Shown one piece after another: positions 1 to 64,000 of a DNA stretch of 64,000 nucleotides. The position numbers and the translations under genes are program-made. This DNA is from Williamsia soli (lineage in GTDB: Bacteria; Actinomycetota; Actinomycetes; Mycobacteriales; Mycobacteriaceae), in assembly GCF_017377795.1 (NCBI RefSeq), contig NZ_JAFRDR010000009.1, positions 186,001 to 250,000 on the forward strand. The letters run 5' to 3'. The notes beneath the pieces were generated by a model that searched no databases, was not told the origin of the DNA, and was given only the letters and a program-made list of their open reading frames with translations. Numbering within the stretch: the first letter of the stretch is position 1; every line of letters begins with the position of its first letter.

Positions 1-2
1 TG

Positions 3-65
3 AAAAGCCTGCGTGAGGCGTTGCGGTTGGTGGTGCTGACGAGTCGGTTGGATGAGGTTCGTTAG
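3..65 (+). CDS. C-terminal tail of an unidentified protein (partial)
   Basis: An open frame enters from the left edge and ends at TAG 63-65, giving about 20 residues ending in LTSRLDEVR. The composition is typical of an amphipathic helix with Leu, Arg and Glu, and looks like the end of a real protein. The family cannot be recognised from so few residues. Chance reading of a short open frame in high-GC DNA is a real alternative. Confidence 0.25.
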   Translation, partial: KSLREALRLVVLTSRLDEVR

Positions 66-98
66 CCGGTCACAGGTCGAGAAGCGCTCTGCAGCCGG

Positions 99-686
99 TT
101 ACGGCACGACCGGGAGGGCTCTGGCCCGTGCCACAGCGCCCCTACGAGTCGCGCGAAGGACAGGGGTGAACGGGTTGGCGGCACCATCAATGTTCAGCGG
201 CAGATCTTGCGTCTCGATCAGTTCATCCTCCAACAGCCAAGGCTCTGGGTGAGTGACCCAAGAGACGAGCGCATTCTCGGCCATCCACTCCGACAGCCGA
301 GTCTCTCCCTGGCCGAACTTCAGACGTTCAGAGGTGCCAACACGTCTAAGCTCGATTCCCAGCTCCTCGGTTAGCAAGCATCCGAGCGACTTTCGCAATG
401 TCGACACCGATGCGTCACCTGCGTAGTGCAGCTTGACCCGACGCCGGATGTTCTGCTTGCTGGCCTTGCCGACGGCCGGCGGCTTGCTGGGACTGATGCC
501 AACGTAAAGCAATACCAGTTCGTCGCGGTGAACGCACTGCGACACGTCGATGTCCGCGGGCAACGTCTTGAACCACCATCCGTAGACACCGGCCTCCGGT
601 GGAACCGGATACGGCGATGCAAGAACTTCCTCGCGGCTGTAGGTCGGCGCCGCGAAGTAGTCGGTGAGGTCATTCTGCTGAGACAT
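99..686 (-). CDS. GIY-YIG nuclease family protein
   Basis: The 195-residue protein carries the two hallmarks of a GIY-YIG domain: AGVYGWW (about residues 32-38, the GIY strand) and LLYVGIS (about 59-65, the YIG strand). A basic helix with RRRVKLHY follows, where the catalytic Arg of the family lies. A conserved Glu near the C-terminal half is plausible (LLEDELIETQDLPLN resembles the substrate-binding end of single-domain GIY-YIG proteins). Such proteins cleave DNA, often in mobile-element or repair settings. It is divergent from the HNH gene at 769, with 82 bp between them, and the pair may be one small nuclease module. The ATG at 686 is the only good start; its ribosome-binding site is weak. 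Confidence 0.7.
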   Translation of the reverse strand: MSQQNDLTDYFAAPTYSREEVLASPYPVPPEAGVYGWWFKTLPADIDVSQCVHRDELVLLYVGISPSKPPAVGKASKQNIRRRVKLHYAGDASVSTLRKSLGCLLTEELGIELRRVGTSERLKFGQGETRLSEWMAENALVSWVTHPEPWLLEDELIETQDLPLNIDGAANPFTPVLRATRRGAVARARALPVVP

Positions 687-768
687 GGCAACCCCACGGT
701 ATCGCCGCTCCGGGCGACGCGGGGCCGATCACGGAACCTCCGGCGGCCATGTGGTCTAACGTCGAGAA

Positions 769-1869
769 GTGCACGACCTCGACTCCCGCGATCCGTTGGC
801 CCTCGGCCAGCAACTGATGAGTGTGCTTGAAAGCGGTAGACGCACCGCAACATACAAACTCGCGACACTGCTCGCTTTACTCGAGTTCGCAGTCGAGCAC
901 GCACCCGGCGAACGAGACGCTGCCGTAGACGTCGATCTCGATGACCTCGCCGAACGAGTGATTGCGCTTTACTGGCGACAGGTTCGCGACCTCGATGGCC
1001 ACTATTTGAAACAGACATCTCAGAAGGTTGCGAGGATCCCTGATGCGGTGCGCGACCTGAAACAAGTGACCTCCCCGTCCGGAGACGTCACACTGGAGGT
1101 CGCACGCCGTCGCGGGGGCGCGAAGTTTCTCGCCACGCGTGACCTTGTGCGAATGACGCTGGTTCAACAGCCGCTGCTTCGCCTTCAGCGGGTCGGCAGC
1201 GACCTGGTACATGAATGCTTCCTCTACGACGACACCTGGATGCGCGACAATATCTCTGCCAAGGCGGTCGCTGACCACGGCAACGCACTTCGACTGTTTC
1301 CGGGCGTGTGCTTCGCGTTGGCCCGATTGTCGGCGCTACTGAAGCCGGCACTACAAATCGCGTGGGTTAACGATGTGCGCAAGCTGAATCACTTCCTTGA
1401 TCAGGACGTACCCGATCTTCCTGGCCACCTATTCGGCATCGACCGCATTTCGCTCGACCGCGCGCGAGTAGTGCTGACGGCTGAGTTCGGTCAGAGGTGT
1501 TTCTATTGCGATGCCGCAGTCAGTACCGGTGCGCATGTCGATCACGTTCTCCCCTGGTCGCGTGTGGGAATCGACGGTCTGGCGAACCTCGTTTTGGCTT
1601 GTCCGCGCTGCAACTCAAACAAGTCGAGTCTTCTCCCCGCGCCGCTGCATGTATTCGCAGCGCTCGATCGCGGACGCGAGAGGCTGGATGCGTTGGCCCA
1701 GTCGATCGACTGGCCGTGCCAATTCGACAGAACTGCCGCTGCTGCTCGCGGACTGTACGCAACCCAGCCGACGGGGACACCGATCTGGAACGCGGTCAGA
1801 GACATTCACACGACGCGCTCAGACTTTGATTGGAACGAAGCCAGAGGCGCAGCGAGTGACTGGGTCTGA
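769..1869 (+). CDS. HNH endonuclease domain protein
   Basis: A 366-aa protein with a GTG start. The N-terminal 240 residues are helical and match nothing I recognise. The C-terminal part is a clear HNH fold: CFYCD, then HVDHVLPWSR, GLANLVLACPRCNSNKS. This gives two CxxC zinc pairs, the DH catalytic motif and the final Asn/His of the beta-beta-alpha-metal core. HNH proteins with this layout occur as stand-alone nucleases in defence islands and next to restriction genes. The region upstream is shared with a divergent GIY-YIG gene. A role in defence is inferred from domain type and from the defence-rich neighbourhood further right; no partner enzyme is adjacent. Confidence 0.7.
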   Translation: MHDLDSRDPLALGQQLMSVLESGRRTATYKLATLLALLEFAVEHAPGERDAAVDVDLDDLAERVIALYWRQVRDLDGHYLKQTSQKVARIPDAVRDLKQVTSPSGDVTLEVARRRGGAKFLATRDLVRMTLVQQPLLRLQRVGSDLVHECFLYDDTWMRDNISAKAVADHGNALRLFPGVCFALARLSALLKPALQIAWVNDVRKLNHFLDQDVPDLPGHLFGIDRISLDRARVVLTAEFGQRCFYCDAAVSTGAHVDHVLPWSRVGIDGLANLVLACPRCNSNKSSLLPAPLHVFAALDRGRERLDALAQSIDWPCQFDRTAAAARGLYATQPTGTPIWNAVRDIHTTRSDFDWNEARGAASDWV

Positions 1870-2299
1870 TGAATCCCGCTTCTGGCCTGAGACCGAATGG
1901 GTCAGCTCTCCCACAAACGGCGGTCGCTACCCGGCCGGTTAGGCCCTTCGCTAGGGTAACGAAAGCCATGTCCGGCGTGCTCCTACCTCGGCATATCTCA
2001 ACAGCGCGGACTGACCGAAAAGTTCTTTTACAATCATCGGTAACACTGTCGTAGCTTCTTGCTATAACTAGCTGACGCTCCTGAACGTTCGGTGAAACGT
2101 GCTGGTAGTCAAAGCACCTCACAGATTCTCCGAAAGGTTCGTGATGCTCCGCCGTCTTTTAGCTCTTCGGCGCGCCTCGTCGCCCGTCTGATTGATACCT
2201 AATCGCTGACTCACGCGTGCTGCTCATGCTTCAACGCCGACCAACCCCAACGCGGCGATCTCTTCGCTGCTCGATCAACCAACAGAAGGATTCATCATC
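1870..2299. other. 430-bp intergenic region with promoter-like box
   Basis: No convincing gene. GCTATAACTA at 2061-2070 looks like an actinobacterial -10 (TATAAC) and is repeated exactly at 24711-24720, at the left end of the exported HNH gene. No convincing -35 is seen at the right distance. A 15-codon ORF (ATG 2143, GAAAGG upstream) could be a leader peptide but has no further support. The ribosome-binding site AGAAGGA for the gene at 2300 lies at the right end. Confidence 0.35.
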
Positions 2300-2881
2300 A
2301 TGACCACACAGCCTCCGTCCTCTTCGGACATCGGCCAGAACTCAGGACAGCTGTCACGGTCCACACGTGATGACAGTCAGTCGACCTGGAAGAAGCCCCA
2401 GTCGCCGATGAAGTCGAAGAGACTGTCGATCCTCAGCGGGATCAGCGCGATCGCCGCCTTGATGTTGATTGCAGCAATTTCCGGATGCTCCGATGACAAG
2501 GAGTCCACAGCGGCAACCTCGTCAGTCTCGACGGTGACCGCCCCGCCGAGCACGGTGACCGTTCAGCCCACGACCACTGCTCCTCCGGCCGGCACGTCGA
2601 CTTCAGCACCGGCGCCGGTTGCGCCCGCAACCACATCGGCCGCTCCGGCAGGCGGAATCATGCCAGCTGTGGTGTGCATGAACCTGCAGGCCGCCCAAAA
2701 CCTGATTCAGGACAACGGCGTCTTCTTCTCGCGAAGCGAAGACGCCACCGGAGAGGGTCGGATGCAGGTCAATGACAGCAATTGGGTGGTCGTCGGCCAA
2801 ACGCCCGAACCAGGTACTCCAATCACCGAGGGCGACGCCGTTCTCTCCGTCGTCAAAATCGGCGAACCCAGCCCCTGCTAG
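2300..2881 (+). CDS. Membrane-anchored or lipoprotein-type protein with C-terminal PASTA-like domain
   Basis: The 193-aa protein starts at ATG 2300, preceded by AGAAGGA at good spacing. It has a polar tail of about 36 residues, then a basic/hydrophobic segment ending in a lipobox-like AAISGCSDD (Cys near residue 63). A Thr/Pro/Ala-rich linker follows (about 68-125), then a compact C-terminal domain. The opening of that domain (MPAVVCMNLQAAQNLIQDNG) and its VVGQTPEPGTPI segment resemble a PASTA domain, which often binds cell-wall fragments or acts as an extracellular spacer. The long tail before the signal is odd for a lipoprotein: either an internal start (ATG 2408, no RBS) is used or the segment is a TM anchor. 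The gene runs directly into the next lipoprotein (6 bp). Confidence 0.65.
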   Translation: MTTQPPSSSDIGQNSGQLSRSTRDDSQSTWKKPQSPMKSKRLSILSGISAIAALMLIAAISGCSDDKESTAATSSVSTVTAPPSTVTVQPTTTAPPAGTSTSAPAPVAPATTSAAPAGGIMPAVVCMNLQAAQNLIQDNGVFFSRSEDATGEGRMQVNDSNWVVVGQTPEPGTPITEGDAVLSVVKIGEPSPC

Positions 2882-2887
2882 GCGACG

Positions 2888-3373
2888 ATGCGTTCCTCCA
2901 CCCTCCTGGCTGTCGCCGCAAGTTTCGTCCTGCTCACTGCTGGATGCAGCAGCGCTGCAGACGAAACCGAAACGTCTACGAGTAGTTCCGTGACCGCGAT
3001 CTCGTCAGAGACCGCGGTCACGGAGTCCACGACTGCCGCACCGCCGCCGGCGACGTCAACCGTCGCGCCGCCGTCCACCGAACCGCCTCCGCCTGCCCCG
3101 ATCACGTTTGTGTGCGGGGACCTCTCGCTTTACCAATCCGGTACCGCCCTCTACTCAGACGGCACCACCGGTTACGAAGCGTCCTGCGATACCTACGTAC
3201 CACCTACCGGCAGCCAAGACCAGAACGGCGACGGAGTGATCAGTGGGTTCGAGCGTTGCGGAACAATCTGCGGCGAGGAGCCCACGAGCGGGGAGATCCA
3301 GACTCAGCACGGCTGCGAGCAGGGCTACATCACCGGACCGTTGTGCGACGACGTCGGACAGCCCCAACCATGA
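2888..3373 (+). CDS. Small lipoprotein with EF-hand-like calcium loop
   Basis: 161 aa. The N-terminus MRSSTLLAVAASF...LLTAGCSS is a classic lipoprotein signal with Cys near residue 20. A Thr/Ser/Pro-rich linker runs to about residue 75, and then comes a Cys-rich C-terminal domain. DQNGDGVISGFE (about residues 117-128) fits an EF-hand/dockerin-type calcium loop (D-x-N-x-D-G-x-I-x-x-x-E). Surrounding CGTICGEE, HGCEQG and PLCDD supply likely disulphide cysteines. It probably sits on the outer face of the membrane. It follows the PASTA-like gene by 6 bp and precedes a TerD-family gene by 37 bp, so the three may be co-transcribed. No family name is assigned. Confidence 0.6.
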   Translation: MRSSTLLAVAASFVLLTAGCSSAADETETSTSSSVTAISSETAVTESTTAAPPPATSTVAPPSTEPPPPAPITFVCGDLSLYQSGTALYSDGTTGYEASCDTYVPPTGSQDQNGDGVISGFERCGTICGEEPTSGEIQTQHGCEQGYITGPLCDDVGQPQP

Positions 3374-3410
3374 CAGCAACTCGGTGGACATCGACAAGTG
3401 AGGTGCGCTC

Positions 3411-4742
3411 GTGACCGTGGTTTCGAAAGGTTCGAAGTCGGATCTGTCGGACAGCAGATACACCATCACTCTGAGTGGTTCCGGTGTTCGCGGCATTGTC
3501 GACATCGCGGCTGTCCTGCTGGATCAATCAGGAAAAGTACGGTCTGACAATGACTTCGTGTTCTTCAACAACCCGACGGCGCACGGTGTCTCGCTGATCT
3601 CGGACGAGTCGATCACCGTCGACTTGGCGGCGGTTCCTGCCGACGTCCACCGAGTGGTGATCACCGGCAGCACCGAAGCGCAGAATGCACAGTTCGGCCG
3701 CGTAGCCGGCTCGCTGTCGGTCGACATCCGCGGAAACGCGCAGGCGTTCACCTTCGTACCTGACGGACTATCGGTCGAGACGGTGCTCCAAGTCGTGGGG
3801 CTCTACCGGCGCGGAGCTGGTTGGCGTCTCGATGCAATCGGCCAGGGGTACAGCCAAGGTCTCGCCGCCTTCGCGACCGAACACGGGATCGTCGTCGACG
3901 AACCCAGCCCGCAACCTACAGCTGTCCCGGCACCTCCACCTCCTCCTCAGGCTCGGCCGAGTCAGACACCGCCCGCCTCGCCGATCAACTTTTCCAAAGT
4001 GAAAGTGTCGCTCGACAAGAACTCGTACGACAAGACCGCTCGGATCGACCTCAGAAAGAGCCAGGGTGATCCGAGCTGGGTGCTCACCGTCGGCTTGGAA
4101 TGGGACGGACGGGACGCCGTGTACGGACCAAACGGCGAGGTCAGACGGTACGGATACGGCGACTTGGACGTGTACTTCTTCTGTCGAAATGAGGAGACGA
4201 ACAAGTACGTCGTCATCAGCGGTGAGTCGCGACATCGTGGGAGTCTCGACGTCTGGCCTTACATCCAGCATTCCGGCGACAGCAAAGGACCAGGTAACGG
4301 GAACAAGCCCGCTACAGAACAGGTCTGGGTGAAGCCCAACGAGAACGGTGACCTCCTGGTCAACGTCTATCAGAGCGTCGACAACGGGACCGGAGCCATC
4401 GACGAGTTCGGGAAGCCGCGGGTGGCGATTCGCTACGGCCGAGCCGCAGCCAATGGACTACCTGGGCCCGACGCGGACGAGATTCTGGTCTATGTCGGCA
4501 ACAGTCGAGACTCGTACTGGGCGACCATCGCCCACATTGACGTTCAGGATGGCGTCCTGACCGTCGACGGCGAGACCCGGTACAGCGAACCCGGCAGCGA
4601 GAACATGCCCGGTCTCGACATCTCAGGCAACTGGGTGCAAGAGCCCCGCAATGGTCCCGTGGGGCGGAGTAAGAAGTCCAACCGCGGTATAGGTCTGACC
4701 AAATACACCGGTAAATGCTCAGTGCCAGGCGAAGTTTGGTGA
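3411..4742 (+). CDS. TerD-family protein with a second TerA/TerD-like domain
   Basis: 443 aa from GTG 3411. Residues 1-160 form a TerD domain: VDIAAVLLDQSGKVRSDNDF, then FVFFNN, and the closing WRLDAIGQGYSQGLAAFA, which is the diagnostic TerD C-terminal signature. A Pro-rich linker (about 165-188) leads to a second beta-rich domain that begins SKVKVSLDKNSYD and contains VLTVGLEWDGRD. This mirrors the start of TerD domains and suggests a degenerate or TerA-like second copy. TerD proteins bind calcium and belong to stress and phage-response clusters (tellurite resistance, chemical damage). It converges on the big minus-strand operon, whose last gene ends 43 bp away; a canonical TerD lies near the other end. 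It is cytoplasmic (no signal peptide), unlike the two genes before it. Confidence 0.8.
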   Translation: MTVVSKGSKSDLSDSRYTITLSGSGVRGIVDIAAVLLDQSGKVRSDNDFVFFNNPTAHGVSLISDESITVDLAAVPADVHRVVITGSTEAQNAQFGRVAGSLSVDIRGNAQAFTFVPDGLSVETVLQVVGLYRRGAGWRLDAIGQGYSQGLAAFATEHGIVVDEPSPQPTAVPAPPPPPQARPSQTPPASPINFSKVKVSLDKNSYDKTARIDLRKSQGDPSWVLTVGLEWDGRDAVYGPNGEVRRYGYGDLDVYFFCRNEETNKYVVISGESRHRGSLDVWPYIQHSGDSKGPGNGNKPATEQVWVKPNENGDLLVNVYQSVDNGTGAIDEFGKPRVAIRYGRAAANGLPGPDADEILVYVGNSRDSYWATIAHIDVQDGVLTVDGETRYSEPGSENMPGLDISGNWVQEPRNGPVGRSKKSNRGIGLTKYTGKCSVPGEVW

Positions 4743-4785
4743 AGAATTACTAGCCCGACGCGGACGACATGCAGTGCCGACCGGC

Positions 4786-5787
4786 TTATTTTGCATGCGC
4801 GGCGATGACTGCGCGCTTGGCTTCTTTGAACTCGTCATCGTCGATGAGTCCTTGAGCGTGAAGATCGGCCAGTTTCTGCAGTTCCGTCACCAGGCCACTA
4901 CCGGGTGGCGGCGCCGCTACGACACGCGGCGGGAGCGGCGGTTTCCACATGGATACAGGCGGCCCGTCCAGGTTGGACACCCGGCGCCTGAGCTCGTGAA
5001 GGTTTTGCAACGCCCCGTCGCGCAACTTCTTCGGCATTTCAAGTCGATTGGACAGATCAGCATCATCACGTCGACCCCAGGTGAGCACCGCGATGACGTC
5101 ATTCACGTCTCCCGGGATGTACTCGATCGTCTTGATGCTGACGAAGGAAAACACCGTAGTCGTCCGGACGCCACCCTGCGTCGACGCAATGTCCGTAGAC
5201 ACGAGCAGACGATCTTCGAACGCTGCCAGAAATCCTGAACCGCCACTATGAATGATCAACCAGGGTTCTTCTACAGGTCCCGAATGATCCACGATCAGCT
5301 TCTTGTCGCGATCGTCGATCGGTGCGCCGTGCAGACGCAGTGAAAGGTTGGTCGGTGCCGGCTCCCCGGTGTTGAGTACCGGTAGCGGGGCGCTGGCAGC
5401 AGGACTCGGCACCTCCGCTGTTGCCTCCAACAAGTACTCGATATAGTGCCTGACGAAACCCACCTCGTCATTACGTACACTCCCGAAGTCGACGTCGCCG
5501 TAGCGGGTTGTCACCACCAATTTGCGGGACCCAAGATTGATCGGGGTATCGAACTTGATGATCTCCCGGGCCGAAGCCGAGAACACAATATGTTTCGTCG
5601 CCAGGGCGATGCTCATAAACCCCAGCACGCGCTGATTGGTGATGGCGATGCCTTCGGTGGTCGGCTTGAACCGAGTAACCCGCGCGAACGCCCATATCTG
5701 CTCTCCCGGATACAGAAGTGGCGCGAGAGCGTTCGCCCATCGCGCTGCGGTTTTGACCTTGACTCTGGGTGGGCAGACATAGCTCAC
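4786..5787 (-). CDS. PH-like/SHOCT domain protein (copy 2, last gene of the operon)
   Basis: About 333 aa if started at GTG 5787, where the protein VSYVCPPRVK aligns with the start of its neighbour (MSFACAPNV). A longer frame back to TTG 5862 is possible but adds residues absent from the paralogue. Two PH-like beta domains are inferred (about 1-120 and 165-255). The C-terminus ELQKLADLHAQGLIDDDEF is a SHOCT motif, a short amphipathic helix pair often used for oligomerisation. A VSMWKPPL segment precedes SHOCT in both copies. The paralogue lies immediately upstream (5863-6912), so this is a tandem duplication. It may be a scaffold that brings the operon's products to the membrane, but that is inference. 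Confidence 0.7.
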   Translation of the reverse strand: MSYVCPPRVKVKTAARWANALAPLLYPGEQIWAFARVTRFKPTTEGIAITNQRVLGFMSIALATKHIVFSASAREIIKFDTPINLGSRKLVVTTRYGDVDFGSVRNDEVGFVRHYIEYLLEATAEVPSPAASAPLPVLNTGEPAPTNLSLRLHGAPIDDRDKKLIVDHSGPVEEPWLIIHSGGSGFLAAFEDRLLVSTDIASTQGGVRTTTVFSFVSIKTIEYIPGDVNDVIAVLTWGRRDDADLSNRLEMPKKLRDGALQNLHELRRRVSNLDGPPVSMWKPPLPPRVVAAPPPGSGLVTELQKLADLHAQGLIDDDEFKEAKRAVIAAHAK

Positions 5788-5862
5788 AGCGCTACCCGCT
5801 TCGCCGATAGACGTTCCTGTCCATTGAAAGGTCTGTCCAACTTTGTCAACATGGCACGCCAA

Positions 5863-6912
5863 TCAGTTTCGGGTGTGAGAGGCAATCACGGCCCTCTTCG
5901 CTTCGCCGAACTCTTCGTCGGTGATCAAACCCTGGGTGTAAAGATCAGCCAGGCTTCGAATCTCGGAGACCAAACCGTCGGCCGGTTTGGTCTTGGGTTC
6001 AACCACGCGCGGTTTCAGCGGAGGCTTCCACATCGACACCGGTGGACGATTCGCGTCAGAAGCCCTACGGCGCAAATCGTCCAGGTCTAACCGCACCTTG
6101 TCTTGGAGCTCCTTCGGCAACGGCAGGGTATTGGCCCGGTTCAACTCCGCTGCATCGCGATTGCGCCACGTATGCACTTCGAGTACGTCATTCACGATAC
6201 CGACGGAGAGGTCAATTCTGATTATCTCCGAATACAGAAATCGCGTGGTGAGGTGCCCTCGACCTCCGAGATTTGCTTGCGACTTGGAGATCAACAGTCG
6301 ATCGTCGAACGCCGCCAGGAAACCAACACCTGCATTGTTGACGATCATCCACGGGTTTTCGTCGGGACCGCAGAGGTCACGGATGACGCTCCAGGAACCG
6401 TCATCCATGGGACTTCCATAAACACGCGTGAGCGACCTGCGTCGCTTCTTCACCGGCCGACGGTCGGCTAGAACCGGCTGATTGGCGCTCACGGGCTGTG
6501 GCGCGCGGACTTCGTGTGAAATGCGTGGGAGTTCATCCAGACCGCCGGCCGAAGCCTCTACCAGATAGTCAATATAGGGCCGCAGAAACCTGGCTTCTTC
6601 CCGACTGACCGCCCCAAAATTGACTCTCCCCGCTGATGTCGTCACCAACAGCGTCTTGGGTCCGGGGGCAATATCGATGGCCTGGATGTCCCCCACAGCC
6701 GCCTCCAACACAATTCGCCTAGGTTCCATGGAGAAGCTCTCGAACCCGATCAGTCGAAAATCTGTGACAGCGAGCGCTTCTGTCTGCGGTTCAAATCGCG
6801 CGATCCTTACGAAGGCCAAGATTTCCTCGCCCGGGCGAAGGACCGGCGCCAACGCTGCTGCCCACCGCTCGGCGACCATCGAGGTCACGTTAGGAGCGCA
6901 CGCGAAGCTCAC
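5863..6912 (-). CDS. PH-like/SHOCT domain protein (copy 1)
   Basis: 349 aa, GTG start. The start overlaps the stop of the upstream GTPase gene by 4 nt (GTGA), a sign of translational coupling. The N-terminal domain contains LRPGEEILAFVRIARFEP and a beta-hairpin series ending KTLLVTTSAGRVNFG, typical of bacterial PH-like domains. A second, similar domain spans about 160-265 (GVGFLAAFDDRLLISKS). The C-terminal SHOCT motif reads EIRSLADLYTQGLITDEEF. The next gene is a diverged copy with the same domain order and a shared PPVSMWKPPL motif before SHOCT. No catalytic residues are seen. Its coupling to the GTPase suggests a partner or membrane-recruitment role. Confidence 0.75.
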   Translation of the reverse strand: MSFACAPNVTSMVAERWAAALAPVLRPGEEILAFVRIARFEPQTEALAVTDFRLIGFESFSMEPRRIVLEAAVGDIQAIDIAPGPKTLLVTTSAGRVNFGAVSREEARFLRPYIDYLVEASAGGLDELPRISHEVRAPQPVSANQPVLADRRPVKKRRRSLTRVYGSPMDDGSWSVIRDLCGPDENPWMIVNNAGVGFLAAFDDRLLISKSQANLGGRGHLTTRFLYSEIIRIDLSVGIVNDVLEVHTWRNRDAAELNRANTLPLPKELQDKVRLDLDDLRRRASDANRPPVSMWKPPLKPRVVEPKTKPADGLVSEIRSLADLYTQGLITDEEFGEAKRAVIASHTRN

Positions 6913-8066
6913 AGCACTCCCAGATCAGCCAACACCCACCGAACCGGATCCATGCATCGGAACGGTGTGATGCCGTTGGCGTGAAGCCTTGCTCCGACGG
7001 GTGATTCACCGAGTGCAGACACTGCGAAGAATCTGTTCGCGTAGCGCAGACCCGTTCTCGGATTCTCGAGATTCCTCAGCAATGGGCCGGCGTCGAGCTT
7101 CTGGAGAAGACTACTCACTTCTGCGTCCAACAACTGCCCGTCGGCCTCGTCGTACGGGGCTGCTCGCAGGCTCGGATCCCGCGAGAATGCCGCACCCGCA
7201 TTCGTCATGATGCTGCCCCAGTCGCTGCCCTTGACGTTCTGTAGCGCCTGCAGTGCGTCGAACTTCGACAGGATCACCGCAAGCTTGGGAGTTCCGTTGC
7301 CGAGCAGACCCATCACTGTCCGCAGGACCGTTCGCGGGTCGCCGCCCTGATTTGACTGCATAGGTACCAAATCTTGCAGCTGGTGTCGGATCTCATCGAC
7401 CTTGAGCGGGTCAAACATGAACAGGACTGCGTCGGCGGCGGAAAAGAACTGCCAAGAGAAACCTTCGACGTTGGCATTCTCGAGATCCTCGCCGGCCACG
7501 TCCCGAATGACCAGATAGTGCTTGACATCGTTCCAGGTGCCAAGCGTGAAAATCAGGGGCTCATGCTGGTGGCTGCCCTCTGTCGACGCCGAAGGCGTCG
7601 ACCCGAGTATGCCGCGTTCTTCGAATAGTGGCCGCTCGTAATAGTTCTCGTACACTTCAGCGGTCTGCTTGTTCGCGGGCTCGACGATTCTGTTCAACCG
7701 CTCGGCATGTTTCTGCAACTGCTTGATGAGGACCGCGATGTAGACGGTCTTTCCGGTCGCTCTCGCTCCGGCCATCACCACGCATGTCGTCGTGCCCCAG
7801 CGCCACATGTACGGCAATTCGTAGTGACAGATCGGGCATATCTCCGCAACCGGCCCGCCGAGTTGAGACTCCGGCCATTGGGCCTCCGGCACCCAGCTGA
7901 GCGGGGCATCTTGCGGACGCCGCAGCTCACAGGTCTTCCCCATGCGAACCTGCCGGCCGCTGAAAGCAGTTGCGCGTTCGTCATTCTCGAGCGTCGTCGG
8001 TTTCGCTTCCGTCCAGGCGAACCAGTCAGGCACCAGCGGATTGAAGCAACGGGGGCACTTACTCAC
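6909..8066 (-). CDS. Zinc-ribbon P-loop GTPase (DO-GTPase2/TRAFAC-like)
   Basis: 385 aa. An N-terminal zinc ribbon is formed by CPRC (residues 4-7) and CPIC (77-80). The NTPase core shows a P-loop GARATGKT (100-107), a switch/Walker B RDVAGED (D189, of the DxAG type used by TRAFAC GTPases) and an SKFD (267-270) in place of NKxD for guanine recognition. This order matches the 'double GTPase' proteins predicted to work with GAP1 proteins in bacterial conflict systems; that link is recalled from the literature on NTP-dependent conflict systems, not searched. Stop and start overlap both neighbours by 4 nt (VWA gene before, PH/SHOCT gene after). The enzyme probably acts as the switch of the whole operon. 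Confidence 0.8.
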   Translation of the reverse strand: MSKCPRCFNPLVPDWFAWTEAKPTTLENDERATAFSGRQVRMGKTCELRRPQDAPLSWVPEAQWPESQLGGPVAEICPICHYELPYMWRWGTTTCVVMAGARATGKTVYIAVLIKQLQKHAERLNRIVEPANKQTAEVYENYYERPLFEERGILGSTPSASTEGSHQHEPLIFTLGTWNDVKHYLVIRDVAGEDLENANVEGFSWQFFSAADAVLFMFDPLKVDEIRHQLQDLVPMQSNQGGDPRTVLRTVMGLLGNGTPKLAVILSKFDALQALQNVKGSDWGSIMTNAGAAFSRDPSLRAAPYDEADGQLLDAEVSSLLQKLDAGPLLRNLENPRTGLRYANRFFAVSALGESPVGARLHANGITPFRCMDPVRWVLADLGVL

Positions 8067-9058
8067 AGCGTTTTCCTCACTTGGAGCACCGCCAACAGAC
8101 GTCCGACAACGTCGTCGACCAGCCCCGGCTCAGACAGCAGGCGGTCGACAGCGCTCTCGCCCTGGCGTGGTGGCGGCGAGACGGCACCGACGAAGTTGGG
8201 GTCGGCGAGGGCCGCTCGGGACGGTGAGAGGACCAACTGAGTACTCAGACCCCTCGATGCGACCTGCGCAGGAGCGTCAGTGACCGCGATCGTCAGCTGA
8301 GCCCCGTTCTGCGCAACAACAGGTTCGGTCAGGGTGGCGCCGACGCCGAGCCCGGTAGCAGCCACCGCCGCTTGGAACGCGGAGGTCGAGTCATCGTTGT
8401 CCACGCTCACCTCGGTGAGCGTCTGCCCCGCGAGAACTGCGCGCACAGGCGCTCCCGCCGACAACACTGCCGCGACCCCCTTGGCGAGGTCGACCGCAGC
8501 GCTCACGCTCCCGTCCGAGATCAGCGAGCCCATAGAGAGGCTCGAGTCAACGAGTACGACGACCTCCAACTGGCGGTCTGACGGCAGTTGGTCCACCCCG
8601 AGTGCACTGCGCGCCGCCGCTCTGGCGCGCCTCGCGAGAGGACTCAGTGGCAACTCAGGACGGATCAGTCGCGTCGTCACCGAAATCTGCTCGGCACCCG
8701 CAGGACTGATGGTTGCCAATTCGATAGCGCTCAGTCCGGAGACGTCCCGTGGAGTCAGCTGTGCTCGGTCGGGGTCAATCTCGCGCGAGCTGTCCAGACC
8801 GACGGTGACGTGCAGAACAGTCCCCTGCGCGAAGGTTGATTGCGACCCCGCCGGCACCGCCGAGATCACGACATCATGGTCCACCCGCGGAACGATCAGC
8901 ATGCCCGGGCTGTGCACGACCACCGACGGGTCGATCGAACCATCACGCCTGGCGACCAGCTCAGCACCGCCAGTGACACCCGCCACCGACATAGTTACAG
9001 CCAGAGGCCGTCGCGGTAGCTGAGCTGAGCTCGTTCCATCAAGTACAAAAGTCACCAT
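8063..9058 (-). CDS. Cytoplasmic VWA-domain protein
   Basis: 331 aa from ATG 9058, which overlaps the stop of the GAP1-like gene (ATGA). A longer frame to 9139 would run 81 nt into that gene and is not preferred. The N-terminal 150 residues form a beta-rich domain of unknown type. The VWA core begins at LEVVVLVDSSLSMGS, with an intact MIDAS D171-x-S173-x-S175. The later metal-ligand Thr and Asp are less obvious (VGVGATLTEPV and IAVTDAPAQ are candidates). No signal peptide. VWA proteins bind partner proteins through a metal; next to the GTPase gene, the obvious idea is a GTPase- or GAP1-binding adaptor. A second VWA protein in the same operon is exported, so the two sense different compartments. 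Confidence 0.75.
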   Translation of the reverse strand: MVTFVLDGTSSAQLPRRPLAVTMSVAGVTGGAELVARRDGSIDPSVVVHSPGMLIVPRVDHDVVISAVPAGSQSTFAQGTVLHVTVGLDSSREIDPDRAQLTPRDVSGLSAIELATISPAGAEQISVTTRLIRPELPLSPLARRARAAARSALGVDQLPSDRQLEVVVLVDSSLSMGSLISDGSVSAAVDLAKGVAAVLSAGAPVRAVLAGQTLTEVSVDNDDSTSAFQAAVAATGLGVGATLTEPVVAQNGAQLTIAVTDAPAQVASRGLSTQLVLSPSRAALADPNFVGAVSPPPRQGESAVDRLLSEPGLVDDVVGRLLAVLQVRKTL

Positions 9059-11799
9059 CAGGTGTTGTCCTCTCGGTGGGTCAAAGAGAATCGAGAACGT
9101 TGGGTGTCGCGGGTCAGCAACCCACGCTCGCGGAGCCAATCTTTTCCGGCGGAACGGTATTCGAGAAAGAAGCGCTCAGCGGCCGGTGCCGTCAGGTCTT
9201 TGACAGAGATCCAGAGGGCGTCCCGCAAAGCCTCGACGCTGGTCGGTCCGCGATAGTCGCTGTTCTCCAGTCGACCGGCGATCACGCTATCCATCCACGA
9301 ACCACCGGCACTCTCATCTGGCCGTGCAAACAACGCTGTCGGGGCAAGGTCAGACCCCATACGCGAGCGCATCGACTCGCCGGCTACCCAGGCGATATCG
9401 ATGACCTCGCGAGCGATCAGGCGTTCCAGCCATTGCACCAGCTGTGGCTGGAGCGGTTGTAGACGCAGCGCCAGCTGCTGCTTCGCGACTGTCTCCCCGC
9501 TTGCCCAGGGGCGCGATCGGGACTGCGCGGCGACAAACAGGGCACCGAGCGGAACACACAAATCTTCGTCGAGGTGGCCATACACTTCGGGTTCGAGTTC
9601 TTCAACCAGGCGTTTCACCTCGGAATCCATGAGTGTTAGTGCCCAATGTTTTTCGAAGTCCGTCCACGTCGATGCAGCTCGAACACGTGCGCCGGCGACA
9701 ACCAACGCCGACAGCTCATCCATCGGCACGGGTTCGCGCAGCGGATAGTGACAGACGTAATCCAAAACCCGGTTGAGCGCCGCCGATGGTGGCGAGTAGA
9801 AGACATGCTGGAAGGCAGTTGACGGTGTGATCCGGAGGCGCGATTGAGCGATGAGGCGGTCCAACTGCTCAACGTTCATGGTGTAGTGCCGCGTCAGTCG
9901 TTCGACCTCGACGACGGGTTCTTCGTCGGACGACGCTTGGAGGGCGTGAACCGCGGTCACACCGAGATGAGCCAGGTCGGACCTGCGCGCTCGGGGTATG
10001 TCGGTGACCTCGGGGCTCTCCAGCAGTGCCGTGATGTACAGCGGGAGAAGGCCTCGATTCGGAACCCCGAAAGCCGGCGCTTCCGCTGCTCCTTGGACAT
10101 CAAGATTGCCTTGATCGCCAAAAATCCACAGCCAGACAGCAAGATCCAGGCCTTCCGGTGCGCGGATCTCGGAGGCGAGAACCGGCAGCAGGACAGCGGC
10201 CAGTGTCTCCTTCGATATGTTCTGAACAGTAGAGATGAACGCGTGGACACGCGGCCGGTCGCGTAGGAAGTCGATCTTCGCCATTTCGATTATGTCCGCC
10301 AGACGCAACAACACCTCGTCCAGTTCGGGTCCCCGACGCGCCAGTCGCATAAGAAGCTCACCTGCACGCAGCACGGTGAGAACAAGATGCTCCGAATCGG
10401 AATGCGGTGGCGCCGACGCCGTACGCTGTATCTCCTGCATCCAGGACTCGAGCGCACCCGTGAGACGATCGATCTCAACGTTGTGCCAATGCGGCACCAG
10501 GTCCAACTGGATGTCAGGTGACGCGATCCAGGCACCGTCGCGGAGGGCACAGATCACCAGTCGCTCTGCGGCACGTGACTGACTGCCTCCCGAGTACCGG
10601 ATCCTGGACAGCCGACGCAACGCGTCATCGGGAGTCTGGGGGGCATTGGCGACGTAGAGATCGTCGACGAGCTCGAGAAGGCGTTCGGAGCTCCCCAGGT
10701 GCGCGGGATGATCGTCCGTGGCTGCTTGCGCCGACTCGAGTTCGATATCCCCGAGCTGCAGTGTGCGGGCCGCGATGGCCAGCGGCCACACCGGCGACAA
10801 CTCCCGGTCACCGACCTCGCGAGCGATGTCGTCCTGCAGCTCGATCACCCGACTCGCGATGCGCGCATCGACGAGGGCGGCCTGCGCCAGCAACGACCAC
10901 GGCGACACCGCCACCGGGAACATCGACTTGGCCAATGCATGACCCGCACCGCCGAGCGCACCGAGCTGAGGATCTTCCTCTGCGTCGATCACAATCCAGT
11001 CCGCAGCGGGCAGTTCGGCATACTCGCGCGGGACGCAGATCAGGTGCACTCGCCTCTTGGCATCAGCCAACGCCAGATCGGGTTTGTCGTAGGTGCTCCA
11101 GGAGAATCGTCGAGCCGTTCCCGGGGACATGAAGTAGCTGACCGCACCGATCCATCGTGCTGCGTCAGCGGGGTCGGTCAGGAGGACAACTGAACGGCCG
11201 CCCGTCATCGCGTCATAGACAGCGTCCAGCAACACCTGGTACAGACCGAGGCGGTACACGTCCGGATCCAACAGAAAGTGCAGGGTGCTGTCGACAGTGA
11301 TCACATCACCCGGCCGAAGCAGATGATCACCGGGCAACTCCGCGGCACGAACTTTTTGAGGTCCATACGGGCGCAACCAGTCCGGCGAATCCCACAGTTC
11401 AATCGGTCGCAATGCCGGCTGTGAAGAGAACGCATCGTCGAATACGACGTGCGCGAACACATTTCCGGGTCTACCCGATCCGTCCGTGCCTGCGTCCACG
11501 GTGTGCCAATAGGCACCCACGCCCGGACATATCGAGTCGTAAGCAAGCCGCGCGGGACGGCCCTCTATGTCTGCGGGTGTCGGGTACTGCGGTAGGAGCG
11601 GATCAACGTCGAACTTGGTCACAATCCGCGAGGTCAGGGCATCCACCTCCGACCTGGTCAGATCGCCGACCTGATCCTTGACCTGCCAGCCACCACCGGA
11701 TCCGGAACCGTCGTCGAACGAGGTGTAGATCAGCTGCCCGTATCGCCCGACCGCGGGTGCGCCGGCCGGTTCTCTCTCTCCGAACACACCGGCCGTCAC
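9058..11799 (-). CDS. GAP1-like GTPase-associated protein
   Basis: 913 aa, GTG start overlapping the upstream stop (GTGA). The N-terminal 150 residues (GQLIYTSFDDGSGSGGGWQV, later GNVFAHVVFDD and RPIELWDSPDW) match the N-terminal domain type 2 of GTPase-associated protein 1 (GAP1) as I know it. The rest is long and helical, as in the middle and C-terminal GAP1 domains, with no motif for catalysis. GAP1 proteins are always encoded next to TRAFAC-type GTPases and are thought to be regulators or effectors in bacterial conflict systems. Here the GTPase gene is two genes downstream. The protein is probably cytoplasmic; no signal or TM segment is seen. Confidence 0.75.
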   Translation of the reverse strand: MTAGVFGEREPAGAPAVGRYGQLIYTSFDDGSGSGGGWQVKDQVGDLTRSEVDALTSRIVTKFDVDPLLPQYPTPADIEGRPARLAYDSICPGVGAYWHTVDAGTDGSGRPGNVFAHVVFDDAFSSQPALRPIELWDSPDWLRPYGPQKVRAAELPGDHLLRPGDVITVDSTLHFLLDPDVYRLGLYQVLLDAVYDAMTGGRSVVLLTDPADAARWIGAVSYFMSPGTARRFSWSTYDKPDLALADAKRRVHLICVPREYAELPAADWIVIDAEEDPQLGALGGAGHALAKSMFPVAVSPWSLLAQAALVDARIASRVIELQDDIAREVGDRELSPVWPLAIAARTLQLGDIELESAQAATDDHPAHLGSSERLLELVDDLYVANAPQTPDDALRRLSRIRYSGGSQSRAAERLVICALRDGAWIASPDIQLDLVPHWHNVEIDRLTGALESWMQEIQRTASAPPHSDSEHLVLTVLRAGELLMRLARRGPELDEVLLRLADIIEMAKIDFLRDRPRVHAFISTVQNISKETLAAVLLPVLASEIRAPEGLDLAVWLWIFGDQGNLDVQGAAEAPAFGVPNRGLLPLYITALLESPEVTDIPRARRSDLAHLGVTAVHALQASSDEEPVVEVERLTRHYTMNVEQLDRLIAQSRLRITPSTAFQHVFYSPPSAALNRVLDYVCHYPLREPVPMDELSALVVAGARVRAASTWTDFEKHWALTLMDSEVKRLVEELEPEVYGHLDEDLCVPLGALFVAAQSRSRPWASGETVAKQQLALRLQPLQPQLVQWLERLIAREVIDIAWVAGESMRSRMGSDLAPTALFARPDESAGGSWMDSVIAGRLENSDYRGPTSVEALRDALWISVKDLTAPAAERFFLEYRSAGKDWLRERGLLTRDTQRSRFSLTHREDNT

Positions 11800-14237
11800 A
11801 ACTGCGGGCCGACTGGTGGCTCAAGCCTCAGCGAGTCGAGCGGCGGATCAGCCAACGCGATTCTGCGCACTGGGAAGGCATTAGCGTCGTCCACTAAGGT
11901 TTGGACTGCGCCCGTGTCAGCAAATAGTCGGACGAACCCAGAGTCCATTGGCAGCCGAGCACGCCAACCAGTGTCCGCGTGACCCTTCACAAGTCGGTCC
12001 ACAACGATCTGCCAAGCGACGTGCTGCGTGTGCGGCGCAATCAGCTTGACGGTCTGACCGTCATGGGGACCGAGGGGAAAGCGTTCGGGGTTGTGCACCA
12101 GAACAAATGGTGGTGGGGTGTCCAGATCGACGGCGGTCGCAAAATTGACGGCGACAACGCGGCCCTCCGCGCCCTCATGCACCGTTGGTAACGAGTAGCG
12201 AACGCGGGTCAGGCCAGGGTACGAAATACCAATGTGCTCCCCGCGTATCTGCTCTCCGCCTGAATACGCGACCGGCACGAGGTAGACCATGCAGCCGGCG
12301 GGCAGCTCCCGGCTAAAAGTGAGACCGCCGTCTCGCCGGTGCTGGCGTAGATGAATCTCTTCGTCAGGGCGTCCTGCAATCGCCTGCTCGGCGGGTAATG
12401 ATCGAGGTGCAACCCAGGCCAGTACGCTCGCTGCTGCCGCCGGCCACCCGAACGAGACGATCTGTGCATCAAATCGCTCGATGATCCGCGCATCTGTGAC
12501 CGCCGCGACCGGACGCGTCTGGACCTTGACGGCACCGATTTTTGCCTTGTTACCGAAGATCGTCACCGGGGTGAAATACGTTCGGTCCCAGCTGCTGGGC
12601 CATGGCACACCGGCCATCCGAGAAGACGCAGCATCTGCAGCCACCACCGGGTGTTTCAGCTGCGCGGTCTCGTCGAGGCCCTGCAGCGACAGCGCATCCA
12701 CCTGCATCTCCGACCCCTCGAGATCGGCAGGCGGAGCGGTGTGGCTTCGATAGATCGACACCCGCCCGGTCGGCGGCGTGGACCACCGAAGCTCGAACTC
12801 GCCGGCGCGTTCAGTGCTCATCGTTATCTGCACGTCGAGTACCGGTTTGAGTACGACCGACACCTGAATCTCTTTTTGCACCGAGTTGGCAAGTCGGACA
12901 GTGCTACCGACCGTTACTTCCGCCATCGCGCGGTACAAGTACGTCTCACCGCGCGACACCTCGGCGTCGACGAAGCCCGTCAGGTTGGGTTCGCTGGTCA
13001 AGATCTCGTGGCGCGGATCATTGATACCTCGGGAACCACCGCTGAGCGGGACGCGGTACACCCGCACCGAACGCGTTCCGGGGAAGACATTCCACTGCGC
13101 GATGACCCGGCCTTCGTCTTCGGTGAGTTTGAAGTCCTCGACCGGACTGACCACCTCGCCGGCAGCGACCAAGACGGGTTGCTGGTAGCGGGCTGCTCGC
13201 TCATCGACACCGACATGGCACCAGACCTGGTAGGTACGAACGGCGGACGTCAAGAACCGAGGATCTTCGTACTCGACACTGGTGGTCGCGAGCAGTAGCT
13301 CTCCCGCCTCAGGCTTGTGTGGAAAGACGTCCTCGTTGGCAACAACCCGGTAGATGACCGCGTCTTCCGGCGAGGTGAGGTACGGCTCCCACGTCAGACG
13401 GTGGCCACCGGGACCGCGCGTAATGGTCACCGCGCCCGGTTCGATCGGGTTCTCGCCGTACTCGTATTCGCAGAAGTCAGCATGGGTGAGACCCAGCCCC
13501 TGATCGGGGGGCGTCTCGGCCTGCTCGTTTATGACGGCCGGCTCGGGTGATGCCGACACAGCATCGGCACGGGCGGGATTCACGGGCTCACTCGGCTGCG
13601 TTGCAGGTGTCGCCTCGTTGTTCGCTGTCGGGCTTGCAGGCGATGTCTCCGATGGGAAGAACTTCGCCAGGACTCCCGCGATCTCCGCTGCCATCTGCGA
13701 ATCTGCTCCCGGCAACTGCTTACGGATCTGCTCCTGCGAGATGAATTTTCGCTGGACCAATGTCCGCAGCGTGGCATCTTTGATGGCGCCTGCCGCTTCG
13801 ACGCCGTCAGCGATCCTGCGGGAGCGCCAATCCATCAGCGCAGCAACAGGGTCAGGTTCGGGTGTCGGGGGCTGCGCAGGCTCTTCGTCCGGTGTCCGCG
13901 ACGGACGTCGAAGCGAGCCGGCGGACCGACTGGACACGCTTTCGCGCCCCCGGCTGTGCCTCGCCGGGGCCGCAATCTCAGCGGGCGTCAACAGTTCCTG
14001 CGGCAAGTTCTGAACGACCGCAAACGGATCGAGCCCGAACTTGACCTGATGCAGGATGTACTCGATCGTTGCCTTCCACGCCAGGGTAGGCCCTTCAGTG
14101 GCTGCACCCACGACGTCTGGATTCGCCGCTATCGTTGTCAACTCATCGGACGAGGGCACGTCGTGTCCGGCGGCACTGGCCGCGGCGACCCACTCGAACA
14201 GCGCGGCTTCGCGCTTCTCCTGTTTTGTGTTAGCCAT
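11796..14237 (-). CDS. Large cytoplasmic protein with FN3-like beta-sandwich repeats
   Basis: 813 aa, starting at ATG 14237 (ATGA overlap with the upstream gene) and ending in a GTGA overlap. A helical N-terminal region (1-100, with ALFEWVAAASAAGHDVPSS) is followed by a Pro/Ser-rich linker and a second helical block (LRTLVQRKFISQEQIRKQLP). From about residue 255 there are repeating beta domains: VTITRGPGGHRLTWEPY, YQVWCHVG, GRVIAQWNVFPGTRSVRVYR and ELRWSTPPTGRVSIYR. This is the Trp/Tyr spacing of FN3-like sandwiches, which bind proteins. There is no signal peptide, which is unusual for FN3 domains in bacteria and fits an intracellular scaffold. No known family assigned. Confidence 0.65.
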   Translation of the reverse strand: MANTKQEKREAALFEWVAAASAAGHDVPSSDELTTIAANPDVVGAATEGPTLAWKATIEYILHQVKFGLDPFAVVQNLPQELLTPAEIAAPARHSRGRESVSSRSAGSLRRPSRTPDEEPAQPPTPEPDPVAALMDWRSRRIADGVEAAGAIKDATLRTLVQRKFISQEQIRKQLPGADSQMAAEIAGVLAKFFPSETSPASPTANNEATPATQPSEPVNPARADAVSASPEPAVINEQAETPPDQGLGLTHADFCEYEYGENPIEPGAVTITRGPGGHRLTWEPYLTSPEDAVIYRVVANEDVFPHKPEAGELLLATTSVEYEDPRFLTSAVRTYQVWCHVGVDERAARYQQPVLVAAGEVVSPVEDFKLTEDEGRVIAQWNVFPGTRSVRVYRVPLSGGSRGINDPRHEILTSEPNLTGFVDAEVSRGETYLYRAMAEVTVGSTVRLANSVQKEIQVSVVLKPVLDVQITMSTERAGEFELRWSTPPTGRVSIYRSHTAPPADLEGSEMQVDALSLQGLDETAQLKHPVVAADAASSRMAGVPWPSSWDRTYFTPVTIFGNKAKIGAVKVQTRPVAAVTDARIIERFDAQIVSFGWPAAAASVLAWVAPRSLPAEQAIAGRPDEEIHLRQHRRDGGLTFSRELPAGCMVYLVPVAYSGGEQIRGEHIGISYPGLTRVRYSLPTVHEGAEGRVVAVNFATAVDLDTPPPFVLVHNPERFPLGPHDGQTVKLIAPHTQHVAWQIVVDRLVKGHADTGWRARLPMDSGFVRLFADTGAVQTLVDDANAFPVRRIALADPPLDSLRLEPPVGPQL

Positions 14238-16921
14238 CAGAATCCGAGCCCATCACCCATTGTCGGCGGAGCAAACCGCTGATTCTCGGTCCGCGGTTCG
14301 ACCTGCGCCCTGTGTTCCGAAGGCATCTCGGGTACTTGCTCATTCCACCCGAAGTCCGCACGAGGGTGAGCATCCAGCGTAAGGTTGTCGATCGACAGCG
14401 CACCCGACAGCTGCGTTGCGGCACAGACGATTCCAATGCCATTGCGGGCTGACGTCCTGATGTCTTCCTTGACCTCGGCGGCGCCAGAAGTCGTCGCCAG
14501 ATCGGTCAGTATCTTTCGGTCGAAGTTTCCGGTCGGCGGGGTCTGCCGGTCTATCTGACACAGGAAATCGGCGATGTTGACCGAGCGACCCGAACCCACA
14601 GCTGGGATATCGACGGTTCCGACCAGTCGTTGCACCAACTCTGCTTTAGGTCCCATGAGATTGTTGCGTGCCCGATTCCAGACGAGGTCGGCACCGGTAG
14701 AAGTGATGGTCCCGTTGAACAGAGCGGACGACCAGCGATCCAAGGGTGACCCCGACCCCTGGCCTGGCGCCGTCCACAAACGACTGACCTCCGCATCGAC
14801 ATCTCTTTCGGCGCGTCCCGCGGCAGGTGCCGCGTTGTCGACGAGCCCTTCCCACGATTCGGTCAACCACCCGAGCCCGAAGAGATCTTGGCGCACGTAC
14901 TCGGCAGTGGTGGAAACCTGCTCTGCCACTGGACGGGCAGAGCCCACCGCCACCGACATCGGTAGACCCCATGCGACCCGTGGGTCGGCCTTGCTGTTTG
15001 CCAGATCGGGACCCAGCGGCTGCGCTAGGAAGGTTCCCAACGCCCTGCTCCATGACAGGTACTGGCTGTAGGCCTGAGACAGCCGTTCCAGATCACGGAG
15101 CCCGGTGCGGAGGTTCTGCCGATCGACCTCTTGCTGCGAGACGACAGACTTGCGTCTGTTCAGTTGCTGGAAGAGGTCTCGTTGACTCCGGATAAATGAA
15201 ATCGCGCCGACGACTACCGCCACGACGAGGATGACAACGAAGATCGCTGCGGCCAGCCACCAGTCAACGGACCCGCGTATGACCAGCCAGACGAGCAACG
15301 CTGCCACCAGAACGAACAGCAGCGCAGCAAATTGAATGACTCGTGCGAGTTTTCCATGCTTGTTGGTGGGTTGAGGTGGCGGTGCCTGCGCGTCTCGGAG
15401 CCGTTGCAAGAGGTTTTGCACTTCGCCGAACGTGGAGACGAAACTGTCCGCGAGCCGTCGGCCGACCTGAACGCCGAAGCTACCGGAGGTTTCCCGGTGC
15501 CAGTTGTCCAGGTCGGAGGCGGCGCGCCGTGCCTCCAGACCAAGGTTCGCTTTCTGCTCCTCCTCAGACAACTTCTGGCGTAGCTGCAGGATGCCCAGTG
15601 CATCCGTCGCGTCGACACCGTCGACACCGATGGTTGCCCCCACGATTCCGGAGAGCCTAGTGAAGCGCTGCGCTGGGCCAGGAACCACGTCAGCCGATCG
15701 GCTGATGATGCCCCGGTTCGCACCGACCTGCACGGGCGCGAGATCTGCTGAACGAGCTCCGCCATCGGCGAGTGTCAGAGCAGCACGCGCGTAGTCCTGC
15801 CACAGGTTCGACAGATCTGCGGAGGCGTTGTGGGTTCGCCCCTCAGATGGATCGGCCAGCACGCTGCTCAATTGTCCGGAGGCTGAGCCGATCTCGCTCC
15901 AATCGGCGATACCGCCTTCCGGTGTCCGTCCGCGGGCCACCACGTCGTACGCCGATGGTGCAGCGCCGAAGATGGTCCTGTGCACGGTCGAAGCAATGCC
16001 GGTGGAGATCCCGTCGACGAGCTGGTTGTACCAAGCCGACGGGGCATTGCGCAGCGCTGCACCCATGAAGGAGAAGAACATCTTGATGGCGGCCCACACG
16101 CCGATCTCGGACGAGGCCTCCGCCTCGTAGGGCATCCGCGGACCATGGAGCACCGACGAGAACTTGTGCCACAGGCTATCCGACATCGTCCGCGCGGCCA
16201 GCGCCACATCTTGGATATAGACGACTGTCGAACGTTGGTCGCTCGGCAAGGGCAACGAGCCGTTCTGAGCCAGCACCTGTGCACGCAACGAATCCTCGGC
16301 AGCGGAGGTGTCGAGCTTGCGGTAGAACGAGCGTGCGAGTCTGATCACTTGGCCCGGAAGCACCGGAGAGTTGTCGAGCGGCCGGTGGTCGAGCCCTGTC
16401 CACAGCCCAAGAAGAGAGGCCACCGCCGGCGCACAGTGCCGCCCGATTTCCACGGGATCAGTGGACGGGTCGAGCTGGATGTGGCCCATGCCCGGGCCCT
16501 GCGCGTCTTCAGGCGCGATGAGGATGTTATGCCAGCCATCCAGTACCTCCGGCGACTGAGCAGCTATCGTTCCGGGCCGCGCGATCAGGCAACGAACCCG
16601 AACGATTCGAGCACCCCCGGACGTCGACGCGAGGAGATCGGAGATGCGTCGTTCTTGACCAGATGACGCGGCTACCGGACCACCGACGAGCGGCACCAGG
16701 ACACAGATCCGCAGCAGATCGATGCGCTGAGTCGAGAGCACCTGCTGCACGGTGGTGTCGTAGGCGCGCCCCTCGTGGATCGTCAGGGCGGCATCGGTTG
16801 TCGCCGATTCCGCCACCCAGACAAAGGGATCGACCAACGCTGCCGCCGACAAATCCGACAGCGCGCTGAGCACTCCGTCCGCAGTGCCATGCGGCGCGAT
16901 GAAAACGGTTACTGCAGCCAT
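14237..16921 (-). CDS. Conserved-operon protein with central two-TM hairpin (function unknown)
   Basis: 894 aa from ATG 16921. A strong AAGGGAGGGA ribosome-binding site lies just upstream, and the preceding stop is 1 nt away (TGAGATG); a longer frame to 17032 would run into the tubulin-like gene and is rejected. The N-terminal 130 residues look like a Rossmann-type alpha/beta domain (VTVFIAPHGTADGVLSALSD, then RICVLVPLVGGP). After a long helical region come TM1 (about 529-549) and TM2 (about 554-576), joined by a short loop, and then a 300-residue helical tail. Both large ends lie on the same side of the membrane, presumably the cytoplasm. It is the main membrane anchor among the cytoplasmic members of the operon. 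I do not recognise its family. Confidence 0.65.
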   Translation of the reverse strand: MAAVTVFIAPHGTADGVLSALSDLSAAALVDPFVWVAESATTDAALTIHEGRAYDTTVQQVLSTQRIDLLRICVLVPLVGGPVAASSGQERRISDLLASTSGGARIVRVRCLIARPGTIAAQSPEVLDGWHNILIAPEDAQGPGMGHIQLDPSTDPVEIGRHCAPAVASLLGLWTGLDHRPLDNSPVLPGQVIRLARSFYRKLDTSAAEDSLRAQVLAQNGSLPLPSDQRSTVVYIQDVALAARTMSDSLWHKFSSVLHGPRMPYEAEASSEIGVWAAIKMFFSFMGAALRNAPSAWYNQLVDGISTGIASTVHRTIFGAAPSAYDVVARGRTPEGGIADWSEIGSASGQLSSVLADPSEGRTHNASADLSNLWQDYARAALTLADGGARSADLAPVQVGANRGIISRSADVVPGPAQRFTRLSGIVGATIGVDGVDATDALGILQLRQKLSEEEQKANLGLEARRAASDLDNWHRETSGSFGVQVGRRLADSFVSTFGEVQNLLQRLRDAQAPPPQPTNKHGKLARVIQFAALLFVLVAALLVWLVIRGSVDWWLAAAIFVVILVVAVVVGAISFIRSQRDLFQQLNRRKSVVSQQEVDRQNLRTGLRDLERLSQAYSQYLSWSRALGTFLAQPLGPDLANSKADPRVAWGLPMSVAVGSARPVAEQVSTTAEYVRQDLFGLGWLTESWEGLVDNAAPAAGRAERDVDAEVSRLWTAPGQGSGSPLDRWSSALFNGTITSTGADLVWNRARNNLMGPKAELVQRLVGTVDIPAVGSGRSVNIADFLCQIDRQTPPTGNFDRKILTDLATTSGAAEVKEDIRTSARNGIGIVCAATQLSGALSIDNLTLDAHPRADFGWNEQVPEMPSEHRAQVEPRTENQRFAPPTMGDGLGF

Positions 16922-16922
16922 C

Positions 16923-19900
16923 TCAGATCGTCCCTCCCTTGGGAACCTCAAACGACTTCGCCGCGCCCGAAGGAGCGATGGGTTGTCCCGGTGCCACGGA
17001 CTCCGGTCGCTTGGCCTGGTCGGCGCACCCATCGATCATGTCGATGATCCGGGTCGTGGCCCAGTACACGTCCGACGCCAGGTCGCGGAAGATCGGCGTA
17101 CTCGATGCTTGTTCGCGGACAGTGATCACCGAGAACACACCACCGCCGTCAGCGGGCGGCAGTCCGACCTCGGGCCGGGCCCCCGGCGGCAAGTAGTGCG
17201 TCCCGGCGAAGTCGCGGCTGTTCTGGAGATACGCCCGCAGCTTCTCCGCGCGTTCGTCGATCGACACGCCGGGTCCCGAGTCCTCGACTGCTGACGCCAA
17301 ACCTGTCCCGGTGTCGCCGCTTCGGAGCCATCGCGTCAGGTGCGTCCGGGCGGTCAGCCCGTGCACGCCCGACACCTCATCCTCGGGTGACGCATCGTAG
17401 ATGCGACGGAGGGCGCGGTACGGCAGCATGGACGACATCACCGGCGGCTCGTGAGACTGCGCCATCGCGAGCAGTATCGACTCGAGAACCGCAGGCATCC
17501 AGTCGTACGCGGCGGTGAACTGCGAGGGCGGGGTCAGCAATGGGTTGGGGAAATCACGCCACGTGCTGGTCTCGCCGTCCCAGACGCGTGCTGCCTCGAC
17601 GTACGGTTCCGGCGGCACGGAGATCTGTCCGATCGCCCGGCCGAGGGTCCAGCCTGCGACCATCGCGCGACGCTCATTCGGGTGCATCGGCAGCGACGCG
17701 GCCAACGGTCGCGACCGTCGCATGCGCCAGAAAGCCTGGCGCTGAGAGGGAGACGCACCGAGCCACTGTCGCGCTGCCGGCTCGAGAACCGAGTTGAACG
17801 CCAGTGGCGAGTAGTTCGGGTACGACCCGAAGATGTCGACGCGCTTGATCTTCGACTCGTCCGTGAGTGCGCGAGCCAGAACATCTTTGGTCTTGTTGTC
17901 GATGCGCGAGTACTCGTTCAAGGCCGATGCCAACTCGTCCGCCACCCGCAAGCCCTTGAAAGGAACGGCAGAGAACTTGAAGCGGTAGCTCATCTGCTGG
18001 GTGTTATGGATCGCCTGCATGGCCTGCTCGTTGACGCTGGCCAGCGGACGAGCGAGGTTGATCGCCTCACCGAACTTGGCGACGATGTCGTGGTGGCGGC
18101 GAGCCAGCTCGGACTCAGGCTCACCGACGCCGGTCAGATACTCCCGCAGCGAGACCCGGCAGAAGCGATCGAACGACTCCCCCGTCCGCGCCACGAACTT
18201 TCGCGAACGTTCGAGCAATTCAGCGGGCCGCACATGTACGTCGAATCGCGCAGGCGCGGAGATTCTTGACTCACCGCTCGCGGGGTCGGTCACAAAAGCC
18301 CGCGACTTCCATTCGGCGGTCCGCTCCACCACCGGCTGATCTTCTGCCGGCGCGTGGCTTCCGTCGTTGGTCACCCAGTAACCGGTGATTGCGTGGGTGG
18401 TCGCCCGGGCCACCGCTTCACCAAACTGCCGAACTCCAGCGTTGGAGGCACCGACCGCCAATGGCAGGTCGACCTCGTAGCGCTGTTTGAAGTCGGCGGA
18501 ACTGGTCAGCATCACTTCGTTGTTGGCTTCGGAGAATCGATCTGAGACCCAGGCGTCGGAGTCGGACGGCCATGCCGCGTACTCGTCGGTCTGCAGACGT
18601 GCCAAACCGACATCGCGGATGGGCTCACCCGCTGCGGTGCGTAGCAGGGTGTGCGACTCGTTGAGCGCGTCGATCAGCGGGTCGAAGACCTCGCTCACCA
18701 TGGCTCCTGCCGCGGTGCTCACTATGTTCGACAGCGATGCGTAGATCTGGCGTTCGATGGTTCGCTGACTGCCCTCGAGTACGCGGGCGAGGATCTCCGA
18801 GGTGCTCGTCAGGTTTCCGCGCAAACCGTTGAGGGTGCTGGTCACCTCATCGGGCAGGTCGGTCACATCGGACGGACCATACTTCGCGAGATCCTGGGCG
18901 CTCGGAAGCACCACGTTCTGCATGTACTGCGAGACCCGCTTCACCAGTGCCGTGGCATACGGAAGGCCGAGCTGCGCAATGGCTCTCGTGGTCACGCCCT
19001 CGAGTCGCTGCGCGAAGGTGACGTGCCAGCGGTAACTCCAGGAGTAAGCCTGCTCGTGGCTTCCGTCCAGCAACGCCTGCCGACGGTCCGAGAGTGCGTG
19101 GTGCACACTCGAGACCCAATGTCCGGCGTTCGCCCCGTCACGCTCGTCGATGTATCCGCGCAGGTTGGTGTTGACAACCTGCGCCGACATCCCCATCACG
19201 TCCTGACGAGGCAGGACGGTCTGGGTCACCCACTGCCCGACAACAGCTTCACCGGCAGTGACCGGCAGCTGGAGTTCAGCGCAGATGTTCGGCCACTGAC
19301 TGTCCAGGATGGAGGCTGCCTGCTCGTCGTCGGACGCAGGGTTGCCTGGCTGGAGGTGTCCGCGCAAAAGGCGTTCAGCACTGCTGCGGGCCAGGCGTTG
19401 CGCCGAGTACTCCGCGTAACGGTCCCGGCCCATGCTGAGGCTGGCGAACCCGAACGAGCCCCACGGCAGGTTGTCCCACTGGCCGTTGCCCCAGCCGATG
19501 AACTCACGAGTGCCGGCGGTGCCGCCGCCGTTCGACAGGTCCCATTCGACGAACTGTTGGGTCGCCGACTTACTCATCATGAGCGCCGACAGTCCGCGGC
19601 CGAGACCGCGGTATACGGCTTCGGGCGATCCGTCGCCGAACAGCGTGCGCTCAGCGCCGACGTAGCGACCGACCGGGAACACTCGGGCGAACGGAATCAG
19701 TTCGCCTTCACCGTTTTGCTGGCCGAGGGCGCGAAGGATGGAGACGTCGTGTTCGCGGGCGGCTCCGGTCTGGCTGGCAACGATCTCGCCGAGCATCGCC
19801 AAGGCGTTGGCGCGCACACCGGTGATCGCTGAGGAGTCGAGGCTGTCGAAGATGTCCGGAGCAACCATGAAGACACCCATGAGCCGCGGGTCGACACCCG

Positions 19901-20498
19901 GGATCAGCGTCAGGATGCGGCAGATGTCGAGAGCCATCGAGGCACCGGCGCCGCCGGCCATCGAAGACACCACCAGCACCACGGGGCTCTCGCCGGCGTC
20001 ATATTTGCCCGATCCCGGGATGTCCAGTCGGCGCATCTCGCTTTCGGTCTCGACCCGGAAGAGGCGATCCCAGCTGTGCTGCAGCTCTTCCCGCACCTTG
20101 GCGACCCGGCTCAGCGTGATCATGCGACCCAACGCGCGGTACTGACCGGCGCCGGTGCTCAGCGGGGTGTGCACCGAGCTCGGCTCGCGCGGAGCCCAGG
20201 TGGCGAGACTGTCCAGCGAGCCGCCGGAAGCCAAGCGCTGAGAGATGGCGTTGTCCAACACCTTGTAGCTGTCGCTCTGGGGCCCGGTGCCGACGTAGGC
20301 ACCACCCTGATCGCGTACGTTTCCGAGCCCATCAGGTCCGGGGGACGGCGCGGTCGGCACATCGAGGTGCACGAACTGCCAACCGGCCGGGATCTGTGTG
20401 ACGCCGTGAGCAGCCAGGTCCGAACGCAGCTGGTCCATCATGTACGCCAGCGTTGCGCCTCCTGAGCCACCGCAGCCGACAACCAGAAATCTCCTCAT
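16923..20498 (-). CDS. Tubulin-like GTPase (Tubulin_2 family-like)
   Basis: 1191 aa, ATG start. The N-terminus RRFLVVGCGGSGGATLAYM has the beta1-loop glycines of the tubulin/FtsZ fold. SSMAGGAGASMALDI (about 178-192) is a variant of the tubulin signature GGGTGSG that contacts GTP phosphates. The following VDPRLMGVFMVAPDIFDS fits the next strand-loop. The C-terminal 750 residues are helical and unlike FtsZ, which agrees with the very long bacterial tubulin-like proteins annotated in Actinobacteria. It probably forms GTP-dependent filaments or assemblies. It lies between the exported VWA protein and the two-TM protein, so polymer assembly at the membrane is a reasonable guess. Whether it polymerises cannot be told from the sequence. 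Confidence 0.8.
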   Translation of the reverse strand: MRRFLVVGCGGSGGATLAYMMDQLRSDLAAHGVTQIPAGWQFVHLDVPTAPSPGPDGLGNVRDQGGAYVGTGPQSDSYKVLDNAISQRLASGGSLDSLATWAPREPSSVHTPLSTGAGQYRALGRMITLSRVAKVREELQHSWDRLFRVETESEMRRLDIPGSGKYDAGESPVVLVVSSMAGGAGASMALDICRILTLIPGVDPRLMGVFMVAPDIFDSLDSSAITGVRANALAMLGEIVASQTGAAREHDVSILRALGQQNGEGELIPFARVFPVGRYVGAERTLFGDGSPEAVYRGLGRGLSALMMSKSATQQFVEWDLSNGGGTAGTREFIGWGNGQWDNLPWGSFGFASLSMGRDRYAEYSAQRLARSSAERLLRGHLQPGNPASDDEQAASILDSQWPNICAELQLPVTAGEAVVGQWVTQTVLPRQDVMGMSAQVVNTNLRGYIDERDGANAGHWVSSVHHALSDRRQALLDGSHEQAYSWSYRWHVTFAQRLEGVTTRAIAQLGLPYATALVKRVSQYMQNVVLPSAQDLAKYGPSDVTDLPDEVTSTLNGLRGNLTSTSEILARVLEGSQRTIERQIYASLSNIVSTAAGAMVSEVFDPLIDALNESHTLLRTAAGEPIRDVGLARLQTDEYAAWPSDSDAWVSDRFSEANNEVMLTSSADFKQRYEVDLPLAVGASNAGVRQFGEAVARATTHAITGYWVTNDGSHAPAEDQPVVERTAEWKSRAFVTDPASGESRISAPARFDVHVRPAELLERSRKFVARTGESFDRFCRVSLREYLTGVGEPESELARRHHDIVAKFGEAINLARPLASVNEQAMQAIHNTQQMSYRFKFSAVPFKGLRVADELASALNEYSRIDNKTKDVLARALTDESKIKRVDIFGSYPNYSPLAFNSVLEPAARQWLGASPSQRQAFWRMRRSRPLAASLPMHPNERRAMVAGWTLGRAIGQISVPPEPYVEAARVWDGETSTWRDFPNPLLTPPSQFTAAYDWMPAVLESILLAMAQSHEPPVMSSMLPYRALRRIYDASPEDEVSGVHGLTARTHLTRWLRSGDTGTGLASAVEDSGPGVSIDERAEKLRAYLQNSRDFAGTHYLPPGARPEVGLPPADGGGVFSVITVREQASSTPIFRDLASDVYWATTRIIDMIDGCADQAKRPESVAPGQPIAPSGAAKSFEVPKGGTI

Positions 20499-20532
20499 AC
20501 TCTTCTAGCCCTTCATAGCGTTGTTGTCGGCT

Positions 20533-23316
20533 TCAGCGACTGAATGGATCGAATGGTTCGTCCGGAGGCCTGGGGGTGTTCCCCGGTGGCGGTCCGGACC
20601 TTGGTGGTGGCGTCTGCGGCGGTCCCGATCGCGGCTGCCCACCGAACGGATCGCCTGCTTGCGGCCGGTTCGATGATCCGAACGGGTCACCGGACTGCTG
20701 CGGACCGGGAGCGGGCCCCGAGCCACCGAACGGATTGAAAGACTGTGGCTGGGCCGGTGGCTGACCACTCGAACCGGCCGGCGCCTCCACACTGGCCCGC
20801 GACCGCAGCTCCTCGAGGGTGCGAGGCAGGTGCCGCATCATGTCCTCGACAAGAGAGTTCACCTGTTGCGGACCGGCATCGCCGCCGGCGAGCAGGACAA
20901 CCGTCGCTCTGTCTGCCGGCCCCGCGGGGTCGTGCAGGACGAACCAGCTGTTGTGGATGGCAAGAGGCAGCCGAGCGTCCGGGGTCTTGCCATGCATCGC
21001 GGGAGACTTGCTGCCCGCACCCGAACGTCCCGCAGCCTTGGCGACCACGAATCCGGCGCCGAGCGGCGACAAGCCGGTACGGGTGCGCAGTTCGATGCCG
21101 CCCAGGTCCAGGCGCCGCGCAGGTTTGTCCAGGCCTCGGACCAGCTCTACCAGGTCACGGTCTCTGATCGCGAACGGTTGACCGTCCCGCAAGACGGACC
21201 CACCGTTGACAGTCACCGGGATCTGCTGTGCACGAAGCGCTCTGGCCGGTATCCGTGCGGTGAACCACTTCGCCAGATAGAGCAGCAGGAGCGGTACGCC
21301 AGGTCCCAGGATGAGCGCCACGATGAGAGCGATCAGGAAGTTGCTGGTGTTCAGCGGCTTCTGCAGGTCAGCGGTGAACGGAACCTGCACCGCTACGGCC
21401 CGATCGGCCTCGTCCGGCGGGGACACCATCACCTGGACGGTTCCGTTGACGACACCGTTGGCCTCATTGGGTACGTCGAGGGTCAGCGGCAGCTTGGCCT
21501 CTTGCCCTTCCTTCAGCTGCACGCAGTTTTCCGCAGAGGTTGCCGACGAGGTGACAGACAGTCCGTCAACGCCATCAGGAGCGGCTACGACTTGAGCGCC
21601 CGGCTCTTGCGGAAGCCAGACGCAGCCGGGGCCGGTCACCGTCAGAGATGTGTCGAAGCTGCCGGAACCCTCGACGGTTCCGAAATCGATCTTCGAACCG
21701 AGGGACGGGAAGCCCACCGGCGGATCGATGGTCACGGGGATGTCCACCGACCGGGGAGTCAGGGCCGTTCCCGGCACGCGTCTTCCGTTGGTCGCGGTGG
21801 CGTCGGCGGTGGTGATGGCCAGCGACAGCCGCATGATTGCGCCGCCCGGCGGCACTCCCTCGAGATCCATGGTCACTGGATCGCCGATCGAGTCCTTGGG
21901 GACGTCGGACACGATCGGGTAGCTCTTGCCGTCCTTGTCGACAAGCGTCGCCGAGTAGGTGGCCTTACCGAGCAGATCCTCGGGGTCGACCGGGGCGTTC
22001 TGACCATCGACAATGCTGAACGTCACCGGCACATCGATATCGTCGCTGTGGAGCCGAGTGTTGGGATCGCGATCCCAAGCGGGGAACAGGTTGCCCGAGA
22101 TGTGAATGTTCGACTTGCTGCGAGCCCCGGATGCACCGTTCGGGTCAACGAACGCCAGTGCCCACACGCCTTGCCATTGCGGTGCCTGCACGTTGCTCAT
22201 CTCAAACGACACCGTCTTCGGCGACGGCCAGCTGTAGTCGATGGTGACCCCGCCCAGGTCGCCGGTTCCGCCGCTGCGGTTGTCCAGAGGCAGAAGACTG
22301 CCGTTCGGCGAGACGAGGGTGGGTACGAGATCGGTGCCGTCGGCAGTGGCCAGAACGTTGACGTTCCCGACTGAGCGGTCGAGGACGAACCGGTGTTTAC
22401 CCTCTTCGCACACCACTCGCGCACAAACGATTGCTTCTGATTCCAGCGGCGCCTGGCCGGGTGTGCTGAATGCATCAAACGCGAACAGCAGGTCGTCGAT
22501 GTCTTGAGCCAGGTAGAAGTCACCTGGAATGGGTGCGGTCAGATCGCCGCACGCGTTGGGCGACGGGACGCCGGTGGCAATGGACCTCATCAAGTCGAAG
22601 TCCGCTGCCGATGACCCTTCGGGGGCAAGGCCGATACCGAAGGTCACGATTCCCGACGACCGGAGCTGGTCAGCCAGCCCACCGGATCGGCAGATGCTCT
22701 CCGTCGCGGCCGCAACGCCCTGGTCAACGCCTGCTTGATTGCTGAAGTCGACCCCAGGCGCGTAGGGCTTGTCCACCCCACCGCGCGGGCTGAAGTCCAG
22801 CTTGCCGTCGGAGAACCAGGCGACTGCGCGGCACTCTTGGCCACCGGTCTCGCCGGACGGCTCTGAGAACTGCGACCGTGCGCCGTCCAACGCGAGCCAG
22901 TAGTCGGTGTCCAAACCACCGTTGCGGGTGCGGAAGCCGTCGAGGCTCGTCTCCACGTTCGGCAGCGACGACTCATCGAGAGTCGTCCAGCCGAGCACGT
23001 TGCGATACTGGTCAGAGAACCCGGATACCGCGACCTCGACCTGAACACCTGAATCCTCTGCGAATCGCGCCAGCTGCTCGGTCAGATACTTGGCTGCCGT
23101 CACGCGGGCGGCGTCGGGATCTGAGGTCTGCAGGCTCGCCGACTCGTCGATCATCAGCAGGATCTGACCCGATCGCTGGGCAGCCAGACAGGCGCCAAAC
23201 CGGTTGGCACCGTCACCGTCGTCTGCGCCGGCAGGAGGGGCCAGAGCCACCGTCAGTGCAGCGATGCAGAAGAACAGACCCAGTACACCCCCAAGCCGAC
23301 CCACGATCCCGCTCAC
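20533..23316 (-). CDS. Exported VWA-domain protein with one TM segment and Pro-rich DPFG tail
   Basis: 927 aa, GTG start overlapping the upstream stop (GTGA). Residues 1-32 are a signal peptide (cleavage near PPAGADD). An extracellular VWA domain follows, with an intact MIDAS at DESAS (D57, S59, S61). A series of beta domains runs to about 650; a TM segment at 660-684 (FLIALIVALILGPGVPLLLL) leaves a cytoplasmic part of about 240 residues. The last 70 residues are Pro/Gly-rich with repeated DPFG motifs and end PFDPFSR. The first gene of the operon begins PFDPFGSG, so the motif is shared. The protein likely senses something outside through its metal-binding VWA domain and signals inward. A 34-bp gap separates it from the tubulin-like gene. 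Confidence 0.8.
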   Translation of the reverse strand: MSGIVGRLGGVLGLFFCIAALTVALAPPAGADDGDGANRFGACLAAQRSGQILLMIDESASLQTSDPDAARVTAAKYLTEQLARFAEDSGVQVEVAVSGFSDQYRNVLGWTTLDESSLPNVETSLDGFRTRNGGLDTDYWLALDGARSQFSEPSGETGGQECRAVAWFSDGKLDFSPRGGVDKPYAPGVDFSNQAGVDQGVAAATESICRSGGLADQLRSSGIVTFGIGLAPEGSSAADFDLMRSIATGVPSPNACGDLTAPIPGDFYLAQDIDDLLFAFDAFSTPGQAPLESEAIVCARVVCEEGKHRFVLDRSVGNVNVLATADGTDLVPTLVSPNGSLLPLDNRSGGTGDLGGVTIDYSWPSPKTVSFEMSNVQAPQWQGVWALAFVDPNGASGARSKSNIHISGNLFPAWDRDPNTRLHSDDIDVPVTFSIVDGQNAPVDPEDLLGKATYSATLVDKDGKSYPIVSDVPKDSIGDPVTMDLEGVPPGGAIMRLSLAITTADATATNGRRVPGTALTPRSVDIPVTIDPPVGFPSLGSKIDFGTVEGSGSFDTSLTVTGPGCVWLPQEPGAQVVAAPDGVDGLSVTSSATSAENCVQLKEGQEAKLPLTLDVPNEANGVVNGTVQVMVSPPDEADRAVAVQVPFTADLQKPLNTSNFLIALIVALILGPGVPLLLLYLAKWFTARIPARALRAQQIPVTVNGGSVLRDGQPFAIRDRDLVELVRGLDKPARRLDLGGIELRTRTGLSPLGAGFVVAKAAGRSGAGSKSPAMHGKTPDARLPLAIHNSWFVLHDPAGPADRATVVLLAGGDAGPQQVNSLVEDMMRHLPRTLEELRSRASVEAPAGSSGQPPAQPQSFNPFGGSGPAPGPQQSGDPFGSSNRPQAGDPFGGQPRSGPPQTPPPRSGPPPGNTPRPPDEPFDPFSR

Positions 23317-23735
23317 AGACGTCCCACCCAGAATGCGAAGCCCAAGGCGCCGACGACGATTCCGATGATCGAAATCGCGATGACCACCCCGTACGTCAAC
23401 TTAGTCCAGCCAGGGCTGGTGTAGATCGGAGCAGAGCGACGCTTGGTGTCGGCGAGTGTGAACGCGGCCAGGATGCCGATGGCAATCGGCCCAGACAGCG
23501 TCCAACCCACAATCGACAGCCAACCGGATCGCCCGATGATGCCCACGACTAGGCCCACCAGCGCTACCGCGCCCGCAGCAAAGAGCAGACCGGCGGGCGG
23601 CCCGGCGACCTCTAATGTTCCGGGACGCGACGACCCTTGACCGAACGGTGTTTGCGGTGCGTGACGAGAGGCTCCGGGGCCGGAACTCGGACCAGGCGTA
23701 CCGCCTGATCCGAAAGGGTCGAATGGTGCGGCCAC
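23313..23735 (-). CDS. Small membrane protein, first gene of the operon
   Basis: 140 aa from GTG 23735, chosen because GAAAGAGG lies 4-5 nt upstream; the frame extends to 23795 but has no better site there. The N-terminus is Pro/Gly/Ser-rich and opens with AAPFDPFGSGG, the same motif as in the tail of the exported VWA protein. Three hydrophobic segments follow (GPPAGLLFAAGAVALVGLVV, SIVGWTLSGPIAIGILAAF, LTYGVVIAISIIGIVVGALG). The stop overlaps the VWA gene start by 4 nt. Being first and small, it could be an anchor or signal relay. I do not recognise its family. Confidence 0.65.
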   Translation of the reverse strand: MAAPFDPFGSGGTPGPSSGPGASRHAPQTPFGQGSSRPGTLEVAGPPAGLLFAAGAVALVGLVVGIIGRSGWLSIVGWTLSGPIAIGILAAFTLADTKRRSAPIYTSPGWTKLTYGVVIAISIIGIVVGALGFAFWVGRL

Positions 23736-23998
23736 AATGCCTCTTTCACGTGCTGGTATGAACGTCAACTCCTGTGAATGCAGGATATTAACCACTGGAA
23801 ACCACTTGATTATGTCTCAAATTCTTCGCTCAAGAGTCCTGTCCGAAAGAGCCAAAATCGGAGACAACCTTCCTATGTTTTCAGGTGAGGTGCCCCTGTG
23901 TCCGTAGTTCGAACGAACGACACTGACTCCGCAAGCCTCGCAACGCATTCAAACATTTCGGTCCGACACGCGCCTGCCTGCTCTTCGTCCCCGCTCCG

Positions 23999-24577
23999 TC
24001 AGCCGACGTTCACGCCGAAGTCGCGTGCGATACCGGCGAGTCCGGAGGCGTAACCCTGTCCGATCGCCCGAAACTTCCATTCATCGTCGCGGCGGTAGAT
24101 CTCGCCGAAAACCATGGCAGTTTCGGTCGACGCATCTTCACTGAGGTCAAATCGGGCCAGCTCACGGCCGTCTGCGCGATCGATCACCCGGATGAAGGCG
24201 TTGAGCACCTGGCCGAAGTTCTGGCCCAGGTTGTCGGCGTCGTAGATGGTGACGGGGAACTGGATCGATTGCACCTCGGGAGTCAGGGCACGCAGGTCGA
24301 TGTTGATCAGTTCGTCGTCACCGTCGCCTTCGCCGGTCCGGTTGTCGCCGGTGTGCTCGATCGCGCCGTCGGGCGAGCGCAGGTTGTTGTAAAACACGAA
24401 GAACGAGTCGTTGAGGACTTTACGGTTCGAGTCAACTGCAATGGCACTGGCATCGAGGTCGAAGTCGACGCCGGACGTTTCTCTGACGTCCCAGCCGAGC
24501 CCGACACTGACCGCTGTCAGGTTCGGAGCTTGCTTGCTCAGAGATACGTTTCCGCCTTTGCCCAGGCTCACCGACAT
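23999..24577 (-). CDS. terD: TerD-family calcium-binding stress protein
   Basis: 192 aa from ATG 24577 (RBS GGAGGAAG, good spacing); a longer frame to 24658 is not needed and departs from the usual TerD length of about 190. [32 protein letters not shown], the acidic GEGDGDDE loop and the ending [18 protein letters not shown] are all canonical TerD features; the Asp-rich loops bind calcium. TerD proteins act in tellurite and oxidative stress and in predicted phage-response systems. It lies 264 bp upstream of the operon 23735-4786 on the same strand and may be co-regulated with it or even feed into it. Divergent from the exported HNH gene; no in-frame damage is seen. Confidence 0.9.
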
Positions 24578-24691
24578 GTTCTTCCTCCGCTCGTACAGGT
24601 GAATGCTCGACGACGGACGTGGAGTGGCACCGACGTTCCAATCGCTTGCGCATGACATTAGCGGGCTTATGTGACAGCCACCCGGAATTTC

Positions 24692-24705
24692 GGGTCAATT
24701 GACCC
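24692..24705. promoter_or_regulatory. Perfect 14-bp palindrome between divergent terD and HNH genes
   Basis: GGGTCAATTGACCC is a perfect palindrome in the 211-bp divergent region. It lies just left of the GCTATAACTA box at 24711. A symmetric site at this place is a candidate operator for a dimeric regulator of one or both genes. Confidence 0.45.
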
Positions 24706-24788
24706 ACAGTGCTATAACTATGTAAGAATTTGGTCCTGCGGGGGAACCATGCTGCTAGCAAACGGTTTTCACTTCGAAAGGCACCGCA

Positions 24789-25937
24789 ATGTCCGACCCC
24801 TTCCAGATGCCATCGAGCTGGGATCGGCCGTCCAGCGGCTCGCCTTACCCTCAGCCGCCGAGGAAGAAGCGGTGGCCGTGGATTGCGGGCAGCGCGGCGC
24901 TGCTGGTGGCTGTGGTCGCGGTGTTCGCTGTTGCCGGGTCCCAAAGCGAGGACTCCACAAAAGCCGCCGCGAAAAGCTCGACATCCGCTATGACCACGCC
25001 GCCTACAACCACTGCCACCTCCGAGTCGGCAGCCAAGGCACCCGCCCCTCTCGCTTCCGTTGACACCGCAGTCGCCGCGAACGCAGCGCTCGCGAAACTC
25101 AACACACTCGCCGTCAAGGGCCGAGCACCGAAAACCGGTTATGACCGGGCAATGTTCGGCGAGACCTGGACCGACGACGTCAACGTGGAGAGCGGCCACA
25201 ACGGCTGCGACACCCGCAACGACATTCTGCGGCGCGATCTGGTCAACTCCACCATCAAGCCAGGCTCGAACGGGTGCACCGTGGATGCCGGCACCCTCAA
25301 CGACCCGTACACGAAGACATCAATTGCTTTCGTCCGCGGAGAGGGAACATCAGAGAAGGCTCAGATCGATCACGTTGTGGCACTGTCCAACGCCTGGCAG
25401 ACCGGTGCTCAACAGTTGACTCCTGAGAAGCGGGCTGACCTCGCAAACGATCCGCGCAATCTGCAGGCGACAGATGGGCCGACCAATCAGCAAAAAGGCG
25501 ACGGTGATGCCGCAACGTGGTTGCCTCCCAACAAGACCTATCGATGCAGCTACGTGGGACACCAGGTCGACGTGAAGGCCGCCTACGGCCTGTGGGTGAC
25601 GCAGCCGGAGAAGGAAGCGATCACCCGGGTTCTGACCGGCTGTGGGGCGGTCGCGCCAGTTACCACCACAACCACGACCGCGACCCCTGAACCCGTCCAA
25701 ACCCGAGCTCCCGCCGTGCCCCGCACATCGACTCCCGTGTACACACCTCCGCCTCCGACCCTGGAATACACACCGCCTCCCCCACCGCCGCCGGTGGTGG
25801 ACGTCCCGGCATCCGTCTACTATCCCAACTGCGCAGCTGCGAAAGCTGCAGGCGCAGCGCCGATTTCCGCAGGAGAGCCGGGGTACCGACCGGGACTAGA
25901 TGGCGACGGGGATGGTATAGCGTGCGATAAATCCTAG
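24789..25937 (+). CDS. Exported DUF1524/GmrSD-C-type HNH nuclease with excalibur calcium domain
   Basis: 382 aa. A single TM segment near residues 29-48 (WIAGSAALLVAVVAVFAVAG) and a Ser/Thr linker place the rest outside the membrane. Residues about 110-285 form the DUF1524-type HNH domain seen in secreted actinobacterial nucleases: GYDRAMFGETWTDD, GCDTRNDILRRDL, IDHVVALSNAWQ (catalytic DH), DPRNLQATDGPTNQQKGDGD and KYGLWVT-like AYGLWVT. A Pro-rich linker leads to an excalibur calcium-binding domain (YYPNCAAAKAAGAAP, then GLDGDGDGIACD). It probably degrades extracellular DNA in a calcium-dependent manner. It is divergent from terD, with the palindrome at 24692 between them. Unlike its neighbours to the right it is a surface protein, so it may not belong to the restriction cluster. 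Confidence 0.85.
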   Translation: MSDPFQMPSSWDRPSSGSPYPQPPRKKRWPWIAGSAALLVAVVAVFAVAGSQSEDSTKAAAKSSTSAMTTPPTTTATSESAAKAPAPLASVDTAVAANAALAKLNTLAVKGRAPKTGYDRAMFGETWTDDVNVESGHNGCDTRNDILRRDLVNSTIKPGSNGCTVDAGTLNDPYTKTSIAFVRGEGTSEKAQIDHVVALSNAWQTGAQQLTPEKRADLANDPRNLQATDGPTNQQKGDGDAATWLPPNKTYRCSYVGHQVDVKAAYGLWVTQPEKEAITRVLTGCGAVAPVTTTTTTATPEPVQTRAPAVPRTSTPVYTPPPPTLEYTPPPPPPPVVDVPASVYYPNCAAAKAAGAAPISAGEPGYRPGLDGDGDGIACDKS

Positions 25938-26019
25938 GCCGGCCTGTGTCGGCGGGAATACCTAGAGGTCGCCAACCATAGGAACAGTCGCAGCTCACGT
26001 CGTGACGCGTCGTCGATCG

Positions 26020-26139
26020 CTAAGCAATCCTCGCAATTGCCGCTTGCTTCACGGCCTTGAACTCTTCTGCGTCGATGATTCCGTGTGCGTGAAGATCGGC
26101 AAGTTCTTGAAATTTCGAGGTCAGACCAGGAAATGTCAT
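26020..26139 (-). CDS. 39-aa SHOCT-motif mini-protein or remnant
   Basis: A 120-bp frame (ATG 26139, TAG 26020-26022) encodes a protein ending in FQELADLHAHGIIDAEEF and a short basic tail, a clear SHOCT motif. It is very close to the SHOCT ends of the two PH-like proteins at 4786-6912 (ELQKLADLHAQGLIDDDEF). A stop lies four codons upstream of the ATG and no strong RBS is seen. It may be the leftover tail of a third paralogue or a real mini-SHOCT protein able to bind the others. Confidence 0.5.
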   Translation of the reverse strand: MTFPGLTSKFQELADLHAHGIIDAEEFKAVKQAAIARIA

Positions 26140-26262
26140 CCATACGACCTACACCGCGACCGAGATGACTACCCGCCTCAAACCTGACCGGGTGGCGCGC
26201 CCAACGGGGGTTCCACCATTGCCCGCATAAGATGCCAACATGCTCAGGATGGGATCGATCTA

Positions 26263-28293
26263 ATGGCTCTTGGTGTTCTCTCGCGGGATGCAATCGAGCG
26301 AGCGATCGCTGAGTACGACGAGCTTGGTCGAGACGCGTTCCTCAGCAAACACGGGTTCGGTCGCGCTACGGCCTACGCCCTTGTGGTCGACGGGCGGGAG
26401 TACGACCCGAAGGCGATCGCAGGAGTCGCGTACGGCCTCGACCACCCAGACGAGGGCACCCTGAAGAACACCGAGTTTAACGGGGGCGTTCAGCTTCGCA
26501 GCGCGTACCAACCTGCTGGGTTCGACGTCGTACTGCGCACCACAGAGGGCGAATCGGTTCTCCAGAACCTTCTCGAGAGTTTTATGGCTGAGTACGGCGA
26601 CGCAAAGCTCGAGAAGTTCGGCGGGTCGCATCCAGTCGTCGCGACGCTCCGCTCGCTCGAGCAGCACATCGCACAAAGCGGGCCGCTTTCGGCCCGCCCC
26701 AACGTCAAAGTGAAATACTCGGCCGGGCAAGGTAACTGGGCCGCAGCCCCCTGGATCGCCTTGCTGGACGGGCGCATCACCTCGTCGACGCAAAGTGGTG
26801 TGTATCCGGTACTACTCTTTCGAGAGGACATGTCCGGTATCTATGTGACTGTGGCGCAGGGTACTCAAGAGCTTAAGAAGTCCGGGAAAGACCACATGCT
26901 GAAGGAACTAGCTGCGACAGCCACCCGGGTGAGAGCGCTGGCCACGAATGAGCTAACCGACCGTTCCTTTGCATTCGATGACTCGATCTACCTCGGCGAG
27001 GGAACTCTTGCTCGCGACTACGCCGCCAGCACCATTGTTCATAAGTTTTACGAGCGGGGATCCGTGCCTGAAGATGCAGAGATTCTTCGCGACCTTGATG
27101 CCGTCCTCGAGTTGTCCGACAGCAATATTAAAGACTTGCGGCCACCCACCGTCGACCCCATCGATGTCTCCTCGCTTCAGGACATATTCACCGCATTTCG
27201 ACTGGCAGTGGACTCATCCGGTCTCCGTGTACCCACCGGCCACGGTGATCCAGTCGTCGCTCTCCTTGCGGCGTTGGTGACTAAGCCCTTCGTGATTCTC
27301 GCAGGTATGTCTGGTAGCGGTAAGACACAGTTGGCATTACGGCTCGGTGAGTGGTTCGGATCCGGACCCGGTGGTCGGCGCTTTCTACCCGTAGCGGTCC
27401 GTCCAGACTGGACTGGTCCGGAAGCTCTGTTCGGCTACGAAGACGCCCTTCGCCCACCACTAGATGGCCGAGCAGCCTGGTTCGTTCCCGACACCCTACG
27501 GTTCCTGCTGGGTGCCGCCGAAGACCCCGACATGCCTCATCTCTTGCTGCTGGACGAAATGAACCTGGCGCACGTCGAAAGGTACTTCTCAGACTTCCTA
27601 TCTGGTCTCGAATCCCGCGATGCCATCCTCCCTAACCTCACCCTCGGACCCGATGGTGAGTGGCGCCTCCGAGACCTGGATGACCGGCTTATTGCGCTGC
27701 CACGCAACGTCTTCGTGATCGGGACCGTAAACGTCGATGAAACCACATACCAGTTCTCCCCCAAGGTCCTAGACCGAGCGACGACATTCGAGATCCGCAC
27801 AGAAACTGAAGATCTGGCCGATGACGTCGTGCGACCGAGCGCAATCCTTCCCGGCGAGGTCCCCCATCTTCGCGGACTAGTCGAGCTCGTCCTGGATGAC
27901 ACGTGGCAACGGCATAACAAATCAGGACCGCCGATCGCGACTGCACTACGCGACTTGCACGGGCGACTCACTGATACTGACGACGAATTCGGGCATCGAG
28001 TCTTCTACGAGAGCTTGCGATACGCCGCAGCTCTCGAGCAGCTGGGCCTCAACGGCCGCGATCGGGCCCTCGATCACATCGTTCTTCGCAAGATCCTGCC
28101 GAAGATTCACGGTTCTCGTCGCCGAGCTGAGCCAGTCTTGAAGGTATTGGCGGCCTTTGCGGTCGCACCGGACGGGAGTCGAGAATTCTCGTCCGTAGAC
28201 CCAGCAACGGCTGCCCTGCCTCTCAGTGCGGCAAAACTTCGGCGCATGCTGCGCTCGGCTGAGATCAACCAGTTCGTCAGCTTTACGGACTAG
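26263..28293 (+). CDS. McrB-like AAA+ ATPase of a modification-dependent restriction system
   Basis: 676 aa. The N-terminal 90 residues (SRDAIERAIAEYDELGRDAF, then YDPKAIAGVAYG) match the head domain seen in ScoMcrA-like and related proteins. Residues about 105-290 resemble an MrcB N-terminal domain (VKVKYSAGQGNWAAAPWIAL). The AAA+ core has Walker A GMSGSGKTQ (about 348-356), Walker B LLLLDEMN (about 426) and a sensor segment VIGTVNVDETT. McrB proteins normally carry NTAD here for GTP, so NVDE is a variant. In McrBC systems this subunit moves DNA and drives the McrC nuclease. The McrC-like gene follows after 2 bp. Confidence 0.8.
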   Translation: MALGVLSRDAIERAIAEYDELGRDAFLSKHGFGRATAYALVVDGREYDPKAIAGVAYGLDHPDEGTLKNTEFNGGVQLRSAYQPAGFDVVLRTTEGESVLQNLLESFMAEYGDAKLEKFGGSHPVVATLRSLEQHIAQSGPLSARPNVKVKYSAGQGNWAAAPWIALLDGRITSSTQSGVYPVLLFREDMSGIYVTVAQGTQELKKSGKDHMLKELAATATRVRALATNELTDRSFAFDDSIYLGEGTLARDYAASTIVHKFYERGSVPEDAEILRDLDAVLELSDSNIKDLRPPTVDPIDVSSLQDIFTAFRLAVDSSGLRVPTGHGDPVVALLAALVTKPFVILAGMSGSGKTQLALRLGEWFGSGPGGRRFLPVAVRPDWTGPEALFGYEDALRPPLDGRAAWFVPDTLRFLLGAAEDPDMPHLLLLDEMNLAHVERYFSDFLSGLESRDAILPNLTLGPDGEWRLRDLDDRLIALPRNVFVIGTVNVDETTYQFSPKVLDRATTFEIRTETEDLADDVVRPSAILPGEVPHLRGLVELVLDDTWQRHNKSGPPIATALRDLHGRLTDTDDEFGHRVFYESLRYAAALEQLGLNGRDRALDHIVLRKILPKIHGSRRRAEPVLKVLAAFAVAPDGSREFSSVDPATAALPLSAAKLRRMLRSAEINQFVSFTD

Positions 28294-28295
28294 CC

Positions 28296-30461
28296 GTGGA
28301 TTCAGCAGTAGTCCAGCTAAGCGCCGCGGACGACATGCGCGGCGAGCTGGTCGTGTCACGTCTTCCGAGTTCACACGTCGGTCCCGAGCTGAGCGCTCGG
28401 GACGGATCCTTGATTGTCAGTGAGGCCGCCGTCTATCGATTCAAGATCGATGTCGCTGACGATGTAGAACGAGTCGAACCCGCAGAGCTGTTCGATAGCG
28501 ACGACGCATCCAGGGTGAGTGGACGACTCGTCCCAGGTGAGTCCGTCGGCGTCGTCTCGGTCACCGTCACCACTGTTTCCGGGGCAGTACTGCGGGGGCG
28601 CTTCGATGTACGCAGCGCAAAGTTCTCCGACGAGCAGGCGTTTGGACGAATGCTGGCGGATCTGGCGGAACTCGCCGTAGAGGCGATGCATCAGGGATTT
28701 GCTCCGAGCTCCGGGCAGTTTGGCAGCGCAACAGGCGGGTCGCCCCGGTTGCTGTACCAGCAATTCGCTGTTCTTCAATCCTTGCTGGTGGGGTCAGATC
28801 TCGCATGGGCCATCGGCCACATCTTCGGCGACCCGCATCGGGCATGGGAATCGCACCTTGAACCACGCTCCCCGGGTCGACCGTTGCCCGGTTCTTCCCG
28901 GCTCGGGAGCCAGCTCGGGAGGCCCGGGCCCCGGGTCGCGACACCGCGGGGCCGGCTTCCCTCGATGCCTCGCACATTGCTTGTTGAGCGAACCGAGGAA
29001 ACTGTGGACACCATCGCGAATCGGTTCGTCCGTTTCGTGCTCGAGCGCTGGCGAGCCATCGCGGCCGCGGTCGTCTTGCAGGCTGACGCACTTGGTGGTG
29101 CCGCAAAGAGACGCGGCGTGGAGCAGGCGCGAGAGGTCGTGACACTTCTCGACGAGTTCTTGACTGCACCCCTGTTCCGACAGGTTGCTCGGCTCTCAGT
29201 ATTCCCGGGTGATAACCAAGTTCTGCGGCGACGCGAAGGGTACCGCCAACTGTACGCCGCATGGGCGCTGGTAGAAGGAACCGTCGGGCTGGCACTGGAC
29301 CTTGACGATCCGCTTCTCGTGTCACGGAAAAGCATTGCAACGCTGTACGAGTACTGGACTTTTGTGAAGCTCGCCAGTGCCGTCGCAACAGCATGCGGCG
29401 ATCGCGAGATCACCGCAGAACTTTTCCGGCCCTCAAGTACAGGAATGTCACTGGTTCTGAAAGCTGGAGCCGCGACGCGGTTAAAGTTCAAAGCCGATGT
29501 AGCAGGCGAAAAAGTGCTCGTTGATCTCTTCTTTAACAAGGAGTTCAGAAAGACGAGCTGGACCCGGCCAATGCGGCCCGACGCAAGCCTCCTCGTGCAC
29601 ACGCCGGGCGGCGAAGAAGTGTGGCTGCACTTCGACGCCAAGTACCGGGTCGACTGGTCAACTCCATTCGTGACCGGAGATGTGGACGAGGAAGAGGAGT
29701 CAGAGCGTTCCAGCGGCACGAGCAAGCGCACAGACCTGCTGAAGATGCATGCGTATCGGGACGCGATTCGAGACTCGGCAGGATCGTACGTTTTGTTTCC
29801 TGGTTCGACGCCCGCTGAGTTCACTTTCGGAAAGGATGAGTTCCTTCCTGGGCTCGGAGCATTCCCTCTCAGACCTCATGCAAGCGGAGATGACACCGCC
29901 GTCCTTGTGGATTTCGTGACGCGAGCGATCGAGCATGTCGCTGCGTCCGGAACCAGACGTCGCCGCGCAACGTATTGGGCCGCGCGGGCATACGCGGAAG
30001 ACGGAACAAATCGACCTGCGGCGGGTTCTCCGGTTGGAGAGCTACCGCCGGCTGACACAGGCGTTCTTCTCGGTTACGTCCGCTCGGACGCCCAATGGGA
30101 ATGGATCAGTCGGGTTGGCCTTTACAACCTGCGGTCAGGTAACCGACGAGGCGCAATAGGACGTGGCGAAAGGGAACTCGACGGGCCTCTGCTGCTGCTA
30201 TACAGCCCCCAGGACGATGGCTTTCGGTTTGCACTCTTCGAAAGAACCGGTGATTGGGAAAGCGCCACCGGTGAAGCCCTGGCTCACCTTGGCTACCCGG
30301 ACCCACGGGGGGACCACTATCTGCTCGCTCGAGTCCAACGGCTACCGGCTCCAGTTTGGCTGGACGAAGTCGCCGTCGAACAGCTACTCCCTACGGACTG
30401 GTTGCCTGGGCGTCCCTACTCAACGACGTGGCTCGATGTGGTTCTGTCGACTCAAGACTGA
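28296..30461 (+). CDS. McrC-like DUF2357 nuclease subunit
   Basis: 721 aa, GTG start 2 bp after the McrB-like stop, so translation is likely coupled. The N-terminal half is beta-rich then helical, as in DUF2357 proteins. The C-terminal half contains the nuclease: VLVDLFFNKEF, RPDASLLVHTP and VWLHFDAKYRVDW supply the D ... D-x-K core of a PD-(D/E)xK fold. The final 170 residues (ATYWAARAYAEDG, WEWISRVGLYNLR, LLLYSPQDDGFRFALFE) are an extra domain. As in other McrBC-type pairs it should cut modified DNA when the AAA+ ring is active. The modification recognised is unknown. Confidence 0.8.
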   Translation: MDSAVVQLSAADDMRGELVVSRLPSSHVGPELSARDGSLIVSEAAVYRFKIDVADDVERVEPAELFDSDDASRVSGRLVPGESVGVVSVTVTTVSGAVLRGRFDVRSAKFSDEQAFGRMLADLAELAVEAMHQGFAPSSGQFGSATGGSPRLLYQQFAVLQSLLVGSDLAWAIGHIFGDPHRAWESHLEPRSPGRPLPGSSRLGSQLGRPGPRVATPRGRLPSMPRTLLVERTEETVDTIANRFVRFVLERWRAIAAAVVLQADALGGAAKRRGVEQAREVVTLLDEFLTAPLFRQVARLSVFPGDNQVLRRREGYRQLYAAWALVEGTVGLALDLDDPLLVSRKSIATLYEYWTFVKLASAVATACGDREITAELFRPSSTGMSLVLKAGAATRLKFKADVAGEKVLVDLFFNKEFRKTSWTRPMRPDASLLVHTPGGEEVWLHFDAKYRVDWSTPFVTGDVDEEEESERSSGTSKRTDLLKMHAYRDAIRDSAGSYVLFPGSTPAEFTFGKDEFLPGLGAFPLRPHASGDDTAVLVDFVTRAIEHVAASGTRRRRATYWAARAYAEDGTNRPAAGSPVGELPPADTGVLLGYVRSDAQWEWISRVGLYNLRSGNRRGAIGRGERELDGPLLLLYSPQDDGFRFALFERTGDWESATGEALAHLGYPDPRGDHYLLARVQRLPAPVWLDEVAVEQLLPTDWLPGRPYSTTWLDVVLSTQD

Positions 30462-30728
30462 GTCGGTTGCCCACGTAGAACCCGTCTAGATGCCAAGTAA
30501 TTCAGCACAGAACTCGGGTGCACCGCGATCGCGCAAGGCGAAAGACTCAATCCGGACTCTGCCCTCCGGTGCTCCGCCGACCTGGGTTCGGCACACGTGC
30601 GAGCCCACCGTTAAAAGTTCGCCGAGGCATATACGATCGACCAGTAATCCGCTTCGGCCCGACAGCATGCGTCTATACGACAAGGCTCCACCCGTGCGGG
30701 AAGACTTTCATGCCTTCCTGGAGCCGTC

Positions 30729-32579
30729 TTGCCGTTGTACCGCAACTCTGTCGCTGGTGTTCGATCTCAGATCGAGTCCGGGAGTCTCGTACCCGTCTTG
30801 ACCGAACAGTTCCGTTTCCAGATCGGCTACAACCCGTCCCCTGCTGAGGTTCGCTCCTGGGATCGGAGCCTTGCAGTCCTGGCCGGTGACCTTGTCGATG
30901 CCGGTCTCGAAAAGGCAGAGCTTCTCGTCGAATACCAGTTGCCGCTGACCAGCAAGCGTGCTGATGCGGTCGTGTGTGGAGTTCACCCTAAGACCGGGCT
31001 GCCGTCCTACGTTGTCGTCGAGCTCAAGCAGTGGAGCAGCGCATCGATTCTTGCGGGCACTGACGACGTCGTCCTGCTCGATGGAGCCGGCGAACGACTA
31101 CACCCGGTCGAGCAAGTTCGCCGTTACTGCGAGCACCTGAGCGACTTCATCGCGACGCTCGGCGGAAGCACCGACCAGCTTGCGGGTGTCGCGTACCTGC
31201 ACAACGCCACCGACGCGGACATTCAGGACCTCTGGACGCTCCCCCAGTCCGACACCGGACGCTTGTTCACCGGGCAACGACGCGGTGAACTGCTCAAGTA
31301 CTTCCAGAGCATGCTTACGGCTGAGCCTGGTGCCGACGCTGCCGACCAGTTGCTCTCGTCGGCCGTTCGGCCCAGTAAGCAGCTCATGGCCCTGGCCGCG
31401 GACGAAGTCCAACGCCGTGAGCAGTTCGTTCTTCTCGACGAGCAGCAGACCGCGTACTCGTTGGTGTTGCGCGCTGTTGACGAGTCGTACCGGTCGAACA
31501 CAAAGGAAGTCATCATCGTTACCGGTGGGCCTGGCTCGGGGAAGTCAGTCATCGCACTGAGCTTGCTCGGAGAGCTGTCCCGGCGTGGCCGCACCGCCCT
31601 GCATGCCACCGGGTCGTCAGCATTCACCATGACTCTGCGGCGGGTGGCAGGCGCTCGCGCACCGCGGGTCAAGCAGATGTTCAAGTATTACAACCAATTC
31701 ATTGATGCCGAACCCAACGAGATCGACGTGCTCATCAACGATGAAGCTCATCGAGTCAAAGAAACCTCGACCAACCGTTACACGAAAGCGGCGCTCCGCA
31801 CAGGACGCCCGCAGGTCGAAGAGCTCATCGATGCGGCGCGCGTTCCCGTCTTCCTGCTCGACGAGTTCCAGGTAGTGCGCCCGTCCGAGCGGGGCACCGT
31901 CTCGGATATCAGCGGCGCCGCCGAGCGCATGGGCTGCAAAGTCCGGATGGTCTCGCTCGACGGACAGTTCCGATGTGGCGGCAGCCGCGCCTACGAGAAT
32001 TGGGTCCTCCGACTGCTGGGCCTCGAGCCTGGCGGCCCAATCAAGTGGACCGGCGACGAAGCGTTCGCAGTACGCGTCTCGGAGTCTCCATCACTCGTCG
32101 AACACCAACTGCGATCTCTTCTCGACGAAGGCTACTCGGCTCGGATTGCCGCCGGCTACTGCTGGACTTGGAGCGATCCGGTGAAGGGCGGCGGTCTCGT
32201 CGACGACGTCGTGATCGGCGACTGGAAACGCCCATGGAATAACAAGAAACCAACCTCGCACGACGGTGCACCTGGAACGCCCTACTGGGCGTCAGACCCT
32301 GCCGGCTTCAACCAAGTCGGATGCGTCTACACAGCACAAGGTTTCGAATACGACTACGGCGGTGTCATCTTCGGACCGGACTTGGTGTGGCGTACCGATC
32401 ACTGGGAGGCCAGACCTGAGTACAATCACGACAGCCAGGTCAAAAGGAGCAACCCAGAGGGGTTCAGTCGGGCTATCCGGAACACATACAAAGTGTTACT
32501 AACTCGGGGGATGCGTGGAATGACCTTGCTGTCAACAGATGCCGAAACTCAGCAATTGTTTCGGGTGCTTGTTCCGTGA
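30729..32579 (+). CDS. DUF2075/Schlafen-type helicase fused to a PD-(D/E)xK nuclease
   Basis: 616 aa from TTG 30729. GGAG at 30720-30723 lies 5 nt before the TTG, and no ATG or GTG exists in the open part of this frame, so the rare start is supported. The N-terminal 100 residues carry a nuclease-like core: KRADAVVCGVHP and SYVVVELKQWS (D ... E-x-K). The helicase part has Walker A GGPGSGKSVIALSL (about 265-278), LINDEAHRVK (Walker B, DEAH), VSLDGQFRCGG and a late QVGCVYTAQGFEYDYGG motif typical of DUF2075 proteins. It lies 267 bp after the McrC-like gene and is probably an accessory or independent defence gene. Confidence 0.8.
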   Translation: MPLYRNSVAGVRSQIESGSLVPVLTEQFRFQIGYNPSPAEVRSWDRSLAVLAGDLVDAGLEKAELLVEYQLPLTSKRADAVVCGVHPKTGLPSYVVVELKQWSSASILAGTDDVVLLDGAGERLHPVEQVRRYCEHLSDFIATLGGSTDQLAGVAYLHNATDADIQDLWTLPQSDTGRLFTGQRRGELLKYFQSMLTAEPGADAADQLLSSAVRPSKQLMALAADEVQRREQFVLLDEQQTAYSLVLRAVDESYRSNTKEVIIVTGGPGSGKSVIALSLLGELSRRGRTALHATGSSAFTMTLRRVAGARAPRVKQMFKYYNQFIDAEPNEIDVLINDEAHRVKETSTNRYTKAALRTGRPQVEELIDAARVPVFLLDEFQVVRPSERGTVSDISGAAERMGCKVRMVSLDGQFRCGGSRAYENWVLRLLGLEPGGPIKWTGDEAFAVRVSESPSLVEHQLRSLLDEGYSARIAAGYCWTWSDPVKGGGLVDDVVIGDWKRPWNNKKPTSHDGAPGTPYWASDPAGFNQVGCVYTAQGFEYDYGGVIFGPDLVWRTDHWEARPEYNHDSQVKRSNPEGFSRAIRNTYKVLLTRGMRGMTLLSTDAETQQLFRVLVP

Positions 32580-33021
32580 TTTGCATCAGCTCCGACAACC
32601 AAGTGCCAGCGCGTCCAGAAATCCGCCACCATTCAGGCGCCAAACCTCGACCGAGTGCATCTATCGGAACGAGCGAAGACTGTCCCCCTGCCAACGGCGA
32701 GCGGCAAAGAGCCCTTCTGCATCCCAGCTACGCTGTCAAGCACCGACCCGAAGAGATACTTTTGCAACGTTCACGTAGACGAGATCATGCGGCATACAAG
32801 AATTCTCTCTCCCACCCCGCTCGGGGAGAATCTGCCGAAATACTCGTATCCTCTTACTCCGGATTCGACTACCAACATGCACGTTGCGATTCTACTCCCG
32901 TCCTCGTATTGGGGTTTTCACTCGAGGCATCGCACCGCGGACTCAAATCTGTCGGCCGTCGCCGATCGAAGTATTCGCCGCCTGGTAGTACGGTGGCTGC
33001 CACGACAGGCGGGGTGCAGGT
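32580..33021. other. 442-bp intergenic region before the ABC-3C genes
   Basis: No credible gene. Long open frames here lack RBS and family-like sequence. A weak hairpin is seen (ATTCTC 32802-32807 pairing with GAGAAT 32826-32831, with inner CCC/GGG), which may be a terminator. Base composition shifts to more A+T toward the right end. Confidence 0.35.
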
Positions 33022-33825
33022 TTGAGCAACCGCGAGAAGGATCCGCTCCAGAGCCAGGTCAGAATGCTATTTGGGCGTAGCGGTGGCCGGTGTGCATATG
33101 ACAACTGCGGCAAGCCCTTAGTTGTTGCTAGTCGAGACAATCATGATCTTGATAAGAATACAGCGAAGGTTGGTCATATTACAGCTGCAAGCCCCGAAGG
33201 ACCCCGGTACGATCCGTCGATGACAAGTGCCGAACGTAGGTCCTCGTCGAACCTAATACTGCTGTGCGGAGACCACCATGACGCTATCGATTCGCAACTC
33301 TCCTTTCATACCACAGATTGGCTCCGTAAGACTAAAAAGTCACATGAAGACGCAATGGACCGCGCCGCTGAATACGCCATGGGAACAGTTGGATATAAGG
33401 AACTTCAGATGGTGTGCGACGGGTTGGTAATGGGAGTGGACGTCGCCGATGGGGAAATTGATGAAATCGAGGAAGCAATTGAGATCTATGAAAAGGTCGA
33501 AATCAATGACCTTGGCCCTCTGACTCGATCTTTTATCGAGCTGGGCATGGCTCAGGACAGAGAGGTCAGAAAATTCCTATCAATGATGGATCAGATCGTA
33601 CTTGGTTTTTCAAACCGTTTAACGTCGAGATTCAGAGCAGTCTACTATAGTGGTGTGGCAGAGGGCGTTTCGGGGGATGATCTTTTTTCAAACATAGTAG
33701 GAACTACCTATGCACAATGCGGCCCGCGGCTAACCCCAGAGGTGCAGGCTGCATCGCTCGCTGTAGTCGTACATCTATTTTCCATATGCGAAATATTCGA
33801 GCATGAGCCTTCTACTTCCCAGTAA
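33022..33825 (+). CDS. HNH effector of an ABC-three-component system
   Basis: 267 aa, TTG start. The HNH domain is N-terminal: RSGGRCAYDNCGKPL (zinc ligands), KVGHITAASPEGPRYD, NLILLCGDHHDAID. This is the version found as effector in ABC-three-component (ABC-3C) systems. The rest is helical, without recognised motif. It overlaps the middle component gene by 23 nt. The DNA is more AT-rich than most of the window and uses codons such as ATA and AAT, as do the next two genes, pointing to recent transfer. The start is uncertain; only a weak GGGG/AGG lies upstream. Confidence 0.75.
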   Translation: MSNREKDPLQSQVRMLFGRSGGRCAYDNCGKPLVVASRDNHDLDKNTAKVGHITAASPEGPRYDPSMTSAERRSSSNLILLCGDHHDAIDSQLSFHTTDWLRKTKKSHEDAMDRAAEYAMGTVGYKELQMVCDGLVMGVDVADGEIDEIEEAIEIYEKVEINDLGPLTRSFIELGMAQDREVRKFLSMMDQIVLGFSNRLTSRFRAVYYSGVAEGVSGDDLFSNIVGTTYAQCGPRLTPEVQAASLAVVVHLFSICEIFEHEPSTSQ

Positions 33826-34054
33826 ACACGTTAGTGTCGAACACGCTCTCCTGACGCAAGCGGAGAAACTCTACGCCAATATATCGGACAATAGTCCGGT
33901 AGCGCAATGTTGGCTGCGATGCAGAGTCGCGTTTCCCACCGTCTCGTTTAATAGATTCGTACTCATGTTGGACACCCTCTACGCTCTGGAGATAGTCGAG
34001 CTGGACGGCGACAACATTATTAAAAGGAGGCAAATCGATGCTTTGGAGGATTAG
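33803..34054 (+). CDS. ABC-3C middle component (MC6-like small winged-helix protein)
   Basis: 83 aa. LLLPSKHVSVEHALLTQAEK, VSFNRFVLMLDTLYALEIVEL and NIIKRRQ follow the pattern of the small middle components (type 6) that link effector and ATPase in ABC-three-component systems. Fold prediction by eye: winged helix. It overlaps the effector gene by 23 nt and the ATPase gene by 17 nt, so the three are one translational unit. Confidence 0.7.
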   Translation: MSLLLPSKHVSVEHALLTQAEKLYANISDNSPVAQCWLRCRVAFPTVSFNRFVLMLDTLYALEIVELDGDNIIKRRQIDALED

Positions 34055-35774
34055 CTCAAATAAGTCAGAGTTTACGCCCGTCAGATTCGTCCAAGGTATC
34101 AATCTAATTGTTGCCGAACGCGACCCGAATGCTACTTCTCAGCACAGTCGCAACGCGCGGGGAAAAACGAGCATACTCCAAGCCATCAACTACTGCCTGG
34201 GATCGGCACGCCCTAGCTCGTTTAAGACTCTAGCGGAGGCCGGCTGGTCATTTACCTTGGAGTTTGATCTACTTGGTTCCCGAATTTTTGCATCACGCGA
34301 CGCCAAAGGCGGAAGCCGCATTGCTGTTGATTTCGCCAACAGTTCGCCGCATGAAGCAATTCAGGAGTTGATGCGCGAGGATAACACAATTTCACTCCCC
34401 GATTGGAAGTTTCTTCTGGGATTAGGCTTGTTCGGCCTCACCGAAGTATTCCCTCCCGGCGCGCACGGGATTTCGGCTAGGACACTGCTTTCGTATGTCA
34501 TTCGATTAGATGCGCCTCGGGACCCAACCAAAATCATGGCCCAGCAGCCCGCGTGGAGCAGCCGACAGCACGTGGCATTTCTCCTCGGTCTCAATTGGCG
34601 ATACACGCAAGAAATGTCGCGAATGGAGCGGGACGCTGATGCATTCGCTGCACTTAGCTACGCGCGGGAGGTTCAACTTGTTCCCGGATTAATGGACGAC
34701 GAGTCAGACCTCCTTCTTAGGCGCGCGGAACTGGAACGCGAACTTCAAGATGTAAAGAGACGAGCAGCGAATTTCACGGTATTGGACGATCCCCAAGGCA
34801 CAATCACGGAATCAAATGTTCTCGCCAAGAATCTGACCGAGATGTCAGACAAACAAATCTCCGATCAACGATTACTAGCGCTATACCGAGATTCTCTCGA
34901 GGAAACCGGCGAGCTAGACGATACGAGCGAACAACTTGCGCTCGGTGAGATCTATCGCGAGCTCGGACTCGTGTTTTCGGAGGGCGCTCTTCGCCGGTAT
35001 GACCAAGTGGAATCATTCCACCGATCGATATCGATGAATAGACGGCGTTTCATTGAATCGGAAATTGGTCGACTCGAGATAAGCATCTTGGAGCGCCAGC
35101 CCGAGATCGACCGCATGCACGCTTACCGCCGCGAGTTGCTGCGGCAAATATCGAGCGGTGGCGGTTTAGAAGACCTGCTGGAACTCCAACGTCGCGTAAA
35201 TGAAGCGGAATCGCGGCTAGTATCGACGGAAGAGGCAATCGAGCTCGTGAGGAGCGTCAACGCCGCAAAAGACGCATTGGGCGTCCGTCAGGCGACGTTC
35301 CGACGCGACGCACGCGAAGGATTGAACAGCGATCGCGCTTTTCTGGACACAGTCAATGCGCGGTTCGGCGAGATAATAAATGATCTGTACGGGCGGTCAG
35401 CATCGATAACTGTTGACGTCGATAAGCTAGGTTATAAGTTCGCAACTAAAGTCTCAGGCTCTTCCAGCAGCGGCGTGACTAAAATGCAACTATTCGCCTT
35501 CGATCTCACGCTTATGCGAGAGAGTAGACAAAATCATCACCCACAGTTCTTGATTCATGACTCTGTGGTGTTTGACGGTGTCGACCCACGCCAGGTTGCC
35601 GGAGCACTTAACTTGGCAAATCAAACCGTTGAGCAGTCCCAGGGTCAATATATCGCCACTCTAAATACAAATGATGTGCCCGCCGAAATACTCGATAGCA
35701 ACTGGTACGAAGCAGCAGTCCGACGAGTAATCCTCGACACAGAATTGGGAGGAGCATTCGGCGTCGATTTCTAA
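34038..35774 (+). CDS. ABC-3C ATPase (DUF2326-type, SMC/RecN-like)
   Basis: 578 aa. INLIVAERDP and RNARGKTSILQAINYCLGS form the N-terminal strand and Walker A (an A-R-G-K-T loop, with Gly to Ala change compared with the usual NGxGKS/T). A long coiled coil follows (about 205-440). The C-terminal half of the ATPase has KMQLFAFDLTLM (signature region) and FLIHDSVVFDGVDPRQ (Walker B with a His/Asp pair), as in DUF2326 proteins. Such ATPases probably sense foreign or damaged DNA and license the effector. Last gene of the three-gene AT-rich unit; the pseudogene remnant of an amidase lies just beyond it. Confidence 0.8.
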   Translation: MLWRISSNKSEFTPVRFVQGINLIVAERDPNATSQHSRNARGKTSILQAINYCLGSARPSSFKTLAEAGWSFTLEFDLLGSRIFASRDAKGGSRIAVDFANSSPHEAIQELMREDNTISLPDWKFLLGLGLFGLTEVFPPGAHGISARTLLSYVIRLDAPRDPTKIMAQQPAWSSRQHVAFLLGLNWRYTQEMSRMERDADAFAALSYAREVQLVPGLMDDESDLLLRRAELERELQDVKRRAANFTVLDDPQGTITESNVLAKNLTEMSDKQISDQRLLALYRDSLEETGELDDTSEQLALGEIYRELGLVFSEGALRRYDQVESFHRSISMNRRRFIESEIGRLEISILERQPEIDRMHAYRRELLRQISSGGGLEDLLELQRRVNEAESRLVSTEEAIELVRSVNAAKDALGVRQATFRRDAREGLNSDRAFLDTVNARFGEIINDLYGRSASITVDVDKLGYKFATKVSGSSSSGVTKMQLFAFDLTLMRESRQNHHPQFLIHDSVVFDGVDPRQVAGALNLANQTVEQSQGQYIATLNTNDVPAEILDSNWYEAAVRRVILDTELGGAFGVDF

Positions 35775-35846
35775 AATTCTCGATATGAAATTGACGCTGG
35801 CGTGTTCGCTTCACAGCGGTATTGCTCGTCGCGACTCTGTTAACCG

Positions 35847-36250
35847 CTAGACCTTTTTAGTCGACAGGCTATGACTGCTGTTACCCGCTGAACAAATGAT
35901 CAACGCCGTGAACTCATTGCCCGGCTCCGGCCACCCGGGATGCGCCTCCGTCACGTGACACCCCAAAACATTCTGCAGCGACGCTACCGCCCGACCCACG
36001 ATCTCCAGCGCGAACGGCTCGATCCCAGCCGCCAACGCCGCCGCAGACCCCGCCGACGATCCCCCGGGCGTCAGATCGAGGTTCCACGGATTGCGGGTAG
36101 TCGAGAACAGCGGGTTCCCCCCGTGGCGCTGTACCCGAGCTCTCTGCGTCTGGTCTTGCCCAGCGAGATCGCGCCAGCTGCATTTCAGCGTTCGACGACC
36201 ACGTCGTCCTTCTCGGGCACGAAGTCGCGGTCGGCGACCGATCCCGACGC
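35847..36250 (-). pseudogene. Amidase-signature enzyme remnant
   Basis: Minus-strand reading gives [20 protein letters not shown] followed by a Ala-rich helix: the amidase signature with its Gly-Gly-Ser-Ser loop. The preceding part ([15 protein letters not shown], stop, then [20 protein letters not shown]) lies in another frame and is broken by an in-frame stop. Both ends of the enzyme are missing. It sits directly beyond the transferred ABC-3C genes and may mark the old chromosomal side of an insertion. Confidence 0.75.
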
Positions 36251-36391
36251 AGTGCGCGCACTGCAACTGACGGTGCACGACTGGCGCAAGAACCATCCGA
36301 TCAGTATGCAGCGGCGCGACACGCGTCTCGCACATCAAAGTCCTTGCGCGAAGTCCTCTATTCACGGCCGGCCCACGCCAAGGCCGAACCC

Positions 36392-37165
36392 CTATTCGAC
36401 GTCGACGGTGTAGTGCCATTCCCCGTCGTCGCGCATGACAGTCACCAGGAAGACGACGGCACTACCGGTTCCGGTAGACGCGGTACAGCGAGCCTGGTCT
36501 CCGTCTCCGTAATCCCTCGATGCCGGACACCGTATGGTGCTCACGATGACAGGCGAGCCTTCTGCCGCGGCCAGATTTCCCCGAAGCTCTGATTGCAGCT
36601 CAGACCCGGAAATTGTCGGACCGGCATTGAACTGAGCGACCACGACAAGAACAATCGCCACCAGTCCAGCGATGATGCTCCCGACCGCTATAGTCGTGCG
36701 TTTCGTGACGCGAGGGTCGCTTTGGCCGGAGTAGACCGCATAGGTGGCGACGCCGCCTGCTGCCAGCTTCGCGAGGTACCAGAAACCAGCCAACAGGACT
36801 GGAAGCACGAACAGTCCGACGTAAACCTCGGACTCATCGCTGCCGTCCACGACCGCGATCGCGTTATTCAACACCCCTGCGACCAGAAAGCCAGACACCA
36901 GCGCGACCAGCACCGCACCGATGAGCCGCGTCACCAGTCGACTGCGGTAGGCGCGCCGATACGGATCCGGGAGTGGGACTGCGTATCCGGCCGTAGATGC
37001 ATTCTGTTCCGCGACCGGATAGCTGTACGTCGGGGGTGGCGGCGATAGGGGTTCTGGTGGCGGGGAGTGGTGCTGAGTCCAATTGCGTCCGTCCCACCAG
37101 CGCATTCCCGCGGACTGCGGGTCTGGGTACCATCCCGGCGTCGCCCGTGGTGGCTCAAAAGTCAT
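36392..37165 (-). CDS. DUF2510 - multi-TM - DUF4333 membrane protein
   Basis: 257 aa from ATG 37165, with GAGGGAGG upstream. The N-terminus has a DUF2510 motif ([20 protein letters not shown]), followed by a Pro-rich linker, four likely TM segments (from [20 protein letters not shown] to [20 protein letters not shown]) and an outer C-terminal domain of DUF4333 type ([20 protein letters not shown], then [12 protein letters not shown]). Both domains are typical of Actinobacteria; functions are unknown. It is the second of two adjacent DUF2510 genes, 53 bp after the first. Confidence 0.75.
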
Positions 37166-37218
37166 GGCGAAGATGCCTCCCTCTCAAGACGGTTCGCGGC
37201 GCACGACGTCGGCTGAGG

Positions 37219-37953
37219 TCAGGGGGCCGGGCTCCAGCGTTGCACCGAGACCGCGATGTCCGTCAGATTCGACGCGTCACTACTTTCGGCAAACTCGAAC
37301 TGCGGTGTGAGGCAGCCATCTGAATCCATTCGACCCGACGAGCCCGTGGCGTTGTTGACCGCGGTTCCGTTGGCGTCGGCGAGCGAAGCAACCACCGTCG
37401 CATTCGGATTGAGCACCCGCCATCGAACGAGGAACCGCTGATTGTCGCAGCCGTTCATCGTGGCTGGGAAGGTACTGAAGTCAGGACCTGGTATGGGTGT
37501 CTCCTGATTCTCGAATGCCCGTTGTGTGACGTCCCACGACTGCGTCAAAGACCACTGGTCCAGACTCGCCGGAAACTCCGGCGGGTCACCGATTTCGATG
37601 AGGTCGACCTGTTGCGACTGCGCCCACGGATCACCGGCCAATGGCAGGCCGTTGTCGGCGACTGGCGGTCGGTCATCGCTGGCCGTCGTCTCGCTGTCGT
37701 CGTTCAGTGCGAAGATCGACACTGCGACCAGCGCTGCAATGACCAGCACGACGACCGCGCCGATGATTCCGACGCGGGTGCCGGTCCGGCTTCTCGCGGC
37801 GCCAACAGGTTGCCATTCGGGCACTGGCGCCTGGTTCTGCAACGGTTGGGTGTGCGAGGTCCAATTCTGGCCGTCCCACCACCGCATTACCGGCGCACCG
37901 GGGTCCGGGTACCAGCCTGGAGCGGCTTGTGGTCCGGGTGGATGAAAAGCCAA
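37219..37953 (-). CDS. DUF2510 single-TM protein with extracytoplasmic domain
   Basis: 244 aa. PGWYPDPGAPVMRWWDGQNW is a DUF2510 motif in the N-terminal 30 residues; a TM segment follows at about 58-80 (VGIIGAVVVLVIAALVAVSI). The remainder is extracytoplasmic and beta-rich, with two Cys (GCDNQRF and GCLTPQFEF) that could form a disulphide. No family is assigned to this outer domain. It is followed by the other DUF2510 protein in the same direction. Confidence 0.65.
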   Translation of the reverse strand: MAFHPPGPQAAPGWYPDPGAPVMRWWDGQNWTSHTQPLQNQAPVPEWQPVGAARSRTGTRVGIIGAVVVLVIAALVAVSIFALNDDSETTASDDRPPVADNGLPLAGDPWAQSQQVDLIEIGDPPEFPASLDQWSLTQSWDVTQRAFENQETPIPGPDFSTFPATMNGCDNQRFLVRWRVLNPNATVVASLADANGTAVNNATGSSGRMDSDGCLTPQFEFAESSDASNLTDIAVSVQRWSPAP

Positions 37954-38124
37954 GCGCGATCACTCCTTCAATTCGGTGACGAACGTACCCAAGTTAAACG
38001 CGATTAAACATTCTGCGCCTGACGGTGGACGCCGGTGACTCGTAGCGTTGCCGTTTACGGCCTGGAATTCCCGCCGACCACGCGAGCCGAGTGAATGTTC
38101 GTGGCCGTTATCGGCGGTCGCCAA

Positions 38125-38763
38125 TCACTGTGCCGGGGGAATGTTCCATTCCCAACGCCCGCCGGTGGATGGGGGCGCGAGATAGAGCGTCGGAGCCCCT
38201 GCCGGAACGCTGAAAACGGCCCAGCTTCGCTGGTTCAGTCCGGCCTCAACTGGTGCAGTGAATGGACCACGCTCCGGGCCGCACCCCGCGACGGGCGCCA
38301 CTGAACTCGCAAACCCGTCTCGATCCACCGTTCCCCAGTTCTCGACGAGGAACGAAGTGGCATCCAGCTCATCGATCATATGAGGCGCGGCTACGGTCTC
38401 GATCGTGACACGGAGGTGCGCCTGGCCATCGACAACCGGCCGCCTGCAACCCTCTGAGCCCCAGCCGAGCTCTGTGACGATGAAAAGTACTGTGCAGTCC
38501 GACTTCAAATCGCTGGTGCAGCCAACCCCTGCCTCCTCGCCAACTTCCTTGACCGCCACAGCTGTAGCGGGCTTGCTGAATGTGGATTCTGGCACGACTT
38601 GGGGTACAACTGCCTGAACAGCCGGAGGAGCTGCCGACGAAGCGGCGGACACGATGGGCGAGCTGAAAGAACTAGATAGTCCAACAACACCTTGAGTGGA
38701 CGATGCGCATCCGCTCACGCTCAACCCCACGAGGATGACAACTCCGACTGCGGAACGCCTCAT
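38125..38763 (-). CDS. Putative lipoprotein of unknown function
   Basis: 212 aa. MRRSAVGVVILVGLSVSGCASS is a lipoprotein signal with Cys near residue 19; GAGGGATCG serves as RBS. Mature protein: a low-complexity Ser/Ala/Pro stretch, then a folded domain with six Cys or fewer (GVGCTSDLKSDC, EGCRRP, AGCGPERG) and a C-terminal strand-rich part. No family recognised. It lies between two DUF2510-containing genes on the same strand. Confidence 0.6.
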   Translation of the reverse strand: MRRSAVGVVILVGLSVSGCASSTQGVVGLSSSFSSPIVSAASSAAPPAVQAVVPQVVPESTFSKPATAVAVKEVGEEAGVGCTSDLKSDCTVLFIVTELGWGSEGCRRPVVDGQAHLRVTIETVAAPHMIDELDATSFLVENWGTVDRDGFASSVAPVAGCGPERGPFTAPVEAGLNQRSWAVFSVPAGAPTLYLAPPSTGGRWEWNIPPAQ

Positions 38764-38877
38764 TTCGATCCCTCGATTCTCTGCAGTGCTGATTCTTCGA
38801 CAGACACCTGACGCCGGCGACGAATACGCCGTTCACCCCGGTACCTCACAATGCCTGATCGGAGCACGCGTTGGTCA

Positions 38878-39897
38878 TTACTGGGGCGCCCGCGGCGCGG
38901 TGTGCTCGGTCCACTGCGCACCGTCCCAGTACCGCTGAATCAGCGCATTGGACGAGTCTGGATACCAACCCGCCGGGACAGACGGCGGCGGAGGAGGAGG
39001 TGTCGGCGCAGGTGGTGCAGCGTGCGGAACCGCCAAAGGTGCCGTACGGGCTGCGCCCGCTCGTTCGGGCTCAAATTGTCCGCTGATGATCCCGCGTACG
39101 CGGTCGACGATGGGCTTCCCGTCGGACTTACTTACATTGTTAATTTCCGCTTTGTTACCACTCGCGAAGATTGTGACGGTGCCCATCAGCATCCCTGCGG
39201 ACCATTGAATCGAAGAGATCTTGCTGAACGGAAAGTCTTCATTTGTCTGCGAGGTGATCCCGTGAAAAGTGAACAGGAGGCGGGTGTTTGTGAGGACCAA
39301 AATCCCTTGACCGTTGCCATACTGGCCGCCACAAGCCATCTCGACCGTCTCGCCCTCCCAGAGGTGTGATTCGAGGTTTTTGAACTCCCGACTCGTGCCA
39401 AATGTGCCCTGCATTCGATCTTTGGCCGCCTGAACGTCGGGCCGCAGTGTCTGACGAGCTGACCGTTGTACATCCGAGCGCCCCTTCAGTTCGTCCGAGC
39501 GGCGCTGGAGTTCGTCGGTGCGCTTCTGCAGGCGTTGCGCGGTCGACTCTGCCGGCGCAGCATCGAAGTCGCCCACACTCGCGGAAAAGCTGCGCGCGCC
39601 TTCGACCTGTTTGACGAACTCACCCAGTTTTTGCTTGCCTGCGAAAAACGCGTTGACGTCCTCGAGCTGCGTCTTCGCCCAGCCGACCCGGTTGACCAGC
39701 AGTGGTCGCATGTACCCGCGTGCAACAGCCGACTTCTCTTTCCACTCGATCGACTCGATGGCGCCGAGAGGTATAACCCAAGGTGAGGACTCCTTCTTGT
39801 GCTTCGGCGTCGTCATACCGCTGTGGGTCAGCGTGAGGGTCTGCGAATCGGTGTCGAGCACAACTATGCAATTCATGCCCTCGTACGTGGTTATCAT
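38878..39897 (-). CDS. DUF4429-like / bacterial PH-like protein with C-terminal DUF2510
   Basis: 339 aa from ATG 39897, preceded by GAAAGAGGACGG. The N-terminal domain (LDTDSQTLTLTHSG, VIPLGAIESIEWKE) is DUF4429-like. A coiled-coil stretch rich in Arg/Gln/Glu follows (about 120-165). Then comes a PH-like domain (VETVEM-type: GETVEMACGGQYGNGQGILV, LLFTFHGI, FSKISSIQWSAG), a Pro-rich linker and a C-terminal DUF2510 motif (PAGWYPDSSNALIQRYWDG). It is cytoplasmic or membrane-associated. PH-like folds again link this region to the PH/SHOCT proteins of the big operon, though the sequences are not close. Confidence 0.65.
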   Translation of the reverse strand: MITTYEGMNCIVVLDTDSQTLTLTHSGMTTPKHKKESSPWVIPLGAIESIEWKEKSAVARGYMRPLLVNRVGWAKTQLEDVNAFFAGKQKLGEFVKQVEGARSFSASVGDFDAAPAESTAQRLQKRTDELQRRSDELKGRSDVQRSARQTLRPDVQAAKDRMQGTFGTSREFKNLESHLWEGETVEMACGGQYGNGQGILVLTNTRLLFTFHGITSQTNEDFPFSKISSIQWSAGMLMGTVTIFASGNKAEINNVSKSDGKPIVDRVRGIISGQFEPERAGAARTAPLAVPHAAPPAPTPPPPPPSVPAGWYPDSSNALIQRYWDGAQWTEHTAPRAPQ

Positions 39898-40389
39898 CCG
39901 TCCTCTTTCGTTCTCGGCCCGTCGGTCGCGGACGGTCCCGGATCCGACGTACGGGCGAGCGACCTCGGTTTGTCCTGAAGCCCAGACACATTCAACACGG
40001 CGTAGAGATCTCTGACCATGGGATCAGCCACGGCTGGTTGCTCTTGTCGACCCAAACAGTCCTCGGACCTCGTACGACGCCATCGGAAACTCACATTCTC
40101 GTCGCGCCGCCTGCTCCGACAGAGCGGTCACGATTTCGCCCGCCGCGAACAGCATCTGCTCCTACTCGCGCCAACAGAACTCTTAGTCTCTACACGTTAA
40201 AGGCATCGCCCGCGTCATACGATCGCGCCAATGGCCACGGACCACACCGGAGAGCATGCGGATGGGGTTTCGCGATCCTGCCGCGCAAGTTCGACCAACC
40301 CTAATCGTGGCGCAGTGACTCAACTTGGCAGGACCATAATCCATATCATCGTCGCAATATGAGCGCCTACTGACTGTGCCGCTCACTCT
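39898..40389. other. 492-bp region without a supported gene
   Basis: Open frames on both strands are short, lack ribosome-binding sites and resemble no family. The region lies between the DUF4429-like gene and a decayed TerD/BRCT gene and is probably degraded coding sequence. Confidence 0.35.
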
Positions 40390-41275
40390 TCACGGCTCAA
40401 CGTCGACGCCGTACCCCTTGACCAATTCGGCAAGCCCACAGTCGTATCCCTGATCCACTGCGCGTAGCTGCCACACGCCTAACGCCGATTGACGCCGGCG
40501 ACAAGCTTGGTTAGTTCCGTCGTGCCCGGATGGAGTACCGACGAGGCGATAGCCTGATCGTCGGTCGACATGTCGATGGCGAGCGCGCCGACAACTCCGA
40601 ATGTGCCATCCCCATCGATCGCGGCAGCATTCGCTATCCGCTGGACGTCGCCGTCGTCGATGTGTACCAGGTCGAGCCGCACACCTGCTCGCAGGCTCCG
40701 TCCACCGACAAGGTCACTCCCCAACCCGCGCTCGCTGGTTGATGCAAAAGACGAAGTCGTCGTCAGAACCCACTCGCTCGCCGATACCCAAGGCGAACGC
40801 GACAATGTCGACATCGAACTCGCGGTCAGTGCCTGCACTCCAATTGACGTCCAGACTGAACTTCAGTGACCAATCCGGCATATCGATGACTGCCCCGCGA
40901 CCCAGGCCCGTCGCGGTGTGTCGTGCCTCGCCAGCTGCGCTCGCAGATAAATCGGCGGCGTTCTTTCGCCAGGACCTCAGAGCCGGACATCGCTGGCAGG
41001 CCGCGCTCACGGACGCGCTTCATCCGCGGGTCCTTCTCACCTCCGTCGAGAAGTACGACGTGGGTGACGCCGGCACTGAGATTGGCCGACGGACGTGCGC
41101 CCCGATCGACCGGCCGAGCCCGTACGGAAGCGGCCTCATCGTGCTCTCCACCCAGCACCAAGACTCGCCGACCCGGCCACGGAAGTTGTGGTTCCGGTCT
41201 CGACGGTCGGGGACCTCGCTCAGGGACCGGATGCGGCGCTTCACTCTTCAACGTTCCGCGACGCCCGTCTCGCAA
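40390..41275 (-). pseudogene. BRCT-TerD fusion gene, frameshifted
   Basis: Reading the minus strand in successive frames restores one protein. A BRCT-like segment (RVLVLGGEHDEAASVRARPV, NLSAGVTHVVLLDGGEKDPR, RERGLPAMSGSEVL) leads into a TerD domain: SLKFSLDVNWSAGTDREFDV, then GSDDDFVFCINQ; after a shift, AAAIDGDGTFGVVGALAIDM; after another, VWQLRAVDQGYDCGLAELV and a stop at 40390-40392. The order (BRCT then TerD, often after an exonuclease) is known in actinobacterial proteins. At least two frameshifts inactivate it. It is the third TerD copy in the window, and the only broken one. An N-terminal nuclease part is not recognisable. Confidence 0.75.
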
Positions 41276-41571
41276 CAGGCGCAGTACCTGTTCCTCGGTG
41301 GGGACCGCGATGCCTTTCGTCGCGGCCGACGGCGGCGGAGATCACCGACACCGCATGCCGCAGATCGCTACTCACAGTCGCGGCCAGATTCTTGCAATTC
41401 GCAGTCCCGATCGACTCTCGCCCGAACAAGCGCGAATAGTCTGCACCACAACGTCTTCCTGACCACGCGAAGCGGCAAACCTTCAACGGATCGTATGTTC
41501 GGACGATGGCGATCGAGAAATTGCTCTAGCTACTATGACGGAACTATTCTCGCGCACATAAGGAGTGGTCG

Positions 41572-41727
41572 ATGAGCTCGTGTGAAAAATGTTTTCGCGC
41601 ACTAAATGATTGTTCGGCATGCAAGGGCCGGGGCGGCGGCAGTGGGATGTTTGGCGCAACCAATTGCAGCAAATGTCGGAATACGGGATTGCTGTGCAAC
41701 TCTCATGGTGGATTCTGGAAGAGGTAA
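41572..41727 (+). CDS. 51-aa cysteine-rich zinc-ribbon-like protein
   Basis: Starts at ATG 41572, with AAGGAG nine bases upstream. The protein has CEKC (residues 4-7), CSACKGRGGGSGMFG (14-28), CSKCRNTG (32-39) and a final LCNSHGG: two CxxC pairs plus a CxxCxGxG-like motif as in the DnaJ zinc centre, enough for one or two zinc sites. It ends at TAA 41725, 4 bp before the next gene, and is probably co-translated with it. It is too short for common gene-length limits. Confidence 0.75.
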   Translation: MSSCEKCFRALNDCSACKGRGGGSGMFGATNCSKCRNTGLLCNSHGGFWKR

Positions 41728-41731
41728 GCTA

Positions 41732-42124
41732 ATGCCAGGGGTATGGATAGACACCAATGCGCCGTTCCACGTCCTACAGCCAGCACTCCTCTCGGACATA
41801 ATGTCGAAGGTGAACTGGCATGCGGCTGACTCCATGTCGGTGAGGACTCCGGATCCAATGCGACCAAGATCAGCGCCCGCGCAGATCGAGCCTGAGATCG
41901 AAGTCCAGGGCATGTCCTTTTCAATGTTTGGAAACCCTCCCAAAGGAATTTACGTTGCCGGTATCTGGGAGCACCAGGGGCGCTGCTCGTTTTCCATTGG
42001 CTGCATGCCAGACGGAATAGTCAGCTCCATGCGAATCAAGGGATTCTACGCGAGCCTTCCAGAGACATTAGCGAGCAGAGGAATACAAGCAGGTGCGGCC
42101 AGAAAGCCGGATATCTTCGCTTAA
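41732..42124 (+). CDS. Hypothetical protein coupled to the zinc-ribbon gene
   Basis: 130 aa from ATG 41732, 4 bp after the zinc-ribbon stop, with AGAGG upstream; an earlier frame start at 41606 would overlap that gene completely and is rejected. The protein has no signal or TM segment. Readable features: VWIDTNAPFHVLQPALLSDI, SFSMFGNPPKGIYVAGIWEH and a Gly/Cys-containing middle. I do not recognise the family. Its tight spacing suggests a partner of the 51-aa protein. Confidence 0.5.
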   Translation: MPGVWIDTNAPFHVLQPALLSDIMSKVNWHAADSMSVRTPDPMRPRSAPAQIEPEIEVQGMSFSMFGNPPKGIYVAGIWEHQGRCSFSIGCMPDGIVSSMRIKGFYASLPETLASRGIQAGAARKPDIFA

Positions 42125-42378
42125 CGCTAGCATCTGCAACACGCCACGCAAGACACCGGGCGTGGCGCTACTTGGGTCTTATCGCACCGAGTCGTTACTG
42201 TGCGACGGCCAGGTACAGCTCTTCGATCGGAAGTCGATTAGTTTACTCAACTGTCAGGCGTGTCGCGTGCAGCCATCATCTGCCAGTTCCCCACATTTCA
42301 AGTGGCGCGTTCGTATGACAGATTGGCCAATCCAATTAAGTCACATTGTGATTTTTCGTCCTCTCAAAGGAGCCCTTC

Positions 42379-42849
42379 ATGAAATTGCTAATCAAAGCGG
42401 CGACAGCGTCAGTCGCCGTCGGAGCGGCGTTGGCGCTTGCAGCCGGCAACGCTTCCGCTGTCACGTCAGAAACTCTGGCGGTGGCGTCCCCGGCCCCGAA
42501 TACCGCCGTCTTCACGGTGAGCAACCAGGGCGACGGATCTGTGTCGTGTCAGGTCTTCGGCGACGGTCCAAAGTATTTCCAGACCAACACCTTCCGGGTC
42601 TCGCCGCGGGCTCAGACCACCGTCACCATGGCAGCCATTCCGAGCGGGTATTACTCGATCGGCTGGAGCTGCCGTAGCTTCGCCAAGCCGAAACAGTCTT
42701 TGGTCATCGGCGGCACCGCCACACCGTCCGCACAACCTCACCAGGTTCCCAACGCGGCGCCCAGCAATCCACTTCCCGGTCTCCCGGCACTGCCGCCCGA
42801 GGTGTGGGCCATCATCGACGGGGTCCTTGAGGCCGCCGGCTCCTCTTAA
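42379..42849 (+). CDS. Small secreted protein of unknown function
   Basis: 156 aa with AAAGGAG nine bases before ATG. Residues 1-27 form a Sec signal peptide (LLIKAATASVAVGAALALAA, cleavage after NASA). The mature part is a beta-sandwich-like domain with two Cys (SVSCQVF and GWSCRSF, likely a disulphide) and a Pro-rich C-terminus. A strong terminator follows 18 bp after the stop. The gene is monocistronic, preceded by 254 bp without genes. No family recognised. Confidence 0.65.
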   Translation: MKLLIKAATASVAVGAALALAAGNASAVTSETLAVASPAPNTAVFTVSNQGDGSVSCQVFGDGPKYFQTNTFRVSPRAQTTVTMAAIPSGYYSIGWSCRSFAKPKQSLVIGGTATPSAQPHQVPNAAPSNPLPGLPALPPEVWAIIDGVLEAAGSS

Positions 42850-43950
42850 TTCGCTTATTACCTGCGTGGCACCGGCCAGAACCTGGCCGGTGCCGTGCGT
42901 CGACCCATAGTGAGTCAATCTCGAACAGGCAGCAACCGCACGTATTTCCGACGTGAAGGAACGGTTCCCACAGCTCCGGACGCTTCCGCCGAGCATCAGA
43001 TGAGGCAGCTGTGGTGGCCATCAGCCGCTCGAGGGCATGCTGCGCGATGCTATCCACCGGTTGTCGGGCGCTGGTGGTGTCGAATTGCCCGTACTTCGCC
43101 TGGCCTCCGTCAAAAGCCACGATCTTGACGTCTTCGCCGATTCGCAACCCGTGGTCGGCAACAGCACGGGTCGTCGCAGCGGTCTGGCCGTACGTTGCGA
43201 CCACTACGCCCTCTGGTGGGGGCGACCGGGAGTTGAGGAACTCTCGTACCGCCCCGTAGGCGCCGTCCGCGGTGAGATCGCTATGGATATGGGTGATGTC
43301 GGCGCCGTCGACAGCGGTCGCGCCGCGGTAGCGCTGCTCCACGGTCTCCCGGTCTCCGTGGTGCACGTCGGCCTCGGTGAACCCGCCGACGAACGCAATG
43401 TCGCGACATTGAGGCGCCTCGAAGGGGCTCCGGGTGGCGATCTCACCGGCCCGCTGATGGTCGACCCTGACGATGGCCGCATCAACGTCTCCGCGCATGT
43501 TGTGCATCCACACGAGCGGCATCCGCGCCTGCGCGCACAGCGCAGCGGTCTCGGCAGCATTGGACGCACCCACCACGACGAGACCATCGATGCCGACCTC
43601 GGCGAACGCGCTCACTCCAGCTCCCGTTCGGGGTCGTAGCCGGTGTTGCCGATCATCGTGAGGTGGTCCTGAGTGCGTGCCTGCCGTTCGACACTTCCGA
43701 CGAACTCTCCGAACAGCGGCAACGTAAGGTCAGGCACTAAGAGGCCAATCTGCCGCCAGCGGCGCTGCCGACGCAACGCCTGGGCCCGGCGGTTGGGCCG
43801 ATAGTCCAGTTCTTCGATCGCGCGAGTTACTCTCGCGCGCAGAAAGTTCGACACCGGACGTGGGCCGTCGATGAGGACGTAACTCACCGCCGCCGTCGAC
43901 GTACCCGCGCGCTGCGCCACGTCAGCGACGGTCGGGCGTTTGACACCCAC
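42812..43950 (-). pseudogene. LacI-family regulator with internal frameshift and lost stop
   Basis: The first frame (43950-43612) encodes the LacI HTH (PTVADVAQRAGTSTAAVSYV, then YRPNRRAQALRR) and the start of the sugar-binding domain, ending ERELE-stop. The second frame begins at GTG 43615 (GTGA overlap) with SAFAEVGIDGLVVVGASNA and carries the rest of the periplasmic-binding-type fold. In LacI proteins these parts are continuous, so one base has been lost or gained near 43612. After the normal LacI end (HVGNTCGC) the frame runs on through the terminator hairpin and into the antisense of the secreted-protein gene. A sequencing error could explain the internal shift. Confidence 0.75.
42868..42894. 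terminator. Perfect 12-bp-stem hairpin
   Basis: GGCACCGGCCAG (42868-42879), loop AAC, CTGGCCGGTGCC (42883-42894). It is symmetric, so it can end transcription from both the secreted-protein gene (+) and the LacI gene (-). There is no long T run, as is common in Actinobacteria. Confidence 0.8.
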
Positions 43951-44264
43951 TCGATGCGCTCCTTTTCATCTTCGCCATCTGACTCGTTGCTCGGTGCACC
44001 CAGTAGCCCAGCGTCAGGCCCCGGTACGGTACCTATGTCGCCTCCAATGGGCCCGACACCACCTCCGCCTCTTCGGTGACGCGGGAACCCGCTAGCGCCA
44101 CCCTCCGAGTGAGGACCCTGTGCAGTACGGCCTACGCATGGTCCTGCGTAACATCGAACTTGCGATCTGGCGGACCATCGAGGTCCCGTCCTCGAGTTCA
44201 TCCCGAGGAGGTCGTTTTCACGTGTTCAACGAAAGTAATTTCGACACCGGCGATAATCACGAGT
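43951..44264. other. 314-bp divergent intergenic region
   Basis: It separates the LacI remnant (-) from the repeat lipoprotein gene (+). No gene is supported; the open frame that extends the lipoprotein upstream is without signal peptide or RBS. No clear promoter box or LacI-type palindrome was found by eye. Confidence 0.3.
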
Positions 44265-44921
44265 ATGAACAAGAACAGACTCATCGCGCTCATATTTCTC
44301 GTCTTAGCGCTGCCTACGGTCTCCTGCTCCGGAAGTGAGTCTTCCACGGCGTCGCCACCGTCTATATCAACGGTGACGGAGTTCGTTCAACCCACACCTC
44401 CACCGCCGGCGAGCGTACAAACGACTACATCTGTTGCTCCGGTCACCACCACAGAAGAGCAACTGCCTACTGCGCTCATAGACGAATATTGTTCTGTTCC
44501 TGACGCGGTCGGAGTAACCGGCGACGGCTACACCGCGTACTGCGTGCGCGTTCAATACACAGATGCCTACGTGTGGTCGCTGAGCAACAGCCTCGTCCCA
44601 CGCGACCCGAACGCGCCGGCAGCACCGGCAGCACCGGCAGCGAACATTGGCGACTACTGCACGCCGGCTGGAGCTGTCGGCACAAGCTCCGATGGCTCCG
44701 CCGCATATTGCGTTCGCGTTCAGTACACCGACGCCTACGTTTGGTCACTTACGGATGCATTGGTTCCGCAAGATCCGAATGCGGCGCCCGCACCCAGCCC
44801 TGGCGATAGCTGCTTTAACCCCGATGCAATCACCGGAGACACAGAGGGTCGCACGATCTACTGCAATCCCACCGTCAACGGGCGGAACGCCGGCAACCTG
44901 GTCTGGCAACTTCAGCCCTGA
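44265..44921 (+). CDS. Lipoprotein with two near-identical repeats plus a partial third
   Basis: 218 aa from ATG 44265, chosen because the signal peptide MNKNRLIALIFLVLALPTVS begins there, with lipobox Cys at 21. A Thr/Pro linker runs to about 70. Two repeat units begin at 44487 and 44655 (56 codons apart) and share YCVRVQYTDAYVWSL. A third, shorter unit follows (SCFNPDAITGDTEGRTIYC). Each unit has paired Cys for a disulphide. The two copies differ mainly at silent positions, so the amino-acid sequence is under selection. Surface-exposed; no family recognised. Confidence 0.65.
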   Translation: MNKNRLIALIFLVLALPTVSCSGSESSTASPPSISTVTEFVQPTPPPPASVQTTTSVAPVTTTEEQLPTALIDEYCSVPDAVGVTGDGYTAYCVRVQYTDAYVWSLSNSLVPRDPNAPAAPAAPAANIGDYCTPAGAVGTSSDGSAAYCVRVQYTDAYVWSLTDALVPQDPNAAPAPSPGDSCFNPDAITGDTEGRTIYCNPTVNGRNAGNLVWQLQP

Positions 44922-45136
44922 AAGCCTCGCAACATCTAGGACTGCGACGTGGTGACGTCGTCTCACGTCGAGCGGCGCACTTTTGCGGAAGGTAGGCAGG
45001 GGGCGTCTAGTAGGGGCCCGCGCTCATGTGCACCTCATTTCGATCGACCTCGAGCATCTGTCTCCGTGACGAAGGAACCAGCGAGCTCGTCGCCGCGTCC
45101 AACAACGGAGCACCTTAGAGGCAACGAGGGGGAACC

Positions 45137-45469
45137 ATGCCAGGTAATAGTCTATCGGCCGACACAAGTCAGCTACGTCGCGATGGCTCTCGGGTCTTGG
45201 ACGCCTGGGAGACGTGCCAGCCGAAGTTCACGGAGACCACAGGAGGCCTCTCCGCCGTCCAGGCATCACTGAATGGACAAACAGCGAATGCCCTCTCGCA
45301 TCTTCAGAGTCTGTGGTCAGCATCCGACATCCACCTGTCACGCCGTCTCAGTCAACTCGCTGATGGCTATCGCTTGTCCTCCACCGACTACTCCAATACC
45401 GAGACGAAGTCCGCAGAGTCGCTGTCCGCTGTCACCGCCAAGCACGACCACCCTCTGAACTTGGCATGA
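45137..45469 (+). CDS. WXG100-like small protein (type VII secretion)
   Basis: 110 aa, ATG with GAGGGGGAACC upstream. Two helices with a central turn fit the WXG100 hairpin, but the motif is changed to WSAS (LQSLWSASD); no strict W-x-G. It overlaps the next gene by 4 nt (ATGA). Its pairing with a 456-aa protein and two small membrane proteins recalls, from memory, the M. tuberculosis Rv0025-Rv0028 arrangement. It is probably the partner of the following protein in secretion. Confidence 0.6.
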   Translation: MPGNSLSADTSQLRRDGSRVLDAWETCQPKFTETTGGLSAVQASLNGQTANALSHLQSLWSASDIHLSRRLSQLADGYRLSSTDYSNTETKSAESLSAVTAKHDHPLNLA

Positions 45470-46836
45470 TCTCAACGTTTGGCCAGATCGACGAGTGGGA
45501 TGTTCAGCAGCTGGCGACAGCACTCGAATACTGCGGGGTCCGCATCAATCAGTGCACAACATTGACTGCCAGGCTCGATGCTCTCGGTTCTCTCGCAGAC
45601 TGGGCTGGAGAAGGAGGAAATGCCGCCCGATCGGCTTCTGGCACCATCCGAGAAGACATCGACGAGCACGGCCGTCAGGCCTCGCAAGTGCGGTCAGGCA
45701 TCGAGAACGCGATGGCCGAGATGTCGGCAGTCAAGCTGCGGGTTGCCGACACACGTTCATTCGCCTTCGTGCGCGGCTTGGCCGTGGTCGATACCGGCGA
45801 TACAACGAAAGCGATTGTCGTAGGACCAATCTGGGATGATGACGCGAAGGAAGTTGTCAGGGCCAACCTCGATGCGACCAACGCAATGATCTCGGATGCG
45901 CTGATTGCGGCTAACGACGCCGATCGAGATCTCGCCACTGCCATATTGGCGATCGCCGGCCAGATACCGGTCAGCGAAGCAGACCGCCAACGCAATCAGT
46001 CTGCAGCCTTCGAAAAGGCATACCGCCGCAAACCGCTCAGTGAAGCAGACTGGACAATTGCCGAGTTCCTTGACGAGAACACCTCCAAGGATGTGTACGG
46101 CGGGATGGATTCCAACGTGGTAATCACGAAGATAAATCCAGTCGAGGGACAAGGAGTAGTTCGCGGTTCGCTGTTCATCAAAGAACACACGGTTATCGAT
46201 CCGGGGATGTCCGATCCATCGATGAGCTCCCTGACATCCTTGCGCGACTACGGCAACAACCGCGGATTCGATCCCCACTTCGATCCGCAAAATGCGAAGG
46301 GAGCGTTCGTGATCGACTACGAAAACGGATTCGTGATCTACCGGCAGAACCCCACCGTGGACACTTCCGGTCATAAAACCATCGGAGAACCTGACGTTCG
46401 TGTTGACCAAGCGTCGGACGGCACGGTACGACTCGACTACAACTCACCGAATCCATCGGCAAACATCGTTCCGGGCGTCAACGGCGCCGACCTGCTCGGC
46501 AAGCAAGTGAAGGGGACAATCCTAGTTTCACCGACCGTGGACGGACCGCAGGTCAGTGGCACGGTTGGTGACTATCCATCGCTCGAGGTCTACGTCGACC
46601 GACCTGACGGTTCTACTGCGACGCTGCTTCGAGACGACCAGGACAATCACACAGAGCTGGGTCCAGCGATCGAGCTCGGCTCCTACCATATCGTCGGTGA
46701 ACTCCCATCCCAGGACATCCAGAACGAACTTGACTACACACCAGAAGAACGCAGGATTGTGCCACGTATGGCCACAAGTCCTGAAGTGGTCGAACCATCG
46801 TTCGGATCCGGAACGACAAGGCTGACGCCGCCGTGA
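45466..46836 (+). CDS. Large ESX-type protein or effector with N-terminal helical module
   Basis: 456 aa. The N-terminal 200 residues are helical with a WXG100-like layout (SLADWAGEGGNAARSASGTI, W-A-G in place of W-x-G). The C-terminal 220 residues switch to a beta-rich domain (KGAFVIDYENGFVIYRQNP, DGTVRLDYNSPNPSANI, SLEVYVDRPDGSTATLL), the expected place for a toxin or binding domain in type VII secreted proteins. No catalytic motif recognised. Overlaps of 4 nt at both ends make it part of a four-gene unit; membrane proteins follow, as in many toxin-immunity sets. Length and context resemble Rv0026 (recalled, not compared). Confidence 0.6.
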   Translation: MISTFGQIDEWDVQQLATALEYCGVRINQCTTLTARLDALGSLADWAGEGGNAARSASGTIREDIDEHGRQASQVRSGIENAMAEMSAVKLRVADTRSFAFVRGLAVVDTGDTTKAIVVGPIWDDDAKEVVRANLDATNAMISDALIAANDADRDLATAILAIAGQIPVSEADRQRNQSAAFEKAYRRKPLSEADWTIAEFLDENTSKDVYGGMDSNVVITKINPVEGQGVVRGSLFIKEHTVIDPGMSDPSMSSLTSLRDYGNNRGFDPHFDPQNAKGAFVIDYENGFVIYRQNPTVDTSGHKTIGEPDVRVDQASDGTVRLDYNSPNPSANIVPGVNGADLLGKQVKGTILVSPTVDGPQVSGTVGDYPSLEVYVDRPDGSTATLLRDDQDNHTELGPAIELGSYHIVGELPSQDIQNELDYTPEERRIVPRMATSPEVVEPSFGSGTTRLTPP

Positions 46837-47120
46837 GCTTTCAGGACAGGCGCCGCGCACCTACAACGCGAACGTTCTCCCCCGTCGTGGCTCTCGCCAC
46901 CGGTATTCAGCTGAGCATCTACGCCCGTCTCGACGAGGGTGCAATCCTAGCTGCTACCGGAACAATCATCGGCATCAGCATCCTTGTGGCCGTCGCCCTC
47001 CGGACACGCGGTGTCGAAGCGACCAATGCGGCGTCGATAGTGTTCTGGTCGGCGATGGTGCCTGCATTCACAGCCTCCTGCTTCTCAGGTTCCTTTGTGA
47101 TCGCCGGCCTCCTTCGATGA
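46833..47120 (+). CDS. Small membrane protein, possible immunity protein
   Basis: 95 aa, GTG start overlapping the upstream stop (GTGA). Three hydrophobic segments (VVALATGIQLSIYA, ILAATGTIIGISILVAVALR, FWSAMVPAFTASCFSGSFVI). No known family. Position directly after the effector-like gene suggests a membrane immunity protein or secretion partner. Confidence 0.55.
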   Translation: MSFQDRRRAPTTRTFSPVVALATGIQLSIYARLDEGAILAATGTIIGISILVAVALRTRGVEATNAASIVFWSAMVPAFTASCFSGSFVIAGLLR

Positions 47121-47368
47121 CCACAGATCCGGTCACCGAGCCAGCGCGTCAAGATGATGCGTTGACGAAGTCCGTCGGTATCATCGTCGGCACACTCATC
47201 CTGCTAATCGGGATCGCGAGCTACGGGATTCTGTTGTGCTTATACGCGTTCACGTCGTTTCTGCTGTTCTCCCGGCGCTGGGCGTCACTCGGGTGGGCGA
47301 TCCTCAGCGGTGCGCTGGTGGGTGTCGGATTCGCGGTAGGCTATTTCATTCTGGAAGCTCTGCTCTGA
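47117..47368 (+). CDS. Small two-TM membrane protein
   Basis: 83 aa, ATG overlapping the previous stop (ATGA). Two to three TM segments (GIIVGTLILLIGIASYGILL, FLLFSRRWASLGWAILSG, LVGVGFAVGYFILEALL). Last gene of the WXG100-like unit. Its end overlaps the tail of a convergent membrane-protein gene by 23 bp. Confidence 0.55.
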   Translation: MTTDPVTEPARQDDALTKSVGIIVGTLILLIGIASYGILLCLYAFTSFLLFSRRWASLGWAILSGALVGVGFAVGYFILEALL

Positions 47369-47780
47369 GTCTGCGCAGGCTGTACCGGACGGCCGCAATC
47401 GTGACCGTGAGAGCCGGAATGGTGATGTAGCTGGTGGCAACGAAGATCATTGTCCCCCACAGGAAGAACCCGACCAGGACAGCACTGGCAAAGCTGGACG
47501 ACGAAGCGTCGTAACCATCGCCGAGCATTCCGATCACCATCGCGACGGTCACACTGACACTGCAGGCAAGATACGAGACTGGAATCGCCCACAGCAGAGA
47601 TGACCCGAGCAGACGCCGAACGCTAACAACAGCGTTGGTGTTCGCAGTGTGGTCGACCTTGTCGTTGCCGATCTCAGCGTCAGCCACCTCGACACCCACC
47701 CCCAGCGCGTCATCCAAACCCCAGATTCCAGAGCCTTCAATGACTATACCAACCCGAAACCCTCTGAGCCCCTGGTCCAT
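47346..47780 (-). CDS. Membrane protein of unknown function
   Basis: 144 aa; start uncertain (ATG 47780 without strong RBS; later starts possible). Residues about 60-85 (LLWAIPVSYLACSVSVTVAM), 95-115 and 115-135 (VLVGFFLWGTMIFVATSYIT) form three TM segments, ending in a basic cytoplasmic tail (RYSLRRLRAE). The first 50 residues are less convincing. It converges on the WXG100-like unit and may be another accessory membrane protein. Confidence 0.45.
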   Translation of the reverse strand: MDQGLRGFRVGIVIEGSGIWGLDDALGVGVEVADAEIGNDKVDHTANTNAVVSVRRLLGSSLLWAIPVSYLACSVSVTVAMVIGMLGDGYDASSSSFASAVLVGFFLWGTMIFVATSYITIPALTVTIAAVRYSLRRLRAELPE

Positions 47781-47889
47781 CGGACTCTTCGCGTCCCGTA
47801 ACGATCCTCTGCCGATACCTCAGAGCTTAAAAGCCCGAGATCTAATTACGGTCGTCGCCCTTCCTTACCCACTGCTGCCGCAGTCTTCC

Positions 47890-49125
47890 CTATCCGTTCC
47901 AGGCAACGTTGTGTTCTGCGGCAAGGCTTATGGCGTCGAGCAGTACAGACCAAAACTGTTCGATTTCCATACGCTTTTGTCGGCAACGCTCAACCTGACT
48001 GTCAGGGTAGTCGTGCGAGATCGCATACTCCTCCATCGCCAACCGTTCCTCGATCAGCTTGCTGCAGATGCGCGCATACCGACGAAGCATTGGAGCATTC
48101 GCTCGGCAGGACCGCGTGATTGCTTCGGGAGTCGTCTTTGGATCCTCGGCAAAATCCGCCATCAACTTCGTGAGACCACCGGGTAAATCATCCGGTGAAA
48201 AATCCTCATGTGCAACCACTTCCGGGTGAAATTGTTCGACGATATCGATTGATCCGTCGTGGCAGTACTCCAACCAAGCTGCCAGTGCGCTCAACAGATT
48301 CGCGGAGTGATAGACCGAGGCTTCTACGGCTCGCACGCCGAAAACATGCCCCTTGGTAACAACAACCGAGATCTCGGGCCACCGCGACGAATGCTCAGCG
48401 ACCACCGCGCCAAGTAGGTCCATGTCAGGCGTTCCGTGCGCCAGGATCGTGCAGAATTCGAGCCTCGTCGCCTGCGGCGATACCAGGAGCTTTGAATACA
48501 CGCCATCAAGCGTCATGAAGCGAATAGCGTTGTCATCGATCTCAACCGTGTCGCAGCTGTCCTCGGCCAAAGTGCGGCGAGCCATTTCCAGTAGGTGAGC
48601 TGCATCGCGCGGGACCACTCCAAAACTCACGCGCTCGCGTGACAAGTTCTCTGTTTCTCGCGGTGTCGGCATGGTCGGCTTTTCGAACTTGGGACCGAAC
48701 GGGTCGTGCACGTCCAGCACCGACCGGTCCTCGATCTCCCATACTTCGCGCAACGCCCGAACTACTGCCGAGACAAGTTCACCCACGCTTCTCTTCCCGA
48801 CCTCGTGGATAGTCGTCCCGTTGCGTAGTTCGCGCCAACCCAGGTCAACTAGCGAGGTATATCGCGCACGCATTGCGCGGTACTCGTCAGATGTGAAGCA
48901 TACTGGAAACGCAGAACCGCTGACCGTGCATCGTAGGCGACCCGAACCCGTTCTAGTGAAGGCCAAGATCGGACGGTGTCCACCCAGGTCGGTGCGGGCG
49001 ATCTCGACGAACTCCTCACGCTTGAGAGTCGCCAACCGCCCTTCCAGTCGCTCGGCCAGCGCGCCCCACTCCAGCTCCGCACACGCATCGAAATCGATGT
49101 CGTCGTCGAACTCGAATTCCCCCAC
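47890..49125 (-). CDS. Putative type VII secretion chaperone (YbjN/T3SS-chaperone-like)
   Basis: 411 aa if started at GTG 49125, preceded by GGGGAGGGCATT; a longer frame to 49176 exists but has no RBS. Two similar alpha/beta domains: the first about 20-120 (AELEWGALAERLEGRLATLK, FPVCFTSDEYRAMRARY), the second about 190-290 (AAHLLEMARRTLAEDSCDTV, MDLLGAVVAEHSSRWPE). They resemble the YbjN/type III chaperone-like domains (TY-Chap) found beside WXG100 genes. The tail is helical. A role in holding the 456-aa protein before export is inferred from context only. Confidence 0.5.
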   Translation of the reverse strand: MGEFEFDDDIDFDACAELEWGALAERLEGRLATLKREEFVEIARTDLGGHRPILAFTRTGSGRLRCTVSGSAFPVCFTSDEYRAMRARYTSLVDLGWRELRNGTTIHEVGKRSVGELVSAVVRALREVWEIEDRSVLDVHDPFGPKFEKPTMPTPRETENLSRERVSFGVVPRDAAHLLEMARRTLAEDSCDTVEIDDNAIRFMTLDGVYSKLLVSPQATRLEFCTILAHGTPDMDLLGAVVAEHSSRWPEISVVVTKGHVFGVRAVEASVYHSANLLSALAAWLEYCHDGSIDIVEQFHPEVVAHEDFSPDDLPGGLTKLMADFAEDPKTTPEAITRSCRANAPMLRRYARICSKLIEERLAMEEYAISHDYPDSQVERCRQKRMEIEQFWSVLLDAISLAAEHNVAWNG

Positions 49126-49217
49126 AATGCCCTCCCCAGTGCATCGATGATCAATGAGGGAGACAGTAGAACGCACCTACGACAACGCTGCCCGACCCGG
49201 TTCGCCACACTGGGGCA

Positions 49218-49588
49218 ATGACCGAGCTCGCCGACACCGTCCTGACTCTCATCCGGACTCGCGCCGATCTGCACTGGCGATCCAAGACCACCGCCCATGG
49301 CGACCAGATGCTCAGGGCCGTCGATATCCTCTCCGCAGCCGCCGGGACCGACCCCGCCGACGTCTTCGCCGTCAGCCAGAAGGCCTTCGCGTCCTCACCG
49401 AAGCTGATCATGCGGGCCGACGATTCCGACGGGATCATGGGCGACGCGATTCGCGCCTGCTCGACATCCATGCTGACACCGCTGCGCCGGCTGGCGTCTC
49501 CCCCACCACCTTGGTGACATGGATGATCAAGCTCCAGTTCGTGAACGAGTGCAACCCGACAGATTGCCGCTCAGCCGGCCTCACCTGA
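49218..49588 (+). pseudogene. Fragment of a DUF6880-like protein, frameshifted
   Basis: Frame one (from ATG 49218): LADTVLTLIRTRADLHWRSK, HGDQMLRAVDILSAA, ADVFAVSQKAFASSPKLIMR, up to DGIMGD. From about 49450 the family-like sequence goes on in the next frame (SRLLDIHADTAAPAGVSPTT, then WMIKLQFVNEC). This matches the C-terminal part of DUF6880-type proteins as I know them; the large N-terminal part is missing. A shift and truncation make it non-functional. A long hairpin follows. Confidence 0.5.
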
Positions 49589-49603
49589 TCCACCTCGTGC
49601 CTC

Positions 49604-49667
49604 CCCGCTCGCAAAACTTGGTCCCGCTCGCTCCGTAACGCGAGCGGGGCCAAGTTCTGTGAGCGGG
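49604..49667. repeat. Long imperfect palindrome, copy 1
   Basis: Arms 49604-49630 and 49641-49667 pair at 24 of 27 positions around a 10-nt loop. The core GGGGCCAAGTTCTGTGAGCG recurs with one change in the copy at 52039-52107. It lies after the DUF6880-like fragment and before arsR-like gene promoter and may act as a terminator or be a small mobile palindrome. Confidence 0.75.
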
Positions 49668-49697
49668 AGATAATTAAGCGCATCCCCTGGCGAAATT

Positions 49698-49715
49698 GGT
49701 AACCGATCAGTTACC
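49698..49715. promoter_or_regulatory. Candidate ArsR-type operator
   Basis: GGTAACCGATCAGTTACC: arms GGTAAC/GTTACC are exact and the inner GATC is symmetric, with one mismatched pair. It ends 8 bp before the GTG start of the ArsR-like gene, so binding would block that promoter or the start itself. Autoregulation is inferred. Confidence 0.6.
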
Positions 49716-49723
49716 GTTCATCC

Positions 49724-50128
49724 GTGAGCGTCTTCGAGGCCATTGCCGACCCGGTACGGCGTCGTATCCTGCTCACCCTGGTCGACGGCCCCACACGAGT
49801 GGTCGATCTCTGCTCGCATCTGTCTGACGCACAACCGATCTCGCGTCCGGCGGTGAGCCGCCACCTGCGGGTGCTCGCGGAAGCGGGACTGGTCGTCGCC
49901 GAGGACAGAGGACGCGAACGGCACTACCGCCTGGAGTCGCAGCCCCTCGACGAGGTTCGCCGATTCATCACCGACCTGACAGCAGAGGCCGCACCGGGCA
50001 ACCGACGTCCGCCGATACCCGAATCAGCACTCGACGCCCTCGACACCGAGATTCGCCGCACCGTCCGACAGCGGCGCCGCGCGCCGGCACCACACACGTC
50101 GACCACCCATCACGAGGAGACTGCATGA
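49724..50128 (+). CDS. ArsR-family HTH regulator
   Basis: 134 aa, GTG start. VFEAIADPVRRRILLTLVDG is the standard N-terminus of ArsR/SmtB-type regulators that pair with SRPBCC proteins; the recognition helix is ISRPAVSRHLRVLAEAGLVV, followed by the wing GRERHYRLE. No Cys metal motif is present in the HTH, so metal sensing is unlikely. It overlaps the SRPBCC gene by 4 nt (ATGA). Such pairs are common and the regulator usually controls its own operon. Confidence 0.85.
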   Translation: MSVFEAIADPVRRRILLTLVDGPTRVVDLCSHLSDAQPISRPAVSRHLRVLAEAGLVVAEDRGRERHYRLESQPLDEVRRFITDLTAEAAPGNRRPPIPESALDALDTEIRRTVRQRRRAPAPHTSTTHHEETA

Positions 50129-50643
50129 CCACCACACCGACCGGCCTGTTCAGCCAGCGCGACGAAGGCGACGCGGTCTCGTTCGTCCGCACCTTCAACG
50201 CCCCGATCGACGACGTGTGGGCAGCCGTCACCGAATCCGACCGGCTGGCCCGCTGGATCGGCTTCTTCACAGGCGACCCCGAACAGGGTCACGTCGAGTT
50301 CACCATGAACGCCGAGGGTGATGACGTCACGCCCGCCCGCTACGACATCCGACGCTGCGAACCGCCCCGAATCCTGCAGGTGCACACCACCGACGACTTC
50401 GGGACGTGGGACCTCATCGTCGAATTGGTCGAGAAGGACAATGTCACCACCTTGACGCTGAGCCAGATCATCCACGACCCGACGACCATCGAGAACACCG
50501 GCCCAGGCTGGGAGTACTACCTCGACCGCCTGGTCGCCGCACTCACCGGCGCCGATCCGGGTGCCATCGACTTCGACGACTACTACCCGGCCCAGCAGGA
50601 GTACTACCTGGCCATTCAGGGGAAGCTGACCGGCGGGAAGTAG
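50125..50643 (+). CDS. SRPBCC/AHSA1-domain protein
   Basis: 172 aa. VSFVRTFNAPIDDVWAAVTE and LARWIGFFTGDP open an AHSA1-like START-fold; WDLIVELVEKDNVTTLTLSQ and GWEYYLDRLVAALTG complete it. The fold binds a hydrophobic ligand in a deep pocket, ligand unknown. Translation is coupled to the ArsR-like gene. Length is near that of related proteins. Confidence 0.85.
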   Translation: MTTTPTGLFSQRDEGDAVSFVRTFNAPIDDVWAAVTESDRLARWIGFFTGDPEQGHVEFTMNAEGDDVTPARYDIRRCEPPRILQVHTTDDFGTWDLIVELVEKDNVTTLTLSQIIHDPTTIENTGPGWEYYLDRLVAALTGADPGAIDFDDYYPAQQEYYLAIQGKLTGGK

Positions 50644-50664
50644 CCACCGGCGGCCTCAGCTCGT

Positions 50665-51267
50665 TCAGTCACGCCCGGATGCGGTGCGAACATGCGCGCG
50701 TTCGCCTTGTTTTCCGACCAGGCTGAGGAACTCCACGGGTCCTGAGCTCGTTGCACCGAACCAGTGCGGGGTGCGGGTGTCGAACTCGGCTGCCTCGCCG
50801 GGTTCCAGGACGAGATCGAGTTCGCCGAGTACCAGTCGGAGCCTGCCGTTGAGAACGAAAGCCCAGTCGAAACCGTCGTGCGTGCGGAGAACTGGTGTGG
50901 TGTCGTCGCGCCCGACAGGCAGAACGAACTTGTAGGCCTGAATACCCCCGGGCCGCCGACTCAGGGGCACGACGGTCGAGCCGTCCTTGGTGGGCAGCGG
51001 ACGCATGTTGATGCGCGGATCTCCGGTCGGCGGCGCATCGACCAGCTCGTCCAAGGTGACGCCGTACGCGCGGGCCAGAGGCAGCAGCTGCTCAAGGGTG
51101 GGGCGTCGCAAGCCGGCTTCGAGTCTGGACAACGTGCTCGTCGAAATCCCCGTCTCCTCGGCGAGATCGATCAACGTGATCTCACGTCGCTGCCGCAGTT
51201 GCTTGAGTCGGGGCCCTACGGCGTCGAGTGTGCGATCGGTCAGTTCACGTGCACGTTCGGTGTCCAT
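50665..51267 (-). CDS. XRE-family regulator with C-terminal cupin
   Basis: 200 aa. Residues 15-75: HTH (LKQLRQRREITLIDLAEETG, ISTSTLSRLEAGLRRP). Residues about 105-190: cupin beta-barrel (HDGFDWAFVLNGRLRLVLGE, LEPGEAAEFDTRTPHWFG, with His ligands). Proteins of this type sense small molecules and often control amine or peptide metabolism. It is divergent from the methyltransferase gene (102 bp apart), its likely target. It converges on the SRPBCC gene with 21 bp between stops. Confidence 0.85.
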   Translation of the reverse strand: MDTERARELTDRTLDAVGPRLKQLRQRREITLIDLAEETGISTSTLSRLEAGLRRPTLEQLLPLARAYGVTLDELVDAPPTGDPRINMRPLPTKDGSTVVPLSRRPGGIQAYKFVLPVGRDDTTPVLRTHDGFDWAFVLNGRLRLVLGELDLVLEPGEAAEFDTRTPHWFGATSSGPVEFLSLVGKQGERAHVRTASGRD

Positions 51268-51369
51268 GGGGTTTCATTTTGCCATTCGGCAACATTGTTT
51301 GCGTTTCAGATCGACTCTGGCCATCCTCGAAGAACAGCCCACTCACCCGAACGATCAGAAGGACCCCCG

Positions 51370-52014
51370 ATGACGCATGCGTTCGACAAGAATTACTGGG
51401 ACGACGTCTGGCAGGGCCATCGCGCCGCAGCGATGGCCGCCGGTGAGCCCAACCCTCACCTCGTGCGCGAAATCGCCGATCTGACACCGGGTACCGCCCT
51501 CGAAGCGGGTTGCGGCGCCGGCACCGAAGCGATCTGGCTAGCGAGCCGTGGCTGGCAGGTCACCGCTGCGGACATTGCCGCCGACGCCCTGGCTCGCGCC
51601 GCCGAACGCGCCGCCGCGAGTGAGGTCTCCGGTCAGGTGCACTGGGTCGAGGCCGACCTGTCCACGTGGGTGCCCGAGACCCATTTCGACCTCGTCACAA
51701 CCCATTACGCCCATCCCGCAATGCCTCAACTCGACTTCTACGACCGTATAGCCTCGTGGGTCGCCCCCGGTGGCACGCTGTTCATCGTCGGCCACCTCCA
51801 TCACGACAACCACGGAGCAACAGGCGAACACGGGCATGGTCACGAGCACCCGCCAGCCGAGGCCTCGGCGACAGCGGCGAGCATCACCGCACGCCTGGAT
51901 CCGACCGTCTGGGAGGTCGCGACGGCCAGCGAGTCACACCGCACCATGACCGGACACGATGGCCGCGAGACCCCGATCCACGATGTCGTCGTGAAAGCCA
52001 TCCGGAGGGCCTGA
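51370..52014 (+). CDS. Class I SAM-dependent methyltransferase
   Basis: 214 aa from ATG 51370 (start of MTHAFDKNYWDDVWQGH). Motif I LEAGCGAGTEAIWLASRGW binds SAM; motif II-like VTAADIAADAL; FDLVTTHYAH is motif IV. A His-rich loop (HLHHDNHGA, then EHGHGHEHPP) is unusual and could bind metal, as in some thiopurine- or tellurite-type methyltransferases; substrate unknown. A longer upstream frame has no support. Probably controlled by the divergent XRE-cupin regulator. Confidence 0.8.
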   Translation: MTHAFDKNYWDDVWQGHRAAAMAAGEPNPHLVREIADLTPGTALEAGCGAGTEAIWLASRGWQVTAADIAADALARAAERAAASEVSGQVHWVEADLSTWVPETHFDLVTTHYAHPAMPQLDFYDRIASWVAPGGTLFIVGHLHHDNHGATGEHGHGHEHPPAEASATAASITARLDPTVWEVATASESHRTMTGHDGRETPIHDVVVKAIRRA

Positions 52015-52038
52015 GCGATTCGGTACGTCATACCGGCT

Positions 52039-52107
52039 CACTTCGCTCGGGAACTTCGCCCTGCTCGTGAAATAACGCGTGCGGGGCGAAGTTCTGTGAG
52101 CGAAGTG
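52039..52107. repeat. Long imperfect palindrome, copy 2
   Basis: Arms 52039-52067 and 52078-52107, loop of about 10 nt. Right arm contains GGGGCGAAGTTCTGTGAGCG, one base different from copy 1. It sits between convergent genes (methyltransferase + and hydrolase -), where a two-way terminator is expected. Confidence 0.75.
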
Positions 52108-52114
52108 CGGAAGG

Positions 52115-53359
52115 TCAAGACTCGAACCGCTCCCCCAGCCACCCACCGATCTCGGCAGCGGCCAAACTCGCGCCGGTGGGCGCGCCTTCGCGGATCGGAC
52201 CACCGAAGTGAGTTCCCTCGACACGCACATGCGTGACGTCGTCCGAACCGAAGGCGGCGACCATCTCAGCAGCATCATCCGGGAAACACGCCTGGTCGCC
52301 GGTCAATTCGACGAACAGCGTCGGCACCTGCACCCCAGGAGCGCACCGCACGAACGCGGCATTGCTCGACAGCCCCGACCACGTCGACAACCACGCATCG
52401 GCGGTCGACAAGCGGCCAAAGCCAACGAGTCCGTAGTTCGTCAGATCAGGCCGGCGCCCGAACAGCGAGCCGTAAGGACGGTCGTTCGGACTGAGTGACG
52501 GATCGACGAACCGCAGATCAGCGTCGGTCCGATACACCGTCAACACCCGTGGCGCCAACGCCGCTCGACGATCCGACGGGTCACCGGACTTCTTGAAACG
52601 AGCACGCGCATCGGCACTCTCAGCGACATACCCGCGCGCGACAGCGTCAAGTCGCTCCACCCGCGCACGCTGCGCCGCCCGATAGCGCTCGATGAACTCC
52701 GGCGCATAAGACGACGCACCGGGCGCATCGACGAAACCGTTGGCCGGGTCGAAGGCATTCAGCGCCGGATCCACACTCAGCGGATCACTCTCATCCACCA
52801 CCGACGGATCGATGAGCCGCAGCAGCAACTCCCCCTGCCCGGGATGTGGCGCCATGAACAGCGCACCGTCCGGCAGCGGCATGTCGGCACCCGCCAGGTC
52901 CACGGGCCGACCTGCCGGCGTCACGGCCAACCGCTCACCCGGCGCGAGGCCCGCCTGCTGGTGGTAGAACGAAAACAGCGTCCCGCCACCGGAGTGGCCG
53001 AGGGTGATCACCGAATCGAAGACGTTGTCGCGCAGGAATACCTGCCCTGCCGCGACATCGAGAAGCGCCTGTTCGTGCACCAGGCTCAAGTCGTTGTTCA
53101 CTGACCTCGTGCCCTGCGTCCAGACCGCGAACCCGCGGGCCAGCAGTTCGGGCACCAGCACGTGATGGGTCAGATCCTGCCGCGGGTGCATCAAAGCAAC
53201 CACGGTTCGGGCCGACGGGACTGTGCGGAGCACACCGGACACCTTCGCGCCATCAGCCGTGGTCAGCTCATGCACCGACGTCGCGGTCTCGGACGGTTGC
53301 TCCGCGGAGTCGATGTAGCGGCCGGCGCCCAGTCGCGCGCCGGCATCAGCAACACTCAC
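52115..53359 (-). CDS. Alpha/beta hydrolase
   Basis: 414 aa from GTG 53359, which overlaps the upstream stop (GTGA); the frame extends to 53452 without support. TVVALMHPRQDLTHHVLVPE (first strand and oxyanion region) and VITLGHSGGGTLFSFYHQQA (nucleophile elbow G-H-S-G-G) are clear; a C-terminal His (VRVEGTHFGG) and an acid near LFVELTGDQACF complete the triad. Longer than typical, with a large cap insertion (about 165-310). Last gene of the minus arm of the catabolic locus; it likely hydrolyses an ester or a ring-cleavage product. Confidence 0.8.
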   Translation of the reverse strand: MSVADAGARLGAGRYIDSAEQPSETATSVHELTTADGAKVSGVLRTVPSARTVVALMHPRQDLTHHVLVPELLARGFAVWTQGTRSVNNDLSLVHEQALLDVAAGQVFLRDNVFDSVITLGHSGGGTLFSFYHQQAGLAPGERLAVTPAGRPVDLAGADMPLPDGALFMAPHPGQGELLLRLIDPSVVDESDPLSVDPALNAFDPANGFVDAPGASSYAPEFIERYRAAQRARVERLDAVARGYVAESADARARFKKSGDPSDRRAALAPRVLTVYRTDADLRFVDPSLSPNDRPYGSLFGRRPDLTNYGLVGFGRLSTADAWLSTWSGLSSNAAFVRCAPGVQVPTLFVELTGDQACFPDDAAEMVAAFGSDDVTHVRVEGTHFGGPIREGAPTGASLAAAEIGGWLGERFES

Positions 53360-53601
53360 AGCGGTTCCACCTTCAACGCGTCTTTGTCCCACTGAGTGAT
53401 TCGGGAATCCAGCAGCCCGGAGACGCTGCTGTACCAGACCGCGTGCCGACATCCGGTCGCTCGCCGGTCGATCACGATGGGCCCCTCGGCGACAACGCGA
53501 AAGTAGGGCCCCACATGATCGACAGTGACATCAGGATCCTCGCCCGCGACCGCCGCGACCGGCTTGTTCTCGGGAACATCCAGAATGAAGAATGTGGTCA
53601 T
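53356..53601 (-). CDS. 81-aa protein of the catabolic operon
   Basis: From ATG 53601 (ATGA overlap with the VOC gene stop); ends in a GTGA overlap with the hydrolase. FFILDVPENKPVAAVAGEDP, HVGPYFRVVAEGPIVIDRR and WYSSVSGLL are readable; beta-rich, soluble. I do not recognise the family. Its strict coupling to both neighbours suggests a subunit or helper. Confidence 0.6.
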   Translation of the reverse strand: MTTFFILDVPENKPVAAVAGEDPDVTVDHVGPYFRVVAEGPIVIDRRATGCRHAVWYSSVSGLLDSRITQWDKDALKVEPL

Positions 53602-54257
53602 CGGCCGACCTCCACCACGTCGCGCGCAGCCTGGGCATCGTGCTCCTCCTGCCACCGCGCAGCGCGCTCGACGATCTTCTCGGCCTTGCGGGTCAACAGC
53701 CCTGCCATACTCGGATTCGGCTGCGCTACTTCATCGATCAGCGCATCGATGGTCAGGTTGGCGTCGAGGTCCTCCTGCGGCGTCACCGCACGCATGGACC
53801 TCGTGATCTCGATCATGTAGCCGTTCGGATCGTGGGTGTAGATCGACTCGATGGTCTCGTGCTGGATCTGCATCTCCACCGGCCAGTCACTGCCGTCGAG
53901 GCGGCGCCGATATTCGAGCAGGTCCTCCTCGTTGTCGACGTGGATCGCCAGATGCCGGGAGCGGATGAAGAAGATCGGGACGTCTTCGGCAAAGCGGGAG
54001 TACGAATCGCCCTGCGGTCCACCCTCGAACGGCTCAAGGCCGAAGTAGTAGAAGAACGCCAACCGGTCGTCGTTACCGATGTCGAAGAAGAAGTGGATGA
54101 AGTCGGGATGGTTGTCCGGCCCCCATCCTGCGGCGCAAATCGAATGCACGACAGGGAAACCGAGAACATCGCGGTAGAAGCGGACGGTGCCCGCCGGGTC
54201 GAACGTGGGATAAGCGACGTGGTCGACGCCGCGGACTGTGTGATCGAGCTCGCTCAT
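53598..54257 (-). CDS. VOC-superfamily dioxygenase/glyoxalase
   Basis: 219 aa, ATG with GAAGGAATCACCC. VRGVDHVAYPTFDPAGTVRF (first metal His) and the closing SIYTHDPNGYMIEITR (metal Glu) are typical of VOC proteins; LAIHVDNEEDLLEYRRRLDG forms the second half with another His. The spacing and the HDPNG motif fit extradiol ring-cleavage dioxygenases as well as glyoxalases. The C-terminal 50 residues are an added helical tail. In this locus a ring-cleaving role after the FAD monooxygenase is the favoured guess. Confidence 0.75.
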   Translation of the reverse strand: MSELDHTVRGVDHVAYPTFDPAGTVRFYRDVLGFPVVHSICAAGWGPDNHPDFIHFFFDIGNDDRLAFFYYFGLEPFEGGPQGDSYSRFAEDVPIFFIRSRHLAIHVDNEEDLLEYRRRLDGSDWPVEMQIQHETIESIYTHDPNGYMIEITRSMRAVTPQEDLDANLTIDALIDEVAQPNPSMAGLLTRKAEKIVERAARWQEEHDAQAARDVVEVGR

Positions 54258-54281
54258 GGGTGATTCCTTCCGTTGAGCAGG

Positions 54282-55037
54282 TCAGGCGGGTACGGACGCG
54301 ACGTCGGCGCGCAACAGACTGCCCGCGCCCTCGATGGCCACGGGGAGGCCGAGTCCGCGCAGCAGGCTGTAGGCGCCCGCGGTCGCCGCCGAGAGCACCG
54401 GGATGCCGAACTCGCGCTCGGCGTCGTCGATCAGGGCGAGGGACGGCATCTGCACGCAACACGAGAGCACCACCGCGTCGACGCCGGTGAGATCCAGCGA
54501 CCGCGCCGCTTCCATGACCCGGTCACCGGGGATGCAGCCGACCTCGGTGTTGTCGGCGACTTCGAGTGCGCGCCAGTCGACGACCTCGAAGTTCTCGGCC
54601 TCGAGATACTCGACGACCTTCTCGGCCAGCGGCCGCAGGTACGGCGTGACGATGGCGATGCGCTTGGCATCGAGGGCACGCAGCCCTTCGACGAGCGCGC
54701 CGGCGCTGGATCGGATGATCGATTCGGATCCGCCGGTCGCCAACTGTTCGGCGACGGCCCCTTCCACTCGCTGGTGCTCCCCGGGTCCGCCGACCATCAA
54801 GGCAACAAGGCAGGCGTAGAGGATCGCTTCGGGCCCCGCGTCGGCGATCTCCATCACGCACCGCTCACGCTGCGCGTTCATCGCAGCGAGCTCCTCGGGT
54901 GACACCTTGGCCATCCGCATCCGCGTCGAGTGGAACGAGAACTCCGAGGTCGGATGCCGACCCAGCAGCGCAGGCATCTCCGTCTCGACAGTGACGTTGG
55001 AGCTCGGCACCACGAGGCCGATTCGGTGAACACTCAT
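54282..55037 (-). CDS. Asp/Glu racemase-type enzyme, maleate cis-trans isomerase-like
   Basis: 251 aa from ATG 55037 (GAAGGACGG upstream); an upstream frame to 55088 would add residues not seen in the family. RIGLVVPSSNVTVETEMPAL is the signature start of maleate isomerase-type proteins. YACLVALMVGG and VLSCCVQMPSLALID carry the two catalytic Cys. IAIVTPYLRPLAEKVVEYLE follows between. Such enzymes turn maleate into fumarate at the end of pyridine and some aromatic pathways, or act as decarboxylases. First gene of the minus arm; its promoter is back-to-back with that of hyuA. Confidence 0.8.
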   Translation of the reverse strand: MSVHRIGLVVPSSNVTVETEMPALLGRHPTSEFSFHSTRMRMAKVSPEELAAMNAQRERCVMEIADAGPEAILYACLVALMVGGPGEHQRVEGAVAEQLATGGSESIIRSSAGALVEGLRALDAKRIAIVTPYLRPLAEKVVEYLEAENFEVVDWRALEVADNTEVGCIPGDRVMEAARSLDLTGVDAVVLSCCVQMPSLALIDDAEREFGIPVLSAATAGAYSLLRGLGLPVAIEGAGSLLRADVASVPA

Positions 55038-55105
55038 CTGGCCGTCCTTCCAGTTTTGGATGCCCGGACGGGCACCAGCAAACGCCATATTGACGTCTAC
55101 GATGA

Positions 55106-55134
55106 TTATTCGACGCTAATGCTGATTCGTCAAG
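55106..55134 (-). promoter_or_regulatory. Promoter of the minus catabolic arm
   Basis: On the minus strand: TTGACG (55134-55129), 17-nt spacer, AATAAT (55111-55106). The spacer and -10 include GCGTCGAATA (55117-55108), shared with the plus-strand promoter. The gap to ATG 55037 is 68 nt. Confidence 0.6.
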
Positions 55135-55211
55135 CCGCTCCCGACAGCGCGCTGAGCTGGACAAACGTCGCAGCGGGCACGATGGTCAGTGGTACGGCTC
55201 ACAAAATCCGC

Positions 55212-55240
55212 TTGACATGCCACCGTTCGCGTCGAATACT
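55212..55240 (+). promoter_or_regulatory. Promoter of the plus catabolic arm
   Basis: TTGACA (55212-55217), 17-nt spacer, AATACT (55235-55240). GCGTCGAATA at 55229-55238 covers the left part of the -10, as in the divergent promoter. The gap to ATG 55292 is 51 nt and holds the RBS GAAGGAGA. Confidence 0.65.
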
Positions 55241-55291
55241 CAACATCGACGTAAATGAGAGCTTGCGCGGTAACCGAAGGAGAATGTGGCC

Positions 55292-57400
55292 ATGACATAC
55301 GTGATCGGTGTGGACGTCGGCGGGACGTTCACCGATGCCGTCCTCGACGATGGGGACGGCCTGCTGATCGGCGGCAAATCGCCGTCGACACCCCCCGACT
55401 ATTCCCGCGGCGTCATGGACGTCCTCCAGGTGCTGGCCGACCAGTTGGGCCAGCCGCTCGACGAGATGCTGGCGAACACCCACCACATCGCGCACGGCAC
55501 CACGTCGTCGCTCAACGCTCTGGTGATGGGCAACGTCCCCGACGTCGGATTCCTGACCACCAAGGGCCATCGCGACTCGATCTACATCATGAACGTCGAG
55601 GGCCGGTACCTCGGACGCTCCCCCGAGCAACTCCAGAACGTCATGGCGCAGAGCAAGTCTCACGGACTGGTCCACAAGCGCCACGCGCTCGAGGTCACCG
55701 AGCGCGTCGACCGCGACGGCCGCATCGTCGTCGCCCTGGATGAGGACGAGGTTCGCGCCACCGTCACGACACTGCTCGCCGACGGCATCACCGCCATCGC
55801 CGTATCGCTACTCTGGTCGTTCCGCAATCCCACGCATGAACAACGCATCCGCGACATCGTCCACGAGATCGATCCGACCGTCTTCGTCGCCCTCTCCAGT
55901 GAGGTCAGCCCCCGCATCCGCGAGTTCGCCCGCAACGCAACCACCATCATGAGCACTCAGATCGGTCCCGGTCTGCGTGACTACCTCGGCCAACTCGAAG
56001 GCACCCTGCGCGACCACAAGCTCGCCGGCCCGCTGCTGGTCATGCAGAGCAACGGTGGCGCTGTCGCGGCATCGGAGGCTCCCGGCAACGCGATCTCCAC
56101 GGTGGGATCCGTGCTCACCGGCGGTGTGGTCGGGTCCGTATCTCTGGGACGCCAACTCGGACACACCAACATCATCGCCACCGACGCCGGCGGCACCACG
56201 TTCCTCGTCGGCATGATCGTCGACGGCGAGCCGGTCCGCTCCTCGAGCACGATCATCAACCACCATCCGATCAACGTCCCGACGCTGGAAGTCCACGCCA
56301 TCGGCGCGGGCGGCGGCGCCATCGCCTGGATCGACGCCGGCGGCAACCTGCAGATTGGCCCGCACAGCGCGCAGGCCGTTCCGGGCCCGGCCTGCTACGG
56401 CCAGGGCGGTACCGAACCGACGAACACCGACGCCAACCTCGTTCTCGGCATCCTCCCCGAACGTGGACTACTCGGTGGCCGCAAGGCTCTCGACCTCCAG
56501 CTCGCGCGAGAAGCCATCCGTACCAAGATCGCCGAGCCGCTCGGACTGTCGATCGAAGATGCGGCCGCCGCGATCTACGCAGTGCAGAACGCCCAGACCG
56601 GCGACCTGCTGCGCAAGACGGTCGTCGAGGCCGGCCACGATCCCCGCAACTTCATCGTCTACGCCTTCGGTGGTTCGGGCCCCGCGCACTGCGGTGCCTA
56701 CGCGCAGGAGATCGGTGTCTCGCAGGTCGTGGTCCCGCTCGGTCAGGTGGCCTCGGCGTTCTCCGCCTACGGTCTCGCGTCGTCCGACATCGTTCTGGCG
56801 AAGGAACTCTCGGATCCCGCGGCGCTCCCAGTCGATCCGGCGCGCGTGGAGCAGAACTTCAAGGTCTTGGAAGAGCAGGTCCGTGAACAGCTCGATCGAC
56901 AGGGTCTGACGTTCAGCTCGGTCGTACTCGAGCGAGAGATCGACATGCGCTACGCCATGCAGCTGGCCGAGGTGGCGACACCGATCCCGTCGGGGTCGCT
57001 GACGTCGACCGACATCGCCGCAGCGGCAGAAGCCTTCGAGAACCGCTACGCCGAGCTCTATGGCCAGGGCAGCGGCTTCCGCGAGGCCGGCATCCAGGCG
57101 ATCACCTACCGCGTCCGCGGCACCGGTGTCCTGCCGTTCACACCCGAGTTGCCCGAACTGGAAGTCGCGGCGTCGAAAGACGCGAGCGCGGCCCACGTCG
57201 GCGTCCGCAAGGTGTGCCTCGATGGCCGCCAGGGCTACGTCGACACCGACATCTACGACTACTCGGGTCTGCGGGCCGGCCACGTGCTGAAGGGGCCGGC
57301 CATCATCGAGGTCCCCACCACCACGGTTGTTGTGCCGCATGGCACCACGGGCGAGATCGATCGCCTCGGCAACCTCACCATCACCGTCGACCCGACCTAG
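55292..57400 (+). CDS. hyuA: Hydantoinase A / acetone carboxylase beta-like subunit
   Basis: 702 aa from ATG 55292 (GAAGGAGA at 8 nt; the GTG at 55286 is too close). YVIGVDVGGTFTDAVL is the phosphate-1 motif of the ASKHA ATPase fold; NTHHIAHGTTSSLNALV and IIATDAGGTTFLVGMI (phosphate 2) follow, and GSGPAHCGAYAQEIG lies in the C-terminal half. Together with HyuB such subunits open cyclic amides with ATP (hydantoins, oxoproline) or carboxylate ketones. First gene of the plus arm. Confidence 0.85.
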   Translation: MTYVIGVDVGGTFTDAVLDDGDGLLIGGKSPSTPPDYSRGVMDVLQVLADQLGQPLDEMLANTHHIAHGTTSSLNALVMGNVPDVGFLTTKGHRDSIYIMNVEGRYLGRSPEQLQNVMAQSKSHGLVHKRHALEVTERVDRDGRIVVALDEDEVRATVTTLLADGITAIAVSLLWSFRNPTHEQRIRDIVHEIDPTVFVALSSEVSPRIREFARNATTIMSTQIGPGLRDYLGQLEGTLRDHKLAGPLLVMQSNGGAVAASEAPGNAISTVGSVLTGGVVGSVSLGRQLGHTNIIATDAGGTTFLVGMIVDGEPVRSSSTIINHHPINVPTLEVHAIGAGGGAIAWIDAGGNLQIGPHSAQAVPGPACYGQGGTEPTNTDANLVLGILPERGLLGGRKALDLQLAREAIRTKIAEPLGLSIEDAAAAIYAVQNAQTGDLLRKTVVEAGHDPRNFIVYAFGGSGPAHCGAYAQEIGVSQVVVPLGQVASAFSAYGLASSDIVLAKELSDPAALPVDPARVEQNFKVLEEQVREQLDRQGLTFSSVVLEREIDMRYAMQLAEVATPIPSGSLTSTDIAAAAEAFENRYAELYGQGSGFREAGIQAITYRVRGTGVLPFTPELPELEVAASKDASAAHVGVRKVCLDGRQGYVDTDIYDYSGLRAGHVLKGPAIIEVPTTTVVVPHGTTGEIDRLGNLTITVDPT

Positions 57401-57433
57401 CCCCCAAGCCCGAAGTCACAGGAGCATTTTCAC

Positions 57434-59755
57434 ATGACCGCACCGATCCCCGGCTCGGAAGTCTTCTCCAGCCGACCCGTCGACGTCGACGCCCTCGCCC
57501 GATCCCTACCGCCGTCCCTGCCGATCCACACCGTCACCCAGGAGCAGATCGACAACCTCGATCCCCTGACCTACGAGGTGATCCGGCACCGGCTGTGGTC
57601 GGTCACCGACGAGATGGGCGACGCCCTCAAGCGGATGTCCGGCTCGCCGATCGTCACCGACGCCAACGACTTCGACTTCGCCGTCAGTGACGAACTCGGA
57701 CAAGAAGTCCAGGTCGGCCTCTACAACACGATGCTGGTCGGCGCCGTCGACCTGGCGATCTACTGGACCCTGCAGCACCGCTCGGACAACCCCGGCATCT
57801 CCGAGGGCGACATGTTCCTGTGCAACGACCCCTGGGTCGGCGGCGGACTGCACCAGAGCGACGTCATCGTCTACCAGCCGGTCTTCCACGACGGCAAGCT
57901 GTTCGCCTGGACCAGCGCCATCTGCCACGAACCCGACCTCGGTGGCTCCGGGCTCGGATCGTTCGACCCGGCCGCGAAAGACGTGTTCTCCGAATCCCTT
58001 CCGACACCACCGATCAAGGTCGTCCGGGACTTCCAGCTCCAGCGCGACGTCGCCGATGTCTGGGTCCGCCGCTCCCGCGTCCCGATGCTGGTGGGCCTGG
58101 ACCTGCGCGCCAAGATCGGCGCCAACAGCGTCGGCCGCGACCGGATGCTCGCGGTCATCGAGCAGTACGGCGCCGACACCGTCAAAGCTGTCATGAAGCG
58201 CATGATGACCGACGCCGAAAGCCGGTTGCGCGCCAAGCTGACCGACCTGCCCGACGGCACCTGGCACGCCACCGGTTATCAGGATCAGGCCAGCGTCGGC
58301 GACCGGGACGTCCACAAGATCACCCTCGCGATGACCAAGCAGGACAACCACCTCTCGTTCGACTTCACCGGCACCGACCCCCAGACCGGCGTCATCAACT
58401 GCACCTACGCCGGTATGCGCGGCGGGGTGATGCTGGCGCTGCTGCCGATCCTCGCGGGTGACATCCCCTGGTCGGCGGGCGGTTTGATGCGCTGCTTCGA
58501 CCTGATCGCCGAAGAGGGGACGATCAACAACGCCACCTTCCCGGCCGCGGTCAGTCGCGGTCCGATCGGGCCGGCCTGGTTGACGGGCAACCTCGTCGCC
58601 GAGTGTCTGGCCCAGATGCTCGACCGGCACATCGAACTCGGCAAGAACGTGATGGCGTCGTGCTGCGGCACCTGGGACACGGCCGTGGTCGCAGGCCTCG
58701 ACGAGCGCGGCGAACAGCCTGTCCCGTTCCTCAACATCATGATGGAACCGATGAGCGGCGGGTACGGCGGGCGGCCGGTCGCCGACGGCATGGACACCGG
58801 CGGGCTGTTCTGTATCCCCATGGGCCGCATCCCCGACACCGAGATGACCGAGTTCCTCTATCCCCTGCTCACGTTGTGGCGCAAAGAAGAACCGGACTCG
58901 GGCGGCCCCGGACGCCATCGCGGCGGCGTCAGCGCATCGCTGGCGGTCACCCCGTACGGGACGAGCCTGCCGATGGGTCTGATCTTCGCCTCGGCGGGTA
59001 AGGCCGTGGCGCAGAACTCCGGACTGGCCGGCGGACAGCCGGGCAACACCGGTTTGGAGATCCTGGCCCGCAACTCGGGCATCGAAGAACTGCTGGCGGC
59101 CGGCACCATTCCCGGGTCGCTCGACGATCTGGGCGAGAACAAGGAGATCGGCGCCTGCTACGCCGAAAGCTACCTCGCACCAGGCGAAGTGCTCTACATG
59201 CACTGGCAGGGCGGCGGCGGGTACGGCGATCCCCTGCGCCGCGACCCCGAGTCCGTCGCGCTCGATGTCCGCAACGGCAAGGTCACCCTCGACGGCGCCA
59301 CCGCGAATTACGGCGTCGTCGTGACCGATGGCGAGGTCGATGTCGCCGCCACCGAACAGCGTCGCAGTGCGGTGAAGGACGACCGTCGTTCACGCTCCGA
59401 GGTGCCGACCAGCCAGGAGGCCACCCTCGACCTGACGCAGGCCCGGCGCCTCGATGACAACCTGGTCGAGGTGACCATCGGCGACGCCCGCGTCGTCGGG
59501 TGCGCACACTGCGGCCGACTGCTCGGTGACACCAAGACCGGCACGCTCTCCCTCGCTCTCTACGAAGGACCGTCGAGCGCCGCCGGACCTCAGGTCACGT
59601 CCGACCCGACCGAATACGTCGACACCCCGGTGGTGTTCCGGCAACAGTGCTGCCCCGGGTGCTGGACAGCGGTGTACTCGGGCATCGTCCCGGCCGACCA
59701 CCCCGACCACGTCGCCAATTTGACCCAACTGCTGCCGGCGGTGGCAGGCACATGA
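57434..59755 (+). CDS. hyuB: Hydantoinase B-like subunit fused to a zinc domain
   Basis: 773 aa. The main body (1-600) is HyuB-like: YEVIRHRLWSVTDEMGDALK, DFAVSDELG, FLCNDPWVGGGLHQSDVIVY, FDFTGTDPQTGVINCTYAGM, GGYGGRP, PDSGGPGRHRGGVSASL. The last 110 residues carry C690-x2-C693 and C740-x2-C743 (CAHCGRLLGD, CCPGCWTAVY) and resemble the small gamma subunit of acetone carboxylases, which is normally a separate protein. The fusion suggests an acetone- or acetophenone-carboxylase-like complex instead of a plain hydantoinase. The stop overlaps the ligase start (ATGA). Confidence 0.85.
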   Translation: MTAPIPGSEVFSSRPVDVDALARSLPPSLPIHTVTQEQIDNLDPLTYEVIRHRLWSVTDEMGDALKRMSGSPIVTDANDFDFAVSDELGQEVQVGLYNTMLVGAVDLAIYWTLQHRSDNPGISEGDMFLCNDPWVGGGLHQSDVIVYQPVFHDGKLFAWTSAICHEPDLGGSGLGSFDPAAKDVFSESLPTPPIKVVRDFQLQRDVADVWVRRSRVPMLVGLDLRAKIGANSVGRDRMLAVIEQYGADTVKAVMKRMMTDAESRLRAKLTDLPDGTWHATGYQDQASVGDRDVHKITLAMTKQDNHLSFDFTGTDPQTGVINCTYAGMRGGVMLALLPILAGDIPWSAGGLMRCFDLIAEEGTINNATFPAAVSRGPIGPAWLTGNLVAECLAQMLDRHIELGKNVMASCCGTWDTAVVAGLDERGEQPVPFLNIMMEPMSGGYGGRPVADGMDTGGLFCIPMGRIPDTEMTEFLYPLLTLWRKEEPDSGGPGRHRGGVSASLAVTPYGTSLPMGLIFASAGKAVAQNSGLAGGQPGNTGLEILARNSGIEELLAAGTIPGSLDDLGENKEIGACYAESYLAPGEVLYMHWQGGGGYGDPLRRDPESVALDVRNGKVTLDGATANYGVVVTDGEVDVAATEQRRSAVKDDRRSRSEVPTSQEATLDLTQARRLDDNLVEVTIGDARVVGCAHCGRLLGDTKTGTLSLALYEGPSSAAGPQVTSDPTEYVDTPVVFRQQCCPGCWTAVYSGIVPADHPDHVANLTQLLPAVAGT

Positions 59756-61431
59756 CCGTCACGACGCCGACCGGCCGCTCCCGCTGGGGAGCCCGGCTGG
59801 TCGACTACCCCGACGACCGGGCCGCCCAGTACCGGCGGTCCGGGGCGTGGACCGACCGCCCGATCGCAGATCGGCTGCAGGACAGCGTGAACCACTACCC
59901 CGACCGGGTCGCGGTGGTGACCGAGACCGGTGCACTCACCTACGCCGAGCTGGGCCGGCGGACCGACCAGATCGCCGCCGGACTGGCCGATCTGGGTCTC
60001 CAACCCGGATACCCGGTGCTGTTCCAGGTGACGAACCGCATCGAGACGGTTCTGGCCTGGTATGGCTGCCTCAAAGCCGGTCTGGTGCCGGTGGCGACGC
60101 TCGCCGCCCATCGGGGCCACGAGATCGGGCACATCAGTCGGGCGGTGGGTGCCGTCGGACATGTCGTCGAGGCAGGGCTGTCGTTCGACCTGGTGTCGTT
60201 CGCCCGGCAGCAGGCCGAGGGGCATCCGACGATGCGGACCGTGCTGACGGTCGGTGTCGGTGTCGAGGGCGATGCGAACGCGATCGAGACGCTCGGAGCC
60301 GACATTCCGGCGGACACTGCGCGGGAGCGGGTCGAGCGGATCCAGGCCGGGATCGACCCACTCGACGTGTGCACGTTTCAGCTGTCGGGCGGGACCACGG
60401 GTGTGCCCAAGGTGATTCCACGCCGTCACGTCGAATACTGGGACAACGCCCGGCTCTACGCCGAGCGCCTCGACTGGACCGAGGAGACCCGCGTCGCGCA
60501 CCTGATCCCGCTAATTCACAACGCCGGCGTCTCCTGTGCCCTGCACGCCTCCCACGCTGTGGGTGCGTGCCTGGTACTCGCAACTCCGGACGCGCCCAGC
60601 GCGTTCGCGTTGATGGCGCGCGAGCAGGCCACTGACGTGCTGATCGGGCACGGGCATTACGGGGCGGTGTCGGGTGCGGACTTCGACGAGCCGAAGCCCT
60701 TTCTGCGCACTGTGATCTTGTCCGGGGCGAAGCCGAGCCCGGAGCTGTTCGCGCGGGCCGATGACGGCCGTCGGGCCGGTCAGCTGTTCGGGATGTCCGA
60801 AGGCCTGTTCACGGTCACCCCGCTCGACGCCCCGGCCGAGGCGCGGGCGACGACGGTCGGAACGCCGGTGTCCGCGGACGACGAGATCCGGATCCTCGAG
60901 CCCGGCGGTGAATCCGAGCTCGCCGACGGCAGCGTCGGTGAATTGTCCTGCCGCGGACCATATACGATCCCCGGGTACTTCGACGCGCCCGAGCACAACC
61001 GGACGGCGTTCACGTCCGACGGGTTCTATCGCACCGGCGATCTCGCGAAGATCGTGGTGATCGACGGCGTCCGGTACCTGTCGATCGAAGGTCGGATCAA
61101 AGACCTGATCAACCGCGGCGGAGAGAAGATCAATGCCGAGGAGATCGAGCTGCTCCTCGTCCAGCATCCGAACATCGCGAACGCCGCGGTGGTGGCGATG
61201 CCCGATCCGCGGCTGGGTGAGAAGACCTGCGCGTACGTCATTGCGGCCGATGGCAATCCGGTGTCGATGACGGAGGTACAGGCGCATCTCGACGGCCTCG
61301 GCGTCGCGAAGTTCAAGTGGCCCGAGCGCCTCGAATGGCTCGCGGCCCTACCGCAGACCAACGTGGGAAAGATCGACAAGAAGCAGCTGCGCGCCGACGT
61401 CGCCGCCAAGCTCGCCGATTCCACTTCCTGA
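59752..61431 (+). CDS. Aryl/acyl-AMP ligase (dihydroxybenzoate-AMP ligase-like)
   Basis: 559 aa from ATG 59752; an upstream frame start at 59647 lies inside hyuB and is rejected. FQLSGGTTGVPKVIPRRH is the P-loop (A3), LFGMSEGLFTVTPLD the A5 motif, FYRTGDLAKIVVIDGVRYL A7-A8, INRGGEKINAEEIE the hinge and NVGKIDKKQL the catalytic Lys. It is closest in feel to 2,3-dihydroxybenzoate/salicylate-AMP ligases that activate aromatic acids, here perhaps to a CoA ester for the next enzyme. No carrier-protein gene is near, so a siderophore role is unlikely. Confidence 0.85.
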   Translation: MTVTTPTGRSRWGARLVDYPDDRAAQYRRSGAWTDRPIADRLQDSVNHYPDRVAVVTETGALTYAELGRRTDQIAAGLADLGLQPGYPVLFQVTNRIETVLAWYGCLKAGLVPVATLAAHRGHEIGHISRAVGAVGHVVEAGLSFDLVSFARQQAEGHPTMRTVLTVGVGVEGDANAIETLGADIPADTARERVERIQAGIDPLDVCTFQLSGGTTGVPKVIPRRHVEYWDNARLYAERLDWTEETRVAHLIPLIHNAGVSCALHASHAVGACLVLATPDAPSAFALMAREQATDVLIGHGHYGAVSGADFDEPKPFLRTVILSGAKPSPELFARADDGRRAGQLFGMSEGLFTVTPLDAPAEARATTVGTPVSADDEIRILEPGGESELADGSVGELSCRGPYTIPGYFDAPEHNRTAFTSDGFYRTGDLAKIVVIDGVRYLSIEGRIKDLINRGGEKINAEEIELLLVQHPNIANAAVVAMPDPRLGEKTCAYVIAADGNPVSMTEVQAHLDGLGVAKFKWPERLEWLAALPQTNVGKIDKKQLRADVAAKLADSTS

Positions 61432-61447
61432 CAGTGAGGACAATTCG

Positions 61448-63019
61448 ATGAAACTGCAGCGCATCGCTGTGCTCGGCGGAGGCCCCGGCGGCCTCTACGC
61501 CGCCCGGCTCCTCAAACGCAGCCACCCCGACGCCGACGTCACCGTGTACGAACAGGGCTCCCCCGACACCACATTCGGGTTCGGTGTCGGGCTGGCGTCA
61601 CGAACACAACGCAATCTGCGTGAGGCCGATCCCGCCTCGCTGGACGCGATCGTCGACGCCGCGTATCACCATGAGATGTCGATGCGGGTTGGCGACGCCG
61701 TCGCGCGGCTCTCGCACGGCGATCTGTTGGCGATCGCCCGCACCACGCTCTTGGATGTCCTGCAGCAACACGCGACCGCAGCCGGTGTCACCCTCGAGTT
61801 CGGCCGGCGCAGGTCCGTCGCCGACATCGACGCCGACCTGATCATCGCCGCCGACGGCGTGGGTAGTGCGACCCGCACCGAGCTGGCCGGTCAGTTCCGC
61901 CCCCACATCAGTACCGGCAAAGGCTTGTACCTGTGGTGTGCCACGGATTTCGCGCTTGCGAGCGCCATCTTCACCCCGGTCACCACCGAGCACGGTACCT
62001 TCGTCGCTCATGCGTATCCCTACGCCGCGGACCGCAGCACCTTCCTCATCGAGACAGACGAGACCACTTGGCGTAACGCCGGTTTCGATGTCACCACCGA
62101 CAACACAGCCCCGTCCGACAGCGACGAGGTGTCACTGAAGTACCTCCAGGACGCGTTCGTCGACACCCTGGGTGGTCACGCTCTGATCGGCAATCGGACC
62201 CGGTGGCTGCAGTTCCGGACGGTCACCTGTGAGCGGTGGCATGCAGGCAACGTCGTCTTGCTCGGGGATGCCGCTCATACGGCGCACTACTCGATCGGAT
62301 CGGGCACCAAACTGGCGATGGAAGATGCCATCGCGCTGGACCGCGAAGTGCGCGACGCGTCGTCGTTGGAGGATGCACTGCTGGCGTACGAGGCGGCGCG
62401 CCGGCCGGGGGTCGAGTACCTGCAGTCGATTGCGACCCGCAGCGAATTGTGGTGGGAATCGTTCCCGCAACGTTCCGACATTCCCGTCGACCAGCTGATG
62501 ATCGCGTACATGACCCGGGCAGGGAAGGTGAGCCTCGAGCGGTTCACCGAGTCGGCGCCCGACGTCGCCCGACGCGGACTCGCCGACTACGCAGACGTGC
62601 GCCCCGACGAGGTGCCCGATCACGACATCAACGAGTGGGTGCTCAGTCGTCCGCTGCGTCGCAAGGGCCTCACCACTGCGACACGGATGGCCGACGATGC
62701 TCTGCGGACGGAGGCTGCGGTCGTCGACGTCGACCTGGAATCGGCCTGGGGTGAGCCGGCCGACACCGTCCTGGCCGAGCTACCCACCGCGCCGGTCGTG
62801 TGGCTGACCGGTGCGCCGCATCGCAACGCGGTGCTCACCCGGCTGGACTTCGGAGAGCGGGTCCGCCGCGCCGGTCACGTCGCCGTGGTGGAAGCTCCGG
62901 AGACCTACCGCAGCGACCTGAGCGCGGGGCTGGCCAGCCTGCGAGCGGACCTGGTTCATGTGGTCGAGGATGCGGTCATCGGCGGCGCACGCGACGAGGC
63001 TCGCACGGCGACGGTATGA
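61448..63019 (+). CDS. FAD-dependent monooxygenase (salicyloyl-/anthraniloyl-CoA hydroxylase type)
   Basis: 523 aa, ATG 16 bp after the ligase stop. IAVLGGGPGGLYAARLLKRS binds FAD; TFGFGVGLASRTQRNLREAD, IAADGVGSATRTEL and VVLLGDAAHTAHYSIGSGTK (second FAD motif) match the N-terminal half of bifunctional salicyloyl-CoA 5-hydroxylase/anthraniloyl-CoA monooxygenase. That family usually has a C-terminal old-yellow-enzyme half of about 370 residues. Here only about 120 residues of different sequence follow. It would hydroxylate the CoA-activated aromatic acid made by the ligase. Confidence 0.8.
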   Translation: MKLQRIAVLGGGPGGLYAARLLKRSHPDADVTVYEQGSPDTTFGFGVGLASRTQRNLREADPASLDAIVDAAYHHEMSMRVGDAVARLSHGDLLAIARTTLLDVLQQHATAAGVTLEFGRRRSVADIDADLIIAADGVGSATRTELAGQFRPHISTGKGLYLWCATDFALASAIFTPVTTEHGTFVAHAYPYAADRSTFLIETDETTWRNAGFDVTTDNTAPSDSDEVSLKYLQDAFVDTLGGHALIGNRTRWLQFRTVTCERWHAGNVVLLGDAAHTAHYSIGSGTKLAMEDAIALDREVRDASSLEDALLAYEAARRPGVEYLQSIATRSELWWESFPQRSDIPVDQLMIAYMTRAGKVSLERFTESAPDVARRGLADYADVRPDEVPDHDINEWVLSRPLRRKGLTTATRMADDALRTEAAVVDVDLESAWGEPADTVLAELPTAPVVWLTGAPHRNAVLTRLDFGERVRRAGHVAVVEAPETYRSDLSAGLASLRADLVHVVEDAVIGGARDEARTATV

Positions 63020-63038
63020 CGCCCACTATTGTTCGCTC

Positions 63039-63767
63039 ATGACCAAGTCGACGTCGGACGAGACACCGTCGACCACCAGGGCTGCCCGCACCAACCCGCG
63101 CCGCGAGCTGGTGGAACGCGAGATCATGGAGCAAGCCACCAGGCTGTTCGCTGAAAAGGGGCTGGCCAGCACCACATTGCAAGACATCGCCGACGCGACC
63201 GGTCTGACGCGTCCGGCGATGTACCACTACGTCAAGAACAAGGATGAGTTGTTCGCTCGGCTGGTCAGTGAGATCGCCGAGGAGCCGGCAGTTCTACTGC
63301 ACGAGATCAACCAGCGCACGGAGCTCGATCCGGAGGCAAAGATCCGGGAGATGGCGACGTCGATCGCCCTGCATCAGACCCAAACGCAAGACCGTTTCCG
63401 GCTACTCATCCGCTCCGAGGCCGAACTACCGGAGGCCCTGGCGGAGACCTATCGGCAGAGCCGGCGCCGGGTGCTCAAGGAGTTCACCGCGGCGATGAAC
63501 GAGGGGATCGCCGCAGGGGTCTTCCGGCCCACTAATCCGCGGGTGGCCGCGCTCGGCATCATCGGCATGCTGAACTGGATCGCGTGGTGGCACCGTCCCG
63601 GTGACTCCGACAACGATCGCGAGGTCGCACAGCAACTGGCGGACATGGCTGTCAATGCCGTCACCGATCCGCGCGCCGACGGTGCCGCACCCGGGCCCGG
63701 CCGCATCATCACACAGATGCGGCAGCAACTGGACTATCTCGAGCAGACGTTGGAGTCCGGCGACTAG
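63039..63767 (+). CDS. TetR-family regulator
   Basis: 242 aa from ATG 63039, 19 bp after the monooxygenase. HTH: IMEQATRLFAEKGLASTTLQ, then DIADATGLTRPAMYHYVKNK. The ligand domain has a late coiled-coil tail (QMRQQLDYLEQTL). Position at the end of the plus arm makes it the likely regulator of the divergent promoters at 55106-55240, perhaps through the GCGTCGAATA motif. Its effector may be a pathway CoA ester. Confidence 0.85.
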   Translation: MTKSTSDETPSTTRAARTNPRRELVEREIMEQATRLFAEKGLASTTLQDIADATGLTRPAMYHYVKNKDELFARLVSEIAEEPAVLLHEINQRTELDPEAKIREMATSIALHQTQTQDRFRLLIRSEAELPEALAETYRQSRRRVLKEFTAAMNEGIAAGVFRPTNPRVAALGIIGMLNWIAWWHRPGDSDNDREVAQQLADMAVNAVTDPRADGAAPGPGRIITQMRQQLDYLEQTLESGD

Positions 63768-63788
63768 CGTTCATCCGTCGTCGCACGA

Positions 63789-64000
63789 TCAGCGCACGAC
63801 GTGCCGATCGGCGACACTGAGCGCGGTGTCGAGGATCGCAAGCCCTTCGCGCACTTCGTCGTCGGTCACGGTGCACGGCGGTACCGCGTGGATTCGGTTG
63901 AAGTTGACGAAGGGCAACAGCCCGTGCGTCTTGCACGCCGCGACCACCTCGTTCATCGCCGGGCTGGTGCCGCCGTAGGGTGCCAGAGGCTCACGGGTCA
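63789..64000 (-). CDS. Class III aminotransferase, C-terminal part (partial)
   Basis: About 70 residues on the minus strand, cut by the right edge of the window and ending at TGA 63789-63791: REPLAPYGGTSPAMNEVVAA, FVNFNRIHAVPPCTVTDDEV, REGLAILDTALSVADRHV. The TVTDDEVREGLAILD pattern is the usual C-terminal helix of class III (ornithine/acetylornithine type) aminotransferases. It converges with the TetR gene (21 bp between stops). The substrate cannot be told; in this locus a link to the catabolic pathway is possible. Confidence 0.7.
   Translation of the reverse strand, partial: TREPLAPYGGTSPAMNEVVAACKTHGLLPFVNFNRIHAVPPCTVTDDEVREGLAILDTALSVADRHVVR

Follow-up and report, generated by a model that had tools for sequence, protein, structure and literature searches.

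The window analysed is a stretch of 64,000 nucleotides from Williamsia soli, and positions are counted from its first letter. On it, the list of open reading frames (ORFs) and their translations place ten minus-strand genes, g1 to g10, between 4786 and 23795, nearly all of them in contact (Table 1). The ten-gene cluster with tight junctions described in an earlier note is confirmed by these coordinates, with a 5' limit 60 bases past the 23735 given there. Genes overlap by 4 nt at g1/g2, g5/g6, g7/g8 and g8/g9 and by 1 nt at g4/g5 and, with the trimmed start of g7, at g6/g7, and g9 and g10 abut. Once the likely starts of g4 (1 nt from g3) and g7 are adopted, the largest spacing is the 34 nt gap between g2 and g3. 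Promoter and terminator scans gave signals no better than in shuffled sequence, Rfam gave no match at gathering score and no tRNA was found.

Table 1. Genes of the cluster, flanking features in the window and related loci in other genomes (L, locus; G, genome)
Feature	Position	Strand	Description
TerD-domain protein	3411-4742	+	C-terminal extension; convergent with operon end; Pfam TerD 5.7e-26
g10	4786-5862	-	SHOCT protein, g9 paralogue; variable tail slot
g9	5863-6912	-	PH-like/SHOCT protein; variable tail slot
g8	6909-8066	-	DO-GTPase2 with N-terminal CxxC (zinc-ribbon-like) motifs
g7	8063-9058 (longest ORF 8063-9139)	-	second VWA-like protein, TerF-like (weak)
g6	9058-11799	-	GAP1: GAP1-N2, GAP1-M, helical C-terminus; longin-DENN-like (predicted); candidate arginine finger R110
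g5	11796-14237	-	FN3-like scaffold, no TM seen
g4	14237-16921 (longest ORF 14237-17032)	-	membrane protein: N-terminal alpha/beta domain, long helices with TM hairpin
g3	16923-20498	-	tubulin/FtsZ-like protein, long C-terminal part
g2	20533-23316	-	exported VWA protein: signal-like N-terminus, VWA 52-171, later TM, Pro-rich tail
g1	23313-23795	-	small multi-TM protein, Pro/Gly-rich N-terminal tail
TerD gene	23999-24658	-	directly upstream of operon; Pfam TerD 7.2e-80
McrB-like/McrC-like pair	26263-30461	+	MrcB_N; DUF2357 with PDDEXK_7 (Pfam); PADLOC PDC-M26A 2.3e-43 for first gene, none for second
SLFN-g3 (Schlafen-group-3) helicase	30729-32579		
HNH-like ORF	33022-33825		read from sequence only
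DUF2326/ABC-3C-like protein	34038-35774		
Williamsia tail-slot counterpart	L031:13126-14565		
Williamsia tail-slot counterpart	L029:13136-14155		
Rhodococcus megaplasmid locus	NZ_CP113952.1:426436-436120		
Rhodococcus megaplasmid locus	NZ_CP110470.1:568723-578401		
Paired tubulin-like genes	L034:5796-9474		G007
Paired tubulin-like genes	L035/L006/L008		G005
Paired tubulin-like genes	L037/L007/L010		G002
Paired tubulin-like genes	L026/L027		G183

The domains that had been called from the raw sequence proved right or plausible by Pfam or profile search, the FN3 and PH calls being the weakest, and the GTPase and GAP1 motifs were recovered as DO-GTPase2, GAP1-N2 and GAP1-M. Above the Pfam cut-offs stand VWA_2 in g2 (5.7e-6), Tubulin_2 in g3 (7.5e-47, residues 5-373 of 1191), GAP1-N2 (3.6e-20) and GAP1-M (1.7e-10) in g6, DO-GTPase2 in g8 (2e-7) and SHOCT in g10 (6.9e-7); below them are vWA-TerF-like in g7 (0.021) and SHOCT (1.7e-5) and bPH_3 (0.026) in g9. 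The claim of an exported VWA protein with a TM segment is likewise supported, the domain by Pfam and the signal and TM by a reading of the sequence, from which the TM segments of g1 were also taken. Neither g1 nor g4 has an acceptable Pfam family, and g5 has no Pfam match, a profile of 27 homologues leading weakly to the FN3 of tenascin-R (E 0.006). Moreover, HRDC, FN3 and OmpA had no Pfam match among the operon proteins, NCBIfam gave no name to any of the nine proteins submitted (all except g1), and profile searches of solved structures with g3, g4, g6, g7 and g8 returned nothing meaningful.

Among homologues, DxSxS is present in 69 of 74 sequences for g2 and in 44 of 72 for g7. The T4 loop of g3 reads AGGAGAS in 74 of 80 homologues and AGGSGAS in five, and was not found in one; g3 itself is the sole Tubulin_2 match in its own genome and is 99% identical to the W. 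muralis tubulin. For g8, 70 homologues, some of them cut by the locus end, display the P-loop pattern in 63 cases, DVAGED in 66, SKFD in 46 and at least two CxxC within the first 150 residues in 52. Both GAP1-N2 and GAP1-M matched in all 35 aligned g6 homologues. The g4 homologues (14240-16921) strongly keep a GWHN....PE....P..G motif, also written GWHN..APED..GPG. The N-terminal domain of g4 is possibly a Ras-like fold devoid of a P-loop, as suggested by one structural comparison just over the level which the tool calls common, and GxxxxGK[ST] is absent from a 33-sequence alignment of this domain. Two other readings of g4 were dropped: that of a g8 paralogue, with profile-profile probabilities of 0.40% for the N-terminal domain and 0.13% for the whole protein, and that of a pore former, for which the best Foldseek match, the alpha-pore-forming toxin MakA, was not significant (E 0.044).

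A scan with the tubulin alignment gave 123 relatives, the best 80 of which were used as loci with the tubulin as bait. In these best 80 of 123, g1 to g8 were matched in 72, 74, 80, 79, 77, 73, 72 and 70 loci respectively, in one order and all on the strand of the tubulin, so that each of the seven other genes occurs in 70-79, and the g1 homologue is the first operon gene in 72. Order was taken from ORF starts, and in L056 the longest g8 ORF starts ahead of g7. Missing genes fall at contig ends or at the 10-kb flank limit, with the exception of L100, which is without g1 and g2 inside the contig. The carriers of g1-g8 include Williamsia, Rhodococcus, Gordonia, Nocardia, Mycobacterium and kin, Corynebacterium, Propionibacteriaceae, Micrococcales and others. 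Because this order recurs across genera and families, the cluster is not a product of chance; the idea of one system, which the earlier note would have given up had the genes rarely been neighbours in other genomes, is upheld. Furthermore, g1-g8 of the window give dN/dS of 0.02-0.17 when compared with their W. muralis or W. faeni counterparts, indicating purifying selection, and g9/g10 are the most diverged operon genes in the same comparisons.

The two last genes, g9 and g10, fall outside the constant gene set: a homologue was observed in four of the 80 loci, upstream of g1 in Rhodococcus, the locus flanks ending at about g8 and leaving the tail slot mostly outside. Across 19 genomes, the stretch after g8 was seen to include TerD-like genes, genes for small membrane proteins rich in proline, or unrelated genes. 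The tail slot also varies within Williamsia, with two PH/SHOCT-like genes in the window (4786-6912), one longer gene in W. muralis and one in W. faeni. In Mycobacterium loci (L065, L069, L081, L067 and others), similar proteins from up to 23 loci form a cluster, encoded ahead of g1 and behind g8. All four of the members checked were DUF4190 proteins, and the cluster may correspond in mycobacteria to the PH/SHOCT slot.

The distribution is patchy. Within the phylum, 17 of 396 genomes have Tubulin_2, and three of nine Williamsia genomes have a full-length tubulin; within the class, 53 of 393 have GAP1-N2. Corynebacterium glutamicum, a harmless laboratory species, has both Tubulin_2 and GAP1-N2. 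A Tubulin_2 match does not always signify the operon, given that four neighbourhoods (G287, G378, G399 and G445) matched g3 only or nothing. Two Rhodococcus megaplasmids of 1.1-1.4 Mb carry a tubulin at 71% identity with GAP1 about 5 kb off, and 50,697 phage records contained no tubulin match.

In terms of described systems, the locus belongs to the actinobacterial tubulin-type GAP1-N2/DO-GTPase kind. Systems with the same named core are described in the available part of the text by Kaur et al. (2020; PMC7159879), whose tubulin form combines a single tubulin, helical at its C-terminus, with an FN3-HRDC protein and a VWA protein bound to the membrane. The available part of the text by Makarova and Koonin (2010; PMC2875224) describes FtsZ-like-1/VWA/GTPase operons and proposes membrane remodelling. 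With this kind of system already in both texts, the description of the machine as undescribed does not hold; among the papers found in the open-licence literature it is in print as a prediction only. As in the available text of PMC7159879, the locus encodes a DO-GTPase with zinc-ribbon-like CxxC motifs, GAP1-N2 with GAP1-M, a putative FN3-like protein, a single tubulin with a long C-terminal part, a membrane-bound VWA protein and TM parts, all in a conserved neighbourhood. The VWA domain is that of g2, the FN3 likeness of g5 being weak and HRDC and FN3 being without a Pfam match. Counterparts of g1, g4, g7, the PH/SHOCT tail genes and the Ter neighbours are not named for the tubulin form in that portion of the paper, where "SHOCT" does not occur and "TerD" occurs once, on another system; its main text holds neither "DENN" nor "longin". 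The FtsZ-like-1 operons, as far as the accessible part of PMC2875224 goes, share with the locus a tubulin-FtsZ-like N-terminus, a long C-terminal part, VWA, a divergent GTPase and membrane proteins. Unlike in the locus, GAP1 is not named for them there, their T4 signature GGGTG(S/T)G is replaced by AGG[AS]GAS in the g3 family, and OmpA is without a match in the present operon. The useful outcome of the analysis lies in a proposed GAP1 mechanism that can be tested, in the linkage to Ter genes and in the placement within a hot spot.

TerD genes stand on both sides of the operon, which the earlier note had missed. The downstream TerD-domain protein has a counterpart at the W. muralis operon end, 89% identical, and in the three Williamsia carriers (G000, G003 and G006) a third full-length TerD (>260 bits) lies at the operon, the other six Williamsia genomes having one or two full-length TerD elsewhere. 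Ter profiles were built with a TerD seed from the window and with TerC and TerF seeds, the neighbour genes that we take to be TerC and TerF being so named from their sequences and not from a family model. With these profiles, Ter genes were found in 13 of the 80 loci (best 80 of 123), all upstream of g1, and in six of 19 downstream stretches. They flank, within ~10 kb, nine of the 19 operons with both sides read. None occurs in the 20 control stretches, each 12 kb long, of which the same 19 genomes supplied 17 and other relatives three; two operon sides together are longer than one control. By the Pfam model, 12 of the 19 operon genomes have TerD, which is operon-adjacent in nine of the 12; 0.25 would be expected under uniform placement (P ~1e-13, ignoring TerD clustering and the kinship of loci). 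TerD and TerC/TerF-like genes (the latter labelled from sequence) thus adjoin the operon in Mycobacteriales and Micrococcales, but the core g1-g8, unlike Ter TerD/TerC systems, encodes no TerD, and seven of the 19 carrier genomes have no TerD match. The comparative genomics of Ter was reportedly treated by Anantharaman and colleagues in 2012. No paper linking Ter genes or DENN to GAP1 was found in the open-licence literature. The Ter linkage joins two poorly understood bacterial networks.

A defence-like run occupies 24789-35774 of the window, with a GmrSD_C-Excalibur protein, the MrcB_N/McrC-like pair, the SLFN-g3 helicase, the HNH-like ORF and the DUF2326/ABC-3C-like protein, and GC drops to 0.53-0.54 across 32-36 kb. 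The McrB/McrC-like pair are neighbouring defence-type genes outside the machine. On the matching (upstream) side, W. muralis carries a ZacC gene (1123.6 bits) with helicase and nuclease genes, and in the operon-less G007 the interval between the corresponding flanks holds MzaB, two MzaC, MzaD, a C5 methylase and Vsr. The operon hence sits in a defence hot spot of Williamsia, one genus. Scanned against PADLOC (2023 library), g1, g2, g3, g5, g6, g7 and g8 themselves gave no match at E <= 0.001.

Outside Williamsia, the defence enrichment of the flanks is weak. At E <= 1e-15, PADLOC matched 38 families among 150 flank ORFs, whereas 132 control ORFs gave three matches to 2 families, but the 25 flank families listed of the 38 match one ORF each, many on the same ORF, and come down to a handful of ORFs. 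The flank set was 151 ORFs picked from 19 genomes less one of more than 1200 residues, and the control set was what length limits left of 153 ORFs, in 18 of 20 control stretches. Ten flank ORFs chosen by eye were checked one by one; the five that matched all belong to the loci of R. gordoniae and R. tukisamuensis, where nearby downstream genes match Orf5/HEC-06 and MzaC/MzaD. Ordinary neighbours also occur: a scan of 10 flank proteins included ribosomal L25, a penicillin-binding protein and an MFS transporter.

The AlphaFold model of g6 (pLDDT 86.4) was compared with known folds on a scale where the best Z is typically 7-8 for unmatched models. Ranks 1-4 were all DENN proteins, about 2 Z units over the remainder, and three of these four alignments span 242-267 residues. 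R110 is invariant in 34 of 34 and 30 of 30 sequences (64 in total) and is the sole fully kept residue of the D..GRPGN loop, its placement in L207 and L211, where the loop aligned with gaps, being aligner-dependent. In the model it lies between strands 94-104 and 113-121. For Avl9-type DENN GAPs, the available part of PMC12803157 proposes that the arginine of the catalytic finger lies in the conserved loop joining longin strands 4 and 5, a position that R110 would match, presuming the longin assignment. A DENN-like fold with R110 as the candidate finger is predicted for g6 from the model. The predicted fold and the invariant arginine would be common to g6 and the longin-DENN regulators (DENND1, DENND10, FLCN-FNIP, C9orf72-SMCR8, Avl9), from which g6 differs in being bacterial, in an additional C-terminal helical region and in that no sequence similarity was found. 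Indeed, a search of 24 genomes with PF02141 (DENN), admitting E values as high as 10, gave one match, not a GAP1, a DENN sequence profile matched none of 35 GAP1 proteins, and no GAP1-DENN link was found at sequence level.

Taking gene content, gene order, motifs, Ter linkage and the hot-spot location in one genus as computed, we propose a membrane-tethered, GAP-controlled GTPase-tubulin machine for stress or defence, with R110 of a longin-DENN-type GAP acting on g8, a reading to which we give about even odds. In such a machine, whose complex formation, tubulin polymerisation, signalling direction and anti-phage role we infer, the envelope would be tied to a cytoplasmic complex through g2, the exported VWA protein, together with g1 and g4, the TM proteins, and the DO-GTPase g8 would be the switch. 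As a true GTPase-activating protein, g6 would bind g8 and give Arg110, and its helical C-terminal part may hold other subunits, namely the g5 scaffold and the VWA protein g7. The GTP or GDP state of g8 would then permit or block g3 assembly at the membrane, which could serve containment, membrane sealing or signalling upon phage attack or envelope damage, and the outer slots (TerD, PH/SHOCT, DUF4190) would bring in lineage-specific partners. The hot-spot location in Williamsia speaks for a conflict role; the TerD linkage, the membrane parts and the DO-GTPase gene that joins some psp operons, according to the available part of PMC11237479, speak for one in envelope stress.

Other readings of the same locus have to be weighed. 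The operon could be a housekeeping-type machine for membrane remodelling or envelope integrity, with no specific anti-invader role and an incidental hot spot, as FtsZ-like-1/VWA/GTPase operons are interpreted in the available part of PMC2875224. The constant core, purifying selection between three Williamsia and the ordinary neighbours agree with this, but the patchy occurrence of the tubulin in the phylum and in Williamsia is unlike that of housekeeping genes, and the location of the operon in a defence hot spot of Williamsia and its presence on two megaplasmids of Rhodococcus argue against it as well, so that we hold it improbable. It could also be a branch of the Ter stress response in which TerD/TerC would act as membrane sensors of metal or Ca2+, with the GTPase-tubulin part as their output. 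The Ter genes at nine of 19 operons against none in the controls, the placement of TerD in nine of 12 TerD-bearing genomes, the third full-length TerD of the Williamsia carriers and the weak TerF-like match of g7 all point this way. However, the P value ignores the clustering of TerD copies and the kinship of loci, the TerC and TerF labels come from sequence and not from a family model, and Ter is not needed everywhere, because seven of 19 operon-bearing genomes are without a TerD match; we consider a Ter branch unlikely, if worth keeping in mind.

In a bolder version of the GTPase-tubulin machine that we prefer, GAP1 would be a prokaryotic longin-DENN GAP that uses R110 to control the double-GTPase and through it tubulin assembly at the membrane, with g4 as a dead Ras-like partner in a GTPase/pseudo-GTPase pair. 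A g8/g4 switch of this kind would be comparable to the paired Rag GTPases. We put this forward tentatively, at somewhat less than an even chance. It is also a serious possibility, short of probable, that GAP1 serves as scaffold or exchange factor and not as a GAP, or that the DENN likeness is a chance outcome of an alpha/beta domain followed by helical repeats. Indeed, Rab exchange is the activity for which the DENN module is known (PMC3521125, in its available part), a best Z of 7-8 is usual for unmatched models and the sequence-level link was not found. Against this stand the four top rows, all DENN and clear of the others, three of them over long alignments, and the retention of R110 alone in its loop in 64 of 64 sequences, with the aligner-dependent placements in L207 and L211. 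If the longin-DENN assignment is true, the DENN module, so far described as eukaryotic and familiar from animals and yeast, would have bacterial relatives inside a defence system, which bears on the origin of eukaryotic membrane-traffic regulators; the undefined "GTPase-associated protein" would become a one-residue, one-assay hypothesis.

Elsewhere in the window, a WXG100-sized small ORF, a larger partner without a Pfam match and a TY-Chap3 protein at 45137-49176 form a possible secretion-related cluster. A different arrangement, of two divergent tubulin-like genes at a short distance from each other, was seen in three operon-less Williamsia (G007, G005 and G002) and in G183. In G007 the two proteins are of ~540-570 aa each, with a ~105-aa ORF between their genes and nitrilase and CbtA genes nearby.
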